From NCBI RefSeq assembly GCF_009903625.1, contig NZ_CP047569.1, positions 702,001-766,000 of the forward strand: a stretch of 64,000 bases of DNA, written 5' to 3'. This document shows positions 1-64,000 of this stretch, one piece after another; the first letter of the stretch is position 1, and every line of letters begins with the position of its first letter. The position numbers and the translations under genes were made by a program. Origin of the DNA: Microbulbifer sp. ALW1 (GTDB lineage: Bacteria > Pseudomonadota > Gammaproteobacteria > Pseudomonadales > Cellvibrionaceae). Below the pieces are notes generated by a model. It was not told where the DNA came from. It ran no database searches and saw nothing but the letters and a program-made list of their open reading frames with translations.

Positions 1-375
1 GAGGCCAAGGGCATCGCGGTCAATCAACAGAATTTGTACGACGCCGAGGATGCGGTTTCCGCCTGCTGGGTGTTTGACAGTGGCGCTACCGGTGCGGGTT
101 TCTGGAACTTCGGTGCCAGCGAATACCGCGATGAGGTGATGATTTACGGCAGCCGGGGGACCATCCGCTTTTCCGTATTTGCTGACGAGCCACTGCTGCT
201 CGACGCCGGCGATGCAACCGAAACGGTGGAGATTGCCCACCCGGAAAACATCCAGTACTTCCATATTGAAAATATGGTCGAGCACCTGCGAGGTAATAGC
301 CGCCACCCGGTTGCCGGTGCCGAGGGTGCCAAGGCGTCCCGGGTGATGGATCAGATACTGGCGGGCTTGCAATAA
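1..375 (+). CDS. Gfo/Idh/MocA-family oxidoreductase, C-terminal part (5' end outside window)
   Basis: The reading frame is open from the first base of the window and stops at 375, so only about 124 C-terminal residues are visible. They contain a stretch typical of the substrate-binding half of Gfo/Idh/MocA NAD(P)-dependent sugar or inositol dehydrogenases: an SGATGAGFWNFG-like strand, then DEVMIYGSRGTIRFSVF, which resembles the 'I.G..G.i.f' beta-sheet region, and a C-terminal helix. The NAD-binding Rossmann half lies upstream of the window, so the substrate cannot be judged. The family call rests on general resemblance and is moderately sure. Confidence 0.6.
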   Translation, partial: EAKGIAVNQQNLYDAEDAVSACWVFDSGATGAGFWNFGASEYRDEVMIYGSRGTIRFSVFADEPLLLDAGDATETVEIAHPENIQYFHIENMVEHLRGNSRHPVAGAEGAKASRVMDQILAGLQ

Positions 376-556
376 GCCCCGCCGCACGCGATTAGCCGGT
401 ACAATTCGCCGGCACTGCTACCCGTTACAAATTTCTAAAAAACCGATCTTTTCCGCCGAAAATATGCGGTTTTCGTTTCCAATAATCGAACTACACTGAA
501 CAGCGTTGTCACTTCATACACTTCCCTGCTGGAAGTAAATCATTGAGGACCTCGCT

Positions 557-961
557 ATGAACAACAGCGTACTGTGCGATTTCACCAAGGTTGTCGGGCG
601 CATTCTGATCTCGGTCATCTTCATCATCGCTGGCTACGGCAAGATCGCAGGTTACGCCGGTACCCAGGAATATATGGCGGCGGCCGGTGTGCCCGGGTTT
701 CTGTTGCCACTGGTGATCCTGCTGGAGCTGGGTGGTGGCCTGGCGATTCTGTTTGGCTTTTTCACCCGTTGGGTGGCGCTGGCGTTTGCCGCTTTCTGTG
801 TGATCAGTGCCTGGATGTTCCACAACGTGCCCGGTGATCAGATGCAGCAGATCCTGTTTATGAAGAACCTGGCGATTGCCGGTGGTTTTCTGTTCCTCGC
901 CTGCACCGGTGCCGGCAAGTTCAGCTTTGACCACGCCATGGCGAAAGTGAAAGAAAAGTAA
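557..961 (+). CDS. DoxX-family inner-membrane protein (YqjF-like)
   Basis: A 134-residue protein with about four hydrophobic segments (residues ~10-30, 48-70, 72-92, 100-122). It carries DoxX features such as RILISVIFIIAGYGKIAGYAGT near the N-terminus and a GGGLAILFGFFTRW segment. DoxX/YqjF proteins are small membrane proteins linked to thiol and quinone redox balance; their exact reaction is not settled. The gene is followed after 12 bp by a glutathionyl-hydroquinone reductase gene, the same order as E. coli yqjF-yqjG, so the two are probably co-transcribed. A GAGGA ribosome site lies upstream of the ATG. Confidence 0.85.
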   Translation: MNNSVLCDFTKVVGRILISVIFIIAGYGKIAGYAGTQEYMAAAGVPGFLLPLVILLELGGGLAILFGFFTRWVALAFAAFCVISAWMFHNVPGDQMQQILFMKNLAIAGGFLFLACTGAGKFSFDHAMAKVKEK

Positions 962-973
962 GGGGACCGACCA

Positions 974-1945
974 ATGGGATTGCTTGTCAAAGGCACATGG
1001 AAAGACCAGTGGTACGACACCGATAAAAGCGGCGGTGAATTTGAACGCGAGGCGGCGCAACTGCGCAACTGGGTCACCGCCGATGGCAGTGCCGGGCCCA
1101 GCGGCGAGGGTGGTTTTACCGCGGAGAAAGACCGCTATCACCTGTATGTCTCCCTCGCCTGCCCCTGGGCCCACCGCACCCTGATTTTCCGCAAGCTCAA
1201 GGGGCTGGAGGATTACATCGATGTATCGGTGGTCAGCCCCTACATGCTGGAGAACGGCTGGACCTTCAATAAAGAGGAAGGGAGTAGCGGCGACCGCCTG
1301 TTTGGCAGTGAATACTTACACCAGGTCTATACCCGCAACCGCGCGGATTACAGCGGCCGTGTGACGGTGCCGATACTGTGGGACAAGGAGCGCGAGTGCA
1401 TCGTCAGCAATGAGTCGGCGGAAATCATCCGCATGTTCAACACGGCGTTTGATGAACTCACCGGCGATACCCAGGATTTCTACCCCGAGGATCTGCGCGG
1501 CGATATCGATGCCACCAATGATCTGGTTTACCAGAACGTCAATAACGGGGTTTATCGCGCGGGCTTTGCTACCAGTAAGGAGGCTTATGAGGCGGCCTAC
1601 CACCGGTTGTTCGAGGTGCTGGAAAAGCTGGAGCGGCGGTTGCAGGAAAACCGCTATCTGACCGGCCCGCGTATTACCGAAGCGGACTGGCGGTTGTTCA
1701 CCACCCTCATCCGTTTCGATGCGGTGTACCACGGCCACTTCAAGTGCAACAAACAGCGCCTGGCGGACTACAAAAACCTGTGGGCCTATGTGCGCGAGAT
1801 GTACCAGTGGCCCGGCATCGCGGAGACGGTGGATTTTTACCATATCAAAACCCACTACTACGCCAGCCACAAAAACATCAATCCCACCGGGATAGTGCCG
1901 GTAGGGCCGGAACTGGACTACGCCGCGCCCCACGGGCGCGGCTAG
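974..1945 (+). CDS. yqjG: Glutathionyl-hydroquinone reductase (Xi-class GST, YqjG/ECM4 family)
   Basis: A 323-residue cytoplasmic enzyme that reduces S-glutathionyl-hydroquinones to hydroquinone, releasing oxidised glutathione. The Xi-class active site SLACPWAHRTL places the catalytic cysteine at residue 63, the same number as in E. coli YqjG. The length also fits the family (about 325). The C-terminal helical GST domain contains LTGPRITEADWRLFTTLIRFDAVYHGHFKCN, typical of the group. The gene follows the DoxX gene closely, so it is likely the second gene of a small redox operon. Confidence 0.93.
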   Translation: MGLLVKGTWKDQWYDTDKSGGEFEREAAQLRNWVTADGSAGPSGEGGFTAEKDRYHLYVSLACPWAHRTLIFRKLKGLEDYIDVSVVSPYMLENGWTFNKEEGSSGDRLFGSEYLHQVYTRNRADYSGRVTVPILWDKERECIVSNESAEIIRMFNTAFDELTGDTQDFYPEDLRGDIDATNDLVYQNVNNGVYRAGFATSKEAYEAAYHRLFEVLEKLERRLQENRYLTGPRITEADWRLFTTLIRFDAVYHGHFKCNKQRLADYKNLWAYVREMYQWPGIAETVDFYHIKTHYYASHKNINPTGIVPVGPELDYAAPHGRG

Positions 1946-1965
1946 TAGTGCATCGAGGGAATGAG

Positions 1966-2688
1966 CTAGGCGGGTAACTCGGTGCTGTAACCGAAAGTGG
2001 TGAAATCCTGCCGGTAAATGTCCGCCACCAGCGCGACCAGGGAATCGTCGCTGTAATACTCACGCAACTTCTTCGATGCCCCGGTGGGCGGCGGCCCGGC
2101 GCTGGTGATTTCGTCCTGGATATCCGGGCGGATGCGCTGCTTGATCTCCGCCAGGTCGCGGTCCAGGGATTCCACCTTGCCGATAAAATCGAACTCTTCC
2201 GCGGGAATCAGCATCAGGTCCGCCTGGGGTACCCAGTGGGCGTTGCTGTAGAGAAAGTCCCGCTCTGTCGCCAGCCGCTGCAGAAACTGCGCAAAGCTGA
2301 TGTCACCACAGCGCTCGGGGAAGCGCACCACCTTATTGAGATACGCCGATAGCACCCGGCTGTACGGGTTGCGCACCACGGTGAATTTGAAAAGTTTGTC
2401 GAACTGCGTCATTTCCGCGCGGCTCAGGTGGCCGGGGCGGGTAGAGATCTTCTTTGCCTGCTCAGATGGCAGGTCGCGGTTCAGCTTGAGCCGCGTGAGG
2501 TTGGTGACAATGGTGGAATTGGCGGCCTTGGGAACCCGGTTGCAGAAAAACCCGAGTTCCAGGTCTACCATGCCGCGGTCGTTGGCACTGCGCATGGAGG
2601 CCGGCGAGCGGAAGGGGTAGCGGCGGTAAAAGGGTCGCAGTGGCAGCGTGGCCCGGTTGAAGAACAGTTTGTCCAGGGCTGGGTGCAT
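1966..2688 (-). CDS. Sulfotransferase family 2-like protein
   Basis: A 240-residue protein with the two PAPS-binding signatures of carbohydrate-type sulfotransferases (Sulfotransfer_2): a 5'-phosphosulfate loop at about residues 52-60 (RVPKAANSTI) and a 3'-phosphate motif FTVVRNPYSRVLSAYLNK around residues 100-118. The family transfers sulfate from PAPS to sugar hydroxyls. In bacteria such genes usually decorate capsule, LPS or secreted glycans, but no glycan cluster surrounds this one. It is divergent from another P-loop sulfotransferase-like gene 185 bp away. The acceptor is unknown. Confidence 0.8.
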   Translation of the reverse strand: MHPALDKLFFNRATLPLRPFYRRYPFRSPASMRSANDRGMVDLELGFFCNRVPKAANSTIVTNLTRLKLNRDLPSEQAKKISTRPGHLSRAEMTQFDKLFKFTVVRNPYSRVLSAYLNKVVRFPERCGDISFAQFLQRLATERDFLYSNAHWVPQADLMLIPAEEFDFIGKVESLDRDLAEIKQRIRPDIQDEITSAGPPPTGASKKLREYYSDDSLVALVADIYRQDFTTFGYSTELPA

Positions 2689-2873
2689 GATCTTTCAGGT
2701 TCCGGAAAGCGGGTTACTGGCAAGTCACCATGCTATCACAGCCTCGTTGGTGGATAACTGTGCCCCGGTCAGCGTATTATCTTGCCGCTTTTTTGTCCGG
2801 TTTCATGCTGGCGCATCGGGCCGGGGTATCCGGTGTGGGTTGCCTGGGAACTTCATTGCTGTAAGAGAAAGAT

Positions 2874-3485
2874 ATGCGGATTTTTGTATTAACAACCGGG
2901 CGTTCCGGGTCAACCACGTTCGAAGAAGCCTGCACCCACATCGACGGCATGACGTCGGGTCATGAAATCCACGCCGGCATGATCGAGGGGCGTTTGCAGT
3001 ATCCGGACAATCACATCGAGTCGGATAACCGCCTGGTGTGGTTTCTCGGCACCCTGGATCGCATCTACGACGACAAAGATACCTTCTACGTGCACCTGAC
3101 CCGCGATCACGACAAGATTGCACGCAGCTATCGTGACCGCTGGCAGGGCGCCATCTGTATCGCCAGGCACTTCTACCACGGCACCCTGATGTGCCGCCGC
3201 AAGCCGAATATGGCGCAGGCCCTGCAAGCCTGCCGGTTGATGGTGGATACCGTGGCCGACAATGTGACCTTCTTTTTGAGCCGCCGTCAGAACTGGGTGG
3301 AAGTGCGCATGGAGTATCTGGAAGAAGATTTCTTCAAGTTCATGGATGCCGCCGGCCTTAAGGGAGACAGGGAAAAAATCCTGGGGGCGCTGCGCACGGT
3401 AAAAAGCGGCAACAAGTACGCGCGCAAGAAAAAAAGCCTTCTGTACAAGTTCCGGTCGCTGTATTCCTCGCGCTTCCTGCGGTGA
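2874..3485 (+). CDS. Small P-loop sulfotransferase-like protein
   Basis: A 203-residue protein opening with MRIFVLTTGRSGSTTFEEAC. The TTGRSGSTTF segment is a typical PAPS-binding 5'-PSB loop of sulfotransferase-like P-loop proteins. Further on, YVHLTRDHDKIARSYRDRW (about residues 72-90) resembles the 3'-phosphate motif. It lacks transmembrane segments. It lies head-to-head with the sulfotransferase at 1966-2688, suggesting a shared promoter region and related acceptor chemistry. The substrate cannot be deduced. Confidence 0.7.
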   Translation: MRIFVLTTGRSGSTTFEEACTHIDGMTSGHEIHAGMIEGRLQYPDNHIESDNRLVWFLGTLDRIYDDKDTFYVHLTRDHDKIARSYRDRWQGAICIARHFYHGTLMCRRKPNMAQALQACRLMVDTVADNVTFFLSRRQNWVEVRMEYLEEDFFKFMDAAGLKGDREKILGALRTVKSGNKYARKKKSLLYKFRSLYSSRFLR

Positions 3486-3568
3486 TCCGGGTGCGGCGGC
3501 GTCCCGGCAGCTGACGGGCGCCTGGCCCCGGCTATACTCGAACCATCGTTTTAACGCCGGAAGACCCC

Positions 3569-4168
3569 ATGAAACTTTTCTATGCCCCCGGAGCCTGCTC
3601 GCTGTCGCCGCATATCGTCGCCTGCGAGGCCGGGCTCAACCTCGAACTGTGCAAGGTTGATCTCAAAGCCAAAACAACCGAATCCGGTGGGGACTACACC
3701 CAGGTAAACCCCAAGGGCTATGTGCCGGCGCTGCAGCTGGAAGGTGGCGAGGTGTTGACCGAGGGGCCGGCCATTGTCCAGTTTCTTGCGGAACAGCGCC
3801 CGGATAAAAAGCTGGCTCCGGAGTACGGCACCCTGCCTCACTACCGGATGCTGGAGTGGCTGAACTACATCTCCACGGAAGTGCACAAATCCTTTGTACC
3901 CCTGTTCTGGAACGGCTCTGATGACGAGAAGGCCAAGGCCAGTGAGGCTGTCAGCAAGCGCTTTCAGTTTGTCGAAGACAGTCTCAGCGGTGACTACCTG
4001 CTGGGGGATGATTTCAGTGTGGCCGACGCATACCTGTTCACGGTGTACAGCTGGTGCGCCAAGGTCAATGTGGATACCAGTGGCTGGCCGAAACTTGCCG
4101 CCTTTGCCGAGCGCATGGCCCAGCGCCCAGGCGTTCAGAAGGCAATGCAGGCAGAGGGCCTGATCTAG
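3569..4168 (+). CDS. gstA: Beta-class glutathione S-transferase (GstA)
   Basis: A 199-residue protein matching the length of E. coli GstA (201). The N-terminus MKLFYAPGACSLSPHIVACEAGL places the beta-class cysteine at position 10, followed by NPKGYVPAL (cis-proline) and the glutathione gamma-glutamyl-binding TEGPAIVQFLAEQ. The C-terminal all-helical domain contains the GDDFSVADAYLF capping motif. It conjugates or binds electrophiles in the cytoplasm. Its TAG stop (4166-4168) overlaps the stop of the convergent drug-exporter gene inside one CTAG. Confidence 0.93.
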   Translation: MKLFYAPGACSLSPHIVACEAGLNLELCKVDLKAKTTESGGDYTQVNPKGYVPALQLEGGEVLTEGPAIVQFLAEQRPDKKLAPEYGTLPHYRMLEWLNYISTEVHKSFVPLFWNGSDDEKAKASEAVSKRFQFVEDSLSGDYLLGDDFSVADAYLFTVYSWCAKVNVDTSGWPKLAAFAERMAQRPGVQKAMQAEGLI

Positions 4169-5418
4169 CCCCGCCCAGCGCGCGGTTTAATCTCGATCGG
4201 TTGCCGCGCCCGCGCTACCAGCAGCACCAGGCCGAGCGCGGCGGCCGAGCAGCACAACATGCCCACCGCAATCGGCACCAGGGTGCCGGTATGCACCGCA
4301 CTCACCGCCCCCCCGAGTACCCCGCCAAAGATGAACAGCGACGCCCCGTAGAGCGCGTTGGCGGTACCGCTGATGGTGGGGAAAAATTCCAGGTAACAGG
4401 CGGCGGAATTGGGGGTAATGATGCCGATGGCGCCCATGGCCATGACCAGTGGGATCATCCATCCGAGCAGGGGCTGCTCACTGCCGAAATAGACGGTGCT
4501 TGCCAGCAGCAGCGCGCAGGCAAACAGTTGCAGGCAGATGCCCACCACCAGAATCTGCCGAGGTTCAAACACCTTCAGCAGGCGGATGTTGAGCTGCACC
4601 ATCAGGACCAGTCCCAGCACACAACTGCCAAACAGCATGGGGAATGTCTGCGCGCTGACACCGAAGTGCTCCATGAACACAAACGGGGCGGTGGTGATGT
4701 AGATAAACATACAGCCGCTGATCAGCGCCTGGGCAAACAGGAACCCGAGGGCGCGCCGGGTGCGGAAAATCTGTGCATAACCCTGGAGCATGCTGCGGCG
4801 GGGCTGACGCTGGCGGCGCGCGCGGCGGAAGCGGGACACCGTTTCCGGCAGAATGCCGCGCACCAGCAGCATCATCAGCAACCCGTACACCAGCAGAAAA
4901 ATGAAAATCGCGTGCCAGTCGCCAAAGGTCAGCAGGGTGGACCCGATCACCGGCGCCACCATGGGCGCAATCAGCATCATGGTGGCGATCATCGACATGA
5001 TGCGCGCCGCCTCGCGACCGTGGTAGAGGTCGCGCACTATGGCACCACAGATCACCGTGGCAAAACCACCGCCCACCGCCTGGCAGAAGCGCAGTGCCAC
5101 CAGCAACTCGACATTATTGGTAAACAGAATCAGGCAGGTACTGACAATAAAAATACTGAGGCCGATGGTGCCCACCAGAATCCGGCCCCAGCGGTCCGAC
5201 AGAGGCCCGCCAAACAGCTGCCCCACCGCAAACCCCAGCAGATAACTGGACACCGAGTGCTGCACCTGCGCCACCTCCACACCCAGGGCCGCGGCCATGG
5301 CTGGGATGGCCGGCAGATAGGTATCGATGGCAAAAGGCGTCAGCGCTACCAGTGCGGCGAGACAGGGAGCGAGCCAGCGCGGCGGTTGGCCTTCGGCATT
5401 GAAGAAATTTGGCGGCAT
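4165..5418 (-). CDS. Bcr/CflA-family drug-resistance MFS exporter
   Basis: A 12-helix major facilitator of 417 residues from the chosen ATG at 5418 (MPPNFFNAEG...). The frame is open up to 5529, but the extra 37 residues are not hydrophobic and unlike the family. Family marks are PFAIDTYLPAIPAMAAALGV in helix 1 and GQLFGGPLSDRWGRI in the helix 2-3 loop (the MFS motif G..GPLSDR.GR), then RFCQAVGGGFATVICGAIVRDLY. Bcr/CflA proteins export bicyclomycin, sulfonamides, chloramphenicol-like drugs or cysteine with proton antiport. The substrate here is not predictable. Confidence 0.88.
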   Translation of the reverse strand: MPPNFFNAEGQPPRWLAPCLAALVALTPFAIDTYLPAIPAMAAALGVEVAQVQHSVSSYLLGFAVGQLFGGPLSDRWGRILVGTIGLSIFIVSTCLILFTNNVELLVALRFCQAVGGGFATVICGAIVRDLYHGREAARIMSMIATMMLIAPMVAPVIGSTLLTFGDWHAIFIFLLVYGLLMMLLVRGILPETVSRFRRARRQRQPRRSMLQGYAQIFRTRRALGFLFAQALISGCMFIYITTAPFVFMEHFGVSAQTFPMLFGSCVLGLVLMVQLNIRLLKVFEPRQILVVGICLQLFACALLLASTVYFGSEQPLLGWMIPLVMAMGAIGIITPNSAACYLEFFPTISGTANALYGASLFIFGGVLGGAVSAVHTGTLVPIAVGMLCCSAAALGLVLLVARARQPIEIKPRAGRG

Positions 5419-5573
5419 ATTGAATGGGTAAAATAAGGGCCTGGGTACAGCGTTGGATTGGTGCGGGAAAATCCCGGTGGCGCCAGCCAAAGGATAGCTG
5501 GCACCGGGTGCGCGCATGGTAGCCGGCACCGCCGGCGGTTTCCATGACAGTGGGGGAATTTGCGGTCGCCGGT

Positions 5574-7379
5574 CTACTGAGTAGCGTCGAACAGCAGTTC
5601 ATCACCCAGATACAGTGCCGGCCATCTGGAAGCGCGGGTTACTGTCTGTCCGGACTGCAGCCGCTGTCGCAGGGCGTCGAACTCCTCTTCTGTAGTCCGG
5701 TTGTTGTGACCAATTTGCTGCCAGCTGGTATCCACCAGGGCGAAGGCGGACACGGTGAGGAAGTTTTCCTTGTTCTGCCGGGAGCGGAGGGAAAACAGCA
5801 GAAACTCGCTTTCGCCATCTCCGTTGAGATCCTTTTCCAGCCAGATGCAGTTTACCGCGGCCTGGTCACAGTCCATCAGGTAGCGGCGGCTTTCAAACGC
5901 CGCCGGCAAGCTGCTGCCGCCAGGGAGTACTTCTATTCCCCGGATTTTCTGGTTGGCCTGCCGCTGCGCGACCGGGTTCTGGCGGAGGCTCCAATCGGAC
6001 GGCGCCGATTTTAACAGTTCCACCAGGTATGCCGCCATCTGAGGGTCCTGCTGGACGGCCGGAAGAGTGGCGATTTGCTGCAGCGCCTCCAGCCCCGGCC
6101 GCCCGAGTTTCTGCCGCAGAAAAAAGAAATCGAACTCCGCCAACTCCACTTGTTCTTGCTGCAGGCGCGCCATCTGGCTGGTGGCACTGATGCGCCAGAA
6201 GTTCGCCAGCGGCGACTGGGTAACCAGACATGCCGCCAGTACCCACAGTGCCAGTCCAGTATTGATCCGCCGCAGCCAGGCACCCCAGTGCTCACCGCGG
6301 CGCAGGATGGCCAGGCTGTAACTGGTGGCCAGCAACATCAGGGTGAAAGCCACCACAAAACCCCACAGCCGCTCGGGGGTCCAGCCGTACTGCTGCACAC
6401 GCAGCATCAGCCCGTAGAGCGCAAAGGCGGTGTAAAAGGGAGCGACGACGAGTGCCAGCAACAATACCCGGTTGACCCACTTGGGGTAGCGGGAGAAAGG
6501 AAACTCGTCCTGAATCACGCCGTTGCTGAAAAACAGCAGCAGCGCCACCAGCCACAACAACAGTGCGCTGCCGTGCCCGGTATTCCAGATTGGCTGCAGC
6601 CCGGTAAACGGCAAGGTGGCAAGGAACACGATGGTCAACAGCGCCAGCAGGGGCAGCAACGCCACCAGCATGGTGCGCAGCAGGCGCTTGAGAGTCAGTA
6701 CGAAGCTCTGCTGGGAGCGGAACAGAACGGCGCCGCAACCGACCACCAGCCCGGTCACCGGGAAAATAAACCACTCTTTCGAGAACAGCTCGCGGAACAG
6801 CGCCACGCCCACCAGACTGAACAGCGCCTGCCACAGGAACAGGATCAGCCAGAAGATGGCGGTGAACACCAGGGTCAGGCCGACGGTCAGTGCTATATCC
6901 CAGGAATAGTGGAAGAGCGCCGGATACTCGGGCCGCCTGAGTCGCTGTACGCCGGTGGCGCAGGCGCGCAGCAGAAAGGCGACCACAAAGGAGGCAATGG
7001 CGGTGGTGACGATAAAGGTATGTGGCCAGTTGCAATGCACCATATCCGTCGGGGTGCACTGATAGCCGCGGTAGCTGGCCACCAGCCCGAGAAGCAGGGC
7101 GTAACCGGCAATAACCCACCAGTAGCTGTGGGCCAGACGCGGTGCGGTGGTGACAATGACTAGCGGGGGGATGGCGATCGAGAGGGTGTAGCAAAGGTAG
7201 CGCCATACCGGCAGCCAGTCCTCACTGCCGGACCAGGACTTCAGCCAGTAGAGCACCAGTCCCTGTACCAGCGCGGCGATCAGGATCAGGCGCTTCTCGG
7301 CAACACTGAGCGAATGCGCGTCTTCCGGGGCCTGGTTTTCCGTCTGGGTATTCGGGGTTTCGCCACTGCTTCCGTGCAT
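5574..7379 (-). CDS. DUF4153-domain inner-membrane protein
   Basis: A 601-residue protein with a charged N-terminal leader of about 25 residues, some ten to eleven hydrophobic helices up to about residue 400, then a soluble C-terminal region of about 200 residues containing DLNGDGESEFLLFSL, which resembles a calcium-loop/VCBS-like strand. The membrane part fits DUF4153, a family without a firmly known function. It starts 33 bp after the stop of hexR on the same strand, so the two are probably co-transcribed. I would not assign a reaction. Confidence 0.75.
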   Translation of the reverse strand: MHGSSGETPNTQTENQAPEDAHSLSVAEKRLILIAALVQGLVLYWLKSWSGSEDWLPVWRYLCYTLSIAIPPLVIVTTAPRLAHSYWWVIAGYALLLGLVASYRGYQCTPTDMVHCNWPHTFIVTTAIASFVVAFLLRACATGVQRLRRPEYPALFHYSWDIALTVGLTLVFTAIFWLILFLWQALFSLVGVALFRELFSKEWFIFPVTGLVVGCGAVLFRSQQSFVLTLKRLLRTMLVALLPLLALLTIVFLATLPFTGLQPIWNTGHGSALLLWLVALLLFFSNGVIQDEFPFSRYPKWVNRVLLLALVVAPFYTAFALYGLMLRVQQYGWTPERLWGFVVAFTLMLLATSYSLAILRRGEHWGAWLRRINTGLALWVLAACLVTQSPLANFWRISATSQMARLQQEQVELAEFDFFFLRQKLGRPGLEALQQIATLPAVQQDPQMAAYLVELLKSAPSDWSLRQNPVAQRQANQKIRGIEVLPGGSSLPAAFESRRYLMDCDQAAVNCIWLEKDLNGDGESEFLLFSLRSRQNKENFLTVSAFALVDTSWQQIGHNNRTTEEEFDALRQRLQSGQTVTRASRWPALYLGDELLFDATQ

Positions 7380-7412
7380 ATCGCGTCCTGTTCCGGGCTT
7401 TTCGCGGTGCGT

Positions 7413-8267
7413 TTAGTGTTTTTCTTCCCGCAGGTTGTATAGGCCCTTCTTCAGCTTCAACAGGTGCTCCTGCAACTGCGGCCCCTTGCGCTGGGCCACG
7501 CCGATGGCGAGTACGTCGATCACCACCAGGTGCGCGATACGGGACGACAGCGGCGTGTAGAGCTCGATGTCTTCCTCCACATCCACTTCCAGCGGGATAC
7601 TGGATTGGCGGGTCATGGGGGAGCCGCTGGGGCCGAGGCCGATGACGGTCGCGCCCTGGGCTTTGGCCATTTCCATGGAGCGCAGCAGCGAGGAGGTACG
7701 ACCGCTCTGGGAGATGGCGACCACCACATCGCCGGGGGCCATACTCATGGCGGACATGCTCTGCATATGGTGGTCTGAGTGAGCGGCGGTGGCCATCTGC
7801 AAGCGGAAGAACTTGTGCTGGGCGTCGGCGGCTACGGCACCGGAGGCGCCAAAACCGAAGAATTCCACCCGCTTGGCGGCGGCAATGGCGGTAACGGCGG
7901 CTTCCAGGGCGCGGGAGTCGATTTTGTCGCGCACATTCAGCAGGGTGTCGACGGTGGAGTCGAACACCTTGCGTTTGTATTCGGCGATGGAGTCGGTTTC
8001 GGTAACGGCGATCTGCCCGAAACTGGGGCTGGAGGCCAGCTGTTGCGCCAGGTTGAGCTTGAACTCCTGGAACCCGGAGCAACCCACTGCACGGCAGAAA
8101 CGCACCACGGTCGGTTCACTCACCTGCGCCTCGGTGGCCAGATCCACTATCCGCATATGAATGATTTCGCCGGGGTTGGCGAGGATATATTCAGCGACCT
8201 TGCGCTCAGATTTACGCATGGCACTCAGCTGCTCGCTGATCCTTTGCGTGACTTCCGCTGGCTTCAC
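7413..8267 (-). CDS. hexR: HexR-like MurR/RpiR-family transcriptional regulator
   Basis: A 284-residue regulator close to E. coli HexR (289 residues) along its length. The N-terminal RpiR helix-turn-helix contains SERKVAEYILANPGEI and ATEAQVSEPTVVRFCRAVGCSGFQEFKL (residues ~19-70). The SIS sugar-phosphate domain follows, with EFFGFGASGAVAADAQHKFFR and VVVAISQSGRTSSLL. HexR proteins repress central carbon genes (zwf, edd, gapA, pckA in different species) and release DNA on binding 2-keto-3-deoxy-6-phosphogluconate. None of those targets is in this window. It is divergent from uvrD; a type A repeat lies between them. Confidence 0.87.
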   Translation of the reverse strand: MKPAEVTQRISEQLSAMRKSERKVAEYILANPGEIIHMRIVDLATEAQVSEPTVVRFCRAVGCSGFQEFKLNLAQQLASSPSFGQIAVTETDSIAEYKRKVFDSTVDTLLNVRDKIDSRALEAAVTAIAAAKRVEFFGFGASGAVAADAQHKFFRLQMATAAHSDHHMQSMSAMSMAPGDVVVAISQSGRTSSLLRSMEMAKAQGATVIGLGPSGSPMTRQSSIPLEVDVEEDIELYTPLSSRIAHLVVIDVLAIGVAQRKGPQLQEHLLKLKKGLYNLREEKH

Positions 8268-8354
8268 GACACTACCTTAACTCTGGTTCAGGCTGTGCAG
8301 TTTAGCGGCATGGCGGGGTGCTGGCGAGCTTTGGCTCAGCTCGATTCTGGCATT

Positions 8355-8480
8355 GTGGCGGCCCTGCTGCCGGGTAGGCCTTTGTGAGACACGCCGTGAA
8401 CCCATCCATGGGGGCTCGGCTGCGGCCGTCCTGGCCGCAGACGGTCTCACAAAGGCCTACCCGGCATCAGCGCCTTCGCA
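8355..8480 (-). repeat. Structured palindromic repeat, type A copy 1 (hexR-uvrD gap)
   Basis: The outer stem pairs 8368-8390 with 8444-8466 perfectly over 23 bp. It encloses a hairpin with stem CTGCGGCC/GGCCGCAG (about 8419-8439) and a small CCCAT/ATGGG hairpin (8401-8412). The ends carry GTGGCGG (8355-8361) and CCTTCGCA (8473-8480), shared with the other copies in the window. The strand carrying GGA in both loops is the minus strand. The element lies between divergent genes. Confidence 0.9.
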
Positions 8481-8503
8481 TTGAATTTCAGTGGGTCAAA
8501 ACC

Positions 8504-8519
8504 CTGTTTATATACCCAG
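8504..8519 (+). promoter_or_regulatory. Putative LexA (SOS) box upstream of uvrD
   Basis: The 16-mer CTGTTTATATACCCAG fits the gammaproteobacterial LexA pattern CTGT-N8-ACAG with one mismatch in the conserved half-sites and an AT-rich centre. It ends 31 bp before the uvrD start, and uvrD is an established SOS gene in E. coli. A possible -10 (TACAAT, 8538-8543) lies just downstream, so LexA would cover the -35 region. Functional binding is inferred. Confidence 0.65.
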
Positions 8520-8550
8520 TTACTCCAAAACCCCTGATACAATCCGCCCC

Positions 8551-10782
8551 ATGGACGTATCTGAACTTTTAGACCCTCTCAACGATCCCCAGCGCGAGGC
8601 AGTAGCCGCGCCCCCGGGCAATCAATTGGTCCTCGCCGGTGCCGGCTCGGGCAAAACCCGAGTGCTGGTGCACCGTATCGCCTGGCTGATGCAGGTGGAG
8701 GGGGCATCGCCCTACTCCATCATGGCGGTGACCTTCACCAACAAAGCGGCGCGGGAGATGCGCGGGCGCATCGAGGAGCTGCTGGGGGTGAATACCTTCG
8801 GCATGTGGGTGGGCACCTTCCACGGCCTTGCCCACCGCCTGCTGCGTGCTCACTGGCAGGAGGCGAAGCTGCCGCAGAATTTCCAGATTCTCGACAGTGA
8901 CGACCAGCTGCGCCTGATCAAGCGGGTGCAGAACGAGTTGGGGCTGGACGAGAAAAGCTGGTCGCCGCGGGAGTCCCAATGGTGGATCGGCGGCCAGAAA
9001 GACGAGGGCATTCGCCCGCAATACATCCAGCTCACCGGCGACCCCTGGCTGCAGACCATGGTGCGGATTTACAGCGCCTATGAAGAGGCCTGCCAGCGCG
9101 CGGGTGTGGTGGACTTCGGCGAACTGCTGCTGCGCGCCCACGAACTGCTGCGGGATAACGACAATATCCTCGCCCATTACCGCCGCCGCTTCCCGTTCAT
9201 TCTGGTGGACGAGTTCCAGGATACCAACACGATTCAGTACGCCTGGCTGCGCCTGCTGGCTGGCGACCAGTGTGCCATCACGGCGGTGGGTGACGACGAC
9301 CAGTCCATCTACGGCTGGCGCGGTGCCAAAATCGAGAATATCCAGCACTTCGAAGCGGATCTGAGGGACGTACAGACGGTGCGCCTGGAGCAGAACTACC
9401 GCTCCACCAGCACCATCCTGAATGCCGCCAACGCGGTGATCGCGCAGAACGCCGGTCGCCTGGGCAAGGAACTGTGGACCGAAGGGGAAAAAGGCGAGCC
9501 TATTTCCCTCTACTCCGCCTACAACGAGCAGGATGAAGCGCGGTTTATTGTCGAACGTATCCGCGACTGGGTGCGCGATGGCAATCGCCGCGACAGCGTG
9601 GCCATCCTGTACCGCTCCAACGCCCAGTCGCGGGTGCTGGAAGAAGGATTGCTGCGGGAACAGATTCCCTACCGTATTTACGGCGGCCAGCGCTTCTACG
9701 AGCGGCTGGAGATCAAGAACGCGCTGTCATATATGCGCCTGATCACCAACCGCCACGATGACACCTCCTTCGAGCGGGTGGTGAATACCCCCACCCGCGG
9801 CATCGGCGCGCGCACCGTGGAGCTGGTGCGGGAATTTGCCCGCGAGCACGGCAGTTCCATGTGGGATGCGGCGGCCAAGATGCTGCAGCAGAAAGTCCTC
9901 GCCGCGCGCGCCGGCAATGCGCTGGCGAACTTCCTCAGCCTGATCGACGCGCTGGACGAAGAGAGCACCGACAAAACCCTCGATCACATTGCCGAGCTGG
10001 GCATCGAGCAGACCGGCCTGATCGATTTCCACAGCAAGGAAAAAGGCGAGAAGGGCCAGACCCGGGTAGAAAACCTCAAGGAACTGGTCAGCGCCTGTCG
10101 CGCGTTTGACGGCGTGCCCACGGCGGACGCCGATGGCGAAGCGGTGGACGAGGAAGAGATTCCGTTACTGAACCAGTTCCTCGACAGCGCCGCGCTGGAT
10201 GCCGGCGAGGGCCAGGCGGACGAGTTTGAAGACGCGGTACAGCTGATGACCCTCCATTCGGCCAAAGGTTTAGAGTTCCCGCTGGTGTTTATGGCCGGGG
10301 TGGAGGAAAACCTCTTCCCGCACAAAATGTCGGCCCAGGAACCCGGGCGCATGGAGGAAGAGCGCCGCCTCTGCTACGTGGGTATCACCCGCGCGATGCA
10401 GAAGTTGTACATGACCTACGCCGAGTGCCGGCGTCTGTTCGGCAGCGAAACCTATAACAAGCCATCGCGGTTTGTGAGTGAAATTCCGGTGGAGTATATC
10501 CACGAGGTGCGACTCAAAACGGAAATTTCCAAGCCGCTGTTCCAGCCCAAGTCATTCGGCAACTATGGCGGCGGCATCAACCCATACTCCGATGCGGCGC
10601 CGGAGTTCGACGACGACCTGCCACCCCTGGCGCTTGGTGGGCGTGTCGACCATGCCAAATTCGGTGAGGGCACGGTGGTGCAGTTTGAAGGCAGTGGCCC
10701 GCGCGCGCGGGTGCAGGTCAACTTCGACGACGCCGGCAGCAAATGGCTGGTAGTATCCATGGCCAAATTACAGCCTCTCTGA
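8551..10782 (+). CDS. uvrD: DNA helicase II (UvrD, 3'-5' SF1 helicase)
   Basis: A 743-residue helicase acting in nucleotide excision repair and mismatch repair. The start was set at 8551 because MDVSELLDPLNDPQREAVAAP aligns with the E. coli UvrD N-terminus; the frame extends 20 codons further upstream. Motifs: Walker A GAGSGKT (residues ~30-36), AVTFTNKAAREM, DEFQDTN (~220), GDDDQSIYGWRGA, QNYRST, TLHSAKGLEFP and GITRAMQKLYMT; then the C-terminal tail with a HAKFGEGTVVQFEG fold, typical of the UvrD/PcrA Tudor-like end. No clear Shine-Dalgarno precedes the ATG; the possible -10 at 8538-8543 would give a nearly leaderless mRNA. A LexA-like box lies upstream. Confidence 0.97.
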   Translation: MDVSELLDPLNDPQREAVAAPPGNQLVLAGAGSGKTRVLVHRIAWLMQVEGASPYSIMAVTFTNKAAREMRGRIEELLGVNTFGMWVGTFHGLAHRLLRAHWQEAKLPQNFQILDSDDQLRLIKRVQNELGLDEKSWSPRESQWWIGGQKDEGIRPQYIQLTGDPWLQTMVRIYSAYEEACQRAGVVDFGELLLRAHELLRDNDNILAHYRRRFPFILVDEFQDTNTIQYAWLRLLAGDQCAITAVGDDDQSIYGWRGAKIENIQHFEADLRDVQTVRLEQNYRSTSTILNAANAVIAQNAGRLGKELWTEGEKGEPISLYSAYNEQDEARFIVERIRDWVRDGNRRDSVAILYRSNAQSRVLEEGLLREQIPYRIYGGQRFYERLEIKNALSYMRLITNRHDDTSFERVVNTPTRGIGARTVELVREFAREHGSSMWDAAAKMLQQKVLAARAGNALANFLSLIDALDEESTDKTLDHIAELGIEQTGLIDFHSKEKGEKGQTRVENLKELVSACRAFDGVPTADADGEAVDEEEIPLLNQFLDSAALDAGEGQADEFEDAVQLMTLHSAKGLEFPLVFMAGVEENLFPHKMSAQEPGRMEEERRLCYVGITRAMQKLYMTYAECRRLFGSETYNKPSRFVSEIPVEYIHEVRLKTEISKPLFQPKSFGNYGGGINPYSDAAPEFDDDLPPLALGGRVDHAKFGEGTVVQFEGSGPRARVQVNFDDAGSKWLVVSMAKLQPL

Positions 10783-10865
10783 TTTGTGTGCCCTCCCGGT
10801 AGCTATTTAATGGCTCCCTGGAGGGCGCAGCCCAGACAAAACCAACAATAAAAATTCAAACGGAC

Positions 10866-11999
10866 ATGAAAAAAATAAACTGGTATCCCCCCGTTATCCT
10901 CGGACTGCTCTCCCTGCTGGTACTCACCTTCGGCTCGCTGGTGATCTCCCGTTCCGACCAGGAACAGAAAATCACCACTCTCGAAAACACCGGCCAACAA
11001 ACTTTCGAATGGAAGCTGGTCACTACCTGGCCGAAAAATTTCCCCGGCCTCGGCAGTGCCCCGGAGCGCTTCGCGAAAAAAATCAACGAAATGTCCAACG
11101 GCCGCCTGAAGATCAAGGTCTACGGTGCCGGTGAACTGGTGCCCGCCATGGGTGTATTTGGCGCGGTGTCCGATGGCGCGGCCCAGGTTGGCCACGGCGC
11201 CGCCTATTACTGGAAAGGCAAGATACCCGCGGCCCAGTTTTTTACCGCGGTGCCTTTCGGGCTGAATGCCCAGGAAATGAATGGCTGGCTGCACTACGGT
11301 GGTGGCCTGGAACTCTGGGAAGAGCTTTACGCACCCTTTGATCTGATCCCCATGGCCGGCGGTTCCACCGGTGTGCAGATGGCGGGCTGGTTCAATAAGG
11401 AAATCAATTCCGTCGAAGACCTGAAAGGCCTGAAGATGCGTATCCCCGGTCTCGGTGGTGAAGTACTGAACCGCGCCGGCGGCACCGCGGTCACAATCCC
11501 CGGTGGTGAGCTTTACACCGCGCTGCAGACCGGCGTGATCGATGCCACCGAATGGGTCGGCCCCTACAATGACCTCGCCTTCGGTTTTCACCAGATCGCC
11601 AGGTATTACTACTATCCCGGCTGGCACGAACCGGGTTCCATCCTCGAAATCATCGTCAACAAAACCGCGTTCGAGAAACTGCCGAAGGACCTGCAGGCCA
11701 TAGTCCGCACCGCCGCCCGCGACGCCAACCAGGACATGCTCGACGAATACACCGCGCGCAACAATCGCGCGCTGAAAGAGCTTTTGGAAGAGCACGGCAT
11801 AGAGCTGCGCAAGCTACCGGACGATGTAATTGCCCACCTGAAACAGATCAACCAGGGCATCATGGAAGAAACGGCGGCAAAAGATCCACAATTTGCTAGG
11901 GTCTATAAAGCGTTTCAGGAATTCGAATCCCAGGTGATTCCCTACCATCGCATCAGCGAAGAAGCCTATTACCGAACGCGAGAAATTGACGCGCAATAA
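10866..11999 (+). CDS. TRAP transporter solute-binding protein, DctP/TakP type (orphan)
   Basis: A 377-residue exported protein. An N-terminal hydrophobic segment (residues ~9-28) is a signal peptide or membrane anchor. The mature part is a TRAP binding protein: FEWKLVTTWPKNFPGLGSAPERFAKKINEMSNGRLKIKVYGAGELVP, then KGLKMRIPGLGGEVLNRAGG and GVIDATEWVGPYND, resembling the mannitol/chloroaromatic or 2-oxo-acid (TakP) subgroup. It would deliver an organic acid to a TRAP permease. No permease adjoins it; the only TRAP permease genes in the window (dctQ, dctM) are 8 kb away on the other strand. A strong terminator follows. Confidence 0.9.
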   Translation: MKKINWYPPVILGLLSLLVLTFGSLVISRSDQEQKITTLENTGQQTFEWKLVTTWPKNFPGLGSAPERFAKKINEMSNGRLKIKVYGAGELVPAMGVFGAVSDGAAQVGHGAAYYWKGKIPAAQFFTAVPFGLNAQEMNGWLHYGGGLELWEELYAPFDLIPMAGGSTGVQMAGWFNKEINSVEDLKGLKMRIPGLGGEVLNRAGGTAVTIPGGELYTALQTGVIDATEWVGPYNDLAFGFHQIARYYYYPGWHEPGSILEIIVNKTAFEKLPKDLQAIVRTAARDANQDMLDEYTARNNRALKELLEEHGIELRKLPDDVIAHLKQINQGIMEETAAKDPQFARVYKAFQEFESQVIPYHRISEEAYYRTREIDAQ

Positions 12000-12000
12000 A

Positions 12001-12032
12001 AAACGGGGCCTATTGGCCCCGTTTCTATTTTT
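12001..12032 (+). terminator. Intrinsic terminator after the TRAP binding-protein gene
   Basis: A 10-bp perfect stem AAACGGGGCC/GGCCCCGTTT with TATT loop directly follows the stop codon, then a T-rich run. It separates this gene from the convergent small membrane-protein gene. Confidence 0.9.
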
Positions 12033-12068
12033 ATCCACAGCTTCGAAGGTTTTCACCGCGTTGGGATT

Positions 12069-12365
12069 TTAACGTTCGGTCTGTTCTTGCTCGACAGGCA
12101 GCGGAATAAATTTAACCAGCCAAAGCTTGTAAACCAGTGCCCCACCGATCAATAGAAAGAAAAAATAACGCCCGGCCAGCTCGGTGGTTACCAGGCTTGC
12201 CTCCAACATCGCCGGCACCACGCCAAACAGAGCTATGGTGACCAGTACCGTGCCCATGCGGATGGCTACCTTGGCCCACGTTTTTCTCGCTCTGCGGGCA
12301 ATCGCCAGGCCAGCGAAAAAAACAATAGTGAAGATCAATGCAATGGTTAGTGCGGGTACCATCAT
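12069..12365 (-). CDS. Small inner-membrane protein of unknown function
   Basis: A 98-residue protein with three predicted membrane helices (about residues 3-22, 36-54 and 66-85) separated by a basic loop RRARKTWAKVAIR and ending in a charged EQEQTER tail. I do not recognise the family. It stands alone, convergent with the TRAP binding-protein gene and upstream of a 266-bp stretch in which I see no gene. The hydrophobic pattern and normal codon use support a real gene. Confidence 0.65.
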   Translation of the reverse strand: MMVPALTIALIFTIVFFAGLAIARRARKTWAKVAIRMGTVLVTIALFGVVPAMLEASLVTTELAGRYFFFLLIGGALVYKLWLVKFIPLPVEQEQTER

Positions 12366-12631
12366 TCGGGAAATCCTTATCCGGTTTTATAGGTAAGGTC
12401 GGATATTATCCCAGGGGTGCAACTCGAAAAAATAAACAGATCGAGTTTTTTAAAAAGTAGGTATCTGGATGGAACGGACGTTTCAGCGGCTGCACCGGAA
12501 GAAATGGAGTGGTGCCGGTACCGGAATCTTTCCCAGTCTGACTTGTGGGGAGCGTTGTTGCGGAGATGGTTTTGTCGGTGTGATGTCGGTGGACCCGGGG
12601 GCCCAGGATAAATCCCGGGCCGCTGGTGATA

Positions 12632-13021
12632 TCAGGGCAGCGGGCGGGTGCGGCCGCGATCGTCGATGGCCACGAAGACGAATTCGCCTTCGGTCACCTT
12701 GACCTGTTCACCGGTATCGACGCGGGTCAGCCACACTTCCACCATGGTCTGAATGGATGAGCGACCGACTTCCACCGCTTCGGCGTAGCAGCTGACGGTG
12801 GAGCCGACAGGCACCGGGCGCAGGAATACCATGCTGCCAACGGCAACAGTGGTAACGCGGCCGCGGGCGATGCTCTGGGCAAGAATGGCACCGGCCAGGT
12901 CCATCTGCGACATCAGCCAACCGGCAAAAACGTCACCCTGGGGATTGGTGTCCCGTGGCATGGACTGGGTCTGCAGGGTCAGGGTACCCGTGGGTTGCGG
13001 TTCTTCATCAATGGCGGACAT
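12632..13021 (-). CDS. yciA: Acyl-CoA thioesterase, YciA-like hot-dog protein
   Basis: A 129-residue single hot-dog-fold protein. The sequence MPRDTNPQGDVFAGWLMSQMDLAGAILAQ (residues ~21-49) holds the NxxGxxxGG-like active-site region, with an aspartate on the central helix, followed by VTVAVGSMVFLRPVPVGSTVSCYA. E. coli YciA (132 residues) hydrolyses a broad range of acyl-CoAs in the cytoplasm. The gene is monocistronic by position. The thioesterase call is firm; the symbol rests on resemblance in length and motif. Confidence 0.85.
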   Translation of the reverse strand: MSAIDEEPQPTGTLTLQTQSMPRDTNPQGDVFAGWLMSQMDLAGAILAQSIARGRVTTVAVGSMVFLRPVPVGSTVSCYAEAVEVGRSSIQTMVEVWLTRVDTGEQVKVTEGEFVFVAIDDRGRTRPLP

Positions 13022-13161
13022 CGCAAATGCTCACAATTCTTAGATTTATTGATCCGGGGTGGCGTATTGGGTCGCCGTTACCGGGTGGCGCATTCTAACA
13101 CAAACTGGGTACTAATTAGCCAGAGCCCACTAACTGAAATTTTGCGCTGAACAGAATAATC

Positions 13162-13177
13162 GGTTGATTTATCAACC
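13162..13177. promoter_or_regulatory. Perfect inverted repeat, possible operator of the copper cluster
   Basis: GGTTGAT-TT-ATCAACC is a 16-bp perfect dyad lying 55 bp upstream of the small CopL-like gene that opens the copper/silver cluster. Its position suits an operator or activator site, but it does not match the CueR or CusR consensus well enough to name a regulator. Confidence 0.4.
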
Positions 13178-13231
13178 TTGCCGCGGGGCATGGGCTTGCC
13201 GCTCTGCACTGTGGCACCTAGAATTCCGCCC

Positions 13232-13612
13232 ATGCGTGGAATTGTCCTGACTTTGATCCTGTGGTGTTTCGCTGCCCAGAGCCTGGCTCTGGCGATTGCG
13301 CCTGCCTGCGATCCGGGGGCTGATTCCCATGCCGATCACGCCATGATGATGGCGGATACCGCTGTACATGCCGCGAGTGACATGTCCGCCTCTGATCACC
13401 ACAGCATGCCCTGCTGTGACGAGGCCGGCGACAAATCGGCGGCAGAACTCTGCCAGCTGACCTGTGCCGTTGGCGGTTGTGGTGCGGCCGTTCCCCCGGC
13501 ACAGGACTGGCAGGCCGCGACATTGTCTGCCTCCGCCCTGCTTCAGTCGATTACCCCCTCCCCACTCGCTGCTTCGCAGCGCAACCTGTTGCGCCCCCCA
13601 ATAAGCGCCTGA
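13232..13612 (+). CDS. Small secreted Cys/His/Met-rich protein, CopL-like (copper-associated)
   Basis: A 126-residue protein. The ATG at 13232 is preferred over the longer TTG frame because it begins a clear signal peptide (MRGIVLTLILWCFAAQSLALA). The mature region is rich in putative metal ligands: HADHAMMMAD, DHHSMPCCDE and CQLTCAVGGCGAAV. Small proteins of this build (CopL, DUF2946 relatives) often precede copper-resistance operons. Here it stands 81 bp ahead of cusC on the same strand, so a periplasmic copper-binding or sensing role is likely but inferred. A hairpin (13621-13646) separates it from cusC. Confidence 0.65.
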   Translation: MRGIVLTLILWCFAAQSLALAIAPACDPGADSHADHAMMMADTAVHAASDMSASDHHSMPCCDEAGDKSAAELCQLTCAVGGCGAAVPPAQDWQAATLSASALLQSITPSPLAASQRNLLRPPISA

Positions 13613-13693
13613 TGCCTCCCCTTCAGCGTCTCATTTGGCGCTGAAGTCTACGGTCGAGCCGTCGACCAGGTATCAGATACACAGGATTACTCC

Positions 13694-14983
13694 ATGGGAT
13701 ATGTATTGCGCGCCCTGGGCCCTCTGGTCCCGGTGCTGCTGATTTGTGCGGTTGCCCTGCCCGCGCGGGCACAGCTGAATCTGGAGGGCGCCATCCAGCT
13801 GGCGCAGGAACAGGATCCGCAAACCGCGGCGGCGATTGCCGCCGCCGACGCTGCGGCGGAAACCGCAGTGGCGGACGCCCAGTGGGCGGACCCAATGCTC
13901 AAGCTGGGTATCGCCAACCTGCCCACCGACACCTTCGCTTTTGACGACCAGCCGATGACCCAGAAAGTCATCGGCATCAGCCAGAAACTGCCGCGCGGGG
14001 ATTCCGCGACACTCGCCGGCGAGCGCGGTGCCCACACTGCGGAGGCGGGCTATGCCGGTGCTGCGGATATGGAACTGGCACTGGCGCGGGATGTGGCGCA
14101 GGCCTACCTCAGCGTGGCCGAGCAGCTGCGGGTGCGTGAACTGCTGGCGGAGAACCGTCGCTGGATGCAGGAGCTGGTGGGCTACAACCGCGCGCGCCTC
14201 GCCAGTGCGCAGATCCAGTCCCAGCAGCTGCTGCAGTCGCAGCTGGCGCTGGCACGACTGGACGATCGTATTGCCGCGGTGGATGGCGAGATCAATCGCG
14301 CCCGCGGCACCCTCAGCCGCTGGATCGGCGGTGCCGCCTGGGGCGCGCTGGATGTAACCCCGCCGGCCTGGCGGGATACCCGCGATTGGCTGGCGGGGCA
14401 GTCCCTGCCGGTCCCGATGGCGCTGGTGGAGCAGCATCCCGCCGTGGCTGCCAGCAATGCCCGCGTGGCTGCAGAGCGGGCCAATGTGGCGCTGGCCCAG
14501 GAGGCGTATACGCCGCAGTTCGGTGTCGATTTCAGCTACGGCCAGCGCGACCGGACGCCCATGAGTGATGGCTCGGACTTTGCCAGCGTGATGGTGTCGT
14601 TCGACCTGCCCCTGTTCCGCCAGGATCGCCAGGATCGCCGCCTTGCCGCCAGCCGTGCGCGTGAAAGCGCCGGCATCCTGCAGCGCCAGAACCTACTGCA
14701 GCAGCTGCACGCCGAGCTGAACGGCGCCGTGGCCATGGCCCAGACCCTCGACCGCCGCCGCGCGGAGTACCGCGACTACCTGTTGCCCCAAGCGGACGCC
14801 ACCGCCGATGCGGTACTGCGGGGCTACGCCAGCAATACCGCGGATCTGGAAGCGGCCATTGCCGCGCGCATGGACGACATCGAGACCCAGATCAGCGCCG
14901 CGCGCCTCACTTATGGCTACTTCCGCGCCGTGGCGCGTATCCGTTATTTCCGCGCCGTCGAGCTCGACGCCAACTCCAAATAA
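13694..14983 (+). CDS. CusC/CzcC-like outer-membrane channel (TolC family)
   Basis: A 429-residue TolC-family protein with an N-terminal signal peptide (residues 1-~26, cleaved after ARA) and the usual two repeats of alpha-helical barrel plus beta strands: QLAQEQDPQTAAAIAAADAAAE in the first and RVAAERANVALAQEAYTPQFGVDFSYGQRD followed by VMVSFDLPLFRQDRQDRR in the second. It would form the outer-membrane exit of the tripartite efflux pump with the two following genes. It lacks the lipobox of E. coli CusC, closer to CzcC-like members. Confidence 0.88.
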   Translation: MGYVLRALGPLVPVLLICAVALPARAQLNLEGAIQLAQEQDPQTAAAIAAADAAAETAVADAQWADPMLKLGIANLPTDTFAFDDQPMTQKVIGISQKLPRGDSATLAGERGAHTAEAGYAGAADMELALARDVAQAYLSVAEQLRVRELLAENRRWMQELVGYNRARLASAQIQSQQLLQSQLALARLDDRIAAVDGEINRARGTLSRWIGGAAWGALDVTPPAWRDTRDWLAGQSLPVPMALVEQHPAVAASNARVAAERANVALAQEAYTPQFGVDFSYGQRDRTPMSDGSDFASVMVSFDLPLFRQDRQDRRLAASRARESAGILQRQNLLQQLHAELNGAVAMAQTLDRRRAEYRDYLLPQADATADAVLRGYASNTADLEAAIAARMDDIETQISAARLTYGYFRAVARIRYFRAVELDANSK

Positions 14984-15001
14984 TCAGCGATCTGCAACGT
15001 T

Positions 15002-16636
15002 ATGAACAAAATATTGATAGTCGTGCTCGCCATCATCGCCCTGGTGGTGGGCATTCTTGTGGGGCGCGGCCTGTCCGGCGGTGACGACACCGCGCAGGGC
15101 GCCAGCGGCGAAAAGAAAATCCTCTACTGGGTCGCGCCCATGGACCCCAACTACCGTCGCGACGGCCCCGGCAAATCGCCCATGGGCATGGACCTGGTGC
15201 CCGTCTACGAGGGCGAGGAAGGTGAGGCCAAGCCGGGCACCGTATCCATCTCCTCCCAGGTGGAAAACAACCTGGGTGTGCGCACCGCGGTAGCGGAGAA
15301 AGGCCCGGTGACCATCGAGGTCGACACCGTGGGCCTGGTGCAGCTGGATGAAGACAAGCTGCACCACGTGCACACCCGCCTGAGCGGTTGGGTGCACAAG
15401 AGCTGGGTCAAGGCCGTGGGGGATCGTGTGCGCAAGGGGCTGCCGCTGGTGGCGATCTACTCGCCAGAGCTGGTCAAGGCACAGAGTGAACTGGTGGCGG
15501 CCCTGCAAAGCGGCAACCGCACCCTGATCGAGGCCACCCGCGAGCGTCTGGAAAGCCTCGGGGTGCCCGCGGAGCAGCTGCGTGCGCTGGATAAATCCCG
15601 GCAGGTGAGCCAGACCATCACTCTCTACTCGCCCACCGATGGCTATGTGAATGAATTCGCCGCCCGCGACGGCATGTATATCACCCCCGCCACCACCCTG
15701 ATGAGCATCGGCCCACTGGAAACCGTGTGGGTGGAAGGCGAGCTGTTCCCGAAACAGGGCGCCCAGGTACAGGTGGGGGATACCGCCACCCTGCAGGGAG
15801 AGTTCGCTCCGGGCCGCAGCTGGACCGGCAAACTGGTGCACATACTCCCGGATCTCGACCCCAAGACCCGCACCCTGCGCGTGCGGGTGCTGGTGGACAA
15901 CGCCGACAAAGCCTTGCGTCCGGGCATGTTTGTGCGCCTGCAGCTGGGTGGCCAGAAGGTGGACACCTTGACCGTGCCGCGCAGCGCCCTGATCCGCACC
16001 GGTGACATGGACCGGCTGGTGATCGCCGAGGGCGGCGGCCGTTATCGCTCGGTGCGCGTGCGGGTGGGCCGCGAACTGGGCAAGCGAGTGGAAATCCTCG
16101 CCGGACTCGAACCCGGTACCGAGGTCGTTACCTCGGCCCAGTTCCTGCTGGATTCCGAGTCCAGCATTAGCGCCGATCTGCAGCGCATCGAGGGCGAAGG
16201 TGACGCGAACAGCAGTAAAAAGTCAGCAAAAGCCGATACCGCCTGGGCCGAGGCCACGGTGCTCAGCATGCCCGACGACAACCACTACGCGCGCCTAGAG
16301 CACGGCCCGGTGCCGGAGTGGGACTGGCCCGGTATGGTGATGGGATTCCATGTGGCGGAAGCCGCGCAGCAGGCATTACGCGATGCGCTGGAAAGCGGCG
16401 CGCCGCTGCGGGTGCAGATGCGCCAGCGCGACGACGGTAAATACGAGGTGATCGCCGCTCGCGCCTTGGCCGATGATTCCCTGATGCCGGGGCACGAAGG
16501 TCACGAGCAAATGGATCACTCGCAGATGGATCACGGCGAGATGAACCACGGAGAAATGGACCACTCGCAGATGGAGCATGGCGAGATGAACCACGGTGAC
16601 ATGGATCACTCCGGACCGCAGGAGCCGCAGAAATGA
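15002..16636 (+). CDS. cusB: CusB-type periplasmic adaptor fused to a CusF-like domain with a His/Met repeat tail
   Basis: A 544-residue membrane-fusion protein of a heavy-metal RND pump. In order: one N-terminal membrane helix (residues 4-22); a heavy-metal-binding motif YWVAPMDPNYRRDGPGKSPMGMDL (~40-63); the barrel-sandwich and hairpin domains with HHVHTRLSGWVHK and GYVNEFAARDGMYI; then a CusF-like metallochaperone domain (~415-495, with WPGMVMGF and related residues). It ends in seven copies of a five-residue unit of the type (Q/E/D)M(D/N/E)H(G/S). CusB feeds Cu(I)/Ag(I) to CusA; the fused domain and tail add methionine and histidine ligands. It overlaps cusA by 4 bp. Confidence 0.92.
   Translation: MNKILIVVLAIIALVVGILVGRGLSGGDDTAQGASGEKKILYWVAPMDPNYRRDGPGKSPMGMDLVPVYEGEEGEAKPGTVSISSQVENNLGVRTAVAEKGPVTIEVDTVGLVQLDEDKLHHVHTRLSGWVHKSWVKAVGDRVRKGLPLVAIYSPELVKAQSELVAALQSGNRTLIEATRERLESLGVPAEQLRALDKSRQVSQTITLYSPTDGYVNEFAARDGMYITPATTLMSIGPLETVWVEGELFPKQGAQVQVGDTATLQGEFAPGRSWTGKLVHILPDLDPKTRTLRVRVLVDNADKALRPGMFVRLQLGGQKVDTLTVPRSALIRTGDMDRLVIAEGGGRYRSVRVRVGRELGKRVEILAGLEPGTEVVTSAQFLLDSESSISADLQRIEGEGDANSSKKSAKADTAWAEATVLSMPDDNHYARLEHGPVPEWDWPGMVMGFHVAEAAQQALRDALESGAPLRVQMRQRDDGKYEVIAARALADDSLMPGHEGHEQMDHSQMDHGEMNHGEMDHSQMEHGEMNHGDMDHSGPQEPQK
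16508..16612 (+). repeat. Coding 15-bp tandem repeat (7 units), His/Met metal-binding tail of CusB
   Basis: Seven in-frame units of 15 bp encode QMDHS, QMDHG, EMNHG, EMDHS, QMEHG, EMNHG and DMDHS. The methionine and histidine of each unit are invariant while the flanking residues vary. The repeat count could change by slippage, altering metal-binding capacity. Confidence 0.9.
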
Positions 16637-19600
16637 TCGCGCGTATCATTCAGTGGTCCCTGCACAACCGCGCCCTGGTACTGATCGGTGCGGTGGTGCT
16701 GACTCTTGCCGGTCTCTACAGCCTGCGCAACACGCCGGTGGACGCGCTGCCAGATCTCTCCGATGTGCAGGTGATCGTCAAAACCAGCTACCCCGGCCAG
16801 GCGCCGCAGGTGGTGGAAGACCAGGTCACCTACCCTCTCACCACCGCAATGCTGAGTGTGCCTGGGGCGCACACGGTGCGCGGCTATTCGTTTTTCGGTG
16901 ACTCCTACGTTTACGTTATTTTCGACGACGATGTCGACCTCTACTGGGCAAGATCCCGCGTACTCGAGTACTTGAGCCAGGTGGCCCCGCGCCTGCCCGC
17001 AGCGGCGCGCTCGGAGCTGGGGCCGGACGCCACCGGCGTGGGCTGGATTTACAGCTACACCCTGGTGGATCGCAGCGGCCAGCACGACCTGGCGCAACTG
17101 CGCTCACTGCAGGACTGGTTCCTGAAATACGAGCTGCAGACCCTGCCCGGCGTATCCGAAGTGGCCACCGTGGGCGGCATGGTGCGGCAGTACCAGGTGC
17201 AGGTGGATCCCCTGCGCCTGCGCGCCTACGACCTCACCCTTGCCCAGGTGCAGGCGGCGATCGAGCGCGGCAATCGCGAGTCCGGGGCCTCGGTGGTGGA
17301 AATGGCGGAAGCCGAGTACATGGTGCGCGCCAGCGGCTATATCCAGAGCGTGGAAGACCTGCGCCAGCTGCCGCTTCTGGTGAACAAAAGTGGTACCCCG
17401 CTGCTGTTGCGGGATGTGGCGGATGTACACCTGGGCCCGCAGATGCGCCGTGGCCTGTCAGAGCTCGACGGCAAGGGCGAGGCCGTCGGCGGCGTGATCG
17501 TGATGCGCTTCGGCGAGAATGCGCGCGCCGTCATCGATGGCGTGCGCAACCGGCTGCAAGATTTGCAGCGCAGCCTGCCGGAGGGAGTGGAGATCGTCCC
17601 CACCTACGATCGCAGCGAGCTGATCGATAGCGCTGTGGAGAACCTGTGGCACAAGCTGCTGGAGGAATTCATCGTGGTGGCGCTGGTGTGTGCGCTGTTC
17701 CTGTTCCACCTGCGCTCGTCGCTGGTGATCGCGATCAGTCTGCCGCTGGGCATTATCGGTGCCTTTATCGTGATGCACCTGCAGGGGATCAACGCCAACA
17801 TCATGAGCCTCGGCGGTATTGCCATCGCCATCGGCGCCATGGTGGACGGCGCCATCGTGATGATCGAAAACCTGCACAAGCATATGGAGCGCACCCCGCT
17901 CAATGATGAGAACCGGTGGAAAGTCGTCGGTGAGGCCGCCAGCGAGGTGGGCCCGCCCCTGTTCTTCAGCCTGTTGATTATCACCCTCAGCTTCCTGCCG
18001 GTGTTTGCGCTGGAAGGCCAGGAGGGGCGGCTGTTCGCACCGCTCGCCTACACCAAGACCTACGCCATGGCCGTCGCCGCCGGCCTCGCCATTACCCTGG
18101 TGCCGGTGCTGATGGGTTACCTGGTGCGCGGCGAAGTGAAGCCGGAGCAGGCCAACCCCATCAACCGCGCGTTTACCGCTGCCTACCGCCCGGCCCTGGA
18201 ACTGGCGATCCGCCATCCGCTGCTGGTGGTCATTACCGCACTGGTGTTGCTCGCCAGCGCCCTGTATCCCCTGTCGCGTACCGGCAGCGAGTTTATGCCA
18301 CCGCTGGACGAGGGCGACCTGATGTATATGCCCAGCACTCATCCCGGCATCTCCATCGGCAAGGCCCGCGAACTGCTGCAGCAGACCGCCAAGATGATCA
18401 TGCAGGTGCCGGAGGTTGCGCAGGTGTGGGGCAAGATGGGCCGCGCGGAAACCGCCACCGACCCGGCGCCGCTGACCATGGTGGAGACCATCATCCGCTT
18501 CAAGCCCCGCGACCAGTGGCGCGAGGGCATGACCCCGGAGAAGCTGCGCGCAGAACTGGACGCGGCGGTGCAGCTGCCCGGGGTCACCAACGCCTGGGTG
18601 ATGCCGATCAAGACTCGCATCGACATGCTCGCCACCGGTATCAAGACCCCGGTGGGGATCAAGGTTGCCGGTGCCGACCTGCACCAGATCGAGCAGATCG
18701 GCACCCGGCTGGAATCCCTGCTGAAAGATGTGCCGGGCACCGCGTCGGTGTTCGCCGAGCGCGTGGAGGGCGGCCGCTATATCGATATCGATATCGACCG
18801 CAGCGCGGCGGCGCGCTACGGCCTGAATATTCAGGACGTGCAGACGGTGATCGACACCGCGGTGGGTGGCAAAAAGGTGGGCGAAACCACCGAGGGCCTG
18901 GAGCGCTACCCGATCAATGTGCGTTATCCACAGGCCTGGCGGGACTCCCCGGAAAGTCTGCGCGGCCTGCCGCTGGTGGCCCCCAATGGCACCCACCTGA
19001 GTCTGGGTGACGTGGCCACCATCGAAGTGCAGAGCGGCCCGCCGATGATCAAGACCGAGAATGCGCGCCCCAACGGCTGGATATACATCGATATCGCTGA
19101 CCGCGACCTGGGTTCCTGGGTAGCGGAGGCACAGCAACTGGTTGCGGACCAACTGGAACTGCCGCCGGGCTATTCCCTGGCGTGGTCCGGGCAATACGAA
19201 TACATGGAGCGCGCCCGCGAGCGCCTCGGCCTGCTGTTGCCGGTGACCCTCGGTATCATCGTGTTGTTGCTGTATTTCAGTTTCCGCCACTGGGGCGAGG
19301 TGCTGGTGATCATGGGCACCCTGCCGATGGCGTTGATTGGCGGCCTGTGGCTGCTGTACTGGCTCGACTTCAACCTGTCGGTGGCGGTGGGCGTTGGCTT
19401 TATCGCGTTGGCCGGGGTGGCGGTGGAAATCGGCGTGATCATGCTGGTGTATCTCAACCAGGCCTGGAAACAGACGCAGGCCGATTGTGAAGCTGCCGAC
19501 CGCAAACCAACCCGGGACGACCTGCGCGATGCGATTCGCCGTGGTGCCGGTCAGCGCATGCGCCCGGTGTTGATGACTACCGCCACGGTGTTTATCGGCC

Positions 19601-19773
19601 TGGTGCCGGTGATGATTGGCTCGGGGGTTGGTTCCGAGGTGATGCAGCGCATTGCGGCACCGATGGTTGGGGGCATGGTCAGTGCCATGTTGTTGACTTT
19701 GATGGTGTTGCCAGCGGTGTACCGCTTGTGGAAGGGGCGAGGACTGCACTCCGACCCCGGGATTACTTCTTAA
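16633..19773 (+). CDS. cusA: CusA-type heavy-metal RND efflux pump (Cu(I)/Ag(I))
   Basis: A 1046-residue inner-membrane RND transporter, matching E. coli CusA (1047). It starts IARIIQWSLHNRALVLIGAVVLTLAGLYSLRNTPVDALPDLSDVQVIVKTSYPGQAPQVVEDQVTYPL, and the fourth membrane helix holds the HME-RND proton-relay motif GAMVDGAIVMIENLHKH. Other family blocks are TGSEFMPPLDEGDLMYMPS and GWIYIDIADRDLGSWV. It pumps monovalent copper or silver from cytoplasm and periplasm via CusB and the CusC-like channel. It shares ATGA with cusB, so the two are translationally coupled. No cusRS pair is nearby. Confidence 0.95.
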   Translation: MIARIIQWSLHNRALVLIGAVVLTLAGLYSLRNTPVDALPDLSDVQVIVKTSYPGQAPQVVEDQVTYPLTTAMLSVPGAHTVRGYSFFGDSYVYVIFDDDVDLYWARSRVLEYLSQVAPRLPAAARSELGPDATGVGWIYSYTLVDRSGQHDLAQLRSLQDWFLKYELQTLPGVSEVATVGGMVRQYQVQVDPLRLRAYDLTLAQVQAAIERGNRESGASVVEMAEAEYMVRASGYIQSVEDLRQLPLLVNKSGTPLLLRDVADVHLGPQMRRGLSELDGKGEAVGGVIVMRFGENARAVIDGVRNRLQDLQRSLPEGVEIVPTYDRSELIDSAVENLWHKLLEEFIVVALVCALFLFHLRSSLVIAISLPLGIIGAFIVMHLQGINANIMSLGGIAIAIGAMVDGAIVMIENLHKHMERTPLNDENRWKVVGEAASEVGPPLFFSLLIITLSFLPVFALEGQEGRLFAPLAYTKTYAMAVAAGLAITLVPVLMGYLVRGEVKPEQANPINRAFTAAYRPALELAIRHPLLVVITALVLLASALYPLSRTGSEFMPPLDEGDLMYMPSTHPGISIGKARELLQQTAKMIMQVPEVAQVWGKMGRAETATDPAPLTMVETIIRFKPRDQWREGMTPEKLRAELDAAVQLPGVTNAWVMPIKTRIDMLATGIKTPVGIKVAGADLHQIEQIGTRLESLLKDVPGTASVFAERVEGGRYIDIDIDRSAAARYGLNIQDVQTVIDTAVGGKKVGETTEGLERYPINVRYPQAWRDSPESLRGLPLVAPNGTHLSLGDVATIEVQSGPPMIKTENARPNGWIYIDIADRDLGSWVAEAQQLVADQLELPPGYSLAWSGQYEYMERARERLGLLLPVTLGIIVLLLYFSFRHWGEVLVIMGTLPMALIGGLWLLYWLDFNLSVAVGVGFIALAGVAVEIGVIMLVYLNQAWKQTQADCEAADRKPTRDDLRDAIRRGAGQRMRPVLMTTATVFIGLVPVMIGSGVGSEVMQRIAAPMVGGMVSAMLLTLMVLPAVYRLWKGRGLHSDPGITS

Positions 19774-19782
19774 GCTGGTTTG

Positions 19783-19905
19783 GTGGCGGCCAAGCACCGG
19801 GGATTCGTTTTTGAAACCGGCATGAATACGTCCCTGTAGCCTGCGTCGGAAACATCCCTGTTTCCGACGCTTTCAAAAACGAATCCCCGGCACTTGGCCT
19901 TCGCA
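19783..19905 (-). repeat. Structured palindromic repeat, type B copy 1
   Basis: The outer stem pairs 19797-19816 with 19871-19890 perfectly (20 bp). Inside are a 12-bp hairpin (stem GCGTCGGAAACA, 19843-19870, loop TCCC on plus, GGGA on minus) and a small hairpin (19827-19838). The ends carry GTGGCGG and CCTTCGCA, as in the type A copies. The GGA loops are on the minus strand. Its stems differ in sequence from copies 2 and 3 but remain fully paired. Confidence 0.9.
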
Positions 19906-19964
19906 CGTAATTACTGTACTTCGTAAGAAGTATCGAAAGCCGCTACGTAGTGGAATTGTTTGAG

Positions 19965-20087
19965 TTGAAGGTGGCGTGCCGGGTGCAGGTTTTCAGGAGC
20001 GTCGGCGACAGGGACGTCGCCGACGCAGCGTACAGGGATGTATTCACAGCGGTCCTGAAAACCTGCAGCCGGTGCGCCGCCGCCACC
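19965..20087 (+). repeat. Structured palindromic repeat, type B copy 2
   Basis: The outer stem pairs 19985-19998 with 20053-20066 (14 bp perfect), with partial pairing beyond. Inside are an 11-bp hairpin (19999-20026) with loop AGGGAC and the hairpin TACAGGGATGTA (20031-20042). The segment GTACAGGGATGT (20030-20041) equals the CsrA SELEX consensus RUACARGGAUGU. The GGA strand is plus. Confidence 0.9.
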
Positions 20088-20113
20088 GGGCCAGCTTACA
20101 GGGCCAAAACCAC

Positions 20114-21475
20114 TTAACCTGCAACGAAGCCCGGCAACCAGGTCGCCAGCGATGGCCACACTGCCAACAGACACATCATCAGCAACTGGATCGCAATAAA
20201 CGGCACCACCCCCCGGTAAATGGCCCCGGTAGACACTTCCACCGGCGCCACACCGCGCAGGTAGAAGAGCGCAAAACCGAACGGCGGTGTAAGGAATGAA
20301 GTCTGCAGATTCAGCGCGATCATCACGCCCAGCCATATTGGGTCCAGCCCCATGGCCAGCAGCACAGGGCCGACGATGGGGACTACCACAAAGGTGATCT
20401 CGATAAAGTCGAGGATGAAACCCAGCAGGAAAATCACCAGCATCACCAACAGGGTTGCGCCGATCACCCCTCCCGGCAGGCTATTGAAAAAGTGAGTGAC
20501 CACTTCCTCGCCGCCAAATCCGCGGAATACCAGAGAGAACAGCGAGGCGCCGATCAGGATCGCAAACACCATGGCGGTGACCTGCAGGGTGCTTTGCCCC
20601 ACTTCGCTGGCACGCTGCCAGTTCAGGGCCCCGCGCCCCCAGGCCAGTATTCCCGCACCCAGGGCACCGACGGCCGCGGCTTCGGTGGGCGTGGCAGCAC
20701 CGGTGATAATGGAGCCGAGTACCAGCAGCATCAGGGCGATGGGCGGGAACAGGCTTTTCAGGATCTGCAGTGTTTCGATGTCGTCATCAGGCCGCTGGGT
20801 TTGCGCCGGTTCGCGGCGGGCGATAAACAACAGATAGAGTATGTAGGCCGCGACCAGTAACAGCCCGGGAATGATCGCCCCCATAAACAGGTCGCCCACA
20901 CTCACCGGCTTCGGGTTGAAGATGCCTTGGCTGAGCTGGGCCTGCTGGTAGGCGTTGGACAGGGTGTCTCCCAACAGTACCAGCGCGATGGACGGGGGAA
21001 TGATCTGCCCCAGGGTGCCGGTGGCGCAGATGGTGCCGGTGGCGAGTTTGGGGGAGTAGCCGCGTTTCAGCATGGTGGGCAGGGACATCAGGCCCATGGT
21101 CACCACGGTAGCACCGACGATGCCGGTGCTGGCGGCGAGCAGCGCGCCCACCACCACCACCGAGACCGCCATGCCCGCGGGAATCCCCGAGAAGACCCGC
21201 GCCAGGTTCACCAGCAATTCTTCGGCAATCCGCGCACGCTCCAGCATCACACCCATCAGCACAAATAGCGGCACCGCCATCAGGGTGCCGTTTTGCATGA
21301 TGCCGTAGAGGCGGTCGGGGAAGGCGCGCAGCAGTTCCGCATCGAATACACCGCCGACGATGCCGAGGCCGGCGGCCAGCAGCGCGGTACCGCCCAGGGT
21401 AAAGGCCACCGGGTAGCCGAGCATCAGCGCGCCGCATACGACCAGAAACATCAGCAGGGGGATCAGTTCCATCAT
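20114..21475 (-). CDS. dctM: TRAP transporter large permease (DctM type)
   Basis: A 453-residue inner-membrane protein with about 12-13 helices, typical of TRAP large subunits. Recognisable blocks: LGYPVAFTLGGTALL, NGTLMAVPLFVLMGVMLERARIAEELL, GIVGATVVTMGLMSLPTMLKRGYSPKLATGTICATGTLGQIIPPSIALVLLGD, and the C-terminal SFLTPPFGFALFYLRGV. It resembles the mannitol/chloroaromatic-type subgroup, matching the orphan binding protein at 10866-11999. It uses a sodium gradient to import an organic acid. It overlaps dctQ by 4 bp. Confidence 0.92.
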   Translation of the reverse strand: MMELIPLLMFLVVCGALMLGYPVAFTLGGTALLAAGLGIVGGVFDAELLRAFPDRLYGIMQNGTLMAVPLFVLMGVMLERARIAEELLVNLARVFSGIPAGMAVSVVVVGALLAASTGIVGATVVTMGLMSLPTMLKRGYSPKLATGTICATGTLGQIIPPSIALVLLGDTLSNAYQQAQLSQGIFNPKPVSVGDLFMGAIIPGLLLVAAYILYLLFIARREPAQTQRPDDDIETLQILKSLFPPIALMLLVLGSIITGAATPTEAAAVGALGAGILAWGRGALNWQRASEVGQSTLQVTAMVFAILIGASLFSLVFRGFGGEEVVTHFFNSLPGGVIGATLLVMLVIFLLGFILDFIEITFVVVPIVGPVLLAMGLDPIWLGVMIALNLQTSFLTPPFGFALFYLRGVAPVEVSTGAIYRGVVPFIAIQLLMMCLLAVWPSLATWLPGFVAG

Positions 21476-22095
21476 GCGCTCACCTCCGCGCCCGGCGCCT
21501 GGCGCACCATGGGCTTATTGTGCGCGGCCTCTTCCACAGATTGTTCAGGGGTGCCGTTGACCGCCGCGGATTTTCGCAATTCTTCCCGGGTCACCAGCAT
21601 CAGGGTGTTCAGGGCGCGGGCAAATTGCGCAATGCCCTGCAGTGCCAGGGTGATCGCCGCCAGGGGCATCAGGCTTTTCAGCAGGAAGACGCCGCCGAGG
21701 CCGTCGGCACTGGCGCTGGTTTCATGTACCGCCCAGCTGCTGGCGGCGAAGTGCCAGCTGCCCACGGCGATAAACGTACACAGGGGAAGCAGGAAGATCA
21801 GACAACCGACCGCATCTACCCAGGCTTTGCCGCGGACGGACATGGTGCGGTAAAACACATCTACCCGCACATGGGCACCGGTCTGCAGGGCATAGGCAAG
21901 TCCCAGCATAAAAGCGGCGCCGTGGAGATAGGTGACCGAGTCCTGTAGGGCGAGGGAGCCCCCATCAAAGCCGTAGCGCAGTATCACCACCAGGCTCTGT
22001 ATCAGCACCATGGCGAGGGTAAACCAGCCCAGCAGGCGACCGCTGGCGCTGGCAAAGCGATCCAGTCCATTTGCGGTTGTTAGCAGAAACTTCAT
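21472..22095 (-). CDS. dctQ: TRAP transporter small permease (DctQ type)
   Basis: A 207-residue protein with four membrane helices (about residues 17-40, 55-74, 92-115 and 135-160), typical of TRAP small subunits; GSLALQDSVTYLHGAAFMLGLAYALQTGAHVRVDVFY is the DctQ signature region. It forms the integral membrane complex with DctM, whose start overlaps its end by 4 bp. No dctP lies next to it. Upstream it is divergent from pstS, sharing a 241-bp region with the Pho box. Confidence 0.9.
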   Translation of the reverse strand: MKFLLTTANGLDRFASASGRLLGWFTLAMVLIQSLVVILRYGFDGGSLALQDSVTYLHGAAFMLGLAYALQTGAHVRVDVFYRTMSVRGKAWVDAVGCLIFLLPLCTFIAVGSWHFAASSWAVHETSASADGLGGVFLLKSLMPLAAITLALQGIAQFARALNTLMLVTREELRKSAAVNGTPEQSVEEAAHNKPMVRQAPGAEVSA

Positions 22096-22241
22096 GGGAG
22101 TTCTCTCAAACCATCTTTATTCTTCTGTTATCAATGGGTGAGAGCCTACCTGTTGGTCAGAAATTGCGCCAGCACCGGTGGCTGGAGAGTCGATTAGCTG
22201 TGTGACCAACGCTAAATCGACGGTCAAAAATGCCCTGGGGC

Positions 22242-22270
22242 CTGTAATCTTTTTGTAACTTTTCATTCAT
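22242..22270 (+). promoter_or_regulatory. Pho box upstream of pstS
   Basis: Three 7-mers at exact 11-bp steps: CTGTAAT (22242), TTGTAAC (22253) and CATTCAT (22264). They match the PhoB recognition repeat CTGTCAT with AT-rich 4-bp spacers. A possible -10, TAGAAT, sits at 22270-22275, about 10 bp after the second repeat, as expected for a PhoB-activated promoter lacking a -35. pstS begins 67 bp downstream. Confidence 0.8.
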
Positions 22271-22336
22271 AGAATCGTCACCAGTTCGACATAACATGCG
22301 CCGCGTGCAGAAACTTTGAACACCCTGGAGATATCC

Positions 22337-23404
22337 ATGAACAAGCGTCTTGCGAGCAAAAAAGTCCTGGCTTCGGCCCTGGCCGCCCTGACCATCGCTG
22401 CCTCAAACGCCGCCCTAGCCGCGCGTGACCACATCAGCATTGTTGGTTCATCCACCGTATACCCTTTCACCACTGTGGTTGCCGAGCGCTTCAGTCGCGC
22501 TACCCAGTTCAAGACCCCGGTGGTTGAGTCCACCGGTACCGGCGGCGGCATGAAGCTGTTCTGCCAGGGCGTGGGTGAAAACACCGCCGATATCACCGGT
22601 GCTTCCCGCCGCATCAAGCAGTCCGAGCTGGACATGTGTAACGACAACGGTGTCGATGTGGTGGAAGTGCAGATCGGCTTCGACGGCATCGTTCTGGCCA
22701 ACGCCAAAAGCGCTACCCCCTTCGAACTGTCACGCAAGGACATCTTCCTGGCGCTGGCCAAGGATGTGCCCAACCCGGACGGTTCCGAAACGCTGGTAGC
22801 CAACCCCTATAAAACCTGGAAAGACGTCAACCCGGCGCTGCCCGCGCACAAAATTGAAGTGCTGGGCCCGCCCCCTACTTCCGGTACCCGCGACGCCTTT
22901 GCCGAACTGGCAATGGAAGGTGGCTGTAAAAAGTTTGACTGGATTGCAGCGAAAAAGGCTGCGGACAAGAATGCGTACAAAGCCATCTGCCACAACATCC
23001 GTGAAGACGGTGCCTATGTGGAAGCCGGTGAGAACGACAACCTGATCGTGAACAAGCTGGCCGCCAACCCGAATGCCCTGGGTATCTTCGGCTTCAGCTT
23101 CCTCGACCAGAATGCGGACAAGGTACAGGGTTCTCTAATCGAGGGCATGGAGCCGACCTTCGATTCCATCGCCGATCAGAGCTACCCCGTTTCCCGCCCG
23201 CTGTTCATCTACGTGAAGAAGGCCCACGTGGACGTGGTACCTGGCATCAAGCAATTCCTGGCGGAGTTCACCAATGAGCGCGCCTGGGGTGAAGAAGGTT
23301 ACCTGGCGGACAAGGGTATGATCCCGCTGCCGAATGCCCAGCGCCAGCAGGTTGCGACCAATGTACGCAAGCTCAACGCTCTGACCAATCTCGCTGCCAA
23401 ATAA
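22337..23404 (+). CDS. pstS: Phosphate ABC transporter substrate-binding protein
   Basis: A 355-residue periplasmic phosphate-binding protein. ATG 22337 was chosen because CTGGAG lies 6 bp upstream; a TTG 21 bp earlier is also in frame. The signal peptide ends near SNAALA (~29). Phosphate-binding loops: ISIVGSSTVYPFTTVVAERF and VVESTGTGGGMKLFCQGV, TGASRRIKQSEL, and PPPTSGTRDAF. It captures inorganic phosphate for PstCAB. It is preceded by a Pho box and followed by a hairpin that may attenuate read-through into pstC, giving PstS excess. Confidence 0.95.
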   Translation: MNKRLASKKVLASALAALTIAASNAALAARDHISIVGSSTVYPFTTVVAERFSRATQFKTPVVESTGTGGGMKLFCQGVGENTADITGASRRIKQSELDMCNDNGVDVVEVQIGFDGIVLANAKSATPFELSRKDIFLALAKDVPNPDGSETLVANPYKTWKDVNPALPAHKIEVLGPPPTSGTRDAFAELAMEGGCKKFDWIAAKKAADKNAYKAICHNIREDGAYVEAGENDNLIVNKLAANPNALGIFGFSFLDQNADKVQGSLIEGMEPTFDSIADQSYPVSRPLFIYVKKAHVDVVPGIKQFLAEFTNERAWGEEGYLADKGMIPLPNAQRQQVATNVRKLNALTNLAAK

Positions 23405-23434
23405 GTATCGAGAACACAGGTAGACGGAATTACC

Positions 23435-23473
23435 GGCCAAGCCCCCATCCATATAACGGGGGCTTGGCCTTTT
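23435..23473 (+). terminator. Attenuator/terminator hairpin between pstS and pstC
   Basis: The 12-bp perfect stem GGCCAAGCCCCC/GGGGGCTTGGCC is followed by TTTT. It sits 30 bp after pstS, with pstC 130 bp further on. Partial termination here would keep PstS more abundant than the membrane components, a common arrangement for binding-protein genes. Confidence 0.8.
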
Positions 23474-23600
23474 GCTTATAAGAAGCTGGCGTAATTTCTG
23501 AACTCTTTTGGGGTTGGCGCCATGCAAAATAGCTGGAAGTCCGGATAATGGCCGGCAATTTTTGAAACTGACTTTGAAATAGAGTTAACCGAGCAAATCG

Positions 23601-24980
23601 ATGCAGACTCCCACTCTCTTCGCCCTGCTGTTGCTACTGATTCTGGTGGCCTACGGTACCGGCTTCAGTCGTGCGCTGAGTGCCGCCCGCAGTCGCGGCG
23701 GTGTTCGCAGCCTGGCTTCCCTGCCCAGCTATTACGGGGTGCATACCGCACTCTGGTGCGGCCTGCCGGCCCTGTTAATCCTGGGGACCTGGCTGGCCTT
23801 TGACGACTCCATCATCCGCACCCTGGTAATGGGTGGTATTGTGGATAAGCCGGCTACCCTCTCTGGCCAGAACCTGTTGTACGCGCAGATCCAGAATATG
23901 GCGGCGGGTAATCTCGTTGGCGAGAGCACGCCGCAACTGGAAGCCGCGGCTGAGCATCTGAGCAGCCTGCGGGAAAATGGCCAGCTATTGCAGACCGCGC
24001 TGATCCTGATTCTGTCCATCGGTTTTGGCGCCTTCGCCCTGCTGCGTATTTCCCCGGAAATGCGCGCGCGGGAAAAAGTGGAAAAGGTCCTGCGCGCGAT
24101 TCTGCTGGTGTGCGCTTGTGCCGCCATCTTTACCACCGTCGGCATCCTGATGTCGGTACTGCTGGAATCCATTCGCTTCTTCCAGGCGGTGCCGGTAACC
24201 GAATTCCTGTTTGGTTTGCACTGGAGCCCGCAGATGGCCATGCGTGCCGACCAGGTGGGTTCCAGCGGCGCCTTTGGTGCGGTACCACTGTTTACCGGCA
24301 CTTTAATGGTATCGGCCATCGCCATGCTGGTGGCGGTACCCGTGGGCCTGATGTCGGCGATCTACCTGGCGGAATATGCCGGTAACCGGGTGCGCGCCTT
24401 TGCCAAGCCGCTGATCGAAATTCTCGCCGGTGTGCCCACTGTGGTATACGGCTTCTTCGCCGCCCTCACCGTGGCGCCTTTCATTCGCGATCTGGCGCAG
24501 TCGGTCGGCCTCGAAGCCTCCAGTGAAAGTGCCCTGGCCGCTGGCCTGGTAATGGGGGTGATGATTATTCCTTTCGTCTCGTCCTTGTCCGACGATGTGA
24601 TCAATGCGGTGCCGCAATCCCTGCGCGATGGCGCTCTCGGTCTCGGCTCCACCAAATCGGAAACCGTGCGCAAGGTGGTGATTCCGGCGGCGCTGCCGGG
24701 CATTGTCGGCGGTGTACTGCTGGCGGTGTCCCGCGCCATCGGCGAGACCATGATTGTGGTGATGGCGGCGGGCCTTGCGGCCAACCTTACCGCCAACCCG
24801 TTGGAGTCGGTCACTACCGTCACGGTACAGATCGTTACCCTGCTGGTGGGCGACCAGGAGTTCGACAGCCCCAAAACCCTCGCGGCCTTCGCCCTCGGTT
24901 TGATGCTGTTCATCAGCACCCTGATCCTCAACTTTATTGCCCTGCACGTTGTGAAAAAATACCGGGAACAGTATGACTGA
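23601..24980 (+). CDS. pstC: Phosphate ABC transporter permease PstC (long form)
   Basis: A 459-residue permease, much longer than E. coli PstC (319). An N-terminal extension of about 180 residues carries extra hydrophobic segments (residues ~4-22, 45-66, 130-150) and a hydrophilic stretch. The conserved BPD_transp_1 region occupies the C-terminal ~260 residues with FTGTLMVSAIAMLVAVPVGLMSAIYLAEY and the EAA-type loop DGALGLGSTKSETVRKVVIPAALPGIVGG. It pairs with PstA in the inner membrane for high-affinity phosphate uptake. Its 3' end overlaps pstA by 8 bp. Confidence 0.93.
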   Translation: MQTPTLFALLLLLILVAYGTGFSRALSAARSRGGVRSLASLPSYYGVHTALWCGLPALLILGTWLAFDDSIIRTLVMGGIVDKPATLSGQNLLYAQIQNMAAGNLVGESTPQLEAAAEHLSSLRENGQLLQTALILILSIGFGAFALLRISPEMRAREKVEKVLRAILLVCACAAIFTTVGILMSVLLESIRFFQAVPVTEFLFGLHWSPQMAMRADQVGSSGAFGAVPLFTGTLMVSAIAMLVAVPVGLMSAIYLAEYAGNRVRAFAKPLIEILAGVPTVVYGFFAALTVAPFIRDLAQSVGLEASSESALAAGLVMGVMIIPFVSSLSDDVINAVPQSLRDGALGLGSTKSETVRKVVIPAALPGIVGGVLLAVSRAIGETMIVVMAAGLAANLTANPLESVTTVTVQIVTLLVGDQEFDSPKTLAAFALGLMLFISTLILNFIALHVVKKYREQYD

Positions 24981-26259
24981 TCTGACTCAAGCCCAGGTGC
25001 GCGAAAAAATTGCCGCGCGCCTCGCCAGCCGTCATCGCAAGGAAAAAATCTTCCGCGGGTTCGGCATCGCCAGTATTGCATTCGGTGTACTGGCGGTTGT
25101 GGTGCTGTTTACCGACATCATCAGCAAGGGCTCCAGCGCTTTTGTGCAGACCCAGATCCAGCTGGAGGTTCATTACGATCCGGCGGAACTGGGCATTGAC
25201 AAGGTGGACCATGAAAGTCTCGCCTGGGCCAACTTCGACGGTGTCATCCGCGCGTCCCTGCGTGAGCGCTTCCCCGATGTGAGTGGTCGCCGCGACAAGC
25301 GTGCGCTGTATGCACTAGTTTCCAACGGTGCCGGTTTTGAGCTGCGCGAGCGCCTGGAAAACCACCCGGAATTGCTCGGCCAGACTGAAACGCTGTGGTT
25401 CAACGCCGATGACGACGTCGACACCTATGTCAAAAGCCTGTCCAAGAGCAAAGAAGGCTTTACCGGACGTACTGATGAACAGCAAGCGGGCTGGATTCTG
25501 TCCCTGCGCGATAGCGGTGAACTGGAGAAGCGTTTCAATACCACCTTCTTTACTAACGGCGATTCCCGCGAGCCGGAGCAGGCAGGCATCCGCGCGGCCC
25601 TAGTAGGCTCCCTGCTGACCCTGCTGGTGACCCTGGCGCTGTCCTTCCCCATCGGTGTGGCCGCGGCAATTTACCTGGAAGAGTTTGCGCCGAAAAATCG
25701 CTGGACCGACCTGATCGAGGTGAACATCAATAACCTGGCTGCGGTACCGTCCATTGTGTTCGGTCTGCTGGGGCTGGCGATTTTCATCAACTTCTTCGAG
25801 TTACCGCGCTCGGCGCCGCTGGTGGGTGGTCTGGTGCTGACCCTGATGACCCTGCCGACGATCATCATTTCCAGCCGTGCCTCGCTCAAATCCGTACCGC
25901 CCTCCATCCGCGAAGCGGCCATGGGCATGGGGGCCTCGCGTATGCAGGTGGTGTTGCACCACGTATTGCCGCTGGCGATGCCGGGCATGTTGACCGGCGC
26001 CATTATCGGTATGGCCCAGGCCCTGGGTGAGACGGCCCCGCTGCTGATGATCGGTATGGTGGCATTTATTGTCGACGTGCCCCACGGGGTCACCGACCCG
26101 TCCACGGTGCTGCCGGTACAGATTTTCCTGTGGGCCGACAGCCCGGAGCGCGCCTTTGTGGAGCGCACCTCTGCGGCGATCATGGTTCTGTTGGCAGTCC
26201 TGATCACCATGAACACCTGCGCAGTCTGGCTGCGCAAGAAACTTGAGCGCCGCTGGTAA
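24973..26259 (+). CDS. pstA: Phosphate ABC transporter permease PstA (long form)
   Basis: A 428-residue permease, longer than E. coli PstA (296). One helix at residues ~27-50 is followed by a hydrophilic, presumably periplasmic insert of about 150 residues (QIQLEVHYDPAELGIDKVDHESLAW... to ~205), resembling the DUF3333 region of other long PstA proteins. The transport domain follows (LVGSLLTLLVTLALSFPIGVAAAIYLEEFAP), with the EAA loop REAAMGMGASRMQVVLHHVLPLAMPGMLTG. It is translated from an 8-bp overlap with pstC. Confidence 0.93.
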   Translation: MTDLTQAQVREKIAARLASRHRKEKIFRGFGIASIAFGVLAVVVLFTDIISKGSSAFVQTQIQLEVHYDPAELGIDKVDHESLAWANFDGVIRASLRERFPDVSGRRDKRALYALVSNGAGFELRERLENHPELLGQTETLWFNADDDVDTYVKSLSKSKEGFTGRTDEQQAGWILSLRDSGELEKRFNTTFFTNGDSREPEQAGIRAALVGSLLTLLVTLALSFPIGVAAAIYLEEFAPKNRWTDLIEVNINNLAAVPSIVFGLLGLAIFINFFELPRSAPLVGGLVLTLMTLPTIIISSRASLKSVPPSIREAAMGMGASRMQVVLHHVLPLAMPGMLTGAIIGMAQALGETAPLLMIGMVAFIVDVPHGVTDPSTVLPVQIFLWADSPERAFVERTSAAIMVLLAVLITMNTCAVWLRKKLERRW

Positions 26260-26299
26260 AGCCGGCGAATGCTAAGATAGCGAACCGAGATATAGAGCC

Positions 26300-27187
26300 A
26301 TGACCACCATGACCCTGAACGCCGGCCAGAGTGTACCGGCCAGCGACAATACCGGTGCCACAGCCGCGGAGCCCAATGTAGTGAAAACCAATGTAGAAAT
26401 CGCAAAAACCGTTGGCAGCCCCTTCTGTGATGAAGCCAAGCTGCGGATGCGCAATGTGAATGTGTTCTACGGTGAAGCCCAGGCGATTCACGATGTGAGC
26501 CTGGATATCGGCCGCAACCAGGTGGTGGCCATGATCGGCCCGTCCGGCTGCGGTAAATCCACCTTCTTGCGCTGTCTCAACCGCATGAACGACACCATTG
26601 AGGGCTGTCGCGTGGAAGGCGAGCTGAGCCTCGACGGTGAAGCCATTTACGGCCCCAAGGTGGATGTGGTGCCGCTGCGCGCGCGGGTGGGCATGGTGTT
26701 CCAGAAGCCGAACCCCTTCCCCAAGACGATTTACGAAAACGTCGCCTATGGGCCCAAAATCCACGGAATCGCCAGCCGCCGCGCGGAACTGGATGAGATC
26801 GTCGAGAACAGCCTGCGCCGCGCCGGTCTGTGGAATGAGGTGAAAGACCGCCTGGACAAGCCCGGCACCGGCCTCTCCGGCGGTCAGCAGCAGCGCCTGT
26901 GTATCGCCCGCGCCATTGCTGTGAGCCCGGAAGTAATCCTGATGGACGAGCCCTGTTCGGCCCTCGACCCGATTGCTACTGCCCGTATCGAAGAGCTGAT
27001 CGACGAGCTGCGCCAGAACTACACCATCGCCATCGTCACCCATTCGATGCAGCAGGCGGCCCGTGTCAGCCAGCGCACCGCCTACTTCCACCTGGGCAAG
27101 CTGGTAGAAGTAAACGATACCGAGACGGTGTTCACCAATCCCGAGCACGAACTCACCGAAGCCTACATTACCGGCCGTTTCGGCTAA
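26300..27187 (+). CDS. pstB: Phosphate ABC transporter ATP-binding protein
   Basis: A 295-residue ATPase driving PstCA. The first ~45 residues are a poorly conserved extension. Motifs: Walker [11 protein letters not shown]-loop [21 protein letters not shown], signature LSGGQQQRL, Walker [14 protein letters not shown] and the switch histidine in [13 protein letters not shown]. The PstB-specific [19 protein letters not shown] is intact. It sits 40 bp after pstA and 25 bp before phoU in one operon under the Pho box. Confidence 0.97.
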
Positions 27188-27212
27188 GGTTGGGGGGAGC
27201 CCACAGAAGATT

Positions 27213-27908
27213 ATGGAAATGCATTTCGATCAACACATCTCCCGCCAGTTCAACGAGGACCTCGAAAGCCTCAAAACGGAAATGCTGGAAATGGGTGGCA
27301 TGGTCACCCGCCAGGTGGCCGACGCCGTAGAGGCCCTGGCCAACGCCGACAGTGAGCTGGCAGAAAAAGTTTTACAGGTGGAAGAGGAAATCGACCGCTG
27401 CGAAATGGAACTGGACGAGCACGCGACCCTGATCATCGCCAAGCGCCAGCCGGCGGCGTCGGATCTGCGTATGGTGATGTCGGTCATCCGCATCGCCCGC
27501 GACCTCGAGCGCGTGGGTGACGAGGCCAGCAAGATCGCCAAGATGGCCATAGCGTTGACGGACGAGGGCACCGCACCCCGCGGTTATACTGAAATCCGCC
27601 ACATCGCCAACGCCGTGCGCAAGATGCTGAATGATTCCCTCGACGCCTACACCCGCTTCGACGTCAAGTCCGCCATGGAAACCCTGGCCGAAGACGAGCA
27701 GGTGGATATGGATTACCGCAGCGCGATTCGCGAAATGGTCACCTACATGATGGAAGACCCGCGCAGCATTTCCCGGGTAATGAACGTGCTATGGACCCTG
27801 CGTTCGCTGGAGCGCATTGGCGACCACGCCAAGAATATCTGCGAGCAGGTGGTGTATTTGGTGAAAGGCGCGGACATACGTCACGGAAATGAAAAAAATC
27901 TGCGATAA
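27213..27908 (+). CDS. phoU: Phosphate signalling protein PhoU
   Basis: A 231-residue protein made of two PhoU three-helix repeats. Signature pieces: HISRQFNEDLESLKTEMLEMGGMVTRQV at the start and DLRMVMSVIRIARDLERVGDEASKIAK (residues ~87-113), with a matching TLRSLERIGDHAKNICEQVVYLVKG in the second repeat. PhoU links the Pst transporter to PhoR and silences the Pho response when phosphate is sufficient. It is the last gene of the pst operon and is followed by two strong hairpins. Confidence 0.96.
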   Translation: MEMHFDQHISRQFNEDLESLKTEMLEMGGMVTRQVADAVEALANADSELAEKVLQVEEEIDRCEMELDEHATLIIAKRQPAASDLRMVMSVIRIARDLERVGDEASKIAKMAIALTDEGTAPRGYTEIRHIANAVRKMLNDSLDAYTRFDVKSAMETLAEDEQVDMDYRSAIREMVTYMMEDPRSISRVMNVLWTLRSLERIGDHAKNICEQVVYLVKGADIRHGNEKNLR

Positions 27909-27947
27909 AAATTTCTCGGTACTGAATAAATAAACCGAGAAATTTTT
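27907..27947 (+). terminator. First terminator hairpin after phoU
   Basis: AAAAATTTCTCGGT pairs with ACCGAGAAATTTTT across a 13-base loop, and the stem overlaps the phoU stop codon. The T-rich 3' arm makes it a plausible intrinsic terminator. Confidence 0.75.
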
Positions 27948-28339
27948 CCCAAGAAAAGGCCGCAATTGCGGCCTTTTTTATTTTTGTACCAGTTCCAATT
28001 GAGAATTGATTACAAAAAGAAAGGTTTTTTTGGTAAAGCCAAAGGGTTTATTTCATCGGTTTTGTTTGGCCGAACAAGCCCCTGACCCAGCAAATACTGA
28101 CGCACAAACATATTCAGCATTGGTTCAGTTCCAAGCGCGCAAAATAACCGGGCGTCTGTAGTTAAGCTACCGAATACAAATCGTATTTGAGACGCTCGTC
28201 GCAATTAATTCTTTTCATTGCACAGTCAAATTCCTTTGCTTAGAATCCGCGCCGAATTTATCTCGGGCTCAATTTTGCGAGTTTGGGTAAATCGGACGGG
28301 TACCAAAGTACTGATGTAAATTAAACAGGGAACACTTCC
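27909..28339. other. Intergenic region between phoU and the porin-like gene
   Basis: These 431 bases hold two terminators at the phoU side (27907-27979), then an AT-rich stretch with no gene I can support. A 64-codon TTG-started frame on the minus strand (28010-28204) has no ribosome site and no recognisable protein. The last 100 bases before 28340 presumably hold the porin promoter. Confidence 0.6.
27954..27979 (+). terminator. Second terminator hairpin after phoU
   Basis: A fully symmetric stem AAAAGGCCGCAATTGCGGCCTTTT runs into T's. It backs up the first hairpin and would also work in the opposite direction. Confidence 0.85.
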
Positions 28340-29143
28340 ATGAAGTTCAAGTTTGCCGCACTTCCTCTTATGCTGGTTTCTGCCATTGCTTCCGCAGAGC
28401 AGTACAATTCTTTCACCGATGCTGACTATGAAACTCGCGATTATCGCGGTGCAGATGTCGATACCTTGAGCGTTCAGTCTCAGTATTATTTCGGTGCCCT
28501 GAATACTCTGGGTCCGCGTAAAGAGTTCAACTACATTCTGCCAGTAACCAATATTTACGGTGGGGTATCCTCGCTCGACGCCGGTCAGTTTGACGATGAG
28601 ATCGTGACATTCGGTGGCGAGTACTACACCGGCCAGTGGAAGTTATTTGGTGAGTTCAACGATGTTTACTCCACCAATGTTTACAGTGCCGGTGCTGGCT
28701 TCCTGTTCTCTCCGAACCTGCTTGCCGAAGTTGAAGCGCAGAAAGTAGAAGATGAAGACACCGTATTGTATGTTCGTGGCCAATACAACCATCAGTTGAG
28801 CGGCACCGACTACATCGGTTTCACTGCAGAAATTGATGATGGCTTCGACTACCGCAGTATTTCTTCCAAGTACTTCACCGCTCTATCCGGCGGCCAGTAC
28901 TTTACCACTGAGCTTGGTCTGACCGACACCGATGGCGCTGACTTCTATTGGAATGGTGGAGTTGAGTTTTACTTCAACGAAAACACTTCCGTGGGCGCGG
29001 CTTACGATGAATTGGTAGAAGACTACGAAATCAATGCTACTCATTTCTTCAATCGCAATGTCGCAGCTAAAGTTGCCTATGGTTCCAACCGCGATTTCGA
29101 CGACCTGGATATGTTCCGCATTGGCGTAACCGTTCAGCTGTAA
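28340..29143 (+). CDS. Putative outer-membrane beta-barrel (porin-like) protein
   Basis: A 267-residue protein with a signal peptide MKFKFAALPLMLVSAIASA, then alternating polar/aromatic strands rich in Tyr, Phe, Gly and Asp, ending in a barrel-type C-terminus MFRIGVTVQL. It resembles short 'putative porin' families of marine gammaproteobacteria. Base and codon use appear more AT-rich than its neighbours, common for abundant outer-membrane proteins. It lies just after the pst operon, but I see no Pho box ahead of it, so a phosphate-porin role is only a possibility. Confidence 0.7.
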   Translation: MKFKFAALPLMLVSAIASAEQYNSFTDADYETRDYRGADVDTLSVQSQYYFGALNTLGPRKEFNYILPVTNIYGGVSSLDAGQFDDEIVTFGGEYYTGQWKLFGEFNDVYSTNVYSAGAGFLFSPNLLAEVEAQKVEDEDTVLYVRGQYNHQLSGTDYIGFTAEIDDGFDYRSISSKYFTALSGGQYFTTELGLTDTDGADFYWNGGVEFYFNENTSVGAAYDELVEDYEINATHFFNRNVAAKVAYGSNRDFDDLDMFRIGVTVQL

Positions 29144-29171
29144 TTTTCCCTACAACGGAAAATTAGCAAAT

Positions 29172-29206
29172 AAAAAAGCGGGCGAATTTCTTCGCCCGCT
29201 TTTTTC
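29172..29206 (+). terminator. Terminator after the porin-like gene
   Basis: AAAAAAGCGGGCGAA pairs with TTCGCCCGCTTTTTT across a TTTC-type loop; the flanking A- and T-runs make it usable by both convergent genes. Confidence 0.9.
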
Positions 29207-29236
29207 GTTTCTACACTCGCAAAATAATTTTCAAGC

Positions 29237-30529
29237 TTACCCCTTGCTTTCCAATGCCTGCACCCGCGCCTGCGCCTTGGTGGCAATATCACCTTCCGAT
29301 TGCGCTGCAATCTGGTACTGGCTCAACGCATTCTTGGTATTGCCCTGCTGTTCGTAAACCTGCCCCAGGTAATAGTGCGCGTGGGGCGTATCCAGGTACT
29401 GGGTGGAGCGGTTCAGGTCGCGCTCGGCGGCGGTGTAGTTTTTCAGCTGGGCATTCAGCATGCCGCGCATCAGCCAGTTGGAAAACAGCGTGGGGTTTTT
29501 CTGTACCGCGGTTTCATAGGACTTCAGTGCCGGCTGGTACTGCTCCTTTTGTGCCAATAGGTCCCCTTCCAGCGCGTAAAAGGCAGCTTCCTTGGGCTGC
29601 TGTTGTTGTGCGCGGCGGGTCAGGCTCAATGCCTGGTCGTATTCTTTGTTCTTGGCCGCTTTCAGCGCATTGTCATAGCTCTTGTATGCATCGGCATCGC
29701 GTCGCAACTGAGCAATGGCCTTCTGATACTGGGTGCGGTTGGTGGTGCCACCGCCGAGTTTCTTGGCGTGTTTGATATTGGCATCCACTCGCGACTGGGA
29801 CGGCGGGTGGCTGGCGAACAGCGCTTCCAGCCCACCGGACTGGCTGCCCTTGGACAGCTCCACAAATTTCTCCTGCAGGCGCACCGCACCTTGGGGGTCG
29901 TAGCCGGCAGCGGCCATATAGCGCATGCCGTACTGGTCGGACTCCAGTTCGTTGTCGCGGCCGTACTTGGCGATATAGGCGGAGCCGCCGAACTGGCTGC
30001 CGGCGGAAATCAGGTCGCCATAGCCGGTGTTCTGGGTGGTGGCGCCGAGAATGGCGATGCCCGCTCCGAGGATCTGCTGCTGGGACATGGCAGCAGCGGA
30101 GTGGCGCGCGGCGGCGTGAACGATTTCATGGCCAAGTACCGCGGCGAGCTCCGCTTCGTCTTCCAGCAGTACCAGCAGGCCGCGGTTGACCGCGATCTTG
30201 CCGCCGGGCAGTGCCCAGGCGTTGGGTGTGGAGTTGTTCAGTACCACGAATTCATAGGGCAAGGTGGGCTGGTCGGAGACCCTGGCCAGTTTCTGCCCTA
30301 CGCCATTCACATAGCTCTGCAGCGCCGGGTCCACCAGGTACTGGCCGCCCTGGGTCTGCTGGGCCTTGGGATACTGTTGCGCGCCCAGGGCCACTTCCTG
30401 GTTCTGGGACATCAGCGACAGCTCTTTCTTGCCGGTAACCGGGTTGACCGCACAGCCAGCAATACCGGCGGTTACCGCAGCGGCGATGGCGGTGGCCAGG
30501 AGTCGGTTTGAGATTGAACGCGGAAACAT
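29237..30529 (-). CDS. M48-family metalloprotease lipoprotein with C-terminal TPR repeats (BepA/YfgC-like)
   Basis: A 430-residue protein from ATG 30529, chosen because GGGAGAGGA sits just upstream; the frame runs 23 codons further. A lipoprotein signal ends at a GIAGC lipobox (~residue 26). The peptidase domain has the zinc motif HEIVHAAARHS and a downstream glutamate in NELESDQYGMRYMAAAGYDP. The last ~150 residues form TPR-like helices (AALKSYETAVQKNPTLFSNWLMRGML). BepA-like proteases check outer-membrane protein and LptD assembly in the periplasm. It is divergent from the DUF4265 gene. Confidence 0.9.
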   Translation of the reverse strand: MFPRSISNRLLATAIAAAVTAGIAGCAVNPVTGKKELSLMSQNQEVALGAQQYPKAQQTQGGQYLVDPALQSYVNGVGQKLARVSDQPTLPYEFVVLNNSTPNAWALPGGKIAVNRGLLVLLEDEAELAAVLGHEIVHAAARHSAAAMSQQQILGAGIAILGATTQNTGYGDLISAGSQFGGSAYIAKYGRDNELESDQYGMRYMAAAGYDPQGAVRLQEKFVELSKGSQSGGLEALFASHPPSQSRVDANIKHAKKLGGGTTNRTQYQKAIAQLRRDADAYKSYDNALKAAKNKEYDQALSLTRRAQQQQPKEAAFYALEGDLLAQKEQYQPALKSYETAVQKNPTLFSNWLMRGMLNAQLKNYTAAERDLNRSTQYLDTPHAHYYLGQVYEQQGNTKNALSQYQIAAQSEGDIATKAQARVQALESKG

Positions 30530-30633
30530 GATCCTCTCCCTGTATAATGTTCGATCTTTTGGCGCGGCTCGACACAGCGATCTGTGGAGCCAGTTCAAGG
30601 CCGATTATTGTACACAGTCCGGGGAGAGAGGTT

Positions 30634-31125
30634 ATGACGACCGCACTGCAGATTATCGAATTATTCGCCGGCACCAATCCGGATGGCGAGCCAGTGGTGG
30701 AGCGGATGCAGGTACGGGTCAACGAAGACGACAGCCTGCAGCTGGTGCGCTCACCGGCGTTTATCAAGGGCATTGCCAGTGGCGACACCATCAAGGTAGA
30801 CCGCACCGACCCCGACAAACCGGGCTTTGAGCTGATCAAGCGCTCCGGCAATCTGGCGGTGCGGATCTTCTGCCGCGGCGACAGCACCAAGTTGTCGGAC
30901 CAGCTGACCCCGCAACTGGAGAAGCTTGGTGGCGAGCTGGACATGGAGAGCCCGCGCCTGCTGGTGTACAGCATCCACGTCAGCTGTGGATTCGCTGAAA
31001 TCGAGCAGATCCTCAACAGTGCCTGCGACGGCGCCAACAGCGTCTGGTACTACGGCAATGTCTATGACCCGGTAGATGGCCAGACACCGCTGAACTGGTG
31101 GCAGGACATCCTGAAACCGGAATAA
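30634..31125 (+). CDS. DUF4265-domain protein
   Basis: A 163-residue soluble protein from ATG 30634, which has a GGGGAGAGAG ribosome site; the frame continues 29 codons upstream. Features include VVERMQVRVNEDDSLQLVRSPAFIKGIASGDTIKVD in the first half and VYSIHVSCGFAEIEQILN in the second, as in DUF4265 proteins. No function is established. It precedes yaaA by 54 bp on the same strand and may be co-transcribed with it. Confidence 0.7.
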   Translation: MTTALQIIELFAGTNPDGEPVVERMQVRVNEDDSLQLVRSPAFIKGIASGDTIKVDRTDPDKPGFELIKRSGNLAVRIFCRGDSTKLSDQLTPQLEKLGGELDMESPRLLVYSIHVSCGFAEIEQILNSACDGANSVWYYGNVYDPVDGQTPLNWWQDILKPE

Positions 31126-31179
31126 GCCCGGAATAACTTACCCCTGCCGCTACTCGGAACTGATGAAGACGTTATTTTC

Positions 31180-31959
31180 ATGCTGATAGTTATTTCCCCT
31201 GCAAAAACCCTGGATTACGAAAGCGAGATACCCCAGCTGGACACCACGCAGCCGGACTTCCTCAAGGAGTCCGCGGTGCTGATCAAGCAGCTTAAGGCGC
31301 TGAGCCCGCAGGACATTTCCGGCCTGATGAAGATCTCGGACAAGCTGGGCCTGCTCAATTACGACCGTTTCCACAGCTGGAAGCGGCCGTTCAGTGACAG
31401 TAACGCGCGCCCGGCCTTGCTGGCGTTCAAGGGCGACGTGTACACCGGGCTGGCGGCGGAAACTATGAACAAGCGGGATTTCGCCTTTGCGCAGAAACAC
31501 CTGCGTATGCTCTCCGGCCTCTACGGTCTGCTGCGCCCGCTGGACCTGATGCAACCCTACCGGTTGGAAATGGGCACCAAGTTCGCCAACAGCGGCGGTA
31601 AAAACCTGTATGAATTCTGGGGTGGCAAGATCACCGCAGCGCTGAACGAGCAGCTGAAAGCTGTGAAAAGCAAAGAGCTGGTGAATCTCGCTTCTAACGA
31701 GTATTTCAAAGCCGTACAGCCGAAAAGCCTGCAGGGTGAAATCATTACCCCCCACTTCAAGGACTGGAAAAACGGCCAGTACAAAATGATCAGCTTCTTC
31801 GCCAAAAAAGCCCGCGGCATGATGAGTCGCTGGGCCATCGACCAGCGGGTGAAAAAGGCGGAGCAACTGAAAGACTTCGACGTGGCCGGTTACTACTTCA
31901 GTGAAGAGCACTCCAAAGGCAACGATTGGGTGTTCCTGCGCGACGAACAGCCGGCCTGA
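31180..31959 (+). CDS. yaaA: Peroxide stress protein YaaA
   Basis: A 259-residue cytoplasmic protein, equal in length to E. coli YaaA (258). It starts [15 protein letters not shown] and holds the family blocks [40 protein letters not shown] and [13 protein letters not shown]. YaaA lowers intracellular free iron during hydrogen-peroxide stress and binds DNA. In E. coli it is under OxyR control, and an oxyR gene lies 12 kb away in this window. The following methyltransferase-like gene starts 5 bp after its stop. Confidence 0.95.
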
Positions 31960-31964
31960 GCACA

Positions 31965-32570
31965 ATGACAATGGAATCCCAGCTGCCAGACGCGCCTTCC
32001 ACCGAGCGCAACCGCCAACCGATACTGGAGCACCTGCAGCGGTTGCTGGTGAATAGCCGACATCTGCTGGAAATCGGCAGCGGCACCGGCCAGCACGCGG
32101 TGTATTTTGCCCCGCGCTTGCCCCGGGTAACCTGGCAGACCTCGGAGCGCCTTCAGAATCTGCACGAGGTGCAGGCCTGGTTGAACTACAGCCCGGCAGA
32201 CAATCTGCCGGCACCCGTGGCACTGGACGTGACCGGGAATTGGCCATCACTCCGTGTGGATACGGTATTCACCTCGAATACCCTGCACATCATGCCGGCC
32301 ACTGCGGTGGAGGTGTTTTTCGCGCGTCTGAAAAATGTATTGCAGCCCGGTGGTCAGCTGATCGTTTACGGTCCGGTAAAAATCGCCGGGGAATACATCG
32401 GCCCGAGTAATGCGGATTTTGATTGCTGGTTGAAGGAGCAGGATTCCCTGCGGGGTATTCGCGATCTGGAGTGGCTGGATCAACTGGCTGCGGTGGAAGG
32501 TCTGGTGCGCACGGAAAACAACGACCTGCCGGCGCACAATCAATTGCTGGTGTGGCAGCTGGCGGGATGA
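31965..32570 (+). CDS. DUF938 / SAM-dependent methyltransferase-like protein
   Basis: A 201-residue protein from ATG 31965, 5 bp after yaaA; an in-frame extension inside yaaA is ignored, and ATG 31971 is an alternative. The class I SAM-binding motif HLLEIGSGTGQHAVYFAP lies at residues ~33-50, and LDVTGNWPSLRVDTVFTSNTLHIMP carries the acidic motif II region. These match DUF938 proteins, methyltransferase-like enzymes of unknown substrate. Coupling with yaaA suggests a link to peroxide stress, by position only. Confidence 0.8.
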   Translation: MTMESQLPDAPSTERNRQPILEHLQRLLVNSRHLLEIGSGTGQHAVYFAPRLPRVTWQTSERLQNLHEVQAWLNYSPADNLPAPVALDVTGNWPSLRVDTVFTSNTLHIMPATAVEVFFARLKNVLQPGGQLIVYGPVKIAGEYIGPSNADFDCWLKEQDSLRGIRDLEWLDQLAAVEGLVRTENNDLPAHNQLLVWQLAG

Positions 32571-32622
32571 TCCCGCAGCCTTGAACAGAGAGACATTTGA
32601 CCTGAACCAAGACCCGGCACAG

Positions 32623-32687
32623 GTAAGTGACTCAGGTAAGTAACTCAAGTAAGAAATTCAGGAAAGTAACTCAAGTAAGTAATAGGA
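32623..32687 (+). repeat. Five 13-bp tandem repeats ahead of a small membrane-protein gene
   Basis: Units of 13 bp start at 32623, 32636, 32649, 32662 and 32675 with consensus GTAAGTAACTCAA; the last decays into the TAGGAGG ribosome site. Each unit contains stop codons and 13 is not a multiple of 3, so all forward frames are closed. It likely arose by slippage. Confidence 0.85.
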
Positions 32688-32697
32688 GGTGCGCATT

Positions 32698-33057
32698 ATG
32701 CCCCCATGGTTTGAAACCACCCTCGCGATCTTCGCGGCTATTGCCGCGGTGTTTTTCTTCGGGAAATACCGCGAAACGGCCGCCGCACTACATGAAGCGG
32801 AGCGTATGAAGCACAAGCTCTCCAAAGACCTGGATCGATACCGGGATGTGCCCCAGTTGCGGGCCCTGCGCGATGGTTTAGTTGGCGAGCGCAAGCTGCC
32901 GGAAGATGACGACGGGCATGCACACCTGCTGATTCGCGATAGCGGGCGCAAGCTGGTGCATGTCACAGTGCAGAAAACTGCCAGCCCTGTGGCCGGTGAT
33001 GAAAAGATCCACTACCAGTCCGGCGGCGAACAGCAGCTTTTGCAGGAGTTGGAATAA
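32698..33057 (+). CDS. Small single-span membrane protein of unknown function
   Basis: A 119-residue protein from ATG 32698, 8 bp after an AGGAGG site; a GTG overlapping that site is less likely. One N-terminal hydrophobic helix (residues ~6-22) is followed by a charged cytoplasmic or periplasmic part with a likely coiled coil (ETAAALHEAERMKHKLSKDLDRYRDVP) and a beta-rich C-terminus. I do not recognise the family. A perfect terminator follows. Confidence 0.65.
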   Translation: MPPWFETTLAIFAAIAAVFFFGKYRETAAALHEAERMKHKLSKDLDRYRDVPQLRALRDGLVGERKLPEDDDGHAHLLIRDSGRKLVHVTVQKTASPVAGDEKIHYQSGGEQQLLQELE

Positions 33058-33083
33058 TTTCTCGTTTGAGCGCTGCCGTTAGT

Positions 33084-33111
33084 AAAAAGCCCCGCATAGC
33101 GGGGCTTTTTT
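33084..33111 (+). terminator. Intrinsic terminator
   Basis: The 12-bp perfect stem AAAAAGCCCCGC/GCGGGGCTTTTT with an ATA loop, followed by T, closes the transcript of the small membrane-protein gene. Confidence 0.92.
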
Positions 33112-33318
33112 GTGTGAGTGAGATTAAATCCGGTAGCTGACCGAGACTTAACGCTCGATGCCGTGGTGCTACTTGTCACATGTTTCTGTTGATTCACTTC
33201 TCAAAATAGCCAAAAAGGGCCATTGAGGCGCCAAATCTTTGCCGGTATTTTTGCACAGCAAAAAAATCCTAATAACGCTGCATACAAAAATTTCTGACTA
33301 AAGATAAACAGGATACGG

Positions 33319-34485
33319 ATGAACATGTGGACCAAAAATAAACTAGCCAGCATGGTTGCTGCGGGGGCGATTCTGGGGGCGGCGCCGGTAGCGGCAGAGG
33401 TATTTTCCGGGCGCGGTACCGCCATGGCTGGCGCAGGGGTTGCCGGTGGTGACTATACCTACAGTGCCTTGATCAACCCGGCGACCGCGACCAACTTCAA
33501 GGAAAATGACGATTTTGCCACGACCTTCGATTTTGGCCTGATCGCCAACAACGAAAACGAATTCCTCGATACCAGTGAAGACCTGACCGATTTTATCGAG
33601 GAGCTCGACGGCTATACCGCCAACCAGAGCGATGCCGGTTACATCCTGTCGCAGCTGGAAATTCTCGATGACTCCCGGCTGACCCTGGATGCCGGTGCCC
33701 AGCTGACCATCGCTGTGCCCAACAGTCTGGCCTCGGGCGTGCTTTTCGTGCGCCAGTCTGCCTTTATCGCCACCGACGTCCAGCTGGCGGATTCCGATGT
33801 GGCACTGCTGGAAAACTTCGGCGAACAGCTTTTTGACGAAAACGACCTGCAAACCGCGGCGGGCGCCTTCGGTTACCGCATGCAGGAAATCGGTTTCGCC
33901 GCCGCGCGGCAATTTACCTTTGGTGGCTACCAGGTTTCCCTGGGAGCCACGCCGAAGCACCAGCGTGTGGAAACCATCGAATACATCGAAACCATTGCCG
34001 GCTTCGACAGTGATGATTTTGAAGCGGATGATTACACCCTGGAGCACACCAACTTCAATATCGACTTCGGAGCCACCATCAACTGGGGTGAACTGCAGGG
34101 CGGTATCTCCCTGCGCAACGCCCTGGCCCAGGAGTACGAAACCGTTCAGGGGGGGGTGGATATTCAACTGGACCCGCAACTGACCGCGGGTGCCGGTTAC
34201 ACCGGTGAAATTTTCACCGTGCTGGCAGATCTGGACCTGAACTCGGTGGAGCTGTTCGACGGTGCCGGTGAAGTGCAGATTGCCCGTGTGGGTGCGGAAG
34301 TGGATCTGTTCGACTGGGCCCAGCTGCGCCTGGGCTACCGCCATGACCTGAAAGGCACCTACGACGGCGCTCTCACCGCCGGTTTCGGCTTCAGTCCCTT
34401 CGATGTGGTGCACTTCCACCTGTCCGCCATCAAATCTTCCGATGACACGCTGGGCGCCGCCCTGCAGTTCGGACTGGAGCTGTAA
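33319..34485 (+). CDS. TraF-like (TraF_2 family) outer-membrane beta-barrel protein
   Basis: A 388-residue exported protein with signal peptide MNMWTKNKLASMVAAGAILGAAPVAA and many short beta strands to a C-terminal ALQFGLEL, so an outer-membrane barrel is likely. The start VFSGRGTAMAGAGVAGGDYTYSALINPAT resembles proteins labelled 'conjugal transfer protein TraF', close to the FadL-type GxAGAGVA opening. No conjugation gene is near, so the label should not imply a transfer system. Transport of a hydrophobic solute is possible. ATG 33325 is an alternative start. Confidence 0.7.
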   Translation: MNMWTKNKLASMVAAGAILGAAPVAAEVFSGRGTAMAGAGVAGGDYTYSALINPATATNFKENDDFATTFDFGLIANNENEFLDTSEDLTDFIEELDGYTANQSDAGYILSQLEILDDSRLTLDAGAQLTIAVPNSLASGVLFVRQSAFIATDVQLADSDVALLENFGEQLFDENDLQTAAGAFGYRMQEIGFAAARQFTFGGYQVSLGATPKHQRVETIEYIETIAGFDSDDFEADDYTLEHTNFNIDFGATINWGELQGGISLRNALAQEYETVQGGVDIQLDPQLTAGAGYTGEIFTVLADLDLNSVELFDGAGEVQIARVGAEVDLFDWAQLRLGYRHDLKGTYDGALTAGFGFSPFDVVHFHLSAIKSSDDTLGAALQFGLEL

Positions 34486-34525
34486 GCCTATCTCTTGATC
34501 GCTAATCTCTTGATCAGTGGTACCT

Positions 34526-34547
34526 GGGGCCTTAGGGCCCCTTTTTT
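34526..34547 (+). terminator. Terminator after the TraF-like gene
   Basis: The GGGGCC/GGCCCC stem with TTAG loop is followed by six T's. It lies in the short gap to the convergent phoR. Confidence 0.88.
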
Positions 34548-34586
34548 ATTTGGTCGGCTGGGTGCCGGTGAGGTGGCCGACTGCCA

Positions 34587-35900
34587 TCATACTGAACTCA
34601 CCGCCGTCAGCTTTTGTGACGGGAAGTTGAGGGTAAAGGTACTGCCGCGGCCGGGCACACTGGTCACACTCATATTGGCGCTGTGGCGTATCAGCACGTG
34701 TTTGACGATGGCCAGGCCGAGACCGGTACCGCCACTTTCCCGCGAACGGCCCGCATCCACGCGGTAGAAGCGCTCGGTAAGGCGCGGGATATGTAGGGAA
34801 TCAATACCGATACCGGAATCCTTCACCGAAAAATGCCCGCCCGCCGCGTCCACCTGCCAGCGCAACTCGATAGGCCCGCCGTCCGGACTGTACTTCACCG
34901 CGTTGAACGCCAGGTTGGCAAAGGCACTGTGCAGCTCACCGGCATCCCCGGTAATGGTGCAATCCTCATCAAAATGCACGGAGATATCGTGGCGCTCACC
35001 ACTCAGCGAACGCGCCTCACCGGCCACCCGCTCCATCAGCTCCCGCACTGAAACCTTGTCCCGGCCGCTGTCGCGTTCCGAGGTTTCCAGCCGTGCCAGC
35101 AACAGCAGATCATTCACCAGGCTGGTCATACGCACTGTCTGCTCGCTCATCTGCCCCAGCGGCCGCTCCCAGTTGCGCGGCGCCTGGCCGCTGAGCTGCA
35201 GGGTCTCCAGATAGCCCGCAATCACCGTCAGGGGCGTGCGCAACTCGTGGGAAACATTCGCCACAAAATCCCGCCGCATCTGTTCCAGGTTATGCAGCCG
35301 CGTCACATCCCGCACAATCACCAGCGCCTCATCCTGGCCGAAACGGGTGACCTCCATCTGCAAAATGCGCGAATCGTCCCCCGGCGCCGGCAGCGTAATC
35401 GGCTCCTGCGAGCCGCCGCGCCGCCCCGACATCCGCTGATAGATATGCTCCACAAAGCGCGGGTCGCGCACAAAATTCACCAGCGGCTGGCCCGCATCGT
35501 CCGTCTGCAGCCGCAACATCTGTCCCGCTGCCGGATTCCACCAGGCCAGATTGCCCTCATCTTCCAGCGCAACAATCCCCTCGCGCAGTGCACTGGTACT
35601 GTCCTGCACCCGGCGCAGCATGGAATGGAGCTTTTGCTTTTCTTTGCGGTGGCGGCGCTGCATGCGATAGAAATCGTCGGAAATATCCCCCCAGACCCCG
35701 AAGCTGGTGGGCGCCGGGCCGCGGCGGCCATTGGAGAGCCAGCGATCGAACTGGTTCTGTTGCCAGAGCAACCAGAAGAGGTAAACGGTGAGGCCGGAAC
35801 AGAGTGCCAGCCACCAGTGGCCGGTGGAAAAACCGAAAATGGTGGTGCCGAGGGCGATGACGATAAAACGCGAGAACTCGCCAATACTGCGATCGAGCAT
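34587..35900 (-). CDS. phoR: Phosphate-regulon sensor histidine kinase PhoR
   Basis: A 437-residue kinase, near E. coli PhoR (431). Two N-terminal helices (residues ~11-47), a positively charged linker, a PAS domain (~100-200), then the HisKA domain with the phospho-accepting histidine 218 in DFVANVSHELRTPLTVI. The ATPase domain has N (ANLAFNAVKYSPDGG), G1 (VKDSGIGID) and G2 (GGTGLGLAIVKH) boxes. It phosphorylates PhoB when phosphate is scarce and is held off by Pst/PhoU. It lies downstream of phoB, but a 233-bp gap containing a type B repeat separates them. Confidence 0.96.
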   Translation of the reverse strand: MLDRSIGEFSRFIVIALGTTIFGFSTGHWWLALCSGLTVYLFWLLWQQNQFDRWLSNGRRGPAPTSFGVWGDISDDFYRMQRRHRKEKQKLHSMLRRVQDSTSALREGIVALEDEGNLAWWNPAAGQMLRLQTDDAGQPLVNFVRDPRFVEHIYQRMSGRRGGSQEPITLPAPGDDSRILQMEVTRFGQDEALVIVRDVTRLHNLEQMRRDFVANVSHELRTPLTVIAGYLETLQLSGQAPRNWERPLGQMSEQTVRMTSLVNDLLLLARLETSERDSGRDKVSVRELMERVAGEARSLSGERHDISVHFDEDCTITGDAGELHSAFANLAFNAVKYSPDGGPIELRWQVDAAGGHFSVKDSGIGIDSLHIPRLTERFYRVDAGRSRESGGTGLGLAIVKHVLIRHSANMSVTSVPGRGSTFTLNFPSQKLTAVSSV

Positions 35901-35968
35901 GATGGTTGGGCCATCTTGTTTTGGGGTGGGTGCATCCTGCGAATGCCGGAGCCGTGCGCAGGACTCTA

Positions 35969-36092
35969 AGCGAAGGCTGAGTGCCGGGAGCGGGTTTTCA
36001 GGATCGTCGGCGACAGGGATGTCGCCGACGAAGCGTACAGGGATGTATTCACAGCGGTCCTGAAAATCCGCCCCCGGTGCTCAGCCGCCACC
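35969..36092 (+). repeat. Structured palindromic repeat, type B copy 3 (between phoB and phoR)
   Basis: The outer stem pairs 35990-36003 with 36058-36071 (13 of 14), with a further imperfect CTGAG...CTCAG pairing outside. Inside are an 11-bp perfect hairpin (36005-36030, loop GGGA) and TACA-GGGA-TGTA (36036-36047). GTACAGGGATGT occurs at 36035-36046. The GGA strand is plus, so phoBR mRNA carries the complement. The ends AGCGAAGG and CCGCCACC match the other copies. Confidence 0.9.
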
Positions 36093-36133
36093 GGGCTCTC
36101 ACAACGGAGTGCCAAAAATTTAGAGGGGTAGGA

Positions 36134-36838
36134 TTACACCCTTTCCACTGTCTGTACAGAAAAGCGGTAACCGGTGCCGCGCACTGTCTGGATATAGCGC
36201 TCGTGGCCATCGACGGTGAGCGCCTTGCGCAGGCGACGGATATGCACATCCACAGTGCGCTCCTCCACATACACATTGCCACCCCAGACATGGTCCAGCA
36301 GCTGAGTGCGGGTATAGGCGCGTTCCTGATGCGACAGGAAAAAGGTCAGCAAGCGAAACTCCGTCGGCCCCATATCCACCGGGTTGCCATTGATCGTCAC
36401 CCGGTGACTGATCGGATCCAGCACCAGACCACCCGCCGTCAACGGCTCCTCCGGTGTACTCGGCCCGGCGCGGCGCAACACCGCCTTGAGGCGCGCCACC
36501 AGCTCACGGGGAGAAAATGGCTTGGTGATGTAATCATCGGCGCCGGTCTCCAGCCCCTTGATCTTGTGATCCTCCTCACCCTTGGCCGTCAGCATAATGA
36601 TCGGCAGCGAAGACGTCAGCTCATCCCGCTTCAGGCGGCGGGCCAGCTCAACCCCGGACACATCCGGCAGCATCCAATCCAGCAGAATCAGGTCCGGCTT
36701 CTCATCGATCACCAGCGCGTGGGCCGCCTGGGCATTTTCCGCCTCCAGGCAGCGGTAATCCGCCATCTCCAGGGCTATTCGCAACATGTCCCGGACCGGG
36801 GCCTCGTCGTCGACTATGAGAATCGTCTTGCTATGCAT
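36134..36838 (-). CDS. phoB: Phosphate-regulon response regulator PhoB
   Basis: A 234-residue OmpR-class regulator. The receiver domain has the acidic pair D10/D11, phospho-acceptor D54 in LILLDWMLPD, T/S in IIMLTAKGEE and lysine in DDYITKPFSPRELVARLKAVLRR. The C-terminal winged helix contains MGPTEFRLLTFFLSHQERAYTRTQLLDHVWG and the recognition helix VEERTVDVHIRRLRKAL. It activates Pho-box promoters, here pst and its own. A Pho box 64 to 92 bp upstream of the start codon indicates autoregulation. Confidence 0.97.
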   Translation of the reverse strand: MHSKTILIVDDEAPVRDMLRIALEMADYRCLEAENAQAAHALVIDEKPDLILLDWMLPDVSGVELARRLKRDELTSSLPIIMLTAKGEEDHKIKGLETGADDYITKPFSPRELVARLKAVLRRAGPSTPEEPLTAGGLVLDPISHRVTINGNPVDMGPTEFRLLTFFLSHQERAYTRTQLLDHVWGGNVYVEERTVDVHIRRLRKALTVDGHERYIQTVRGTGYRFSVQTVERV

Positions 36839-36901
36839 CTTGCTGCCATACCCTAACTATTTTGTTGTCACTCAATGGACATATCTTAGAGTGGCCATTT
36901 A

Positions 36902-36930
36902 ACGTCACTTTAATGACAAATATATGACAG
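36902..36930 (-). promoter_or_regulatory. Pho box upstream of phoB
   Basis: On the minus strand CTGTCAT (36930-36924), TTGTCAT (36919-36913) and a weaker GTGACGT (36908-36902) follow at 11-bp steps. The first two almost equal the PhoB consensus. A possible -10, TTAAAT, lies at 36902-36897, 10 bp after the second repeat. Confidence 0.88.
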
Positions 36931-36968
36931 GCGTTCGTGAATCCCGGCTGGAGAGCAAGCGCAGGTGG

Positions 36969-37868
36969 CTAGCTGACAAGATAGTGGAATAAAATTCCCG
37001 CAAAAATGGCAGCGCCGACCCAATTGTTATTCAGGAACGCGGTAAAACAGGGATCTCTTTCCCGGTCGCGAATCAGCCATTGCTGGTATCCAAACAGCCC
37101 CGCCGCTACCGCAACCCCCGCGTAGTAGAGGCCACCCAGGTCGGCGCGGCCCGCCAGCATCAGCAGTGCCACAATCACCATCCCTTGCAGGCAGGCGGTC
37201 ATTATCCGGTCCATATCGCCGAACAGAATTGCGGTGGATTTGACCCCGATTTTGAGGTCATCGTCCCGGTCCACCATGGCATAAAACGTATCGTAGGCCA
37301 CCGTCCACAGCAGGTTGGCGGTAAAGATCAACCAGGCAGTGGCTGGAATCTCGCCGGTGACCGCCGCAAAAGCCATGGGGATCCCCATACTGAAGGCCGC
37401 GCCCAGCACCACCTGCGGCAAGTGGGTATAGCGTTTGGCAAACGGATAGCAGAAGGCCAGCGCCAGCGCGGGCAGCGACATGAGAATGGTCAGCGTGTTG
37501 GTGGTCAGCACCAGCAGGAAGGCCAGCAGCATCAAACCGGCAAACAGCATCAGGGCGCCTCTGGGAGTGGCGGCACCGGTCGCCAGTGGACGCTGGTTGG
37601 TGCGCTTGACGTGCCCGTCGATCCCGCGGTCGGCAAAGTCGTTGATCGCGCAGCCGGCCGCGCGGGTCAGGATGACACCGAGGGTGAACACCGCAAACAG
37701 GTGTAGTCCGGGCCAGCCTTTGGCGGCGATCCACAGCGCCCACCAGGTGGGCCAGAGCAACAGCAGTGAGCCGATGGGGCGATCGAGCCGGGCCAGCTGC
37801 CAGTACGGCAGGGCTGCGGGCCAGCGTTGTCCGATTTGCGCACTGATTTGTTGGCTGATCATTTGCAT
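36969..37868 (-). CDS. ubiA: 4-hydroxybenzoate octaprenyltransferase (UbiA)
   Basis: A 299-residue inner-membrane prenyltransferase of ubiquinone synthesis, attaching the polyprenyl tail to 4-hydroxybenzoate. About nine hydrophobic helices. The two Asp-rich Mg-diphosphate motifs are intact: [18 protein letters not shown] (residues ~72-90) and [17 protein letters not shown] (~195-212), with [18 protein letters not shown] near the start. It follows ubiC, its substrate supplier, by 12 bp. The start could also be the ATG at 37862. Confidence 0.96.
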
Positions 37869-37880
37869 CGGGTTTCCGGT

Positions 37881-38480
37881 TCAGGCCAAAGGCGGTGTCT
37901 GGGGATTGAAACTGTTGAGAAAGGTCTCCGCAACCAGCAGCGGTTTGTCGTGCAGCCAGAAAGTGGAGCGGCGGCCCCAGGCGGTCGGTTCTTCGTCGGT
38001 GAGTTCCGCCAGCTGGCAGCGGGGATTGCGGGCGAGCCGATTGAGGACAATGGGGCCGCGGCGGATATCGGGCTGGCTGAACAGCAGCTCGCCGAGGGGT
38101 CGGTTGTCGAGGTTGCGCAAGTAGCGGGATTTGCCGTCCAGGGTGCGCTCCGGGAGTACGCTGCGGGCGTAGACCCAGGGTCGCTGGTCGGCGCCGTAAA
38201 GGAGGACTTCGCGCACCAGAGCGTGGGTGCGTTCCTTGATATTGAGCGTGCGGCGCTCTTCCAGGTGTGGCTGCTGCCAGCCCTGGCTGAGGATCTGTAC
38301 GCTAAACTGGCCGTTGCTGAGATGCTTGAGGGCCGCGGTGAGGGAGCCGGGATGCAGCAGCCAGGGCAGCAGGTTTTCCGGAGGCGTGTAGCCGTGCAGG
38401 CTTTCCAGCGGCTGTGGATGCCAGTCGCCGACCGTCACGTAGGGAGACTCGTAATGGGACTCTTTGGGGGAGTGGTACAA
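37881..38480 (-). CDS. ubiC: Chorismate lyase (UbiC)
   Basis: A 199-residue cytoplasmic enzyme converting chorismate to 4-hydroxybenzoate and pyruvate, the first step of ubiquinone synthesis. It has the family elements WLLHPGSLTAALK, the active-site arginine region RTLNIKERTHALVREVLLYG, WVYARSVLP and a C-terminal catalytic glutamate in LLVAETFLNSF. It is 35 residues longer than E. coli UbiC (165), mainly at the N-terminus, so the true start may be internal. ubiA lies 12 bp downstream. Confidence 0.9.
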   Translation of the reverse strand: MYHSPKESHYESPYVTVGDWHPQPLESLHGYTPPENLLPWLLHPGSLTAALKHLSNGQFSVQILSQGWQQPHLEERRTLNIKERTHALVREVLLYGADQRPWVYARSVLPERTLDGKSRYLRNLDNRPLGELLFSQPDIRRGPIVLNRLARNPRCQLAELTDEEPTAWGRRSTFWLHDKPLLVAETFLNSFNPQTPPLA

Positions 38481-38613
38481 CGCAGACTCCGCGCAGGTTC
38501 AAATAGCCACATTGTACCTGACACTCAGGCCGGGGGAACGGCTTGGCTTTGCCCGCCGTAGCCGCTGCCGATATAGTGGCGCCGAAGTTGGAAATAAAAA
38601 AACAGGAATGACC

Positions 38614-39924
38614 ATGGGGCTCACCAAAAAAATCGTAATCGCCATGATCGCGGGTATCGCGGTCGGGCTGCTGTGCAATGTGCTCAATGTCAGCCAGGCA
38701 CTGGGGGCGGGGTTTACCGACTTTATCAACAACTATTTGACCAACGGTCTGTTTGATATCGTCGGACGTATTTTCATCGCCTCACTGAAGCTGATGGTGG
38801 TACCACTGGTACTGGTGTCCCTGATCTGTGGTGCCTGTGCACTGTCGGAAGGCAGCCGGGTGGGTGTGCTCGCGGGCAAAACCGTGTTGCTGTACCTGCT
38901 GACCACGGCGGCGGCGATCACGCTGGCGCTGGTGCTAGCACTGGTGATCCAGCCCGGGGTGGGTATGGAGCACCTGACTGGGGACGCGAGTTTTGAACCG
39001 AAACCTTCGCCGCCGCTGTCGGAGGTACTGGTCAACATCTTCCCCACCAACCCGGTGGACGCGATGGCCAAAGGTAATATGCTGCAGATCATCGTGTTCG
39101 CACTGCTGATGGGGTACGCCATCTCCCGCAGCGGCAAGCCGGGGCAGCGTATTGCCGGTTTCTTCAATGACTTGAACGAAGTGATCCTGCGCATGGTGGG
39201 GGTGCTGATGGTCTTTGCCCCCTACGGTGTATTTGCACTGCTGGCGAACAAGATTGCGCAGCTGGGCTTCGATGCGATTCCGCAGCTGGCCAAGTACTTC
39301 GGCGTGGTGCTGCTGGCGCTGCTGCTGCACGCTTTCGGCGTCTACTCGCTGCTGTTGAAGCTGCTTTCCGGCCTGAACCCGGTGAAGTTGATGAAAAAGA
39401 TGCGTCCGGCCATGGTGTTCGCCTTCAGTACCGCCTCTTCCGCGGCCACCATCCCGGTGACCCTGCAGACGGTGGAAAAGCGCCTGGGGGTGGATAACAA
39501 GGTGGCGTCCTTCACCGTTCCCCTGGGAGCAACCATCAATATGGATGGTACGGCGATCATGCAGGGGGTGGCGACGGTGTTTATTTCCCAGCTGTATGGG
39601 ATTGAAATCGGCCTGATGGGCTACCTGACCGTAATTCTGACCGCGACCCTCGCCTCTATCGGCACCGCCGGGGTGCCCGGTGTCGGTCTGATCATGCTGG
39701 CGATGGTGTTGCAGCAAGTAGGCCTGCCGCTGGAAGGCATCGCGATTGTGATGGGGGTGGATCGCCTGCTGGATATGGTGCGCACTGCGGTGAACATTAC
39801 CGGGGATTCGGTGGTCAGCACGATTGTGGCCAAGAGCGAGGGCGCCCTGGACCTGGATACCTTCAATGACGACAACTACAACAGTGTGGTGAACGACGGC
39901 GAAGAGCGCACTTCCACGGCCTGA
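38614..39924 (+). CDS. Dicarboxylate/amino acid:cation symporter (DAACS family)
   Basis: A 436-residue inner-membrane symporter of the GltP/DctA fold. ATG 38614 is preferred since the AGGA site is 6 bp upstream; ATG 38608 is too close, and the longer frame enters ubiC's upstream region. Signatures: FAFSTASSAATIPVTLQTVEKRLG, the sodium/substrate region PLGATINMDGTAIMQGVATVF, and MGVDRLLDMVRTAVNITGDSVVSTIVAK. It imports glutamate, aspartate or C4-dicarboxylates with sodium or protons. The substrate is not certain. Confidence 0.92.
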   Translation: MGLTKKIVIAMIAGIAVGLLCNVLNVSQALGAGFTDFINNYLTNGLFDIVGRIFIASLKLMVVPLVLVSLICGACALSEGSRVGVLAGKTVLLYLLTTAAAITLALVLALVIQPGVGMEHLTGDASFEPKPSPPLSEVLVNIFPTNPVDAMAKGNMLQIIVFALLMGYAISRSGKPGQRIAGFFNDLNEVILRMVGVLMVFAPYGVFALLANKIAQLGFDAIPQLAKYFGVVLLALLLHAFGVYSLLLKLLSGLNPVKLMKKMRPAMVFAFSTASSAATIPVTLQTVEKRLGVDNKVASFTVPLGATINMDGTAIMQGVATVFISQLYGIEIGLMGYLTVILTATLASIGTAGVPGVGLIMLAMVLQQVGLPLEGIAIVMGVDRLLDMVRTAVNITGDSVVSTIVAKSEGALDLDTFNDDNYNSVVNDGEERTSTA

Positions 39925-39941
39925 TTGCTGTTCAATAAAAC

Positions 39942-39985
39942 AAAAAAGGGGGCGAACCGTTTGCGCGGTTCGCCCCCTTTTTTTA
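39942..39985. terminator. Bidirectional terminator
   Basis: AAAAAAGGGGGCGAACCG pairs with CGGTTCGCCCCCTTTTTT over 18 bp, with A- and T-runs on both flanks. It serves the symporter and the convergent secreted-protein gene. Confidence 0.92.
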
Positions 39986-40040
39986 TCTGTTTTTGTCCCT
40001 GTCTTTTTACCTGAATTAGCGCGAATGCTGCTCGCGAAGC

Positions 40041-40730
40041 CTAAAGCGCGGCCATCTCTTTCAGCTGGTCGGCTTCCAGGTTGCTCTCCATGGATTCCAC
40101 CAGCTCTTCCACCAGTTCGGTCAGGGCCTTTTTTATGGCCTCCTCGGTGTTGTCACTGCCTTCGCGGCCGTCGTGGTAAGTGCGGATCACGTATTTGCGG
40201 GTGATATCGAGATCGTCGATGGTGATGCGCTGTTCGCGCAGCGCGGCGCCGCTACGATTTTGCAGTTTGTAACTGAATTCGCCGGTCAGGGCGATGTTGC
40301 CCTGCTCCAGATCATAGCTTTTTTGCGGTTTGATCGCGCTCAGGTGTTTGATCACCTTGAGCTTGAGGTTGTTCTGCAGGCTAAGCACCCCGTCCTGCTG
40401 TACCAGGGGAACATCTTCACCGTCCAGGTAGTCGGTGAGCTCCCTTGCCAGTTCACTGTGCAGGTGCTGGGTATAGGTGCGCAGGGCCTGCTGTTTCAGG
40501 TCGGCGAGACCGCCACCATTAGTGGCTTGGGCCAGCATCAGTTGCAGGTTGCCGCTGGAGACCGGCATAGGCACATCGATGTCGATGGCAGCCGGCGTAA
40601 TATTGAGGCTGGGGATATGTTCGTCACCTCCCCAGAAGCCATTTTGCGCCTGCGCCTGCGCGGCGAATGCGATAGTACCAAGACTGAACAGGCTGGCCAG
40701 TGCCAGCTTGCGCACATTGAATGTTCTCAT
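40041..40730 (-). CDS. Secreted protein of unknown function, paralogue 1
   Basis: A 229-residue protein with a signal peptide ending near AQAQA (~27). The mature part begins NGFWGGDEHIPSLNITPAAIDIDVPMP and ends in an acidic helical segment NTEEAIKKALTELVEELVESMESNLEADQLKEM. I do not recognise the family. It aligns along its length with the next gene (41046-41738), sharing LAQAT near the start, EDVPL/EEVPL, ITIDDL/VDIAEL and [30 protein letters not shown], so the two are a tandem duplication that has diverged. A periplasmic or surface role is likely. Confidence 0.7.
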   Translation of the reverse strand: MRTFNVRKLALASLFSLGTIAFAAQAQAQNGFWGGDEHIPSLNITPAAIDIDVPMPVSSGNLQLMLAQATNGGGLADLKQQALRTYTQHLHSELARELTDYLDGEDVPLVQQDGVLSLQNNLKLKVIKHLSAIKPQKSYDLEQGNIALTGEFSYKLQNRSGAALREQRITIDDLDITRKYVIRTYHDGREGSDNTEEAIKKALTELVEELVESMESNLEADQLKEMAAL

Positions 40731-41045
40731 GCATCTTTCCCTGTTTTGTTTTTATACCGGGATACTTTTTATAAGCGGCTTTTTATAGGCGGCGAATCTT
40801 ATAGGTGGTGAATAGTTTCGCTCTGTCGTTGTAGCGTCGCAGTAACAGGCTGCCATTTATTGGTACGGAGAGCAAAATTTTTCGGTGACTTGTGCGTCAG
40901 TAGTAGTCTTTTTTGTGCGCTGTGTCTTGGCGGGAATTGTTAGGCTGGTGTAGGCAGGCGACGTTTGGGCGGGGCTGGAGGGATGTTTGGAAGGCGCTGA
41001 AAGGAAGTGTGCGGCGGAGTGATCCGCCGCCGCGGGGGAAAGGGG
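40731..41045. other. Intergenic region between the two secreted paralogues
   Basis: These 315 bases contain no gene. Near 40764-40815 are three imperfect copies of a 15- to 19-bp unit of the form CTTTTTATAGGCGGCGAAT. At 41011-41030 a GCGGCGGA/TCCGCCGC hairpin with a 4-base loop could end the upstream paralogue's transcript. The rest shows nothing I can name. Confidence 0.6.
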
Positions 41046-41738
41046 TCAGCCCTGGCCGGTAATTTCCAGCAGGCTGTCTGCTTCAAGGTCGCCCTCGATG
41101 CGGTCGAGAATGCGCTCAACCAGCTGATTTAGCATCTGCTCCAGCTCTTCGCCGGTATTGTCTTCGTTGTCGCCACCGCTCAGTGAGGTTTTGATCTCGT
41201 ATTTGCCCTTGAGGCGCAGCTCGGCAATATCCACACGTTTTTCTTTCAGTACCCTGCCGCTGGGATCCTGCAGGCGGAAATGGTAGTCGCCAGTGGCTGA
41301 CAGGTTGCCCCGCTCTACTTCGTAGTCCCCCCGGTTCTTGAGGCCGCTCAACTGTTTCACTACCGAGATATCCACAAAATTGTGCAGGGTAAGTGAATGG
41401 TTGTCGGTAATCAGGGGCACTTCCTCATCGGCAAAAAATTCTCGCAGGCGGGTATTCAGTTTGCGCCGCAGCTGTTCGGTGAACTCGCGAATGGCGGTTT
41501 CCTTGGCGGCGGAAACGCTGCTGCCCGCGGTGGCCTGGGCCAGTAGGGCATCAAAGTCGTTCCCCTGTAGCGGGGTCGGAATATCGGCGGCAATTTCGGC
41601 ATGGGCCAGAGTGATATGGGGCAGAGGTTTTTTGTTGCCGCCACCAAAAAGATTCTGGGTATAGGCGGGTGCGGCAAACAGAACGGCAGCGCACATTAGG
41701 CTGAAGAGTACTGCTGAGCGTTTGGTTTGGCTGTTCAC
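41046..41738 (-). CDS. Secreted protein of unknown function, paralogue 2
   Basis: A 230-residue protein if started at GTG 41738, favoured by an AGGA site nine bases upstream and by matching paralogue 1 in length; the frame is open to 41780. The signal peptide ([23 protein letters not shown]) precedes [21 protein letters not shown], and the C-terminus is acidic and helical. Cysteine is absent from the mature part. Function is unknown. Its arrangement with paralogue 1, both on the minus strand 315 bp apart, suggests separate promoters. Confidence 0.7.
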
Positions 41739-42044
41739 TGGGGAGCTTCCTGATTTTTTATTGTCGTGTTTTATCGTCACGTTTTGCTGTCACGTTCGAT
41801 GGAAGGGGGTGGCTGCGGGGCGAGCTGTTCCCCGGGGGGCGCCCGTCTGCATTAGCTCCTTTGTACTAAACGAGGTTGTAATGCGCTGTTATAGGGAGGC
41901 TGCCACCCCGGGCGGAAGATCGCAAAAATATTGGTGACTGCCAGTGACTAATTAGTCTTGGCAATGGGCGGGTGGGCAAAGAAATGGCGCCGTAGTTCGC
42001 AAAAGCGACAAAAAACCGGAATTGTGCGGATTAGGAGGTGCGGC

Positions 42045-44180
42045 TCAGGCTTCGGCGAAACGGGGTTTGTTGTGTAACCAGCGGCGCACCAGGGCACTGC
42101 GTGATTCGGGAGAGAGTTCCGGTGCGGCGGCGATCTTCTGCACCTGTGGTAGCAGGTGGGCATCCCGCTGCAGGTCGGCGATCCGGTGCTGTATTTCGCC
42201 GGTCTGGCGAGTGCCGAGGATTTCCCCCGGGCCACGCAGGCGCAAGTCTTCCTCGGCGATGGCGAAGCCGTCCGCGTGGCTGCGCAGTGCCTGCAGCCGT
42301 GCGCGACCGTTGGCAGACAGCGGCGTGCTGTACATGAGTACGCAGTGGCTGGCGATGCTACCCCTGCCGACACGCCCTCTCAGCTGGTGCAGTTGCGCCA
42401 GACCCAGGCGCTCCGGATTTTCGATGATCATCAGGCTGGCATTGGGCACATCCACGCCCACCTCAATCACTGTGGTGGCCACCAGCAAGTCCACGTCGCC
42501 GGCCTTGAAGGCCTTCATTACCTGATCCTTGGCATCCGGCTTCATGCGCCCGTGTACCAGGGCGACGCGCACGCCGTTCAGGGTATCTGCCAATTCCTCG
42601 GCGGTGGATTCGGCGGCTTGGGCCTGCAGGGTTTCCGACTCCTCGATCAGGGTGCAGACCCAGTAAGCCTGGCGGCCTTCACCCACGGCGTTCTGTACCC
42701 GCTCCATGACGTCGTAGCGGCGCTCACTGGAGATGGCCACGGTGTTGATGGGCTGGCGTCCGGGAGGTAATTCGTCGATTACCGAGCAGTCCAGATCGGC
42801 GAAGGCAGACATGGCCAGGGTGCGCGGAATCGGGGTAGCGGTCATGATCAGCTGGTGGGGCTGGGTGCGCTGTTGGTTTCCAGGAGTGCCCTCGACCGAT
42901 CCCTTTTCGCGCAGCTGAAGTCTTTGCGCGACACCAAAGCGGTGCTGCTCGTCGATGATCACCAGCGCCAGTCGGTGGAAGTCCACCCCCTCTTGAAACA
43001 GGGCGTGAGTGCCCACCACCAGCTGTGCATCGCCACACTCGATGGCGGCCAGCTGTGCGCGCCTTTCGGCGGCCTTCATACTGCCGGTGAGCCAGGCCAC
43101 GGTAATGCCCAGGGGCTCCAGCCAACTGCTGAAATTGATCCGGTGCTGCTCGGCAAGAATTTCCGTGGGTGCCATGACTGCGCACTGGTGACCCGCGCCA
43201 ATGACCTGCAGTGCGGCGCGGGCGGCGACCAGGGTTTTTCCGGCGCCAACGTCCCCCTGCAGCAGCCGCATCATGGGCACCGTACCGGCGAGATCGTCGG
43301 CAATCTCCTTGCCAACCCGCTGTTGCGCGTTGGTTGGTGAAAACGGCAGGCGTGCGAGGAAGTCCCGCTCCAATGCAGCATTTCTCTCTAATGCCGGGGC
43401 AGCCACCTTGGCCGCACTGCGGCGCAGCTCCAGCAGGCTCAGGTGGTGGGCCAGCAGCTCTTCCAGTGCCAACCGCTGCTGTGCCGGGTGCTGCCCTTCT
43501 GCCAGCTGTGACAGGTCCGCATTGGCGGGTGGCTGGTGTAGGTACATCAGTGCGCCGGCCAGGGGCATCTGCATTGCCCGCGGCAACAGCGGGGCCGGCA
43601 GCAACTCGGTGACATTGCCCTCCGCCAGCCAGTCCAGTCCCTGGCCGATCAGTGCGCGCAGGCGTCCCTGCCCCAGGCCCTCGGTCAGGGGATAAATGGG
43701 GGTGAGGGTTTCCGCGGTGGGAGAAATATCTTCCCCCAGAACTTCGGTTTCCGGGTGATAAAGTTCTACACCGGCACTGCCGCGGCGGGCTTCGCCGTAG
43801 CAGCGCACCCGGGTGCCGGGAGTGAGGCGGTCTTTCTGTGCCGCAGTGAAATGGAAAAAACGCAGGGTGATGCTGCCGGTGGCATCCTGCAGGCGCACCG
43901 CAAGGCTGCGGCGACGCCCGAAAACCACATCAGCGGCGCGCACTTCACCCTCGATTACTGCGTCCATTCCCGGGCGCAGGCCCGCCAGGGGAACCACACG
44001 GGTGCGATCCTGGTAGCGGGCTGGCAGGTGGAATAGCAGATCCTGCAGGGAACTGATGTGCAGCTTGGCCAGGGTCTCCGCCAGCTTTGCCCCTACCCCC
44101 TTGAGAGCCGTGACCGGAATTTCTGCCAGTGTTTTTTGGCCCGCGCTCTGCTTGGGTTTCACGGGCTCTTGAGTTGGCAC
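42045..44180 (-). CDS. recG: ATP-dependent DNA helicase RecG
   Basis: A 711-residue branch-migration helicase that regresses stalled forks and processes Holliday junctions. The N-terminal wedge/OB domain contains LTGVGAKLAE-like VTALKGVGAKLAETL and FHLPARYQDRTRV. The SF2 motor has Walker A MLLQGDVGAGKTLVAARA-type sequence (residues ~293-310), DEQH box IIDEQHRFGVAQR, TATPIPRTLAM, and the RecG-type TRG segment near ERLGLAQLHQLRGRVGRGS. Its start overlaps the end of oxyR by 22 bp. Confidence 0.97.
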   Translation of the reverse strand: MPTQEPVKPKQSAGQKTLAEIPVTALKGVGAKLAETLAKLHISSLQDLLFHLPARYQDRTRVVPLAGLRPGMDAVIEGEVRAADVVFGRRRSLAVRLQDATGSITLRFFHFTAAQKDRLTPGTRVRCYGEARRGSAGVELYHPETEVLGEDISPTAETLTPIYPLTEGLGQGRLRALIGQGLDWLAEGNVTELLPAPLLPRAMQMPLAGALMYLHQPPANADLSQLAEGQHPAQQRLALEELLAHHLSLLELRRSAAKVAAPALERNAALERDFLARLPFSPTNAQQRVGKEIADDLAGTVPMMRLLQGDVGAGKTLVAARAALQVIGAGHQCAVMAPTEILAEQHRINFSSWLEPLGITVAWLTGSMKAAERRAQLAAIECGDAQLVVGTHALFQEGVDFHRLALVIIDEQHRFGVAQRLQLREKGSVEGTPGNQQRTQPHQLIMTATPIPRTLAMSAFADLDCSVIDELPPGRQPINTVAISSERRYDVMERVQNAVGEGRQAYWVCTLIEESETLQAQAAESTAEELADTLNGVRVALVHGRMKPDAKDQVMKAFKAGDVDLLVATTVIEVGVDVPNASLMIIENPERLGLAQLHQLRGRVGRGSIASHCVLMYSTPLSANGRARLQALRSHADGFAIAEEDLRLRGPGEILGTRQTGEIQHRIADLQRDAHLLPQVQKIAAAPELSPESRSALVRRWLHNKPRFAEA

Positions 44181-45082
44181 TGGTTAATGGCGTCGCGCAG
44201 CATGTCGATGGCGCGGTGGCGTGGGAAGCTGGCCCGCCAGGCCAGTGCCACGGTGCGCTGGGGCGCCGGTGCCACAAAGGGACGGGTGACCAGGACGCCG
44301 GTGGCATACTGGGAGGCGGCGGCCGCGGACAGCGGCAACACCGTAATACCGAGGCGCGAGGCGACCATATGGCGCAGGGTTTCGAGGGAGCTGCCGTCGG
44401 CGGCAGTGCGGATATGGCCGATGCCGCTGTCTTTCTCGATGGTCTGCTGCAGTTGCGGGCAGGCCTCCAGTACCTGATCGCGGAAGCAGTGGCCCTCACC
44501 CAGTAGTAACACGTTGTCTTCGCACAGTTGTTCCGGGGCCAGGGCGTCGAATTTGGCCAGCGGGTGGTCGGAAGGCATCAGCACCACGAAGGGCTCGTCG
44601 TACAGGGGCTGGGTAACCACGTCCGGCTCGGTAAAGGGCAGCGCCAGGATCACGGCGTCCAGCTCACCCTTGCGCAGGCGTGCGCGCAGGGTGGAGGTAT
44701 AGCCCTCCTCCACAAACAGCGGCATCTGCGGCGCCAGCTGCTGCAGCTGGGGAATGAAATGGGGGAACAGGTAGGGCCCGATGGTGAAAATGGCGCCCAC
44801 GGACAGCGGGCTGCTCAGCTGGTCTTTACCGGCACTGGCAATATCCCGGATAGCGGCTGATTGCTCCAGCACCAGTTGCGCCTGGGCAACGATGCGTTCG
44901 CCCAGCGGGGTGGCCTGGACGCGGGTTTTGGAGCGCTCGAACAGGGCCACGCCCAGCTCTTTTTCCAGTTTTTTTACCGCAATGGACAGGGTCGGCTGAC
45001 TCACAAAACAGCGTTCAGCGGCGCGGCCGAAATGCTGCTCCTGGGCCAGGGTGACGATGTAACGCAATTCGTTGAGTGTCAT
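44159..45082 (-). CDS. oxyR: Hydrogen-peroxide sensing LysR-type regulator OxyR
   Basis: A 307-residue LysR regulator from ATG 45082; a GTG three codons earlier is less likely. The N-terminal winged helix starts MTLNELRYIVTLAQEQHFGRAAERCFVSQPTLS. Both redox cysteines are present as C199 (GEGHCFRDQ) and C208 (EACP), the same numbers as in E. coli OxyR, followed by SSLETLRHMVASRLGITVLPL. On oxidation it activates peroxide-defence genes; yaaA in this window is a plausible target. It precedes and overlaps recG, a pairing seen in other gammaproteobacteria. Confidence 0.95.
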   Translation of the reverse strand: MTLNELRYIVTLAQEQHFGRAAERCFVSQPTLSIAVKKLEKELGVALFERSKTRVQATPLGERIVAQAQLVLEQSAAIRDIASAGKDQLSSPLSVGAIFTIGPYLFPHFIPQLQQLAPQMPLFVEEGYTSTLRARLRKGELDAVILALPFTEPDVVTQPLYDEPFVVLMPSDHPLAKFDALAPEQLCEDNVLLLGEGHCFRDQVLEACPQLQQTIEKDSGIGHIRTAADGSSLETLRHMVASRLGITVLPLSAAAASQYATGVLVTRPFVAPAPQRTVALAWRASFPRHRAIDMLRDAINQCQLKSP

Positions 45083-45316
45083 GGCAAACACAATCAGATA
45101 AAACTTGGCGATAGAGTTTATTCATAAATACCCCCGGGCGGCCAGTAAAACTGCGGTTGCGGTGTATAAATGTCTCAATATAGAAAAAAATGCTATTAGA
45201 CTTGTTTATGGTTAGTAAATTTTGCTATTAACTTGCGCGCTGAGCCGGTGTGGTGGCGCATCTTTTGCTATACGTATAAAGGCAAGTGTTCAAAACACAC
45301 AAAGCGGAGATTCGCG

Positions 45317-45574
45317 ATGGGTATCTTGTCTTGGATTATTCTCGGCCTGATTGCGGGCGCATTAGCTAAATGGATCATGCCGGGCCCGGATCCGGGTGGT
45401 TGGATTGTGACCATGGTCATCGGTATTGTGGGCGCCTTTATTGGCGGTTGGCTGGGTTCCCTGGTTGGTATCGGTGGACCGGTTACCGGCTTTGCACTGG
45501 GGGATATCATCACCGCGGTGATCGGCGCCATAGTGCTGCTCATCATTTACCGCATGGTGAAATCCCGAAGTTGA
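45317..45574 (+). CDS. GlsB/YeaQ/YmgE-family membrane stress protein
   Basis: An 85-residue protein from ATG 45317 with a GGAGA site upstream; the longer frame is disregarded. It is almost entirely membrane: three glycine-rich helices (ILSWIILGLIAGALAKWIMPGPDPGGW, VTMVIGIVGAFIGGWLG, DIITAVIGAIVLLIIYRMVK), exactly the transglycosylase-associated (GlsB) pattern. These proteins rise under general stress; their mechanism is unclear. It is divergent from oxyR across 234 bp. Confidence 0.9.
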   Translation: MGILSWIILGLIAGALAKWIMPGPDPGGWIVTMVIGIVGAFIGGWLGSLVGIGGPVTGFALGDIITAVIGAIVLLIIYRMVKSRS

Positions 45575-45617
45575 CCTGGACTATTCAGTCAATGGCACTT
45601 TATAGCTAATATAGCTA

Positions 45618-45645
45618 CGGGGCTCGCAACTTGCTGCGGGCCCCG
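45618..45645 (+). terminator. Hairpin after the GlsB-like gene
   Basis: CGGGGCTCGCA pairs with TGCGGGCCCCG (one G-T pair) across a 6-base loop. No T-run follows, so it is a weak terminator at best. Confidence 0.5.
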
Positions 45646-45796
45646 GTCACAGAACAGGGTTAGTAAACAGGATATAAATGGTTTTCTGACCGAGAGTTCG
45701 CAGTAATTCATAATTATTTTTACGGTTGCACCGGTTTTCACCGGTAGCCTTGTTTTGGGGACCGAATTTCGGTGCCGGGGGATTATTCAAGCGGTT

Positions 45797-46675
45797 ATGG
45801 CAAAGGAAAAAGTCTGGATCTTCGGTTGTGGTGATCTGGGGACTCGTCTGGCATTGAAGCTGGATCGCAAGGCGTATGACGTTTTTGGCGTGCGCCGCAA
45901 TCCGCTGCAGGCACTGGCGCGCAAGCGCCGCGCCGACGTGGTCAACTGGCGTCGCGGTGATGCCACCAAACCGGAAGACATCCAGCGGCATCTGGGCAAC
46001 GGTGCCGACATTGTCATCGCCACTTTTACCCCGGGCACCAGTACCCCTCAGGCCTATCAGCGCGCTTATGTAGATACCGCAAACGTTCTGCGGGATGCAT
46101 TGGCGAAACTGGATAAGCCCCCTCGCCTCTTTCTGTGGATTTCCTCTACCCGTGTTTATGGCCAGAGCGGCGACCAGTGGTTGGATGAGCGTTCGCAGCC
46201 CCTCCCCGGCAGTTTTCAGGGTGAGGCGTTGCTGGCCGCAGAGAAAATTGCCCAGTCGGTAGCTACGGAGAGTTGTGTGGTGCGGTTTGCGGGTATCTAT
46301 GGCCCGGGCCGAGATCGCCTGCTGTCACAGGTGCGTGCCGGTCGCTGTGCGCCGCCGTCGCCACCGCAGTTCAGCAACCGGATTCATGTGGACGATGCGG
46401 TGGGTTTTCTGGCGCACCTGATCGAGGGCCAGAAGCAGGGTAAGCAGTTCGAGAAGCTGTATATCGGTGCGGACTGTACGCCGGTGCCCATGTATGAGTT
46501 GCAGAGCTGGCTGGCAAAATCTATGGGTTACACCAGTGCGCACTTGCGCGAGGAAGTGGCCACCAGTGAGCGGCGCTCTAAAAAGATGAGCAACAAGCGG
46601 ATGCTGGAGAGCGGCTACGAGATGCTGTATCCCGATTACCGTGCGGGCTATAACACCCTGCTGGAAAACGACTGA
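45797..46675 (+). CDS. NAD-dependent epimerase/dehydratase-like SDR (YeeZ-like)
   Basis: A 292-residue Rossmann-fold protein from ATG 45797; the frame extends 14 codons upstream without support. The N-terminus EKVWIFGCGDLGTRLALKLDRK is a GxGxxG dinucleotide site. FLWISSTRVYGQ(S)GDQWLDE carries the serine/threonine and tyrosine of atypical extended SDRs, and VVRFAGIYGPGRDRLL follows, as in the YeeZ/SDR_a group. The substrate is unknown. It is convergent with ridA. Confidence 0.8.
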   Translation: MAKEKVWIFGCGDLGTRLALKLDRKAYDVFGVRRNPLQALARKRRADVVNWRRGDATKPEDIQRHLGNGADIVIATFTPGTSTPQAYQRAYVDTANVLRDALAKLDKPPRLFLWISSTRVYGQSGDQWLDERSQPLPGSFQGEALLAAEKIAQSVATESCVVRFAGIYGPGRDRLLSQVRAGRCAPPSPPQFSNRIHVDDAVGFLAHLIEGQKQGKQFEKLYIGADCTPVPMYELQSWLAKSMGYTSAHLREEVATSERRSKKMSNKRMLESGYEMLYPDYRAGYNTLLEND

Positions 46676-46686
46676 ACATACCTGTC

Positions 46687-46709
46687 GCGCCGCCGTTCAT
46701 AGGCGGCGC
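46687..46709. terminator. Hairpin between convergent SDR and ridA genes
   Basis: GCGCCGCC pairs with GGCGGCGC across a 7-base loop. T-runs are absent on both sides, so termination is uncertain. Confidence 0.5.
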
Positions 46710-46745
46710 AGTGTCTTCCCTCATTGTCTTTGGACGCGGGCGCCT

Positions 46746-47129
46746 TTAGATCACCATCACACCTTCGGCTTCAAACTGTGCGCCCTTGGGCAGCTGGCTC
46801 ACGCCTACCGCGGCACGGGCCGGGAAGGGTTTCGAGAACACTTCTTCCATGACTTCATTGACGGTGGCGAAATTGCTGAGGTCGGTGAGGTAAAGGTTCA
46901 GCTTGACGATGCTGTCGAGGGAGCCGTTGGCGGCTTCACATACGGCTTTGAGGTTCTGGAAAACCTGTACCGCCTGTTCGCGGAAGTCGTCGGACACCAG
47001 TTCCATGGTTTCCGGCACCAGTGGGATCTGGCCGGATAGGTAGATGGTGTTGTCGACCTTGACGGCCTGCGAGTAGCTGCCGATAGCAGCCGGTGCCTTA
47101 TCAGTTTTTATCACGGCGCGATTGGGCAT
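46746..47129 (-). CDS. ridA: RidA-family enamine/imine deaminase
   Basis: A 127-residue protein, usual for RidA (128). The motif block [29 protein letters not shown] near the start and the C-terminal active-site arginine in [26 protein letters not shown] are intact. RidA hydrolyses reactive 2-aminoacrylate and related imines formed by PLP enzymes. It lies downstream of spoT on the same strand, separated by 389 bp containing a type A repeat, so it probably has its own promoter. Confidence 0.95.
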
Positions 47130-47518
47130 GGGTTACTTCTCCGGGCCTCAACAGGCCTGCTTGCTGAAAAAGAAAGCGGGAGAATATAGCGCGGTTTCCG
47201 GGGTTTGGGGAGGTGTCGTCAGCTGCAGGCAGCGATATGCGAAGCTGTCCACATTCCGTGAAAAACACGACAAAACCCTTTCGGGTTTCATCGGATTTTC
47301 GCAATTCGCATCCGCGTCAATCCATTGAATGCTTCGTTCGTAAGTTGGTGGCGGCACTGCTACCGATGTTTGCTCGCGAGACACGCCGTACACCCATCCC
47401 TGGGGGCTCGGCTGCGGCCGTCCTGGCCGCAGACGGTCCCGCGAGCAAACACCGGTATCAGTACCTTCGCATTGAACAATTGAGAAGTTGGTTGCCGCAG
47501 TTGGGTGCTTACTGGCAC
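47130..47518. other. Intergenic region between spoT and ridA
   Basis: These 389 bases contain no supportable gene. The middle holds a type A repeat (47348-47471). Frames running through it on either strand are shadows of the repeat. The ridA promoter presumably lies in the 200 bases next to 47130; nothing clear is seen. Confidence 0.7.
47348..47471 (-). repeat. Structured palindromic repeat, type A copy 2 (spoT-ridA gap)
   Basis: The outer stem pairs 47361-47382 with 47436-47457 at 20 of 22 positions; its sequence is unrelated to copies 1 and 3 over the inner half. The core (GACGGCCGCAG hairpin plus CCCATCCCTGGGG hairpin) is near-identical to copies 1 and 3. GGA loops are on the minus strand, the strand transcribed from spoT. 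Confidence 0.88.
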
Positions 47519-49636
47519 CTACGGGCGGGCAATTTTGATCACTGCAGGCAGGTTGCGCAGGCGTTTCATCACTCGGGCCAGGTGCACGCGGTTGGCCACT
47601 TCCAGGGTCATTGCGATGACACTATGCTGGGCATCTTTCTCATCCACGTGGATCTGCTCGATACTGGCGCCCTCTTCGGTAATGCGGGTGGCGAGTCGCG
47701 CAATGATGCCGCGTTCGGACTCCACTTCGACCCGCACATCGCCGAGGAACTCACCTTTTACATCCGGCGACCAGTTGACCGCCATGATGTTTTCCGGGTG
47801 TTCGCGCAGCTCTTCCGCATTGCGGCAGCTGTCGCGGTGCACCACTACGCCCTTGCCGGAGCTGATGTGGCCCATGATGGTGTCGCCGGGAATCGGGCGG
47901 CAGCAGCGGGCGAAGCTGATCATCATGCCCTCCTGGGCATCAATGGTCAGCGGTGAGGAGATGTTGCTTGCTTCGGATTCGACGGTGCCCGGCGGTACCA
48001 GCAGTTTGGCCGCAGAGAAGGCGGCGCGGTTGCCGAGGCCGATTTCTTCCAGCAGCTTGTCGAAAGTTTCGCATCGGGCTTCCTTGGCGCCGTGCAGTTT
48101 CTGTTCGTCGCTGAGGTCGGATGTTTTCAGCTTGAACTTCGCCAGGGCTTTTTCGAGTAGACGCTGCCCCAGCGCAATGGAGTCGTGGTGGCGCTGGTGC
48201 TTGAGGTAGTGGCGAATGGCGCTGCGGGCTTTTGCGGTCACCACAAAGTTGAGCCAGTTGGGATTTGGCTGCACGTTTTTGCTGGTGAGGATTTCCACTT
48301 TCTGGCCGCTTTCCAGTGGTTGCGACAGCGGCGCCAGGCGCTGGTTGATGCGCACTGCAACGCAGGAGTTGCCCACGTCGGTGTGCACCGAGTAGGCGAA
48401 GTCCACCGCGGTGGCACCGGCGGGCAGGTCGATGATCTTGCCCTTGGGTGTAAACACGTACACCTCGTCCGGGAAGAGATCGATCTTTACGTTCTCGATA
48501 AATTCCAGCGAGTCGCCGGCGCGCTGCTGCATCTCCAGCAGGCCCTGTACCCAGCGGCGCGCGCGTACCTGGCTGGTGCCGCCGGTATTCAGTACTTCGT
48601 CGCCGGAGGATTTGTACAGCCAGTGGGCGGCGATACCGCTGTTGGCCATCTCATCCATTTCCTTGGTGCGGATCTGCACCTCGATAGGCACCCCGTGCAT
48701 GCCGAGCAAAACCGTGTGCAGGGACTGGTAGCCGTTGGATTTGGGGATGGCGATATAGTCTTTGAACTCACTGATCACCGGCTTGTACAGGTTGTGGATA
48801 ACCCCGAAGGTCCGGTAGCAGGTGTCCACACTGTCGACGATGATGCGGAAGGCGTAGACGTCCATGATTTCCTTGAACGACTTCTTCTTCGAACGCATCT
48901 TCTGGTAAATGCTGTAGAGATGCTTCTCGCGGCCGATTACCAGCGCGTCGATTTTTTCCCGCTCCAGGCGCAGCTCGATGGCGTTCTGGATCTTCTCCAG
49001 AAGCTCCTTGCGGTTTCCGCGGGCGGCGACCAAAGCGGCGCGCAGGCGACTGGCGCGCAGGGGATAGATGGCGAAGAAGGCGCGGTCTTCGAACTCGATC
49101 CGCACGTCGTTCATGCCCAGGCGGTTGGCGATGGGCGCGTAAATCTCGAGGGTCTCGCGGGCAATGCGCGCGCGCTTTTCCGGTTTGAGTGAGCCGAGGG
49201 TGCGCATGTTATGCAGGCGGTCGGCGAGCTTCACCAGGATCACGCGGATATCCCGCGCCATGGCCAGGGCCATTTTCTGGAAGTTCTCCGCCTGCTTCTC
49301 CGCCGGGCTGTCGGTCTCGAACTGGGTCAGCTTGGAGACCCCGTCCACCAGATCCGCAATCTCTTCACCAAACTGCTCCGCCAGTGCCGCCTTGGGGATA
49401 CCGGTGTCTTCGATGACATCGTGCAGCATGGCCGCGGCCAGGCTCTGGGCGTCCATGTGCATGCCCGCCAAGATAGTGGCGACGGCGAGGGGGTGGGTGA
49501 TATAGGGTTCGCCGGAGCGCCGGGTCTGGCCCTCGTGGGCCTGCTCCGCGTAAAAATAGGCGCGGCGGACGAACTGAATCTGGTCGGTGGGAAGGTAGGA
49601 CGAGAGGCGATGGGCCAGACTGTCGATGGTGTGCAA
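47519..49636 (-). CDS. spoT: Bifunctional (p)ppGpp synthetase/hydrolase SpoT
   Basis: A 705-residue long RelA/SpoT homologue, the length of E. coli SpoT (702). Order: HD hydrolase with GEPYITHPLAVATILAGMHMD and LHDVIEDT (residues ~38-75), synthetase with SIYQKMRSKKKSFKEIMDVYAFRIIVDS and PKSNGYQSLHTVLLG, TGS domain with LPAGATAVDFAYSVHTDVG, a CC/zinc-finger region FARCCRPIPGDTIMGH and a C-terminal ACT domain. It sets alarmone levels in response to starvation. It follows rpoZ and gmk on the same strand as in E. coli. Confidence 0.96.
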   Translation of the reverse strand: MHTIDSLAHRLSSYLPTDQIQFVRRAYFYAEQAHEGQTRRSGEPYITHPLAVATILAGMHMDAQSLAAAMLHDVIEDTGIPKAALAEQFGEEIADLVDGVSKLTQFETDSPAEKQAENFQKMALAMARDIRVILVKLADRLHNMRTLGSLKPEKRARIARETLEIYAPIANRLGMNDVRIEFEDRAFFAIYPLRASRLRAALVAARGNRKELLEKIQNAIELRLEREKIDALVIGREKHLYSIYQKMRSKKKSFKEIMDVYAFRIIVDSVDTCYRTFGVIHNLYKPVISEFKDYIAIPKSNGYQSLHTVLLGMHGVPIEVQIRTKEMDEMANSGIAAHWLYKSSGDEVLNTGGTSQVRARRWVQGLLEMQQRAGDSLEFIENVKIDLFPDEVYVFTPKGKIIDLPAGATAVDFAYSVHTDVGNSCVAVRINQRLAPLSQPLESGQKVEILTSKNVQPNPNWLNFVVTAKARSAIRHYLKHQRHHDSIALGQRLLEKALAKFKLKTSDLSDEQKLHGAKEARCETFDKLLEEIGLGNRAAFSAAKLLVPPGTVESEASNISSPLTIDAQEGMMISFARCCRPIPGDTIMGHISSGKGVVVHRDSCRNAEELREHPENIMAVNWSPDVKGEFLGDVRVEVESERGIIARLATRITEEGASIEQIHVDEKDAQHSVIAMTLEVANRVHLARVMKRLRNLPAVIKIARP

Positions 49637-49693
49637 AGCCGCGATCGCCTCTTAGTGTTCCAGCAGTTCCTGTATCAAATTCTCAGATCTGGC

Positions 49694-49957
49694 TTACAGA
49701 TCTTGCTCGGACAGGAATACCGGCGCGGGCGCGGCGTGGCGTACTGGCTCGTCTTCCGGCTCGTCGAGGATGCTGGCGTCAACAAAGCCTTCTTCGATTT
49801 CACGCAGGGCGATCACGGTAGGCTTGTCGTTTTCTTCTGGCACGAAGGGGTCGCGGCCGCCGGTGGCGATCTGGCGGGCGCGCTTGCTGCCTACGATAAC
49901 CAGCTCAAAGCGGTTGTCTACGTGGTCGAGGCAATCTTCAACGGTAATACGGGCCAT
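49694..49957 (-). CDS. rpoZ: RNA polymerase omega subunit
   Basis: An 87-residue protein beginning [30 protein letters not shown], diagnostic for omega, with [17 protein letters not shown] following. It helps fold beta' and forms one of the ppGpp sites on polymerase. It sits 57 bp before spoT and 333 bp after gmk; that gap holds a type A repeat. Confidence 0.97.
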
Positions 49958-50290
49958 AAATCTTCTGTTCCAGTGTGGGCTCGCCCGTGTGGGCGAAATT
50001 AGCGAATTCTGGCGTCTGCCCGGCAGGTCAATGCAGGGGCGGACTGGGGGTAGCTATTCTACCGGACCGCGCGGTGTACGCAAATCGAACAGTCGCTGCA
50101 AGCGTGATTTGTTGTCTGGCGATGTCCAGTGCGCGATATGCGAAGGTGGCGATACCGGGTAAAGCTTTGTGAGACCGTCTGCGGCCAGGACGGCCGCAGC
50201 CGAGCCCCCATGGATGGGTTTACGGCGTGTCTCACAAAGCTTTACCCGGTAGCGGCACCGCCACGGAGTCTGTTAAGAACTCTTGTTCGG
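49958..50290. other. Intergenic region between gmk and rpoZ
   Basis: These 333 bases contain a type A repeat (50139-50264) and no gene. The stretch next to rpoZ (49958-50130) should contain the rpoZ-spoT promoter; no motif is clear enough to name. Confidence 0.7.
50139..50264 (+). repeat. Structured palindromic repeat, type A copy 3 (gmk-rpoZ gap)
   Basis: The outer stem pairs 50153-50175 with 50229-50251 perfectly (23 bp). Core: CTGCGGCC-AGGAC-GGCCGCAG and CCCAT-GG-ATGGG. The ends are TGCGAAGG (50139-50146) and CCGCCAC (50258-50264). The GGA strand is plus, opposite to gmk-rpoZ transcription. Confidence 0.9.
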
Positions 50291-51246
<956 letters not shown>

Positions 51247-52497
51247 CTAATTGCGAACGGGAGTGACTGTATCGTCTTTGTCGGTAAAAACCAACCAGTA
51301 CCACAAGGCGGCGCTGACGAGACAGTAGCCGGCAAGTGGCACCCACAGGATCTGGGGCCATAGCGGCGCAATTGCCATCAGCGCCACCAGCCGGCTTATT
51401 TCCCAGTACCGGCTGCGCGCTTCACCGTCGAGAATGCGGCCGTTGATCACCAGCCCGATGACCAGCATCAGAACCATGGTGGCGAGAATGCCGTAGCCGA
51501 GATCCCTGCCGTACCACAGCAGGGCGAGGGTAGCGCCGGAGTAAATCAGGTGCTGGGCCAGGACATAACCGCGCTGGCCGGCACTGATCTGCGGGTCAAA
51601 GCGCTGGAAGTTGTCCAGGTCGCCACTGGGTACCGGCATGGCCGCCTCGGCATCCGCCGGGCGGTAGCCGGTGGCGCGAAACCAGAGGGTGAGCTTCTCT
51701 TTCCAGCTCTTGGTGTACACCGCGTCCAGCCACATGCGTTTGAAGTGCTGCAGGTTGGCGGCGAGTGGATCGAAGGTGTTCAGGGGTTTGCGCACACCGT
51801 AGATGCAGGGTTCCTCGTCCAGTTCCTCCTGATAGCTACCGAAAAGACGGTCCCACACAATCAGCACACCGCCGTAATTGCGGTCCACATAGACCTTGTT
51901 CTGGGCATGGTGCACCCGGTGATTGGATGGGGTGACCAGAATCCATTCCATCCAGCGTACCTTGGGGAATTTCTGGGTGTGGACCCAGAACTGGTAGATC
52001 AGGTCGATGGCGCCGGCGGTCACCAGCAGCTCCCAGGGAAGCCCGATCAACAGCAGCGGCAGATAGAAAATCCACCCCAGCGGAACCAGGTCGCTGGACT
52101 GGCGCAGGGCGGTGGTGAGGTTGTAGTCCTCGCTCTGGTGGTGCACAAGGTGCTCGGCCCAGAAGATATTGATCTCGTGGCAGATGCGGTGCTTCCAGTA
52201 ATAGCAGAAGTCGTAGGCGACAACCGCCAGCAGCAGGTGCCAGGGATTGTCTAGCGACCACTGGATACCGAGACTCTGGTAAGTCGGCTCCAGCCACTGG
52301 TACAGCGGTATATAGATGAGTACCAGAATACCCATCCGCACCAGGCCGAGAATGCGGCTCAGAATACCGGCACCGAGACTGCCGATGGCGTCATTCAGCC
52401 GGTACAGACCCCAGCCGCGCCAGCGATCCAGCGCCAGTTCGAGCAGTACGGCGAGCAGAAAAAATGGAATGGCAGCGGTGACGAGTCCCACAGGCAC
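51247..52497 (-). CDS. Sterol desaturase/fatty acid hydroxylase-superfamily membrane protein
   Basis: A 416-residue integral membrane di-iron oxygenase-like protein. All three histidine clusters of the superfamily are present: HRICHE, HLVHHQSE and HRVHH (residues ~106-112, ~120-127, ~192-196). The long C-terminal part with extra helices resembles alkylglycerol monooxygenase-type proteins (TMEM195 relatives). It would hydroxylate or desaturate a lipid using oxygen. No partner reductase adjoins it. The substrate is open. Confidence 0.85.
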   Translation of the reverse strand: MPVGLVTAAIPFFLLAVLLELALDRWRGWGLYRLNDAIGSLGAGILSRILGLVRMGILVLIYIPLYQWLEPTYQSLGIQWSLDNPWHLLLAVVAYDFCYYWKHRICHEINIFWAEHLVHHQSEDYNLTTALRQSSDLVPLGWIFYLPLLLIGLPWELLVTAGAIDLIYQFWVHTQKFPKVRWMEWILVTPSNHRVHHAQNKVYVDRNYGGVLIVWDRLFGSYQEELDEEPCIYGVRKPLNTFDPLAANLQHFKRMWLDAVYTKSWKEKLTLWFRATGYRPADAEAAMPVPSGDLDNFQRFDPQISAGQRGYVLAQHLIYSGATLALLWYGRDLGYGILATMVLMLVIGLVINGRILDGEARSRYWEISRLVALMAIAPLWPQILWVPLAGYCLVSAALWYWLVFTDKDDTVTPVRN

Positions 52498-52662
52498 CTC
52501 GGAAATTGTCTATATCGTTATCTTTATCGTTTCATCGTCAGGCTTTTGACCTTGCGGGTAATGTTGCCACAGCCCGTGACGTGAACAATGTCCTTGGAGA
52601 CCGGATTTCGAAATCCGTGTGTGTTTATCCCTTGATGCCAACTAAACCCGCTAGGAGCGACC

Positions 52663-53670
52663 ATGATTAACGCCTATGCCGCCGAATCCGCCGGCGCCGA
52701 ACTAACGCCTTTCAGTTATGATCCCGGCAGCCTGAAGCCCGGGCAGGTGGAAATCCTGGTGGAATACTGTGGCCTCTGCCACAGCGACCTGAGCGTGGTG
52801 AACAACGAATGGGGCATGAGTGCCTACCCGGTGGTACCGGGCCATGAAGTGGTTGGCCGAATCGAGGCGCTCGGTGCCGGTGTCACGCACCTGCAGGCGG
52901 GGCAGCGCGTCGGACTGGGGTGGCACGCTGGCTACTGCGGTCACTGCGGCGAGTGCGACAACGGCCACCAGAACCTCTGCGCCAGTGCCCAGCCTACCAT
53001 CATCGGTCATCACGGCGGATTTGCCGACAAGGTGCGCGCCAGTGCCGACAGCGTGGTGCCGATTCCCGATGGGCTGGACCCCAAGGTTGTCGGTCCCCTC
53101 TTCTGTGCCGGCATTACCGTGTACAACCCGCTGGTGCAGTTCGACATCAAACCCAACAGCCGCGCCGCGGTAATCGGCATCGGCGGTCTCGGCCATCTGG
53201 CGTTGCAGTTTCTGAACGCCTGGGGTTGTGATGTCACCGCCTTTACCTCCAGCGATAGCAAGCGCCAGGAGGCTCTGGAGCTCGGCGCCCACCACACTCT
53301 CAACAGCCGCGACCCCGAGGCCTTGAAAGCCGCCGCCGGCCAGTTCGACCTGATTATCTCCACGGTGAATGTAAAACTGGACTGGAACACCTACCTCGCC
53401 ACCCTCAAGCCCCGCGGCCGCCTGCACTTCGTCGGCGCCACCACTGAACCGCTGGACCTTAACGTGTTTAACCTGCTGATGGCCCAGCGCCAGGTTTCCG
53501 GCTCCCCTGTTGGCAGCCCGGCCACCATCGCCGATATGCTCGAGTTTGCCGCGCGGCACAAGATTGCCCCGAAAGTGGAGCAGTTTCCGATGAGCAAGGT
53601 GAATGAGGCGTTCGCACGCCTGGAAAGCGGTGAGGCGCGGTATCGAATCGTACTGACGGCTGGCGAATAG
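52663..53670 (+). CDS. Zinc-dependent NAD(P) alcohol/aldehyde dehydrogenase (MDR superfamily)
   Basis: A 335-residue medium-chain dehydrogenase. Catalytic zinc ligands lie in EYCGLCHSDLSVV (Cys) and PGHEVVGRIEALG (His, Glu). The structural zinc site is CGHCGECDNGHQNLC, and the cofactor site is AVIGIGGLGHLALQF. It resembles broad-range aldehyde reductases such as E. coli Ahr/YjgB. It interconverts alcohols and aldehydes in the cytoplasm. An AGGAG site precedes the start. Cofactor and substrate preference are not determined. Confidence 0.9.
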   Translation: MINAYAAESAGAELTPFSYDPGSLKPGQVEILVEYCGLCHSDLSVVNNEWGMSAYPVVPGHEVVGRIEALGAGVTHLQAGQRVGLGWHAGYCGHCGECDNGHQNLCASAQPTIIGHHGGFADKVRASADSVVPIPDGLDPKVVGPLFCAGITVYNPLVQFDIKPNSRAAVIGIGGLGHLALQFLNAWGCDVTAFTSSDSKRQEALELGAHHTLNSRDPEALKAAAGQFDLIISTVNVKLDWNTYLATLKPRGRLHFVGATTEPLDLNVFNLLMAQRQVSGSPVGSPATIADMLEFAARHKIAPKVEQFPMSKVNEAFARLESGEARYRIVLTAGE

Positions 53671-53703
53671 CCGCGACTGAAACCCCAATAAAAAAAGCCC
53701 AAT

Positions 53704-53727
53704 AAAAAAGGCCGGCGATTGCCGGCC
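53704..53727 (-). terminator. Terminator of the subtilase gene
   Basis: On the minus strand GGCCGGC-AATC-GCCGGCC is followed by six T's; it lies 45 bp past the subtilase stop. It could also act weakly for the convergent dehydrogenase. Confidence 0.85.
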
Positions 53728-53772
53728 AAACAAGGTGGGGTAAAGCGAAGCGTGACGTGAGAGCTGAAGCGC

Positions 53773-55878
53773 TTAAGGTGCCGCTTCGGCCTGCAGTGTC
53801 ACTCCGGAATAGCTGGTATAGCCGCGGATGCTGATATACCAGGTGCCCGCTTGTGGATTGCTGAAGCTACAGCTCTCGCTGTTGCCGTAGCGGTAGGGCC
53901 GGCAGTTGTAGCTGCTGGTGGTAGGCTGTGAGCCGTAGCGCACATAGAGGTCACCATCGCCGCTGCCACCGCTCATCAGCACTTCCAGGGCAGACATGCC
54001 GGAATTCACATTCAGGGTGAAATGCTGCCAGCTGCCGGAGGCGCCCGACAGGTTGCTCTCGGTCCAGCCGGTGGCACCACCGCCGCTGCCGCCTTCATCG
54101 AAGCTGCCGGTCAGGCTCAAGCCAGAGAAACTGCTGTAAGCGCGCACCATCACGTAATAGGTTCCCGCCTGAACATTCGAGATGTTGCAGGTTTCGCTAT
54201 TGCCGTTCAGGTAGGGGCGGCAGTCGTAGGCGCTGGTGGTTGCCGCGGAACCGTAGCGGACATAGAGGTCCGCGTCGCCGCTACCGCCGGCAATCTGGAA
54301 GCTCAGGTTGGACGCGCCTGCGGGAACCTGCAGGGTGTACTGCAATTCGCCACCGGTGCTGGCCGAGAGTCCGGTTACCGCCACACCATTGGTCAGCTCG
54401 CCATTGCCGGGCTCCGGATCTGGATCCGGGTTGCCACCGCCATTGACCGCGTTCACTGCTGCCGAGGCATCCACGATACCGCTACCGCACTGGCTGCAGG
54501 AGCCGGGGAAGCTGCGCGCGGTATTTTTCAGTGTGGATTCCACCTGGTCCGGCGTGATGTTGCCATCGACCGCATAGAGCAGTGCCGCAGCACCGGCCAC
54601 ATGCGGCGCTGCCATGCTGGTGCCCTGGTAGAAGGCGTAGTTGTCGCTGCCGGGGCCCTGGCTGCCGCTGTTGAGCGTGGAGAGAACGCCATTGCTGTTG
54701 GTGGACGTTTCACCTCCGGGCGCTGCCACATCCACCACACTGCCGTAGTTGGAGTAGTAGGCGCGGCTACCGGCGCGGTTGGTGGAGGCCACCGAGATGA
54801 CGCCGGCGCAACTGGCCGGGCTGTAATTGCCCGCGTTGGCGTTGGAGTTGCCCGCTGCAACCACCACGGTGGTGCCGAGGCTGCGAGCCGTATTGATGGC
54901 GTTCTGGGTGGTGGTATCACAGCTGCCGCCGCCGCCGAGGCTCAGGTTGAGCACCTGCGCCGGGTTGGCGTTGGCGGGCACGCCGCTGACATTGCCGCCC
55001 GCGCCCCAGATGATGCCGTCAGCGATATCTGAGGTGTAACCACCGCAGCGTCCGAGTACCCGGATGGGCACCACTTTCGCTTTGTAGGCGACACCGGCAA
55101 CACCGGTACCATTGTTGGTAACCGCCGCGACGGTACCGGCCACGTGGGTGCCGTGCCAGCTACTGCTGCGTGCCGGTTGCCCGGAACCACAGGCACCCGC
55201 GGGAGACCAGTCACCGGGGTCGCTGGCATCACTGTCGCGACCGTTGCCGTCCTGGGCCACGGTGGTGTCCGAGATCATGTCGTAACCGGGCAGGATGTTG
55301 GCATTCAGATCGGCGTGCGGGCGATAGCCGGTGTCGATTACACCGACCACGACCCCTTCCCCCTGCGTCACATCCCAGGCTGCCGGCAGGTTCAGACCGC
55401 CGGTTGCTTCAAAGTAGTGCCACTGCTGGTTGTAGTTGGCATCGTTGGGTACCGCCATCGGCTGCATCAGGCGATCGGGTTCCGCATATTCCACCTGCGG
55501 GTCCTGTTCCAGGCGCGCGATGATGGCATCCAGTTCCGATTTGCTTGCGCGCTTTTCCAGTTTCATCAACTGCGCACCGGTAGCGAGGCGACGCATATGC
55601 TTGAAGCGATGACCGGAGGTCTGCGCTACCCGGTCAATGGCGGTCTGCGACATGGCCATGGCATTGGCGCCTGCCATGGTACTTTTGTATTTGACGATAA
55701 CGCGGTCGGTAACCACTTCATCCGCCGCCACGGCCATGGCCGACAGCTCCGGCTCAACCGCCTGAGCGGAAAAGCTGGCACCAAAAGTGGCGCTGAGCAG
55801 CAGGGTTGCCGCACCGAGAGCGGTGCCGGGGCGCTGCTTCAGTCCAGAGCCAAGTTTCAATAACGCTGATAATTTCAT
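53773..55878 (-). CDS. Secreted S8 (subtilisin-type) serine protease with two PPC domains
   Basis: A 701-residue exported protease. A signal peptide (to about residue 40) is followed by an I9 inhibitor-like propeptide (VTDRVIVKYKSTMAG... to LEQDPQVEYAEPDRL). The catalytic domain has D in VVGVIDTGYRPHADL, H in SWHGTHVAGTVAAV and S in YQGTSMAAPHVAGAAALL. After a Pro/Asp/Glu linker (NPDPDPEPGNG) come two bacterial pre-peptidase C-terminal repeats, each with GGSGDADLYVRYGS/GGSGDGDLYVRYGS and YNCRPY-type cores. The extracellular role is probably protein scavenging. PPC domains are often removed on maturation. Confidence 0.95.
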   Translation of the reverse strand: MKLSALLKLGSGLKQRPGTALGAATLLLSATFGASFSAQAVEPELSAMAVAADEVVTDRVIVKYKSTMAGANAMAMSQTAIDRVAQTSGHRFKHMRRLATGAQLMKLEKRASKSELDAIIARLEQDPQVEYAEPDRLMQPMAVPNDANYNQQWHYFEATGGLNLPAAWDVTQGEGVVVGVIDTGYRPHADLNANILPGYDMISDTTVAQDGNGRDSDASDPGDWSPAGACGSGQPARSSSWHGTHVAGTVAAVTNNGTGVAGVAYKAKVVPIRVLGRCGGYTSDIADGIIWGAGGNVSGVPANANPAQVLNLSLGGGGSCDTTTQNAINTARSLGTTVVVAAGNSNANAGNYSPASCAGVISVASTNRAGSRAYYSNYGSVVDVAAPGGETSTNSNGVLSTLNSGSQGPGSDNYAFYQGTSMAAPHVAGAAALLYAVDGNITPDQVESTLKNTARSFPGSCSQCGSGIVDASAAVNAVNGGGNPDPDPEPGNGELTNGVAVTGLSASTGGELQYTLQVPAGASNLSFQIAGGSGDADLYVRYGSAATTSAYDCRPYLNGNSETCNISNVQAGTYYVMVRAYSSFSGLSLTGSFDEGGSGGGATGWTESNLSGASGSWQHFTLNVNSGMSALEVLMSGGSGDGDLYVRYGSQPTTSSYNCRPYRYGNSESCSFSNPQAGTWYISIRGYTSYSGVTLQAEAAP

Positions 55879-56171
55879 TGTTGCGAATTTCTCCTTAATT
55901 ATTTTTATCGGCGGCTCCGGGTAGAGCTGCCGTTAAAACACCGCGGAACTCCTGAGCGGCCCCTCCGGAACTGTCCGCAGTTGTGCTGCGGATTTCTTTC
56001 CGGGGGTCATGGTTTAACGAGGAGAAGGATTGCGCCCACAATTAAAATGAAGGACAACTCTTTGGATTTCGCGCCAAAATTAGGCGGTAATTGGTACGAT
56101 CGTAACCCATTTGGGTTTAACTGTGATGCAGGTCTCCATGGCTGGCATTAAATTCACCGTTCGATCACGCG

Positions 56172-57392
56172 TCATCGTGCAGGGTGCACCGAGTCATCCG
56201 AAGCCAGGTGTGCGCGGCGCATCGTCAGTACAAAACCCAACAACCCGAGTATCGGGCCGGGCAGTAGCAACCAGACAGCATCGGGACCGGCCCGTTCGAA
56301 TAGAGCGCTGATGCCCGCAATTGAAACCACGGTAATCGCGAAGCCTGCGGAGTTCTGAATGGCGAGGGCCGCGCCCACCAGTTCTCGCGGACAGGCAGAG
56401 GCAGAAAGCGCAGAAAACTGCGGCGAATCCGCAATTACGGTCGCGCCCCAGACCAGCAACAAAATGGCGAGCCCGATTGCCGGTAAATCATTCCAGGACA
56501 AAACAAAAATCAGCGCGCAGCTACCCGATGTGGCAAGCGCGCCCAGAGCGACAGGGCCACTGCCGACCCGGCGCGACAGAAGGCCACCCAGCAGGCAGCC
56601 AATGGCGCCAACGGCGATAATCGCAAACGACAGGCCGGGCACACCGAGTGCGGGAAACTGTACCGACAGCGCCGTACCAGAAACCAGCAGTGGCACTATC
56701 GCCCAGAAGGCATACAGCTCCCACATATGTCCGAAGTAACCCCAGGCCGCTGCGCGAAATTGCGGAACTCGAAATGCCTGCAGCACAGCGGGTTGGGAGA
56801 GTCGGTTGCGCCGGGCTGTGGGGACAGGATGCGGTAAGTACGGGCCGTCCCCGAGTCGATGGATTAAAAGCGCGGCAATTATCGCGAGGAGGGAAGATGC
56901 GGTGATGATCATCTGCCAGGGAAAACCCGCCCCGATTTCTCGCAGTCCATGTGGCAGTGCGGTACCCAGCGTCAGCATTGCCACCAACTGTGCCAGCGCG
57001 GCGCCGGCCTTATCTGGGGACCAGCTGACCACCATTTTCATACCCATGGGATAGATCCCCGCGAGCGAAATACCTACAAGAAACCGGAAAACCAGTGCGC
57101 TCGCCAAATCTGTGGCGAGCCAGGCAAAGCAAGCATTCAATATCGCACCGGCAATGGCGCTCGCGACAAAAATATGACTCGCACGAAAGCGATCAGCAAT
57201 GCCACCTAAGGCAAGCGTCAAAGTGCCGAGAATAAACCCAGCCTGTACAGCGTTCGTCAGCCAGCCGATATCGGTGACTGACACCATCCAACTTGCCGCA
57301 AGATCATCTGCGGCACTATTTGCGCTGAACCACAGCGATGTACCGAGAAGTTGGGCCGCGGCAATGATGATGACGGGATTGAATACTTTCAT
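56172..57392 (-). CDS. MFS transporter of unknown substrate
   Basis: A 406-residue protein with 12 predicted helices. LTLALGGIADRFRASHIFVAS in the helix 2-3 loop is the degenerate MFS motif A, and LVFRFLVGISLAGIYPMGMKMV marks helix 4-5. The N-terminus FNPVIIIAAAQLLGTSLWFSANSAADDLAASW resembles the NarK/CynX-like 'YybO' class. No adjacent enzyme hints at a substrate. It is divergent from the broken transglycosylase gene. Confidence 0.82.
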   Translation of the reverse strand: MKVFNPVIIIAAAQLLGTSLWFSANSAADDLAASWMVSVTDIGWLTNAVQAGFILGTLTLALGGIADRFRASHIFVASAIAGAILNACFAWLATDLASALVFRFLVGISLAGIYPMGMKMVVSWSPDKAGAALAQLVAMLTLGTALPHGLREIGAGFPWQMIITASSLLAIIAALLIHRLGDGPYLPHPVPTARRNRLSQPAVLQAFRVPQFRAAAWGYFGHMWELYAFWAIVPLLVSGTALSVQFPALGVPGLSFAIIAVGAIGCLLGGLLSRRVGSGPVALGALATSGSCALIFVLSWNDLPAIGLAILLLVWGATVIADSPQFSALSASACPRELVGAALAIQNSAGFAITVVSIAGISALFERAGPDAVWLLLPGPILGLLGFVLTMRRAHLASDDSVHPAR

Positions 57393-57486
57393 GGAATTTG
57401 ATGGCGGAATTTTCTGACAATCCCGATATTTTCCGTCTTTGTGACTAGGCTTTCAGCAAAGAATTATCTGTCGCCGGTCGAGAGCA

Positions 57487-59649
57487 ATGCGCCAAACTCA
57501 AAAATTTGCCGAAATTCTAATTCTTGTGACTCTTTTTCTTGTCGCCAGCTGCGGGCAAAGCGAACAAAAGAAAGTTGATCCTGCCTCCACCGAGGACCGT
57601 TCCGACGCCGGTGTGAATAACTTTGATGTTGTGCCCATCGCCCGGTTTGACAATTTCATTGAAACCGGTGACCTGGATGCTATACGAAAAAAGAGGCAAA
57701 TTGCGCTTGCTGGTGGATCCCAGTCGCGCCAGTGCATTACATCGGGCAGCCACACAACAGGATGTGGAAATCGGGCACGCTCAGCGGATGGCGAGGGCGC
57801 TGGGCGTGACCCTGGTCGTGCTTGAGGTAGACACCTTTGCAGATCTGATACCCGCGCTGAATGCGGGAAAAGGTGATCTTATTGCAAACAATCTGATCGT
57901 GACCGAAGCCCGTGCGGAGAGCGTAGCCTTCTCCTCTCCCACGGCCGACACGCAGATCGTCCTGGTCTCGCGGGCCGGCATGCCGGCGCTCACCGATGAC
58001 AGTAACTTGCAGGGAAAAACCTTGCTGGTCACGAAAGGGACCGCGTATGAATCGCAAGCGCGCGCGTTGCAAGCGCAGCACCCCGCGTTAAACCTGCAAT
58101 TTGTACCCGACAATTACGTGGACCTGTTGGTGAAAGTGGCCGACGGAAAAGCCGATTTCACTATTGTCGATATGGAAGTGCTGAAGCTGGTTCAGCAATT
58201 TCGCGAAGACCTTAAAATCAGTTTGACCTTTCCGGGCAGCTATCGTCTGGCATGGGCTTTCCGTAAAAACTCACCAAAGCTTCAAGACGCCATTGATGAG
58301 CAAGTGCGGTTGTTGCATTTGATCAAACCACAACAGCGCTCGATAGCCGATCTGGATGAAATCAAAGCGCGCGGAGTGCTGCGCGCCGTCACCCGCAACC
58401 ATCCAGGCACTTTTTTCATGTGGAAAGGGCAGCTACTGGGCTTTGAGTTCAGCTTGCTGGAGAGTTTCGCCGCGAGTCTGGATGTGCGTCTGGCAATCAC
58501 CGTAGCGGACTCTCACGATGAATTTGTGCGATTACTTGCTGATGGCGATGCCGATGTCTCGGCGAGCCTACTGGCAATTACCGATGAGCGCCGGGCGGCG
58601 GGTATGAACTTTTCGGCCCCATACCTCGAGAGCAGTACCGGGGTGGTCGCACGACAAGGCGAAAAGATTGCAAGCCTGAAGTCGCTTTCAGGTCGCACCT
58701 TGTGTGTGCGGCCGGCGAGCAGTCAATACCGGATTGCGCAGAATCTGCAAAAGGAGATCCCGGACCTGAAGTTACAGGAGATTGATAACCGCCTCGATAT
58801 TCAGCATGTGATCGATCTTGTCGTTAAAAAAGAGTGCGACCTGACGATCGCCGATGAAATTTCTGTACACCTGGAGCAGGCCTGGCGCGACGATGTGGTC
58901 TTCGCGCTCGATCTCGCGCAAGAGTACAGTCGCTATGCCTGGATGGTGTGGACAGCAATCCAAAGTTGCTTGAAGCCATCGACCAATTTTTTTCCAAAAC
59001 TGAAACGGGAAAAAAGTTGCCACAGTTACGGGAGCGGTATTTCAATACGCCGAAACGCACGCGTCCGGAAATTGAGGCGCTGGCGGAAGCCGGAAAAATT
59101 TCTCCATTTGATGATTATGTTCGCCGCTACGCGAAAAAACATGATTTTGACTGGCGTCTTTTAGTGGCGCAGATGTATCAGGAGAGCAACTTCGATCCCA
59201 AAGCGCGCTCCTGGGTGGGCGCACAGGGTTTAATGCAGGTCATGCCTGATACGGGGAAGCAGGTTGGGGAAACCGATTTGTATGATCCGCAGACAAGTAT
59301 CCGCGCTGGTGCCAAGTATATGCAGTGGCTCCATGCAAAATTTGAAGACAAGGGCATAACGCCTGACAACATGATGTGGTTTACCCTGGCCTCCTACAAT
59401 GCCGGACTGGGGCATGTGTACGATGCGCAGAATCTCGCAGAAACCAAGGGGTGGGATCGTAATATCTGGTTTGATAACGTGGAGCGCGCGATGCTTTTGT
59501 TGTCGGATCCCCAGTACTACAAGAAAGCGCAGTATGGCTATGCGCGGGGCCAAGAGCCGGTGGATTATGTTCGGAAAATAGAGGCTCGTTTTCGTTCCTT
59601 TGTGTCTTTGCTCGAGGCACAGCAGCGGCAAAGCCCCTCGGAATCGTGA
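57487..59649 (+). pseudogene. MltF-like lytic transglycosylase with two solute-binding domains, broken by two frameshifts
   Basis: One coding history is spread over three frame segments. Frame 1 (57487-~57690) encodes a lipoprotein signal (LVTLFLVASCGQ) and the linker to GDLDAIRK. Frame 2 (~57690-58945) encodes two periplasmic binding (SBP_bac_3-like) domains. Frame 1 again (58948-59649) encodes the SLT domain with catalytic glutamate in AQMYQESNFDPKARSWVGAQGLMQVMP. The first break is at an A6 run (57687-57692), where five A's would keep the frame. The second is near 58946-58950, where GTGTG seems to carry two extra bases. MltF enzymes cleave peptidoglycan. The doubled binding domain makes this about 720 residues against 518 in E. 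coli. Sequencing error is a real alternative. Confidence 0.75.
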
Positions 59650-59723
59650 CCCTGGCGGGGCTATTTATGGCGAGAGGCCTGGGGAAACCTGCGCGGTGAT
59701 TGATCCAATGGGTATTGTGCTCG

Positions 59724-60959
59724 CTACGGATCCAGCAGTTTGTTTTTTGCTTCGATCCAGCGGCTCATAAACTCCTCGGCACGATGTTCGGTACGTCGGA
59801 GTATGCGGCCCCATATGTTTCGATTACGGTGTGCATCCAGGTTTTCGGCGACCTCTTCAATTCGCTGAATGAATGCATCGGAGTGGTCGCGATAAGAAAA
59901 TCCGGTTTCGAGCGCACACATGCCGGCATCGCGTACTGCGAGCCAGTCCGTTTCATTTTGATACAACTGCGCGACGATTGCGGCGAACTGCTCTGGCGTA
60001 TCGTCTAGTAAATAGCCCCAGGCGTCGTCAGGCGCCATGGACTCTGCGCCGATGGTGGTGGTCACGGTGGGTGTGCCGCTGAGCCAGCCTTCCAGTATCT
60101 TGCCTTTCTGCCCTGCGCCGAAGCGTAGCGGTGCCAGGTTTAATCGGTAGCGCATCAGTGTTGCCAGCGCATCTTCGGTGCGTCCATGAACCCGGAATCC
60201 GCTTGCCGGATTGCTAAGCCGGTGCATGGCGTGATCTGAATAGGCGCCGTAAACGTGGCACTCTACGCCGGGGAGTATCCGGTGTAGCCGTGGCCACACT
60301 TCCTCCGCAAGCCAGATGGTCGCGTCGCGATTGGGCGCGTGCTTGAAGCCGCCGATCATCACCAGGTGTTGTCGCTCGGCGAAATCGGGCAGTGATTCGG
60401 CGTCTGGAATTTCCCGCACCAGAAATGGCAGGTAGTGCAGTTGCCAGTCTGGCAAACAGAAATGCTGTTTCAGCAGGTCCACTTCAACCTGGGAAATCAT
60501 GATGGTGAGATCGCAGCGGGCGATAGCGGCGATCTCGCGCTCGGCGATCGGGTGGAACAGGTTTAGCGGCTGGCTACTTTTCAGTGCCTGGTGACGCGCC
60601 TCGCGCAGGCTGTGGAAGTCACTGGTGTCGAGCACCGTCACTGCGTTGGGACACTGCTCGCGCACCCGCCAGCCAAACTGCTCTTCCATCATAAAGCGAT
60701 CGTAGATCACCAGGCTGGGGTTCAGTGCGCGCACCCAGTCGTCGAAACTGGATGCATTGACCTCAATCTGGTGCTCAGCGTAACCGGTCTTGGCCTGAAA
60801 GGGGGTTGGCTGCGCCGGGCAACCGATTTCAACCTGATAGCCTGCTTCCGCAAGCAGGTCGAGGAGGTCGAGGGTGCGGCGGCCAGCAGCAGTCGAGGTG
60901 GGTTCCGGCCACTGCTTGGCGATGAGTAGCGCTTTTTTTTCAGGCATGACTTGGTACAT
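59724..60959 (-). CDS. Glycosyltransferase (GT-B, group 1-like)
   Basis: A 411-residue protein with a GT-B layout. The N-terminal half contains ALLIAKQWPEPTSTAAGRRTLDLLDLLAEAG; the C-terminal nucleotide-sugar domain contains HLVMIGGFKHAPNRDATIWLAEEVWPRL, GVECHVYGAY and the family's LRFGAGQKGKILEGWLSGTPTVTTTIGAESM (about residues 300-330), typical of GT1/GT4 enzymes. It transfers a sugar to an unknown acceptor. No polysaccharide operon surrounds it. The ATG at 60947 (MPEKK) is an equally good start. Confidence 0.8.
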   Translation of the reverse strand: MYQVMPEKKALLIAKQWPEPTSTAAGRRTLDLLDLLAEAGYQVEIGCPAQPTPFQAKTGYAEHQIEVNASSFDDWVRALNPSLVIYDRFMMEEQFGWRVREQCPNAVTVLDTSDFHSLREARHQALKSSQPLNLFHPIAEREIAAIARCDLTIMISQVEVDLLKQHFCLPDWQLHYLPFLVREIPDAESLPDFAERQHLVMIGGFKHAPNRDATIWLAEEVWPRLHRILPGVECHVYGAYSDHAMHRLSNPASGFRVHGRTEDALATLMRYRLNLAPLRFGAGQKGKILEGWLSGTPTVTTTIGAESMAPDDAWGYLLDDTPEQFAAIVAQLYQNETDWLAVRDAGMCALETGFSYRDHSDAFIQRIEEVAENLDAHRNRNIWGRILRRTEHRAEEFMSRWIEAKNKLLDP

Positions 60960-60995
60960 CTGGCTGCCGCAAAAGGGCGAGATACTTGAATTTCG

Positions 60996-61871
60996 TTACT
61001 CGATGTTTTGCACCTGTTCGCGCATCTGTTCGATCAGTACCTTCAATTCCACCGCCGCCTGAGTGGTATCGGTCACTACCGATTTTGAAGACAGGGTATT
61101 TGCCTCACGATTGAATTCCTGCATCAGGAAATCCAGTCGGCGGCCGATGGCGCCGCCATTTTTCAGCACGCGGCGTGCTTCGTTGACGTGCGCGTCGAGG
61201 CGGTCGAGCTCTTCGTCGACGTCTGCCTTCTGGGCCAGCACCGCAATTTCCTGTTCGATGCGATCCTTGTCGACTTCTTCAAGCAATTCGGCCAGTCGTG
61301 TGCGCAGCTTTTCACGCTGGTTTTCCAGTATCTGCGGCAATAGCGCGCGCACCTGACCGACCTGTTCGCTGATGCCCTTGATGCGGGCCTCGATAAAGCC
61401 GGCGAGCTCGGCGCCTTCGCGCTCACGGTTATCCACTACCTGCTGCAGTGCCTGCTTAAAACCATCGAGGATGGCGTTGGCCTGCTCATCGGCGTCGGTT
61501 TCCGGCTCGGCGATGACGCCCGGCCACTTCAAAATCTCCAGCGGATTCAACGCCAGACTGTCACTGGCGGGTGCCACCAGGCTGGCAGCCTTGACCAGCT
61601 GTTCGGCGAGGGCCTGATTGACTTCGATGGCAGCGGTTTGGCCGCTCACCGGCTTCAGGGTGAGGGTCATTTCCAGTTTGCCGCGGTTTAGCGTCTGGCG
61701 CAGTTGTTCGCGCAGCTTGGGCTCCTGCGCGCGGGCGGCTTCCGGCAGGCGGAAGTGGGGTTCCAGGTAGCGGTGGTTGACCGAGCGCATCTCCCAGATG
61801 GCAGTGCCGGTGGAGTAATTGACTTCTGCGCGTCCGAAGGCGGTCATGCTGCGCACTTTGTTGTTGGCCAT
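60996..61871 (-). CDS. yicC: YicC-family endoribonuclease
   Basis: A 291-residue protein (E. coli YicC 287). It starts VRSMTAFGRAEVNYSTGTAIWEMRSVNHRYLE and has the C-terminal DUF1732 block VDEELDRLDAHVNEARRVLKNGGAIGRRLDFLMQEFNREANTLSSKS. YicC is a metal-dependent RNA-cleaving protein in E. coli, reported to promote small-RNA turnover. It is divergent from rph, the arrangement found in E. coli (yicC-rph). Confidence 0.95.
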   Translation of the reverse strand: MANNKVRSMTAFGRAEVNYSTGTAIWEMRSVNHRYLEPHFRLPEAARAQEPKLREQLRQTLNRGKLEMTLTLKPVSGQTAAIEVNQALAEQLVKAASLVAPASDSLALNPLEILKWPGVIAEPETDADEQANAILDGFKQALQQVVDNREREGAELAGFIEARIKGISEQVGQVRALLPQILENQREKLRTRLAELLEEVDKDRIEQEIAVLAQKADVDEELDRLDAHVNEARRVLKNGGAIGRRLDFLMQEFNREANTLSSKSVVTDTTQAAVELKVLIEQMREQVQNIE

Positions 61872-62009
61872 ACTGCCGTGCTCCAGAAAGGCTGCTTGCT
61901 AGAAAAAGAGCGGCAAAGCATAGCACAGGGTGATTGTGGTCTTAGATGGCTATAATGCCGGGCCTTGAATCTTGTGAATCACTCAGCGAATCAACTATTG
62001 AGGTGCAAT

Positions 62010-62729
62010 ATGCAGCGACCAAGCGGCCGCAAGCCAGAGCAACTGCGCGACGTGCGCATCACCCGCCACTACACCCGCCACGCCGAGGGATCGGTGCTGG
62101 TGGAATTTGGCGATACAAAAGTGCTCTGCAATGCGTCGGTTGCAGCCGAAGTGCCGCGCTTTCTGCGCGGCCAGGGCAGTGGCTGGATCACCGCCGAGTA
62201 CGGCATGCTGCCCCGCTCCACCGGCTCGCGCATGGGGCGTGAAGCGGCGCGCGGCAAACAGGGTGGCCGCACCGTGGAAATCCAGCGCCTGATCGGCCGC
62301 TCCCTGCGTGCGGCGGTGGATCTCAAACTCCTCGGTGAGCACCAGATCACCCTCGATTGCGATGTTATCCAGGCCGACGGCGGTACCCGTACCGCCTCGA
62401 TCACCGGCGCCTGTGTGGCTCTGGTAGATGCCATTCGTTATTTGCAGCGCGAGAAAATGATCGCCACCGATCCACTGAAAAATATGGTGGCGGCGATTTC
62501 CGTGGGTATTTATGAGGGAGAGGCGTTGCTGGACCTGGATTACCCGGAAGACAGTAATGCCGATACCGATATGAACCTGGTGATGGCCGAGGATGGCGGC
62601 ATGATCGAGGTGCAGGGTACCGCGGAAGGTGCGCCGTTCACCGAACAGCAGTTTGCGGAAATGCTGGCCCTGGGCAAGGCCGGGATCAGGGAACTGATCG
62701 AGTTGCAGAAAAAGGCGCTGGCGGAATAA
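62010..62729 (+). CDS. rph: Ribonuclease PH
   Basis: A 239-residue phosphorolytic 3'-5' exoribonuclease trimming tRNA 3' ends. The start at 62010 ([40 protein letters not shown]) matches E. coli RNase PH (238); an in-frame extension upstream is dropped. Active-site pieces [21 protein letters not shown] and [15 protein letters not shown] and the C-terminal phosphate site [18 protein letters not shown] are intact. Confidence 0.97.
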
Positions 62730-62900
62730 TCCCCGCGCCGCTTCCTGCAACGCTAGTCCTGCAACACTATTCCTGCGGTCTTAACCTGCAACCATCCGTT
62801 CTGAAAAACCGGCAGCTATTGCCACCGCTAGTGGCAGGGTGCGGCCGGTTTTGTCATAGGCTTCTCTCTAGGTTTGATAACAAGGATAGTGAGAGAGCCG

Positions 62901-64000
62901 ATGAACAACCGTTACCTGGCTTCCATCCTTGCAGTGCTGCTGACCAGTTCGGCACACGTATTTGCACAGGATTCCGTTCAAGAAGCCCCAGCAAAAACCC
63001 AACACAAACACTACGAAGAGCCCCCGGGGGGCGATAAACCCTCCCCCGCTGGCAACATAGCCCCCCGCCTGCAAAACCTCGGCAAACACACCTTCCCGGT
63101 CTCCTGCGCCTCCGAGCAGGGGCAGAAATACATCGATCAGGCGATCAACCTGACTTATGCGTTCAATCACGCGGAAGCCGGTCGTTCCTTCCGCGAGGCA
63201 GCGAGACTGGATCCGGACTGTGCCATGGCTTATTGGGGCCAGGCGTTGGTGCTGGGACCCAACATCAATGCCCCCATGGACCAGGAGGCCGAGCCGAAGG
63301 CGTGGGAGCTGGTGCTCAAGGCGCAGTCGTTGGCGACTAGCGTGAATAAGCGGGAACGGGCATTGATCGAGGCGCTGACAAACCGCTATACCGGCGACCC
63401 CACGAATCGCCGCGAGGCCGACGAGAAATACGCGGCCGCCATGGCCAAGGTGGCGGCGGAGTACCCGGACGACCTCGATATTGCGACCTTATATGCCGAA
63501 TCGATGATGGACCTGCGGCCCTGGAACTACTGGATGCGCGACGGCACACCCTATGCGGGTACCGAAGATATCGTCGCACTGCTCGAGGGGGTGATGGCGA
63601 AAAACCCGCAACATCCGGGCGCGCTACACCTGTATATCCATTTGATCGAACCCACCAACAACCCGCAGCGGGCGGAAAAGGCGGCGGATACCCTGCAAAA
63701 CCTGATGCCGGGTGCCGGGCACATCGTGCATATGCCGGCCCATATTTATCAGCGGGTGGGTCGCTATGCCGACTCGGTAAAAGCCAATGAGCGCGCGATC
63801 CTTGCGGATGAAGATTACATCACCCAGTGCCGCGCCCAGGGGCTCTACCCGATGGCCTACTATCCGCACAATATTCACTTTTTGTGGTTTGCGAATACCG
63901 CCATGGGGAACAGTGCCAAGGCCATAGACGCGGCCAACAAAACTGCATCCAAGATCTCTGATGACACCTTGGAAGCCATGCCGTTGTTGGCTGGCTTCCG
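62901..64000 (+). CDS. Secreted TPR-like protein (3' end outside window)
   Basis: The frame from ATG 62901 stays open to the window end, giving at least 366 residues. A signal peptide (MNNRYLASILAVLLTSSAHVFA) precedes a helical-repeat region: QAINLTYAFNHAEAGRSFREAARLDPDCAMAYWGQALVLG and later NPQHPGALHLYIHLIEPTNNPQRAEKAADTLQNLMPGAGHIVHMPAHIYQRVGRYADSVKANERAI. Such proteins, with conserved HxxHMPAHIY, are common TPR-like exported proteins of unknown role. Histidines in that motif suggest metal binding, by inference only. Confidence 0.8.
   Translation, partial: MNNRYLASILAVLLTSSAHVFAQDSVQEAPAKTQHKHYEEPPGGDKPSPAGNIAPRLQNLGKHTFPVSCASEQGQKYIDQAINLTYAFNHAEAGRSFREAARLDPDCAMAYWGQALVLGPNINAPMDQEAEPKAWELVLKAQSLATSVNKRERALIEALTNRYTGDPTNRREADEKYAAAMAKVAAEYPDDLDIATLYAESMMDLRPWNYWMRDGTPYAGTEDIVALLEGVMAKNPQHPGALHLYIHLIEPTNNPQRAEKAADTLQNLMPGAGHIVHMPAHIYQRVGRYADSVKANERAILADEDYITQCRAQGLYPMAYYPHNIHFLWFANTAMGNSAKAIDAANKTASKISDDTLEAMPLLAGF

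Follow-up and report, generated by a model that had tools for sequence, protein, structure and literature searches.

The Rsm/Csr small RNAs (RsmX/Y/Z, CsrB/C) are described as containing multiple hairpins in which a stem carries GGA within an A(N)GGAX loop, with two or more sites per molecule, an arrangement suited to a dimeric protein (PMC4005645, PMC4383904). The high-affinity form reported for RsmE/CsrA is an ANGGAX hexaloop on a stem, or an AGGAX pentaloop in which the N is missing (PMC4005645). The repeat elements described here, from the marine bacterium Microbulbifer sp. ALW1, share these traits, but whereas the small RNAs come from one to a few genes under their own control, the elements are dispersed and palindromic, number more than 100, and hold two sites each.

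Among dispersed repeats, REP/BIME sequences with their RAYTs are likewise intergenic, palindromic, present in many copies, close to gene 3' ends, and arranged in inverted pairs; they differ in that a REP is a palindrome of 20–40 bp (PMC3733652) with a tetranucleotide tag, whereas the elements measure 121–139 nt (121 copies in the ALW1 genome, typically ∼123 nt) and contain two inner hairpins. IS5-type MITEs are non-coding, as are the elements, which in one congener only (genome G005) also show inverted ends and YTAR duplications; MITEs, however, are defined by their ends, whereas the core of the element is kept across many genera with mostly different ends. Integron attC sites were weighed as an identity and set aside. 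Certain enterobacterial repeat units, probably ERIC, are similar to the elements in length. These units are reported as 127 bp (PMC2759123). In the main texts of the open-access literature, no account of this repeat family and no CsrA sites in dispersed repeats appeared among the matches listed.

Six elements in the window and the wider family

At E ≤ 1, covariance model R1 (trained on 10 copies, including three window copies) found exactly six elements in the window, the whole 64-kb stretch of DNA analyzed here, three on each strand (Table 1); three further rows of this search were opposite-strand readings of the same six places. The three window copies absent from the R1 training set still scored 78–82 bits. 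The original prediction had located the six to within 1–2 bases and had grouped them as a single structured-repeat family with an outer stem and two hairpins, a description borne out both by the R1 matches and by single-strand folding, in which every copy formed a long outer stem around two inner hairpins with z = −7.4 to −12.1 (200 shuffles each, 0 of them equally good). The outer stem, described there as pairing over 13–23 bp, is indeed long but extends to about 29 pairs, and the proposed exchange of AA/TT for CG/CG is real but sits in hairpin A rather than hairpin B (element positions 43–44 with 53–54). The window elements fall into two classes, A and B, and carry GGA in both hairpin loops; the three/three strand split, the classes, and the paired GGA loops were not part of the earlier description. 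No tRNA was found in the window, and Rfam 15 gave 0 matches there at the gathering cut-off, so that the elements are unlike the Rsm/Csr sRNA families in this respect as well. A permissive Rfam search with the copy at 35970 returned nothing convincing, the best match being Ysr224 on the other strand (29.7 of 70 bits).

Table 1. Repeat elements of the window and their inner hairpins (strand is that of the GGA loops).
Feature	Coordinates	Strand	Score, loop or sequence, and basis	Site
Element, class B, 126 nt	8354..8479	-	R1 81.9 bits; fold z −12.1	Upstream gene region on one side, uvrD (8491-10782, +) on the other
Hairpin A	8420..8440	-	Loop AGGAC, pentaloop form; sequence and fold	
Hairpin B	8394..8419	-	Loop ATGGAT; sequence and fold	
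Element, class A, 123 nt	19782..19904	-	R1 134.1 bits; fold	First of inverted pair; pair lies from CusA/CzcA-type efflux gene (16633-19773, +) to TRAP permease gene (20114-21475, -)
Hairpin A	19844..19869	-	ACAGGGATGT; fold	
Hairpin B	19819..19841	-	ACAGGGACGT; fold	
Element, class A, 123 nt	19965..20087	+	R1 137.9 bits; fold	Second of inverted pair
Hairpin A	20000..20025	+	ACAGGGACGT; fold	
Hairpin B	20028..20050	+	GTACAGGGATGT; exact CsrA SELEX site	
Element, class A, 123 nt	35970..36092	+	R1 137.7 bits; fold	phoR (34587-35900, -) to phoB (36134-36838, -); GGA strand antisense to both
Hairpin A	36005..36030	+	ACAGGGATGT; fold	
Hairpin B	36033..36055	+	GTACAGGGATGT; exact CsrA SELEX site	
Element, class B, 124 nt	47347..47470	-	R1 80.8 bits; fold	Directly beyond 3' end of spoT/relA-family gene (47519-49636, -)
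Hairpin A	47412..47432	-	Loop AGGAC; sequence and fold	
Hairpin B	47386..47411	-	Loop AGGGAT; sequence and fold	
Element, class B, 126 nt	50140..50265	+	R1 78.3 bits; fold	Directly beyond 3' end of guanylate kinase gene (50291-50911, -)
Hairpin A	50179..50199	+	Loop AGGAC; sequence and fold	
Hairpin B	50200..50225	+	Loop ATGGAT; sequence and fold	

Far from finding no further copies, covariance-model searching of the ALW1 genome recovered at least 121. Of 194 genomes from the host's order, 66 contained relatives of the element, and the exact core pattern had matches in Marinobacter, Pseudomonas, Xanthomonas, Stenotrophomonas, and others; the plasmid and phage collections gave no match to the element or core queries tried.

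Covariation and folding of the GGA strand

The compensatory changes first claimed for six copies hold far beyond them and stay strong as more copies are aligned. Across the 124 rows of alignment A4, 1343 cells were changed on both sides of a pair, compared with 359 in shuffles and 109–252 with slid partners; the last three rows are opposite-strand readings, kept in this count and dropped from all others. Among 45 gapless copies to which no model had been fitted, the corresponding numbers were 308 observed, 84 in shuffles, and 14–74 with slid partners. Copies at the same site in relatives also maintained pairing via double changes, in a comparison over four sites that set aside paired and more distant copies, as well as those that were interrupted or shortened, and skipped two gmk- pairs for gaps. 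Five of the 30 rows of alignment A6 and one of the 130 rows of alignment A7 were likewise left out. The repeats are one structured family with true compensatory changes.

Read on the GGA strand, departures from Watson–Crick pairing in the outer stem were G-U in 83 cases and A-C in 10, and a model-free count on the same strand gave 120 and 17 (from the 94 of 122 elements in which 11 or more of the 14 pairs beside the core were Watson–Crick). Because this excess was alike in gene-sense and gene-antisense copies, single-strand folding of the GGA strand, as RNA or ssDNA, is under selection. RNA pairing predicts departures of the G-U rather than the A-C kind, but ssDNA hairpins also tolerate G-T better than A-C, and the wobble test is therefore no proof of RNA. 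Even without CsrA as a partner, the one-strand test shows selected single-strand folding, and counting G-U against A-C in randomly oriented elements could be used elsewhere to distinguish structures formed by RNA or ssDNA from palindromes that act as double-stranded DNA.

GGA loops and a possible CsrA-type module

The original conclusion that pairing and not sequence is kept applies to the stems, which are free in sequence, but not to the two apical loops, which almost always hold GGA (118 of 121 copies for hairpin A and 121 of 121 for hairpin B in the ALW1 genome). These fixed loops are a clue to function that had been overlooked. Both loops take the A(N)GGAX form on a stem in 112/121 copies, at least one departing from it in the other 9; hairpin B is an exact SELEX site (RUACARGGAUGU) in 38/121, and the two GGA hairpins are spaced 24 nt apart in 97/121 (96 by a stricter count). 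In other genera, where elements were picked by a pattern fixing hairpin B alone, hairpin A carried GGA in 71 of 73 elements, namely those of the 83 pattern matches with enough flanking sequence. CsrA is present in 181 of the 194 genomes of the order, which agrees with a CsrA partner but was uninformative as a correlate of the elements.

From these sequence features we tentatively read the element as a mobile, bivalent CsrA-type RNA module, a reading whose chances we place somewhat short of even. In this view, a module that folds as a single strand would have been mobile in the past, and each element would be one of its scattered copies. Its ∼29-bp outer stem, largely free in sequence, carries a junction and two short hairpins presenting GGA in A(N)GGAX loops. 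Wherever the GGA strand is read into RNA, a CsrA/RsmA dimer would be offered a bivalent, high-affinity site, transcripts crossing the element could bind or titrate CsrA, and the long stem may shield or mark the 3' end of the preceding gene. Spread would have followed different routes in different lineages. We infer that this strand operates at the RNA level, with CsrA as the putative partner and titration or 3'-end control as the putative benefit.

Some observations sit less easily with this reading. Very stable stems are described as perhaps unfavorable for CsrA (PMC7652899), and hairpin A is stable, which counts against it. A site read in mRNA should favor the sense orientation, yet the elements showed no gene-orientation bias either in the ALW1 genome (49 sense, 39 antisense, 27 convergent, and 4 divergent copies) or in other genera (19, 23, 24, and 13, respectively, from 98 of 103 matches in named loci, with three cut by the end of a stretch and two with long inserts omitted), which argues against a simple mRNA role.

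If the CsrA-type reading is right, intergenic repeats usually dismissed as REP or MITE debris would supply a global RNA regulator with sites already in place, at more than 100 positions in one genome and across many genera, Pseudomonas, Xanthomonas, and Stenotrophomonas among them. Supposed filler DNA might then be a regulatory RNA part, and the old question of whether palindromic repeats in bacteria have a role beyond stabilizing mRNAs would become testable. A bolder version, in which a selfish, mobile RNA module that persists through mimicry of RsmZ hairpins has planted bivalent CsrA sites across the gammaproteobacteria, as many as hundreds per genome, forming a distributed CsrA sponge that rewires post-transcriptional control wherever it inserts, seems to us rather unlikely.

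Mobility and competing readings

In G005 the element is carried inside a 213-bp IS5-like MITE with 20-bp inverted ends, and identical 4-bp flanks border 27 of 40 such units, 25 of them being YTAR, reported as the IS5 target motif (PMC10359306). The ALW1 copies showed no excess of flanking target duplications or inverted ends. Repeat L214 has the ends of the genus elements around a core without GGA, which suggests that the loops are dispensable for moving.

Hairpins serve as recognition marks in IS200/IS605 and REP/RAYT systems, and the main rival to a CsrA-type RNA module is a DNA-level mobile element whose GGA strand is read as ssDNA, by its hairpins and loops, by a transposase or recombinase, the likeness to CsrA sites being coincidental. 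Indifference to gene orientation, the plain mobility in G005 with its ends and target duplications, and a wobble bias that suits ssDNA as well as RNA all fit this, as do close pairs reminiscent of BIMEs (14 of 18 are -/+, the other 4 +/-). We nevertheless judge it unlikely: there was no replication-arm strand bias (31 vs. 31; 23 vs. 19), the G005 unit is bounded by ends other than the element's own while the GGA-less repeat has those of the genus elements, and the exact RsmE form of the loops is left unexplained. Y1_Tnp was found in 29 of 31 genus genomes and was lacking in G012 and G022 despite their 53 and 48 element matches, which may be vertical relics; no clear association of elements with Y1_Tnp that would point to a RAYT as mobilizer was seen among the genus genomes.

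That the RNA structure instead answers to some other partner or serves another purpose, for instance in RNase III or RNase E processing, in 3'-end stability, or as the RNA intermediate of its own spread, is in our estimate quite improbable. Such a purpose would suit the long stem, which is the kind of substrate on which RNase III- and RNase E-type enzymes act, the position of codirectional elements close behind gene ends (median 35–41 bp to the gene on the 3'-end side), and their scarcity between divergent genes (4/119 copies vs. 10/48 gaps in the window), yet a stability stem requires no fixed loop and GGA is kept in both.

Decaying, functionless palindromic debris whose arms stay matched through template switching or gene conversion would accommodate the orthologous sites that are empty or different in most relatives, the left-arm remnant (G015) and interrupted copy (G215) at the phoB-phoR site, and the variant right arm in 14 of 121 copies of both classes, but such correction is strand-symmetric whereas the G-U excess is one-stranded in randomly oriented elements, so that this very improbable reading, which also leaves fixed GGA loops on divergent stems unexplained, is largely ruled out barring an element-bound, strand-biased mutation process.

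Architecture and copy number of the repeat

The six elements of the original prediction are real: a search of the window with R1, a covariance model built from 10 element copies, recovers these six and no others. With orientation defined as GAAGG...CCGCCAC, the three class-A window copies and the seven other model copies are each exactly 123 nt and align without gaps; position i of the outer stem pairs with 123-i (i = 6 to 34), positions 36-46 pair with 51-61 in hairpin A, and 67-70 with 75-78 in hairpin B. Class-B copies (124-126 nt in the window) share this layout with different stems. Predicted folds of all six copies have z-scores of -7.4 to -12.1, and an Rfam search of the window returned no family at gathering score.

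Element copies in the window, with their class and site
Window coordinates	Strand	Class	Site
8354-8479	-	B	uvrD
19782-19904	-	A	
19965-20087	+	A	
35970-36092	+	A	phoB-phoR
47347-47470	-	B	spoT
50140-50265	+	B	gmk

Across the 4.68-Mb genome, R1 located at least 118 distinct places (150 of 3793 candidates scored); with the window copy at 47347 and two more, the family proposed from six copies has at least 121 members. Lengths range from 121 to 139 nt, 49 of the 121 being exactly 123 nt, and none of 119 copies overlaps a gene predicted by our codon-model script. Close neighbors (<400 bp apart) form 18 pairs, all inverted and 14 of them -/+. Copies become sparser farther from dnaA: counted on both sides in 0.5-Mb steps, 119 copies are distributed as 44, 27, 28, and 17, with 3 in the last stretch. 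The right arm is longer in 14 of 121 copies, a GGGGGGCGCCTAG-like stretch replacing TTCACAGCG (copies of 134-139 nt lie, for example, at genome positions 50343-, 295985+, 976841+, 4401076-, and 559136+); the occurrence of this variant in both classes points to module exchange.

Compensated pairing and a one-strand wobble bias

Pairing holds in 96.1% of cells across the 124 rows fitted to the model. Both-sided changes, counted as sequences and not as events, occupy 1343 cells vs. 359 in shuffles and 109-252 with slid partners, and the covariation score is 0.645 vs. 0.183 and 0.04-0.10, respectively. As the structure itself had guided this alignment, the test was repeated on 45 gapless copies of exactly 123 nt, giving 308 cells vs. 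84 and 14-74, and a score of 0.420 vs. 0.151 and 0.04-0.10. The compensatory stem changes originally proposed are thus borne out in both alignments.

A one-arm mutation of a G-C pair leaves G-U or A-C on the strand carrying GGA in both loops, and the reverse on its complement; the two should be equally frequent if the double helix alone matters or if the arms are equalized by gene conversion. In the outer stems of the 121 copies, G-U exceeds A-C by 83 to 10 (two conserved wobble columns omitted; 76 other mismatches), with an excess of G-U in 60 copies and of A-C in 3. The excess is similar whatever the orientation to the flanking genes: 29:3 in sense copies, 31:5 in antisense, and 21:2 in convergent ones. 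Inner hairpins, with loop-closing columns omitted, hold 5 G-U, 1 A-C, and 54 others. The outer-stem bias is independent of the covariance model: Watson-Crick anchoring only, applied to 94 of 122 pattern matches, gives 120 vs. 17 (73 others), and 30 copies of the ALW1 genome found by BLAST give 12 vs. 1. Since orientation is unbiased to genes and replication arms, strand-biased mutation is an unlikely cause, and selection apparently acts on the fold that the GGA strand adopts when single-stranded.

GGA loops and candidate roles

The loops are fixed, whereas the stems are free. GGA occupies the hairpin B loop in all 121 copies and the hairpin A loop in 118. In 119 copies hairpin B reads C-ANGGAX-G. 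Hairpin A forms a hexaloop, ANGGAX, in 72 copies (closing pair C-G in 57, G-C in 15) and a pentaloop in others, which reads AGGAX in 42 and has GGA but not the A in 4; 3 copies have no GGA there. A(N)GGAX fits both loops in 112 of 121 copies, and the two GGAs are spaced 24 nt apart in 96-97. The hairpin A GGA loop is also kept in 71 of 73 elements of other genera, picked by a pattern fixing hairpin B alone. These are forms published for RsmE, for which PMC4005645 gives the hexaloop ANGGAX on a stem as high-affinity and loops without N in RsmZ SL3 and SL4. An exact CsrA SELEX site, RUACARGGAUGU (PMC7652899), lies in hairpin B in 38 of the 121 copies. CsrA is present in all four other same-genus genomes drawn. 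CsrA-family matches number 9 and 19 in two same-genus genomes (G006 and G010), where most other genomes of the order have one to a few.

We therefore tentatively regard a CsrA-type RNA module as a plausible predicted role. Gene orientation counts against a purely mRNA-borne site, which would not predict the absence of bias: 119 copies comprise 49 sense, 39 antisense, 27 convergent, and 4 divergent, and 98 hits in other genera comprise 19, 23, 24, and 13, respectively; of the rest, 8 overlap predicted genes and 11 lie at an edge. The CsrA reading would require half of the copies to be transcribed from the other side.

The wobble bias fits RNA and single-stranded DNA alike and does not distinguish them; recognition of the element as single-stranded DNA for mobility is possible, if rather unlikely.

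In one same-genus genome, G005, near-identical copies lie inside units, most of which measure 213 bp and are bounded by 20-bp inverted ends. These ends have 273 matches there (up to 2 mismatches), and none in a reversed control or in five other genomes searched. The 4-bp flanks are identical in 27 of 40 units read, and in 25 of those 27 they are YTAR, an IS5 motif according to PMC10359306. No such ends or flanking duplications were found around copies in the ALW1 genome, and Y1_Tnp showed no association with element copy number. A distinct palindromic repeat lacking GGA loops, with AACGATTGCCGAT as its core, occurs at loci L214 (G024), L218 (G017), L154, L157, L150, and L146. At L214, a uvrD site, its ends (GCGAAGG...CCGCCAC) are those of the genus elements; in this one case, with common ends around a core without GGA, movement of the element would seem not to depend on the GGA loops.

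Another RNA role of the element is less probable than its recognition as single-stranded DNA. Debris is the most doubtful reading, as gene conversion of the arms would yield equal G-U and A-C, against the observed 83:10 and 120:17.

Same-site copies and spread beyond the genome

At phoB-phoR, R1 copies occur in 7 of 30 loci: those of ALW1, G018, G001, G002, and G021, and those of G215 and G217, where the copy is interrupted and shortened, respectively; G015 retains a remnant of the left arm. In G215 (L177), another hairpin-rich stretch interrupts the element and several outer-stem pairs are lost. Full-length copies chosen at phoBR, uvrD, gmk, and spoT gave 27 pairwise comparisons, not independent of each other, with 124 compensated pairs, 44 Watson-Crick-to-GU and 9 Watson-Crick-to-AC changes, 33 other one-sided breaks, and 29 further changes; replacement by another copy may be a source of these differences. 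Orientation varies between species at gmk, and at uvrD the Microbulbifer elongatus copy is opposite to the window copy. G018 carries an inverted pair at uvrD, and loss of either member of such a pair is the simplest account of the orientation differences. Upstream of uvrD in L203 (G015), L210 (G020), L212 (G001), and L213 (G217), GTAGGAGCCTGC-type inverted repeats, which we take to resemble REPINs, occupy the site where other species have the element.

The repeats form a genuine family that is widely distributed among gammaproteobacteria, with no match in Rfam 15 and no description found in the open-access literature searched. Of 25 genomes of the genus, 24 had matches at E <= 0.001, as did 4 of 13 from elsewhere in the order, with up to 93 candidates scored in each. 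When the order was sampled evenly, with 18 candidates scored in each genome, matches at E <= 1e-6 were obtained in 66 of the 194 genomes and in 37 of the 96 genera. The exact 31-base core pattern matches at least 119 stretches, the matches listed including Marinobacter, Marinimicrobium, Halopseudomonas, Pseudomonas, Rheinheimera, Oceanisphaera, Haliea, Xanthomonas, Stenotrophomonas, and Arenimonas. Four segments of one such locus in M. elongatus (L265) align at 80-88% identity within window positions 730-10346. Elements of other families have recognizably the same core with different outer-stem sequence and mostly different ends, family f41, with similar ends, being the exception. Core matches also occur in records titled Klebsiella pneumoniae MAG (L262, L269, and L275), which are likely mixed bins.
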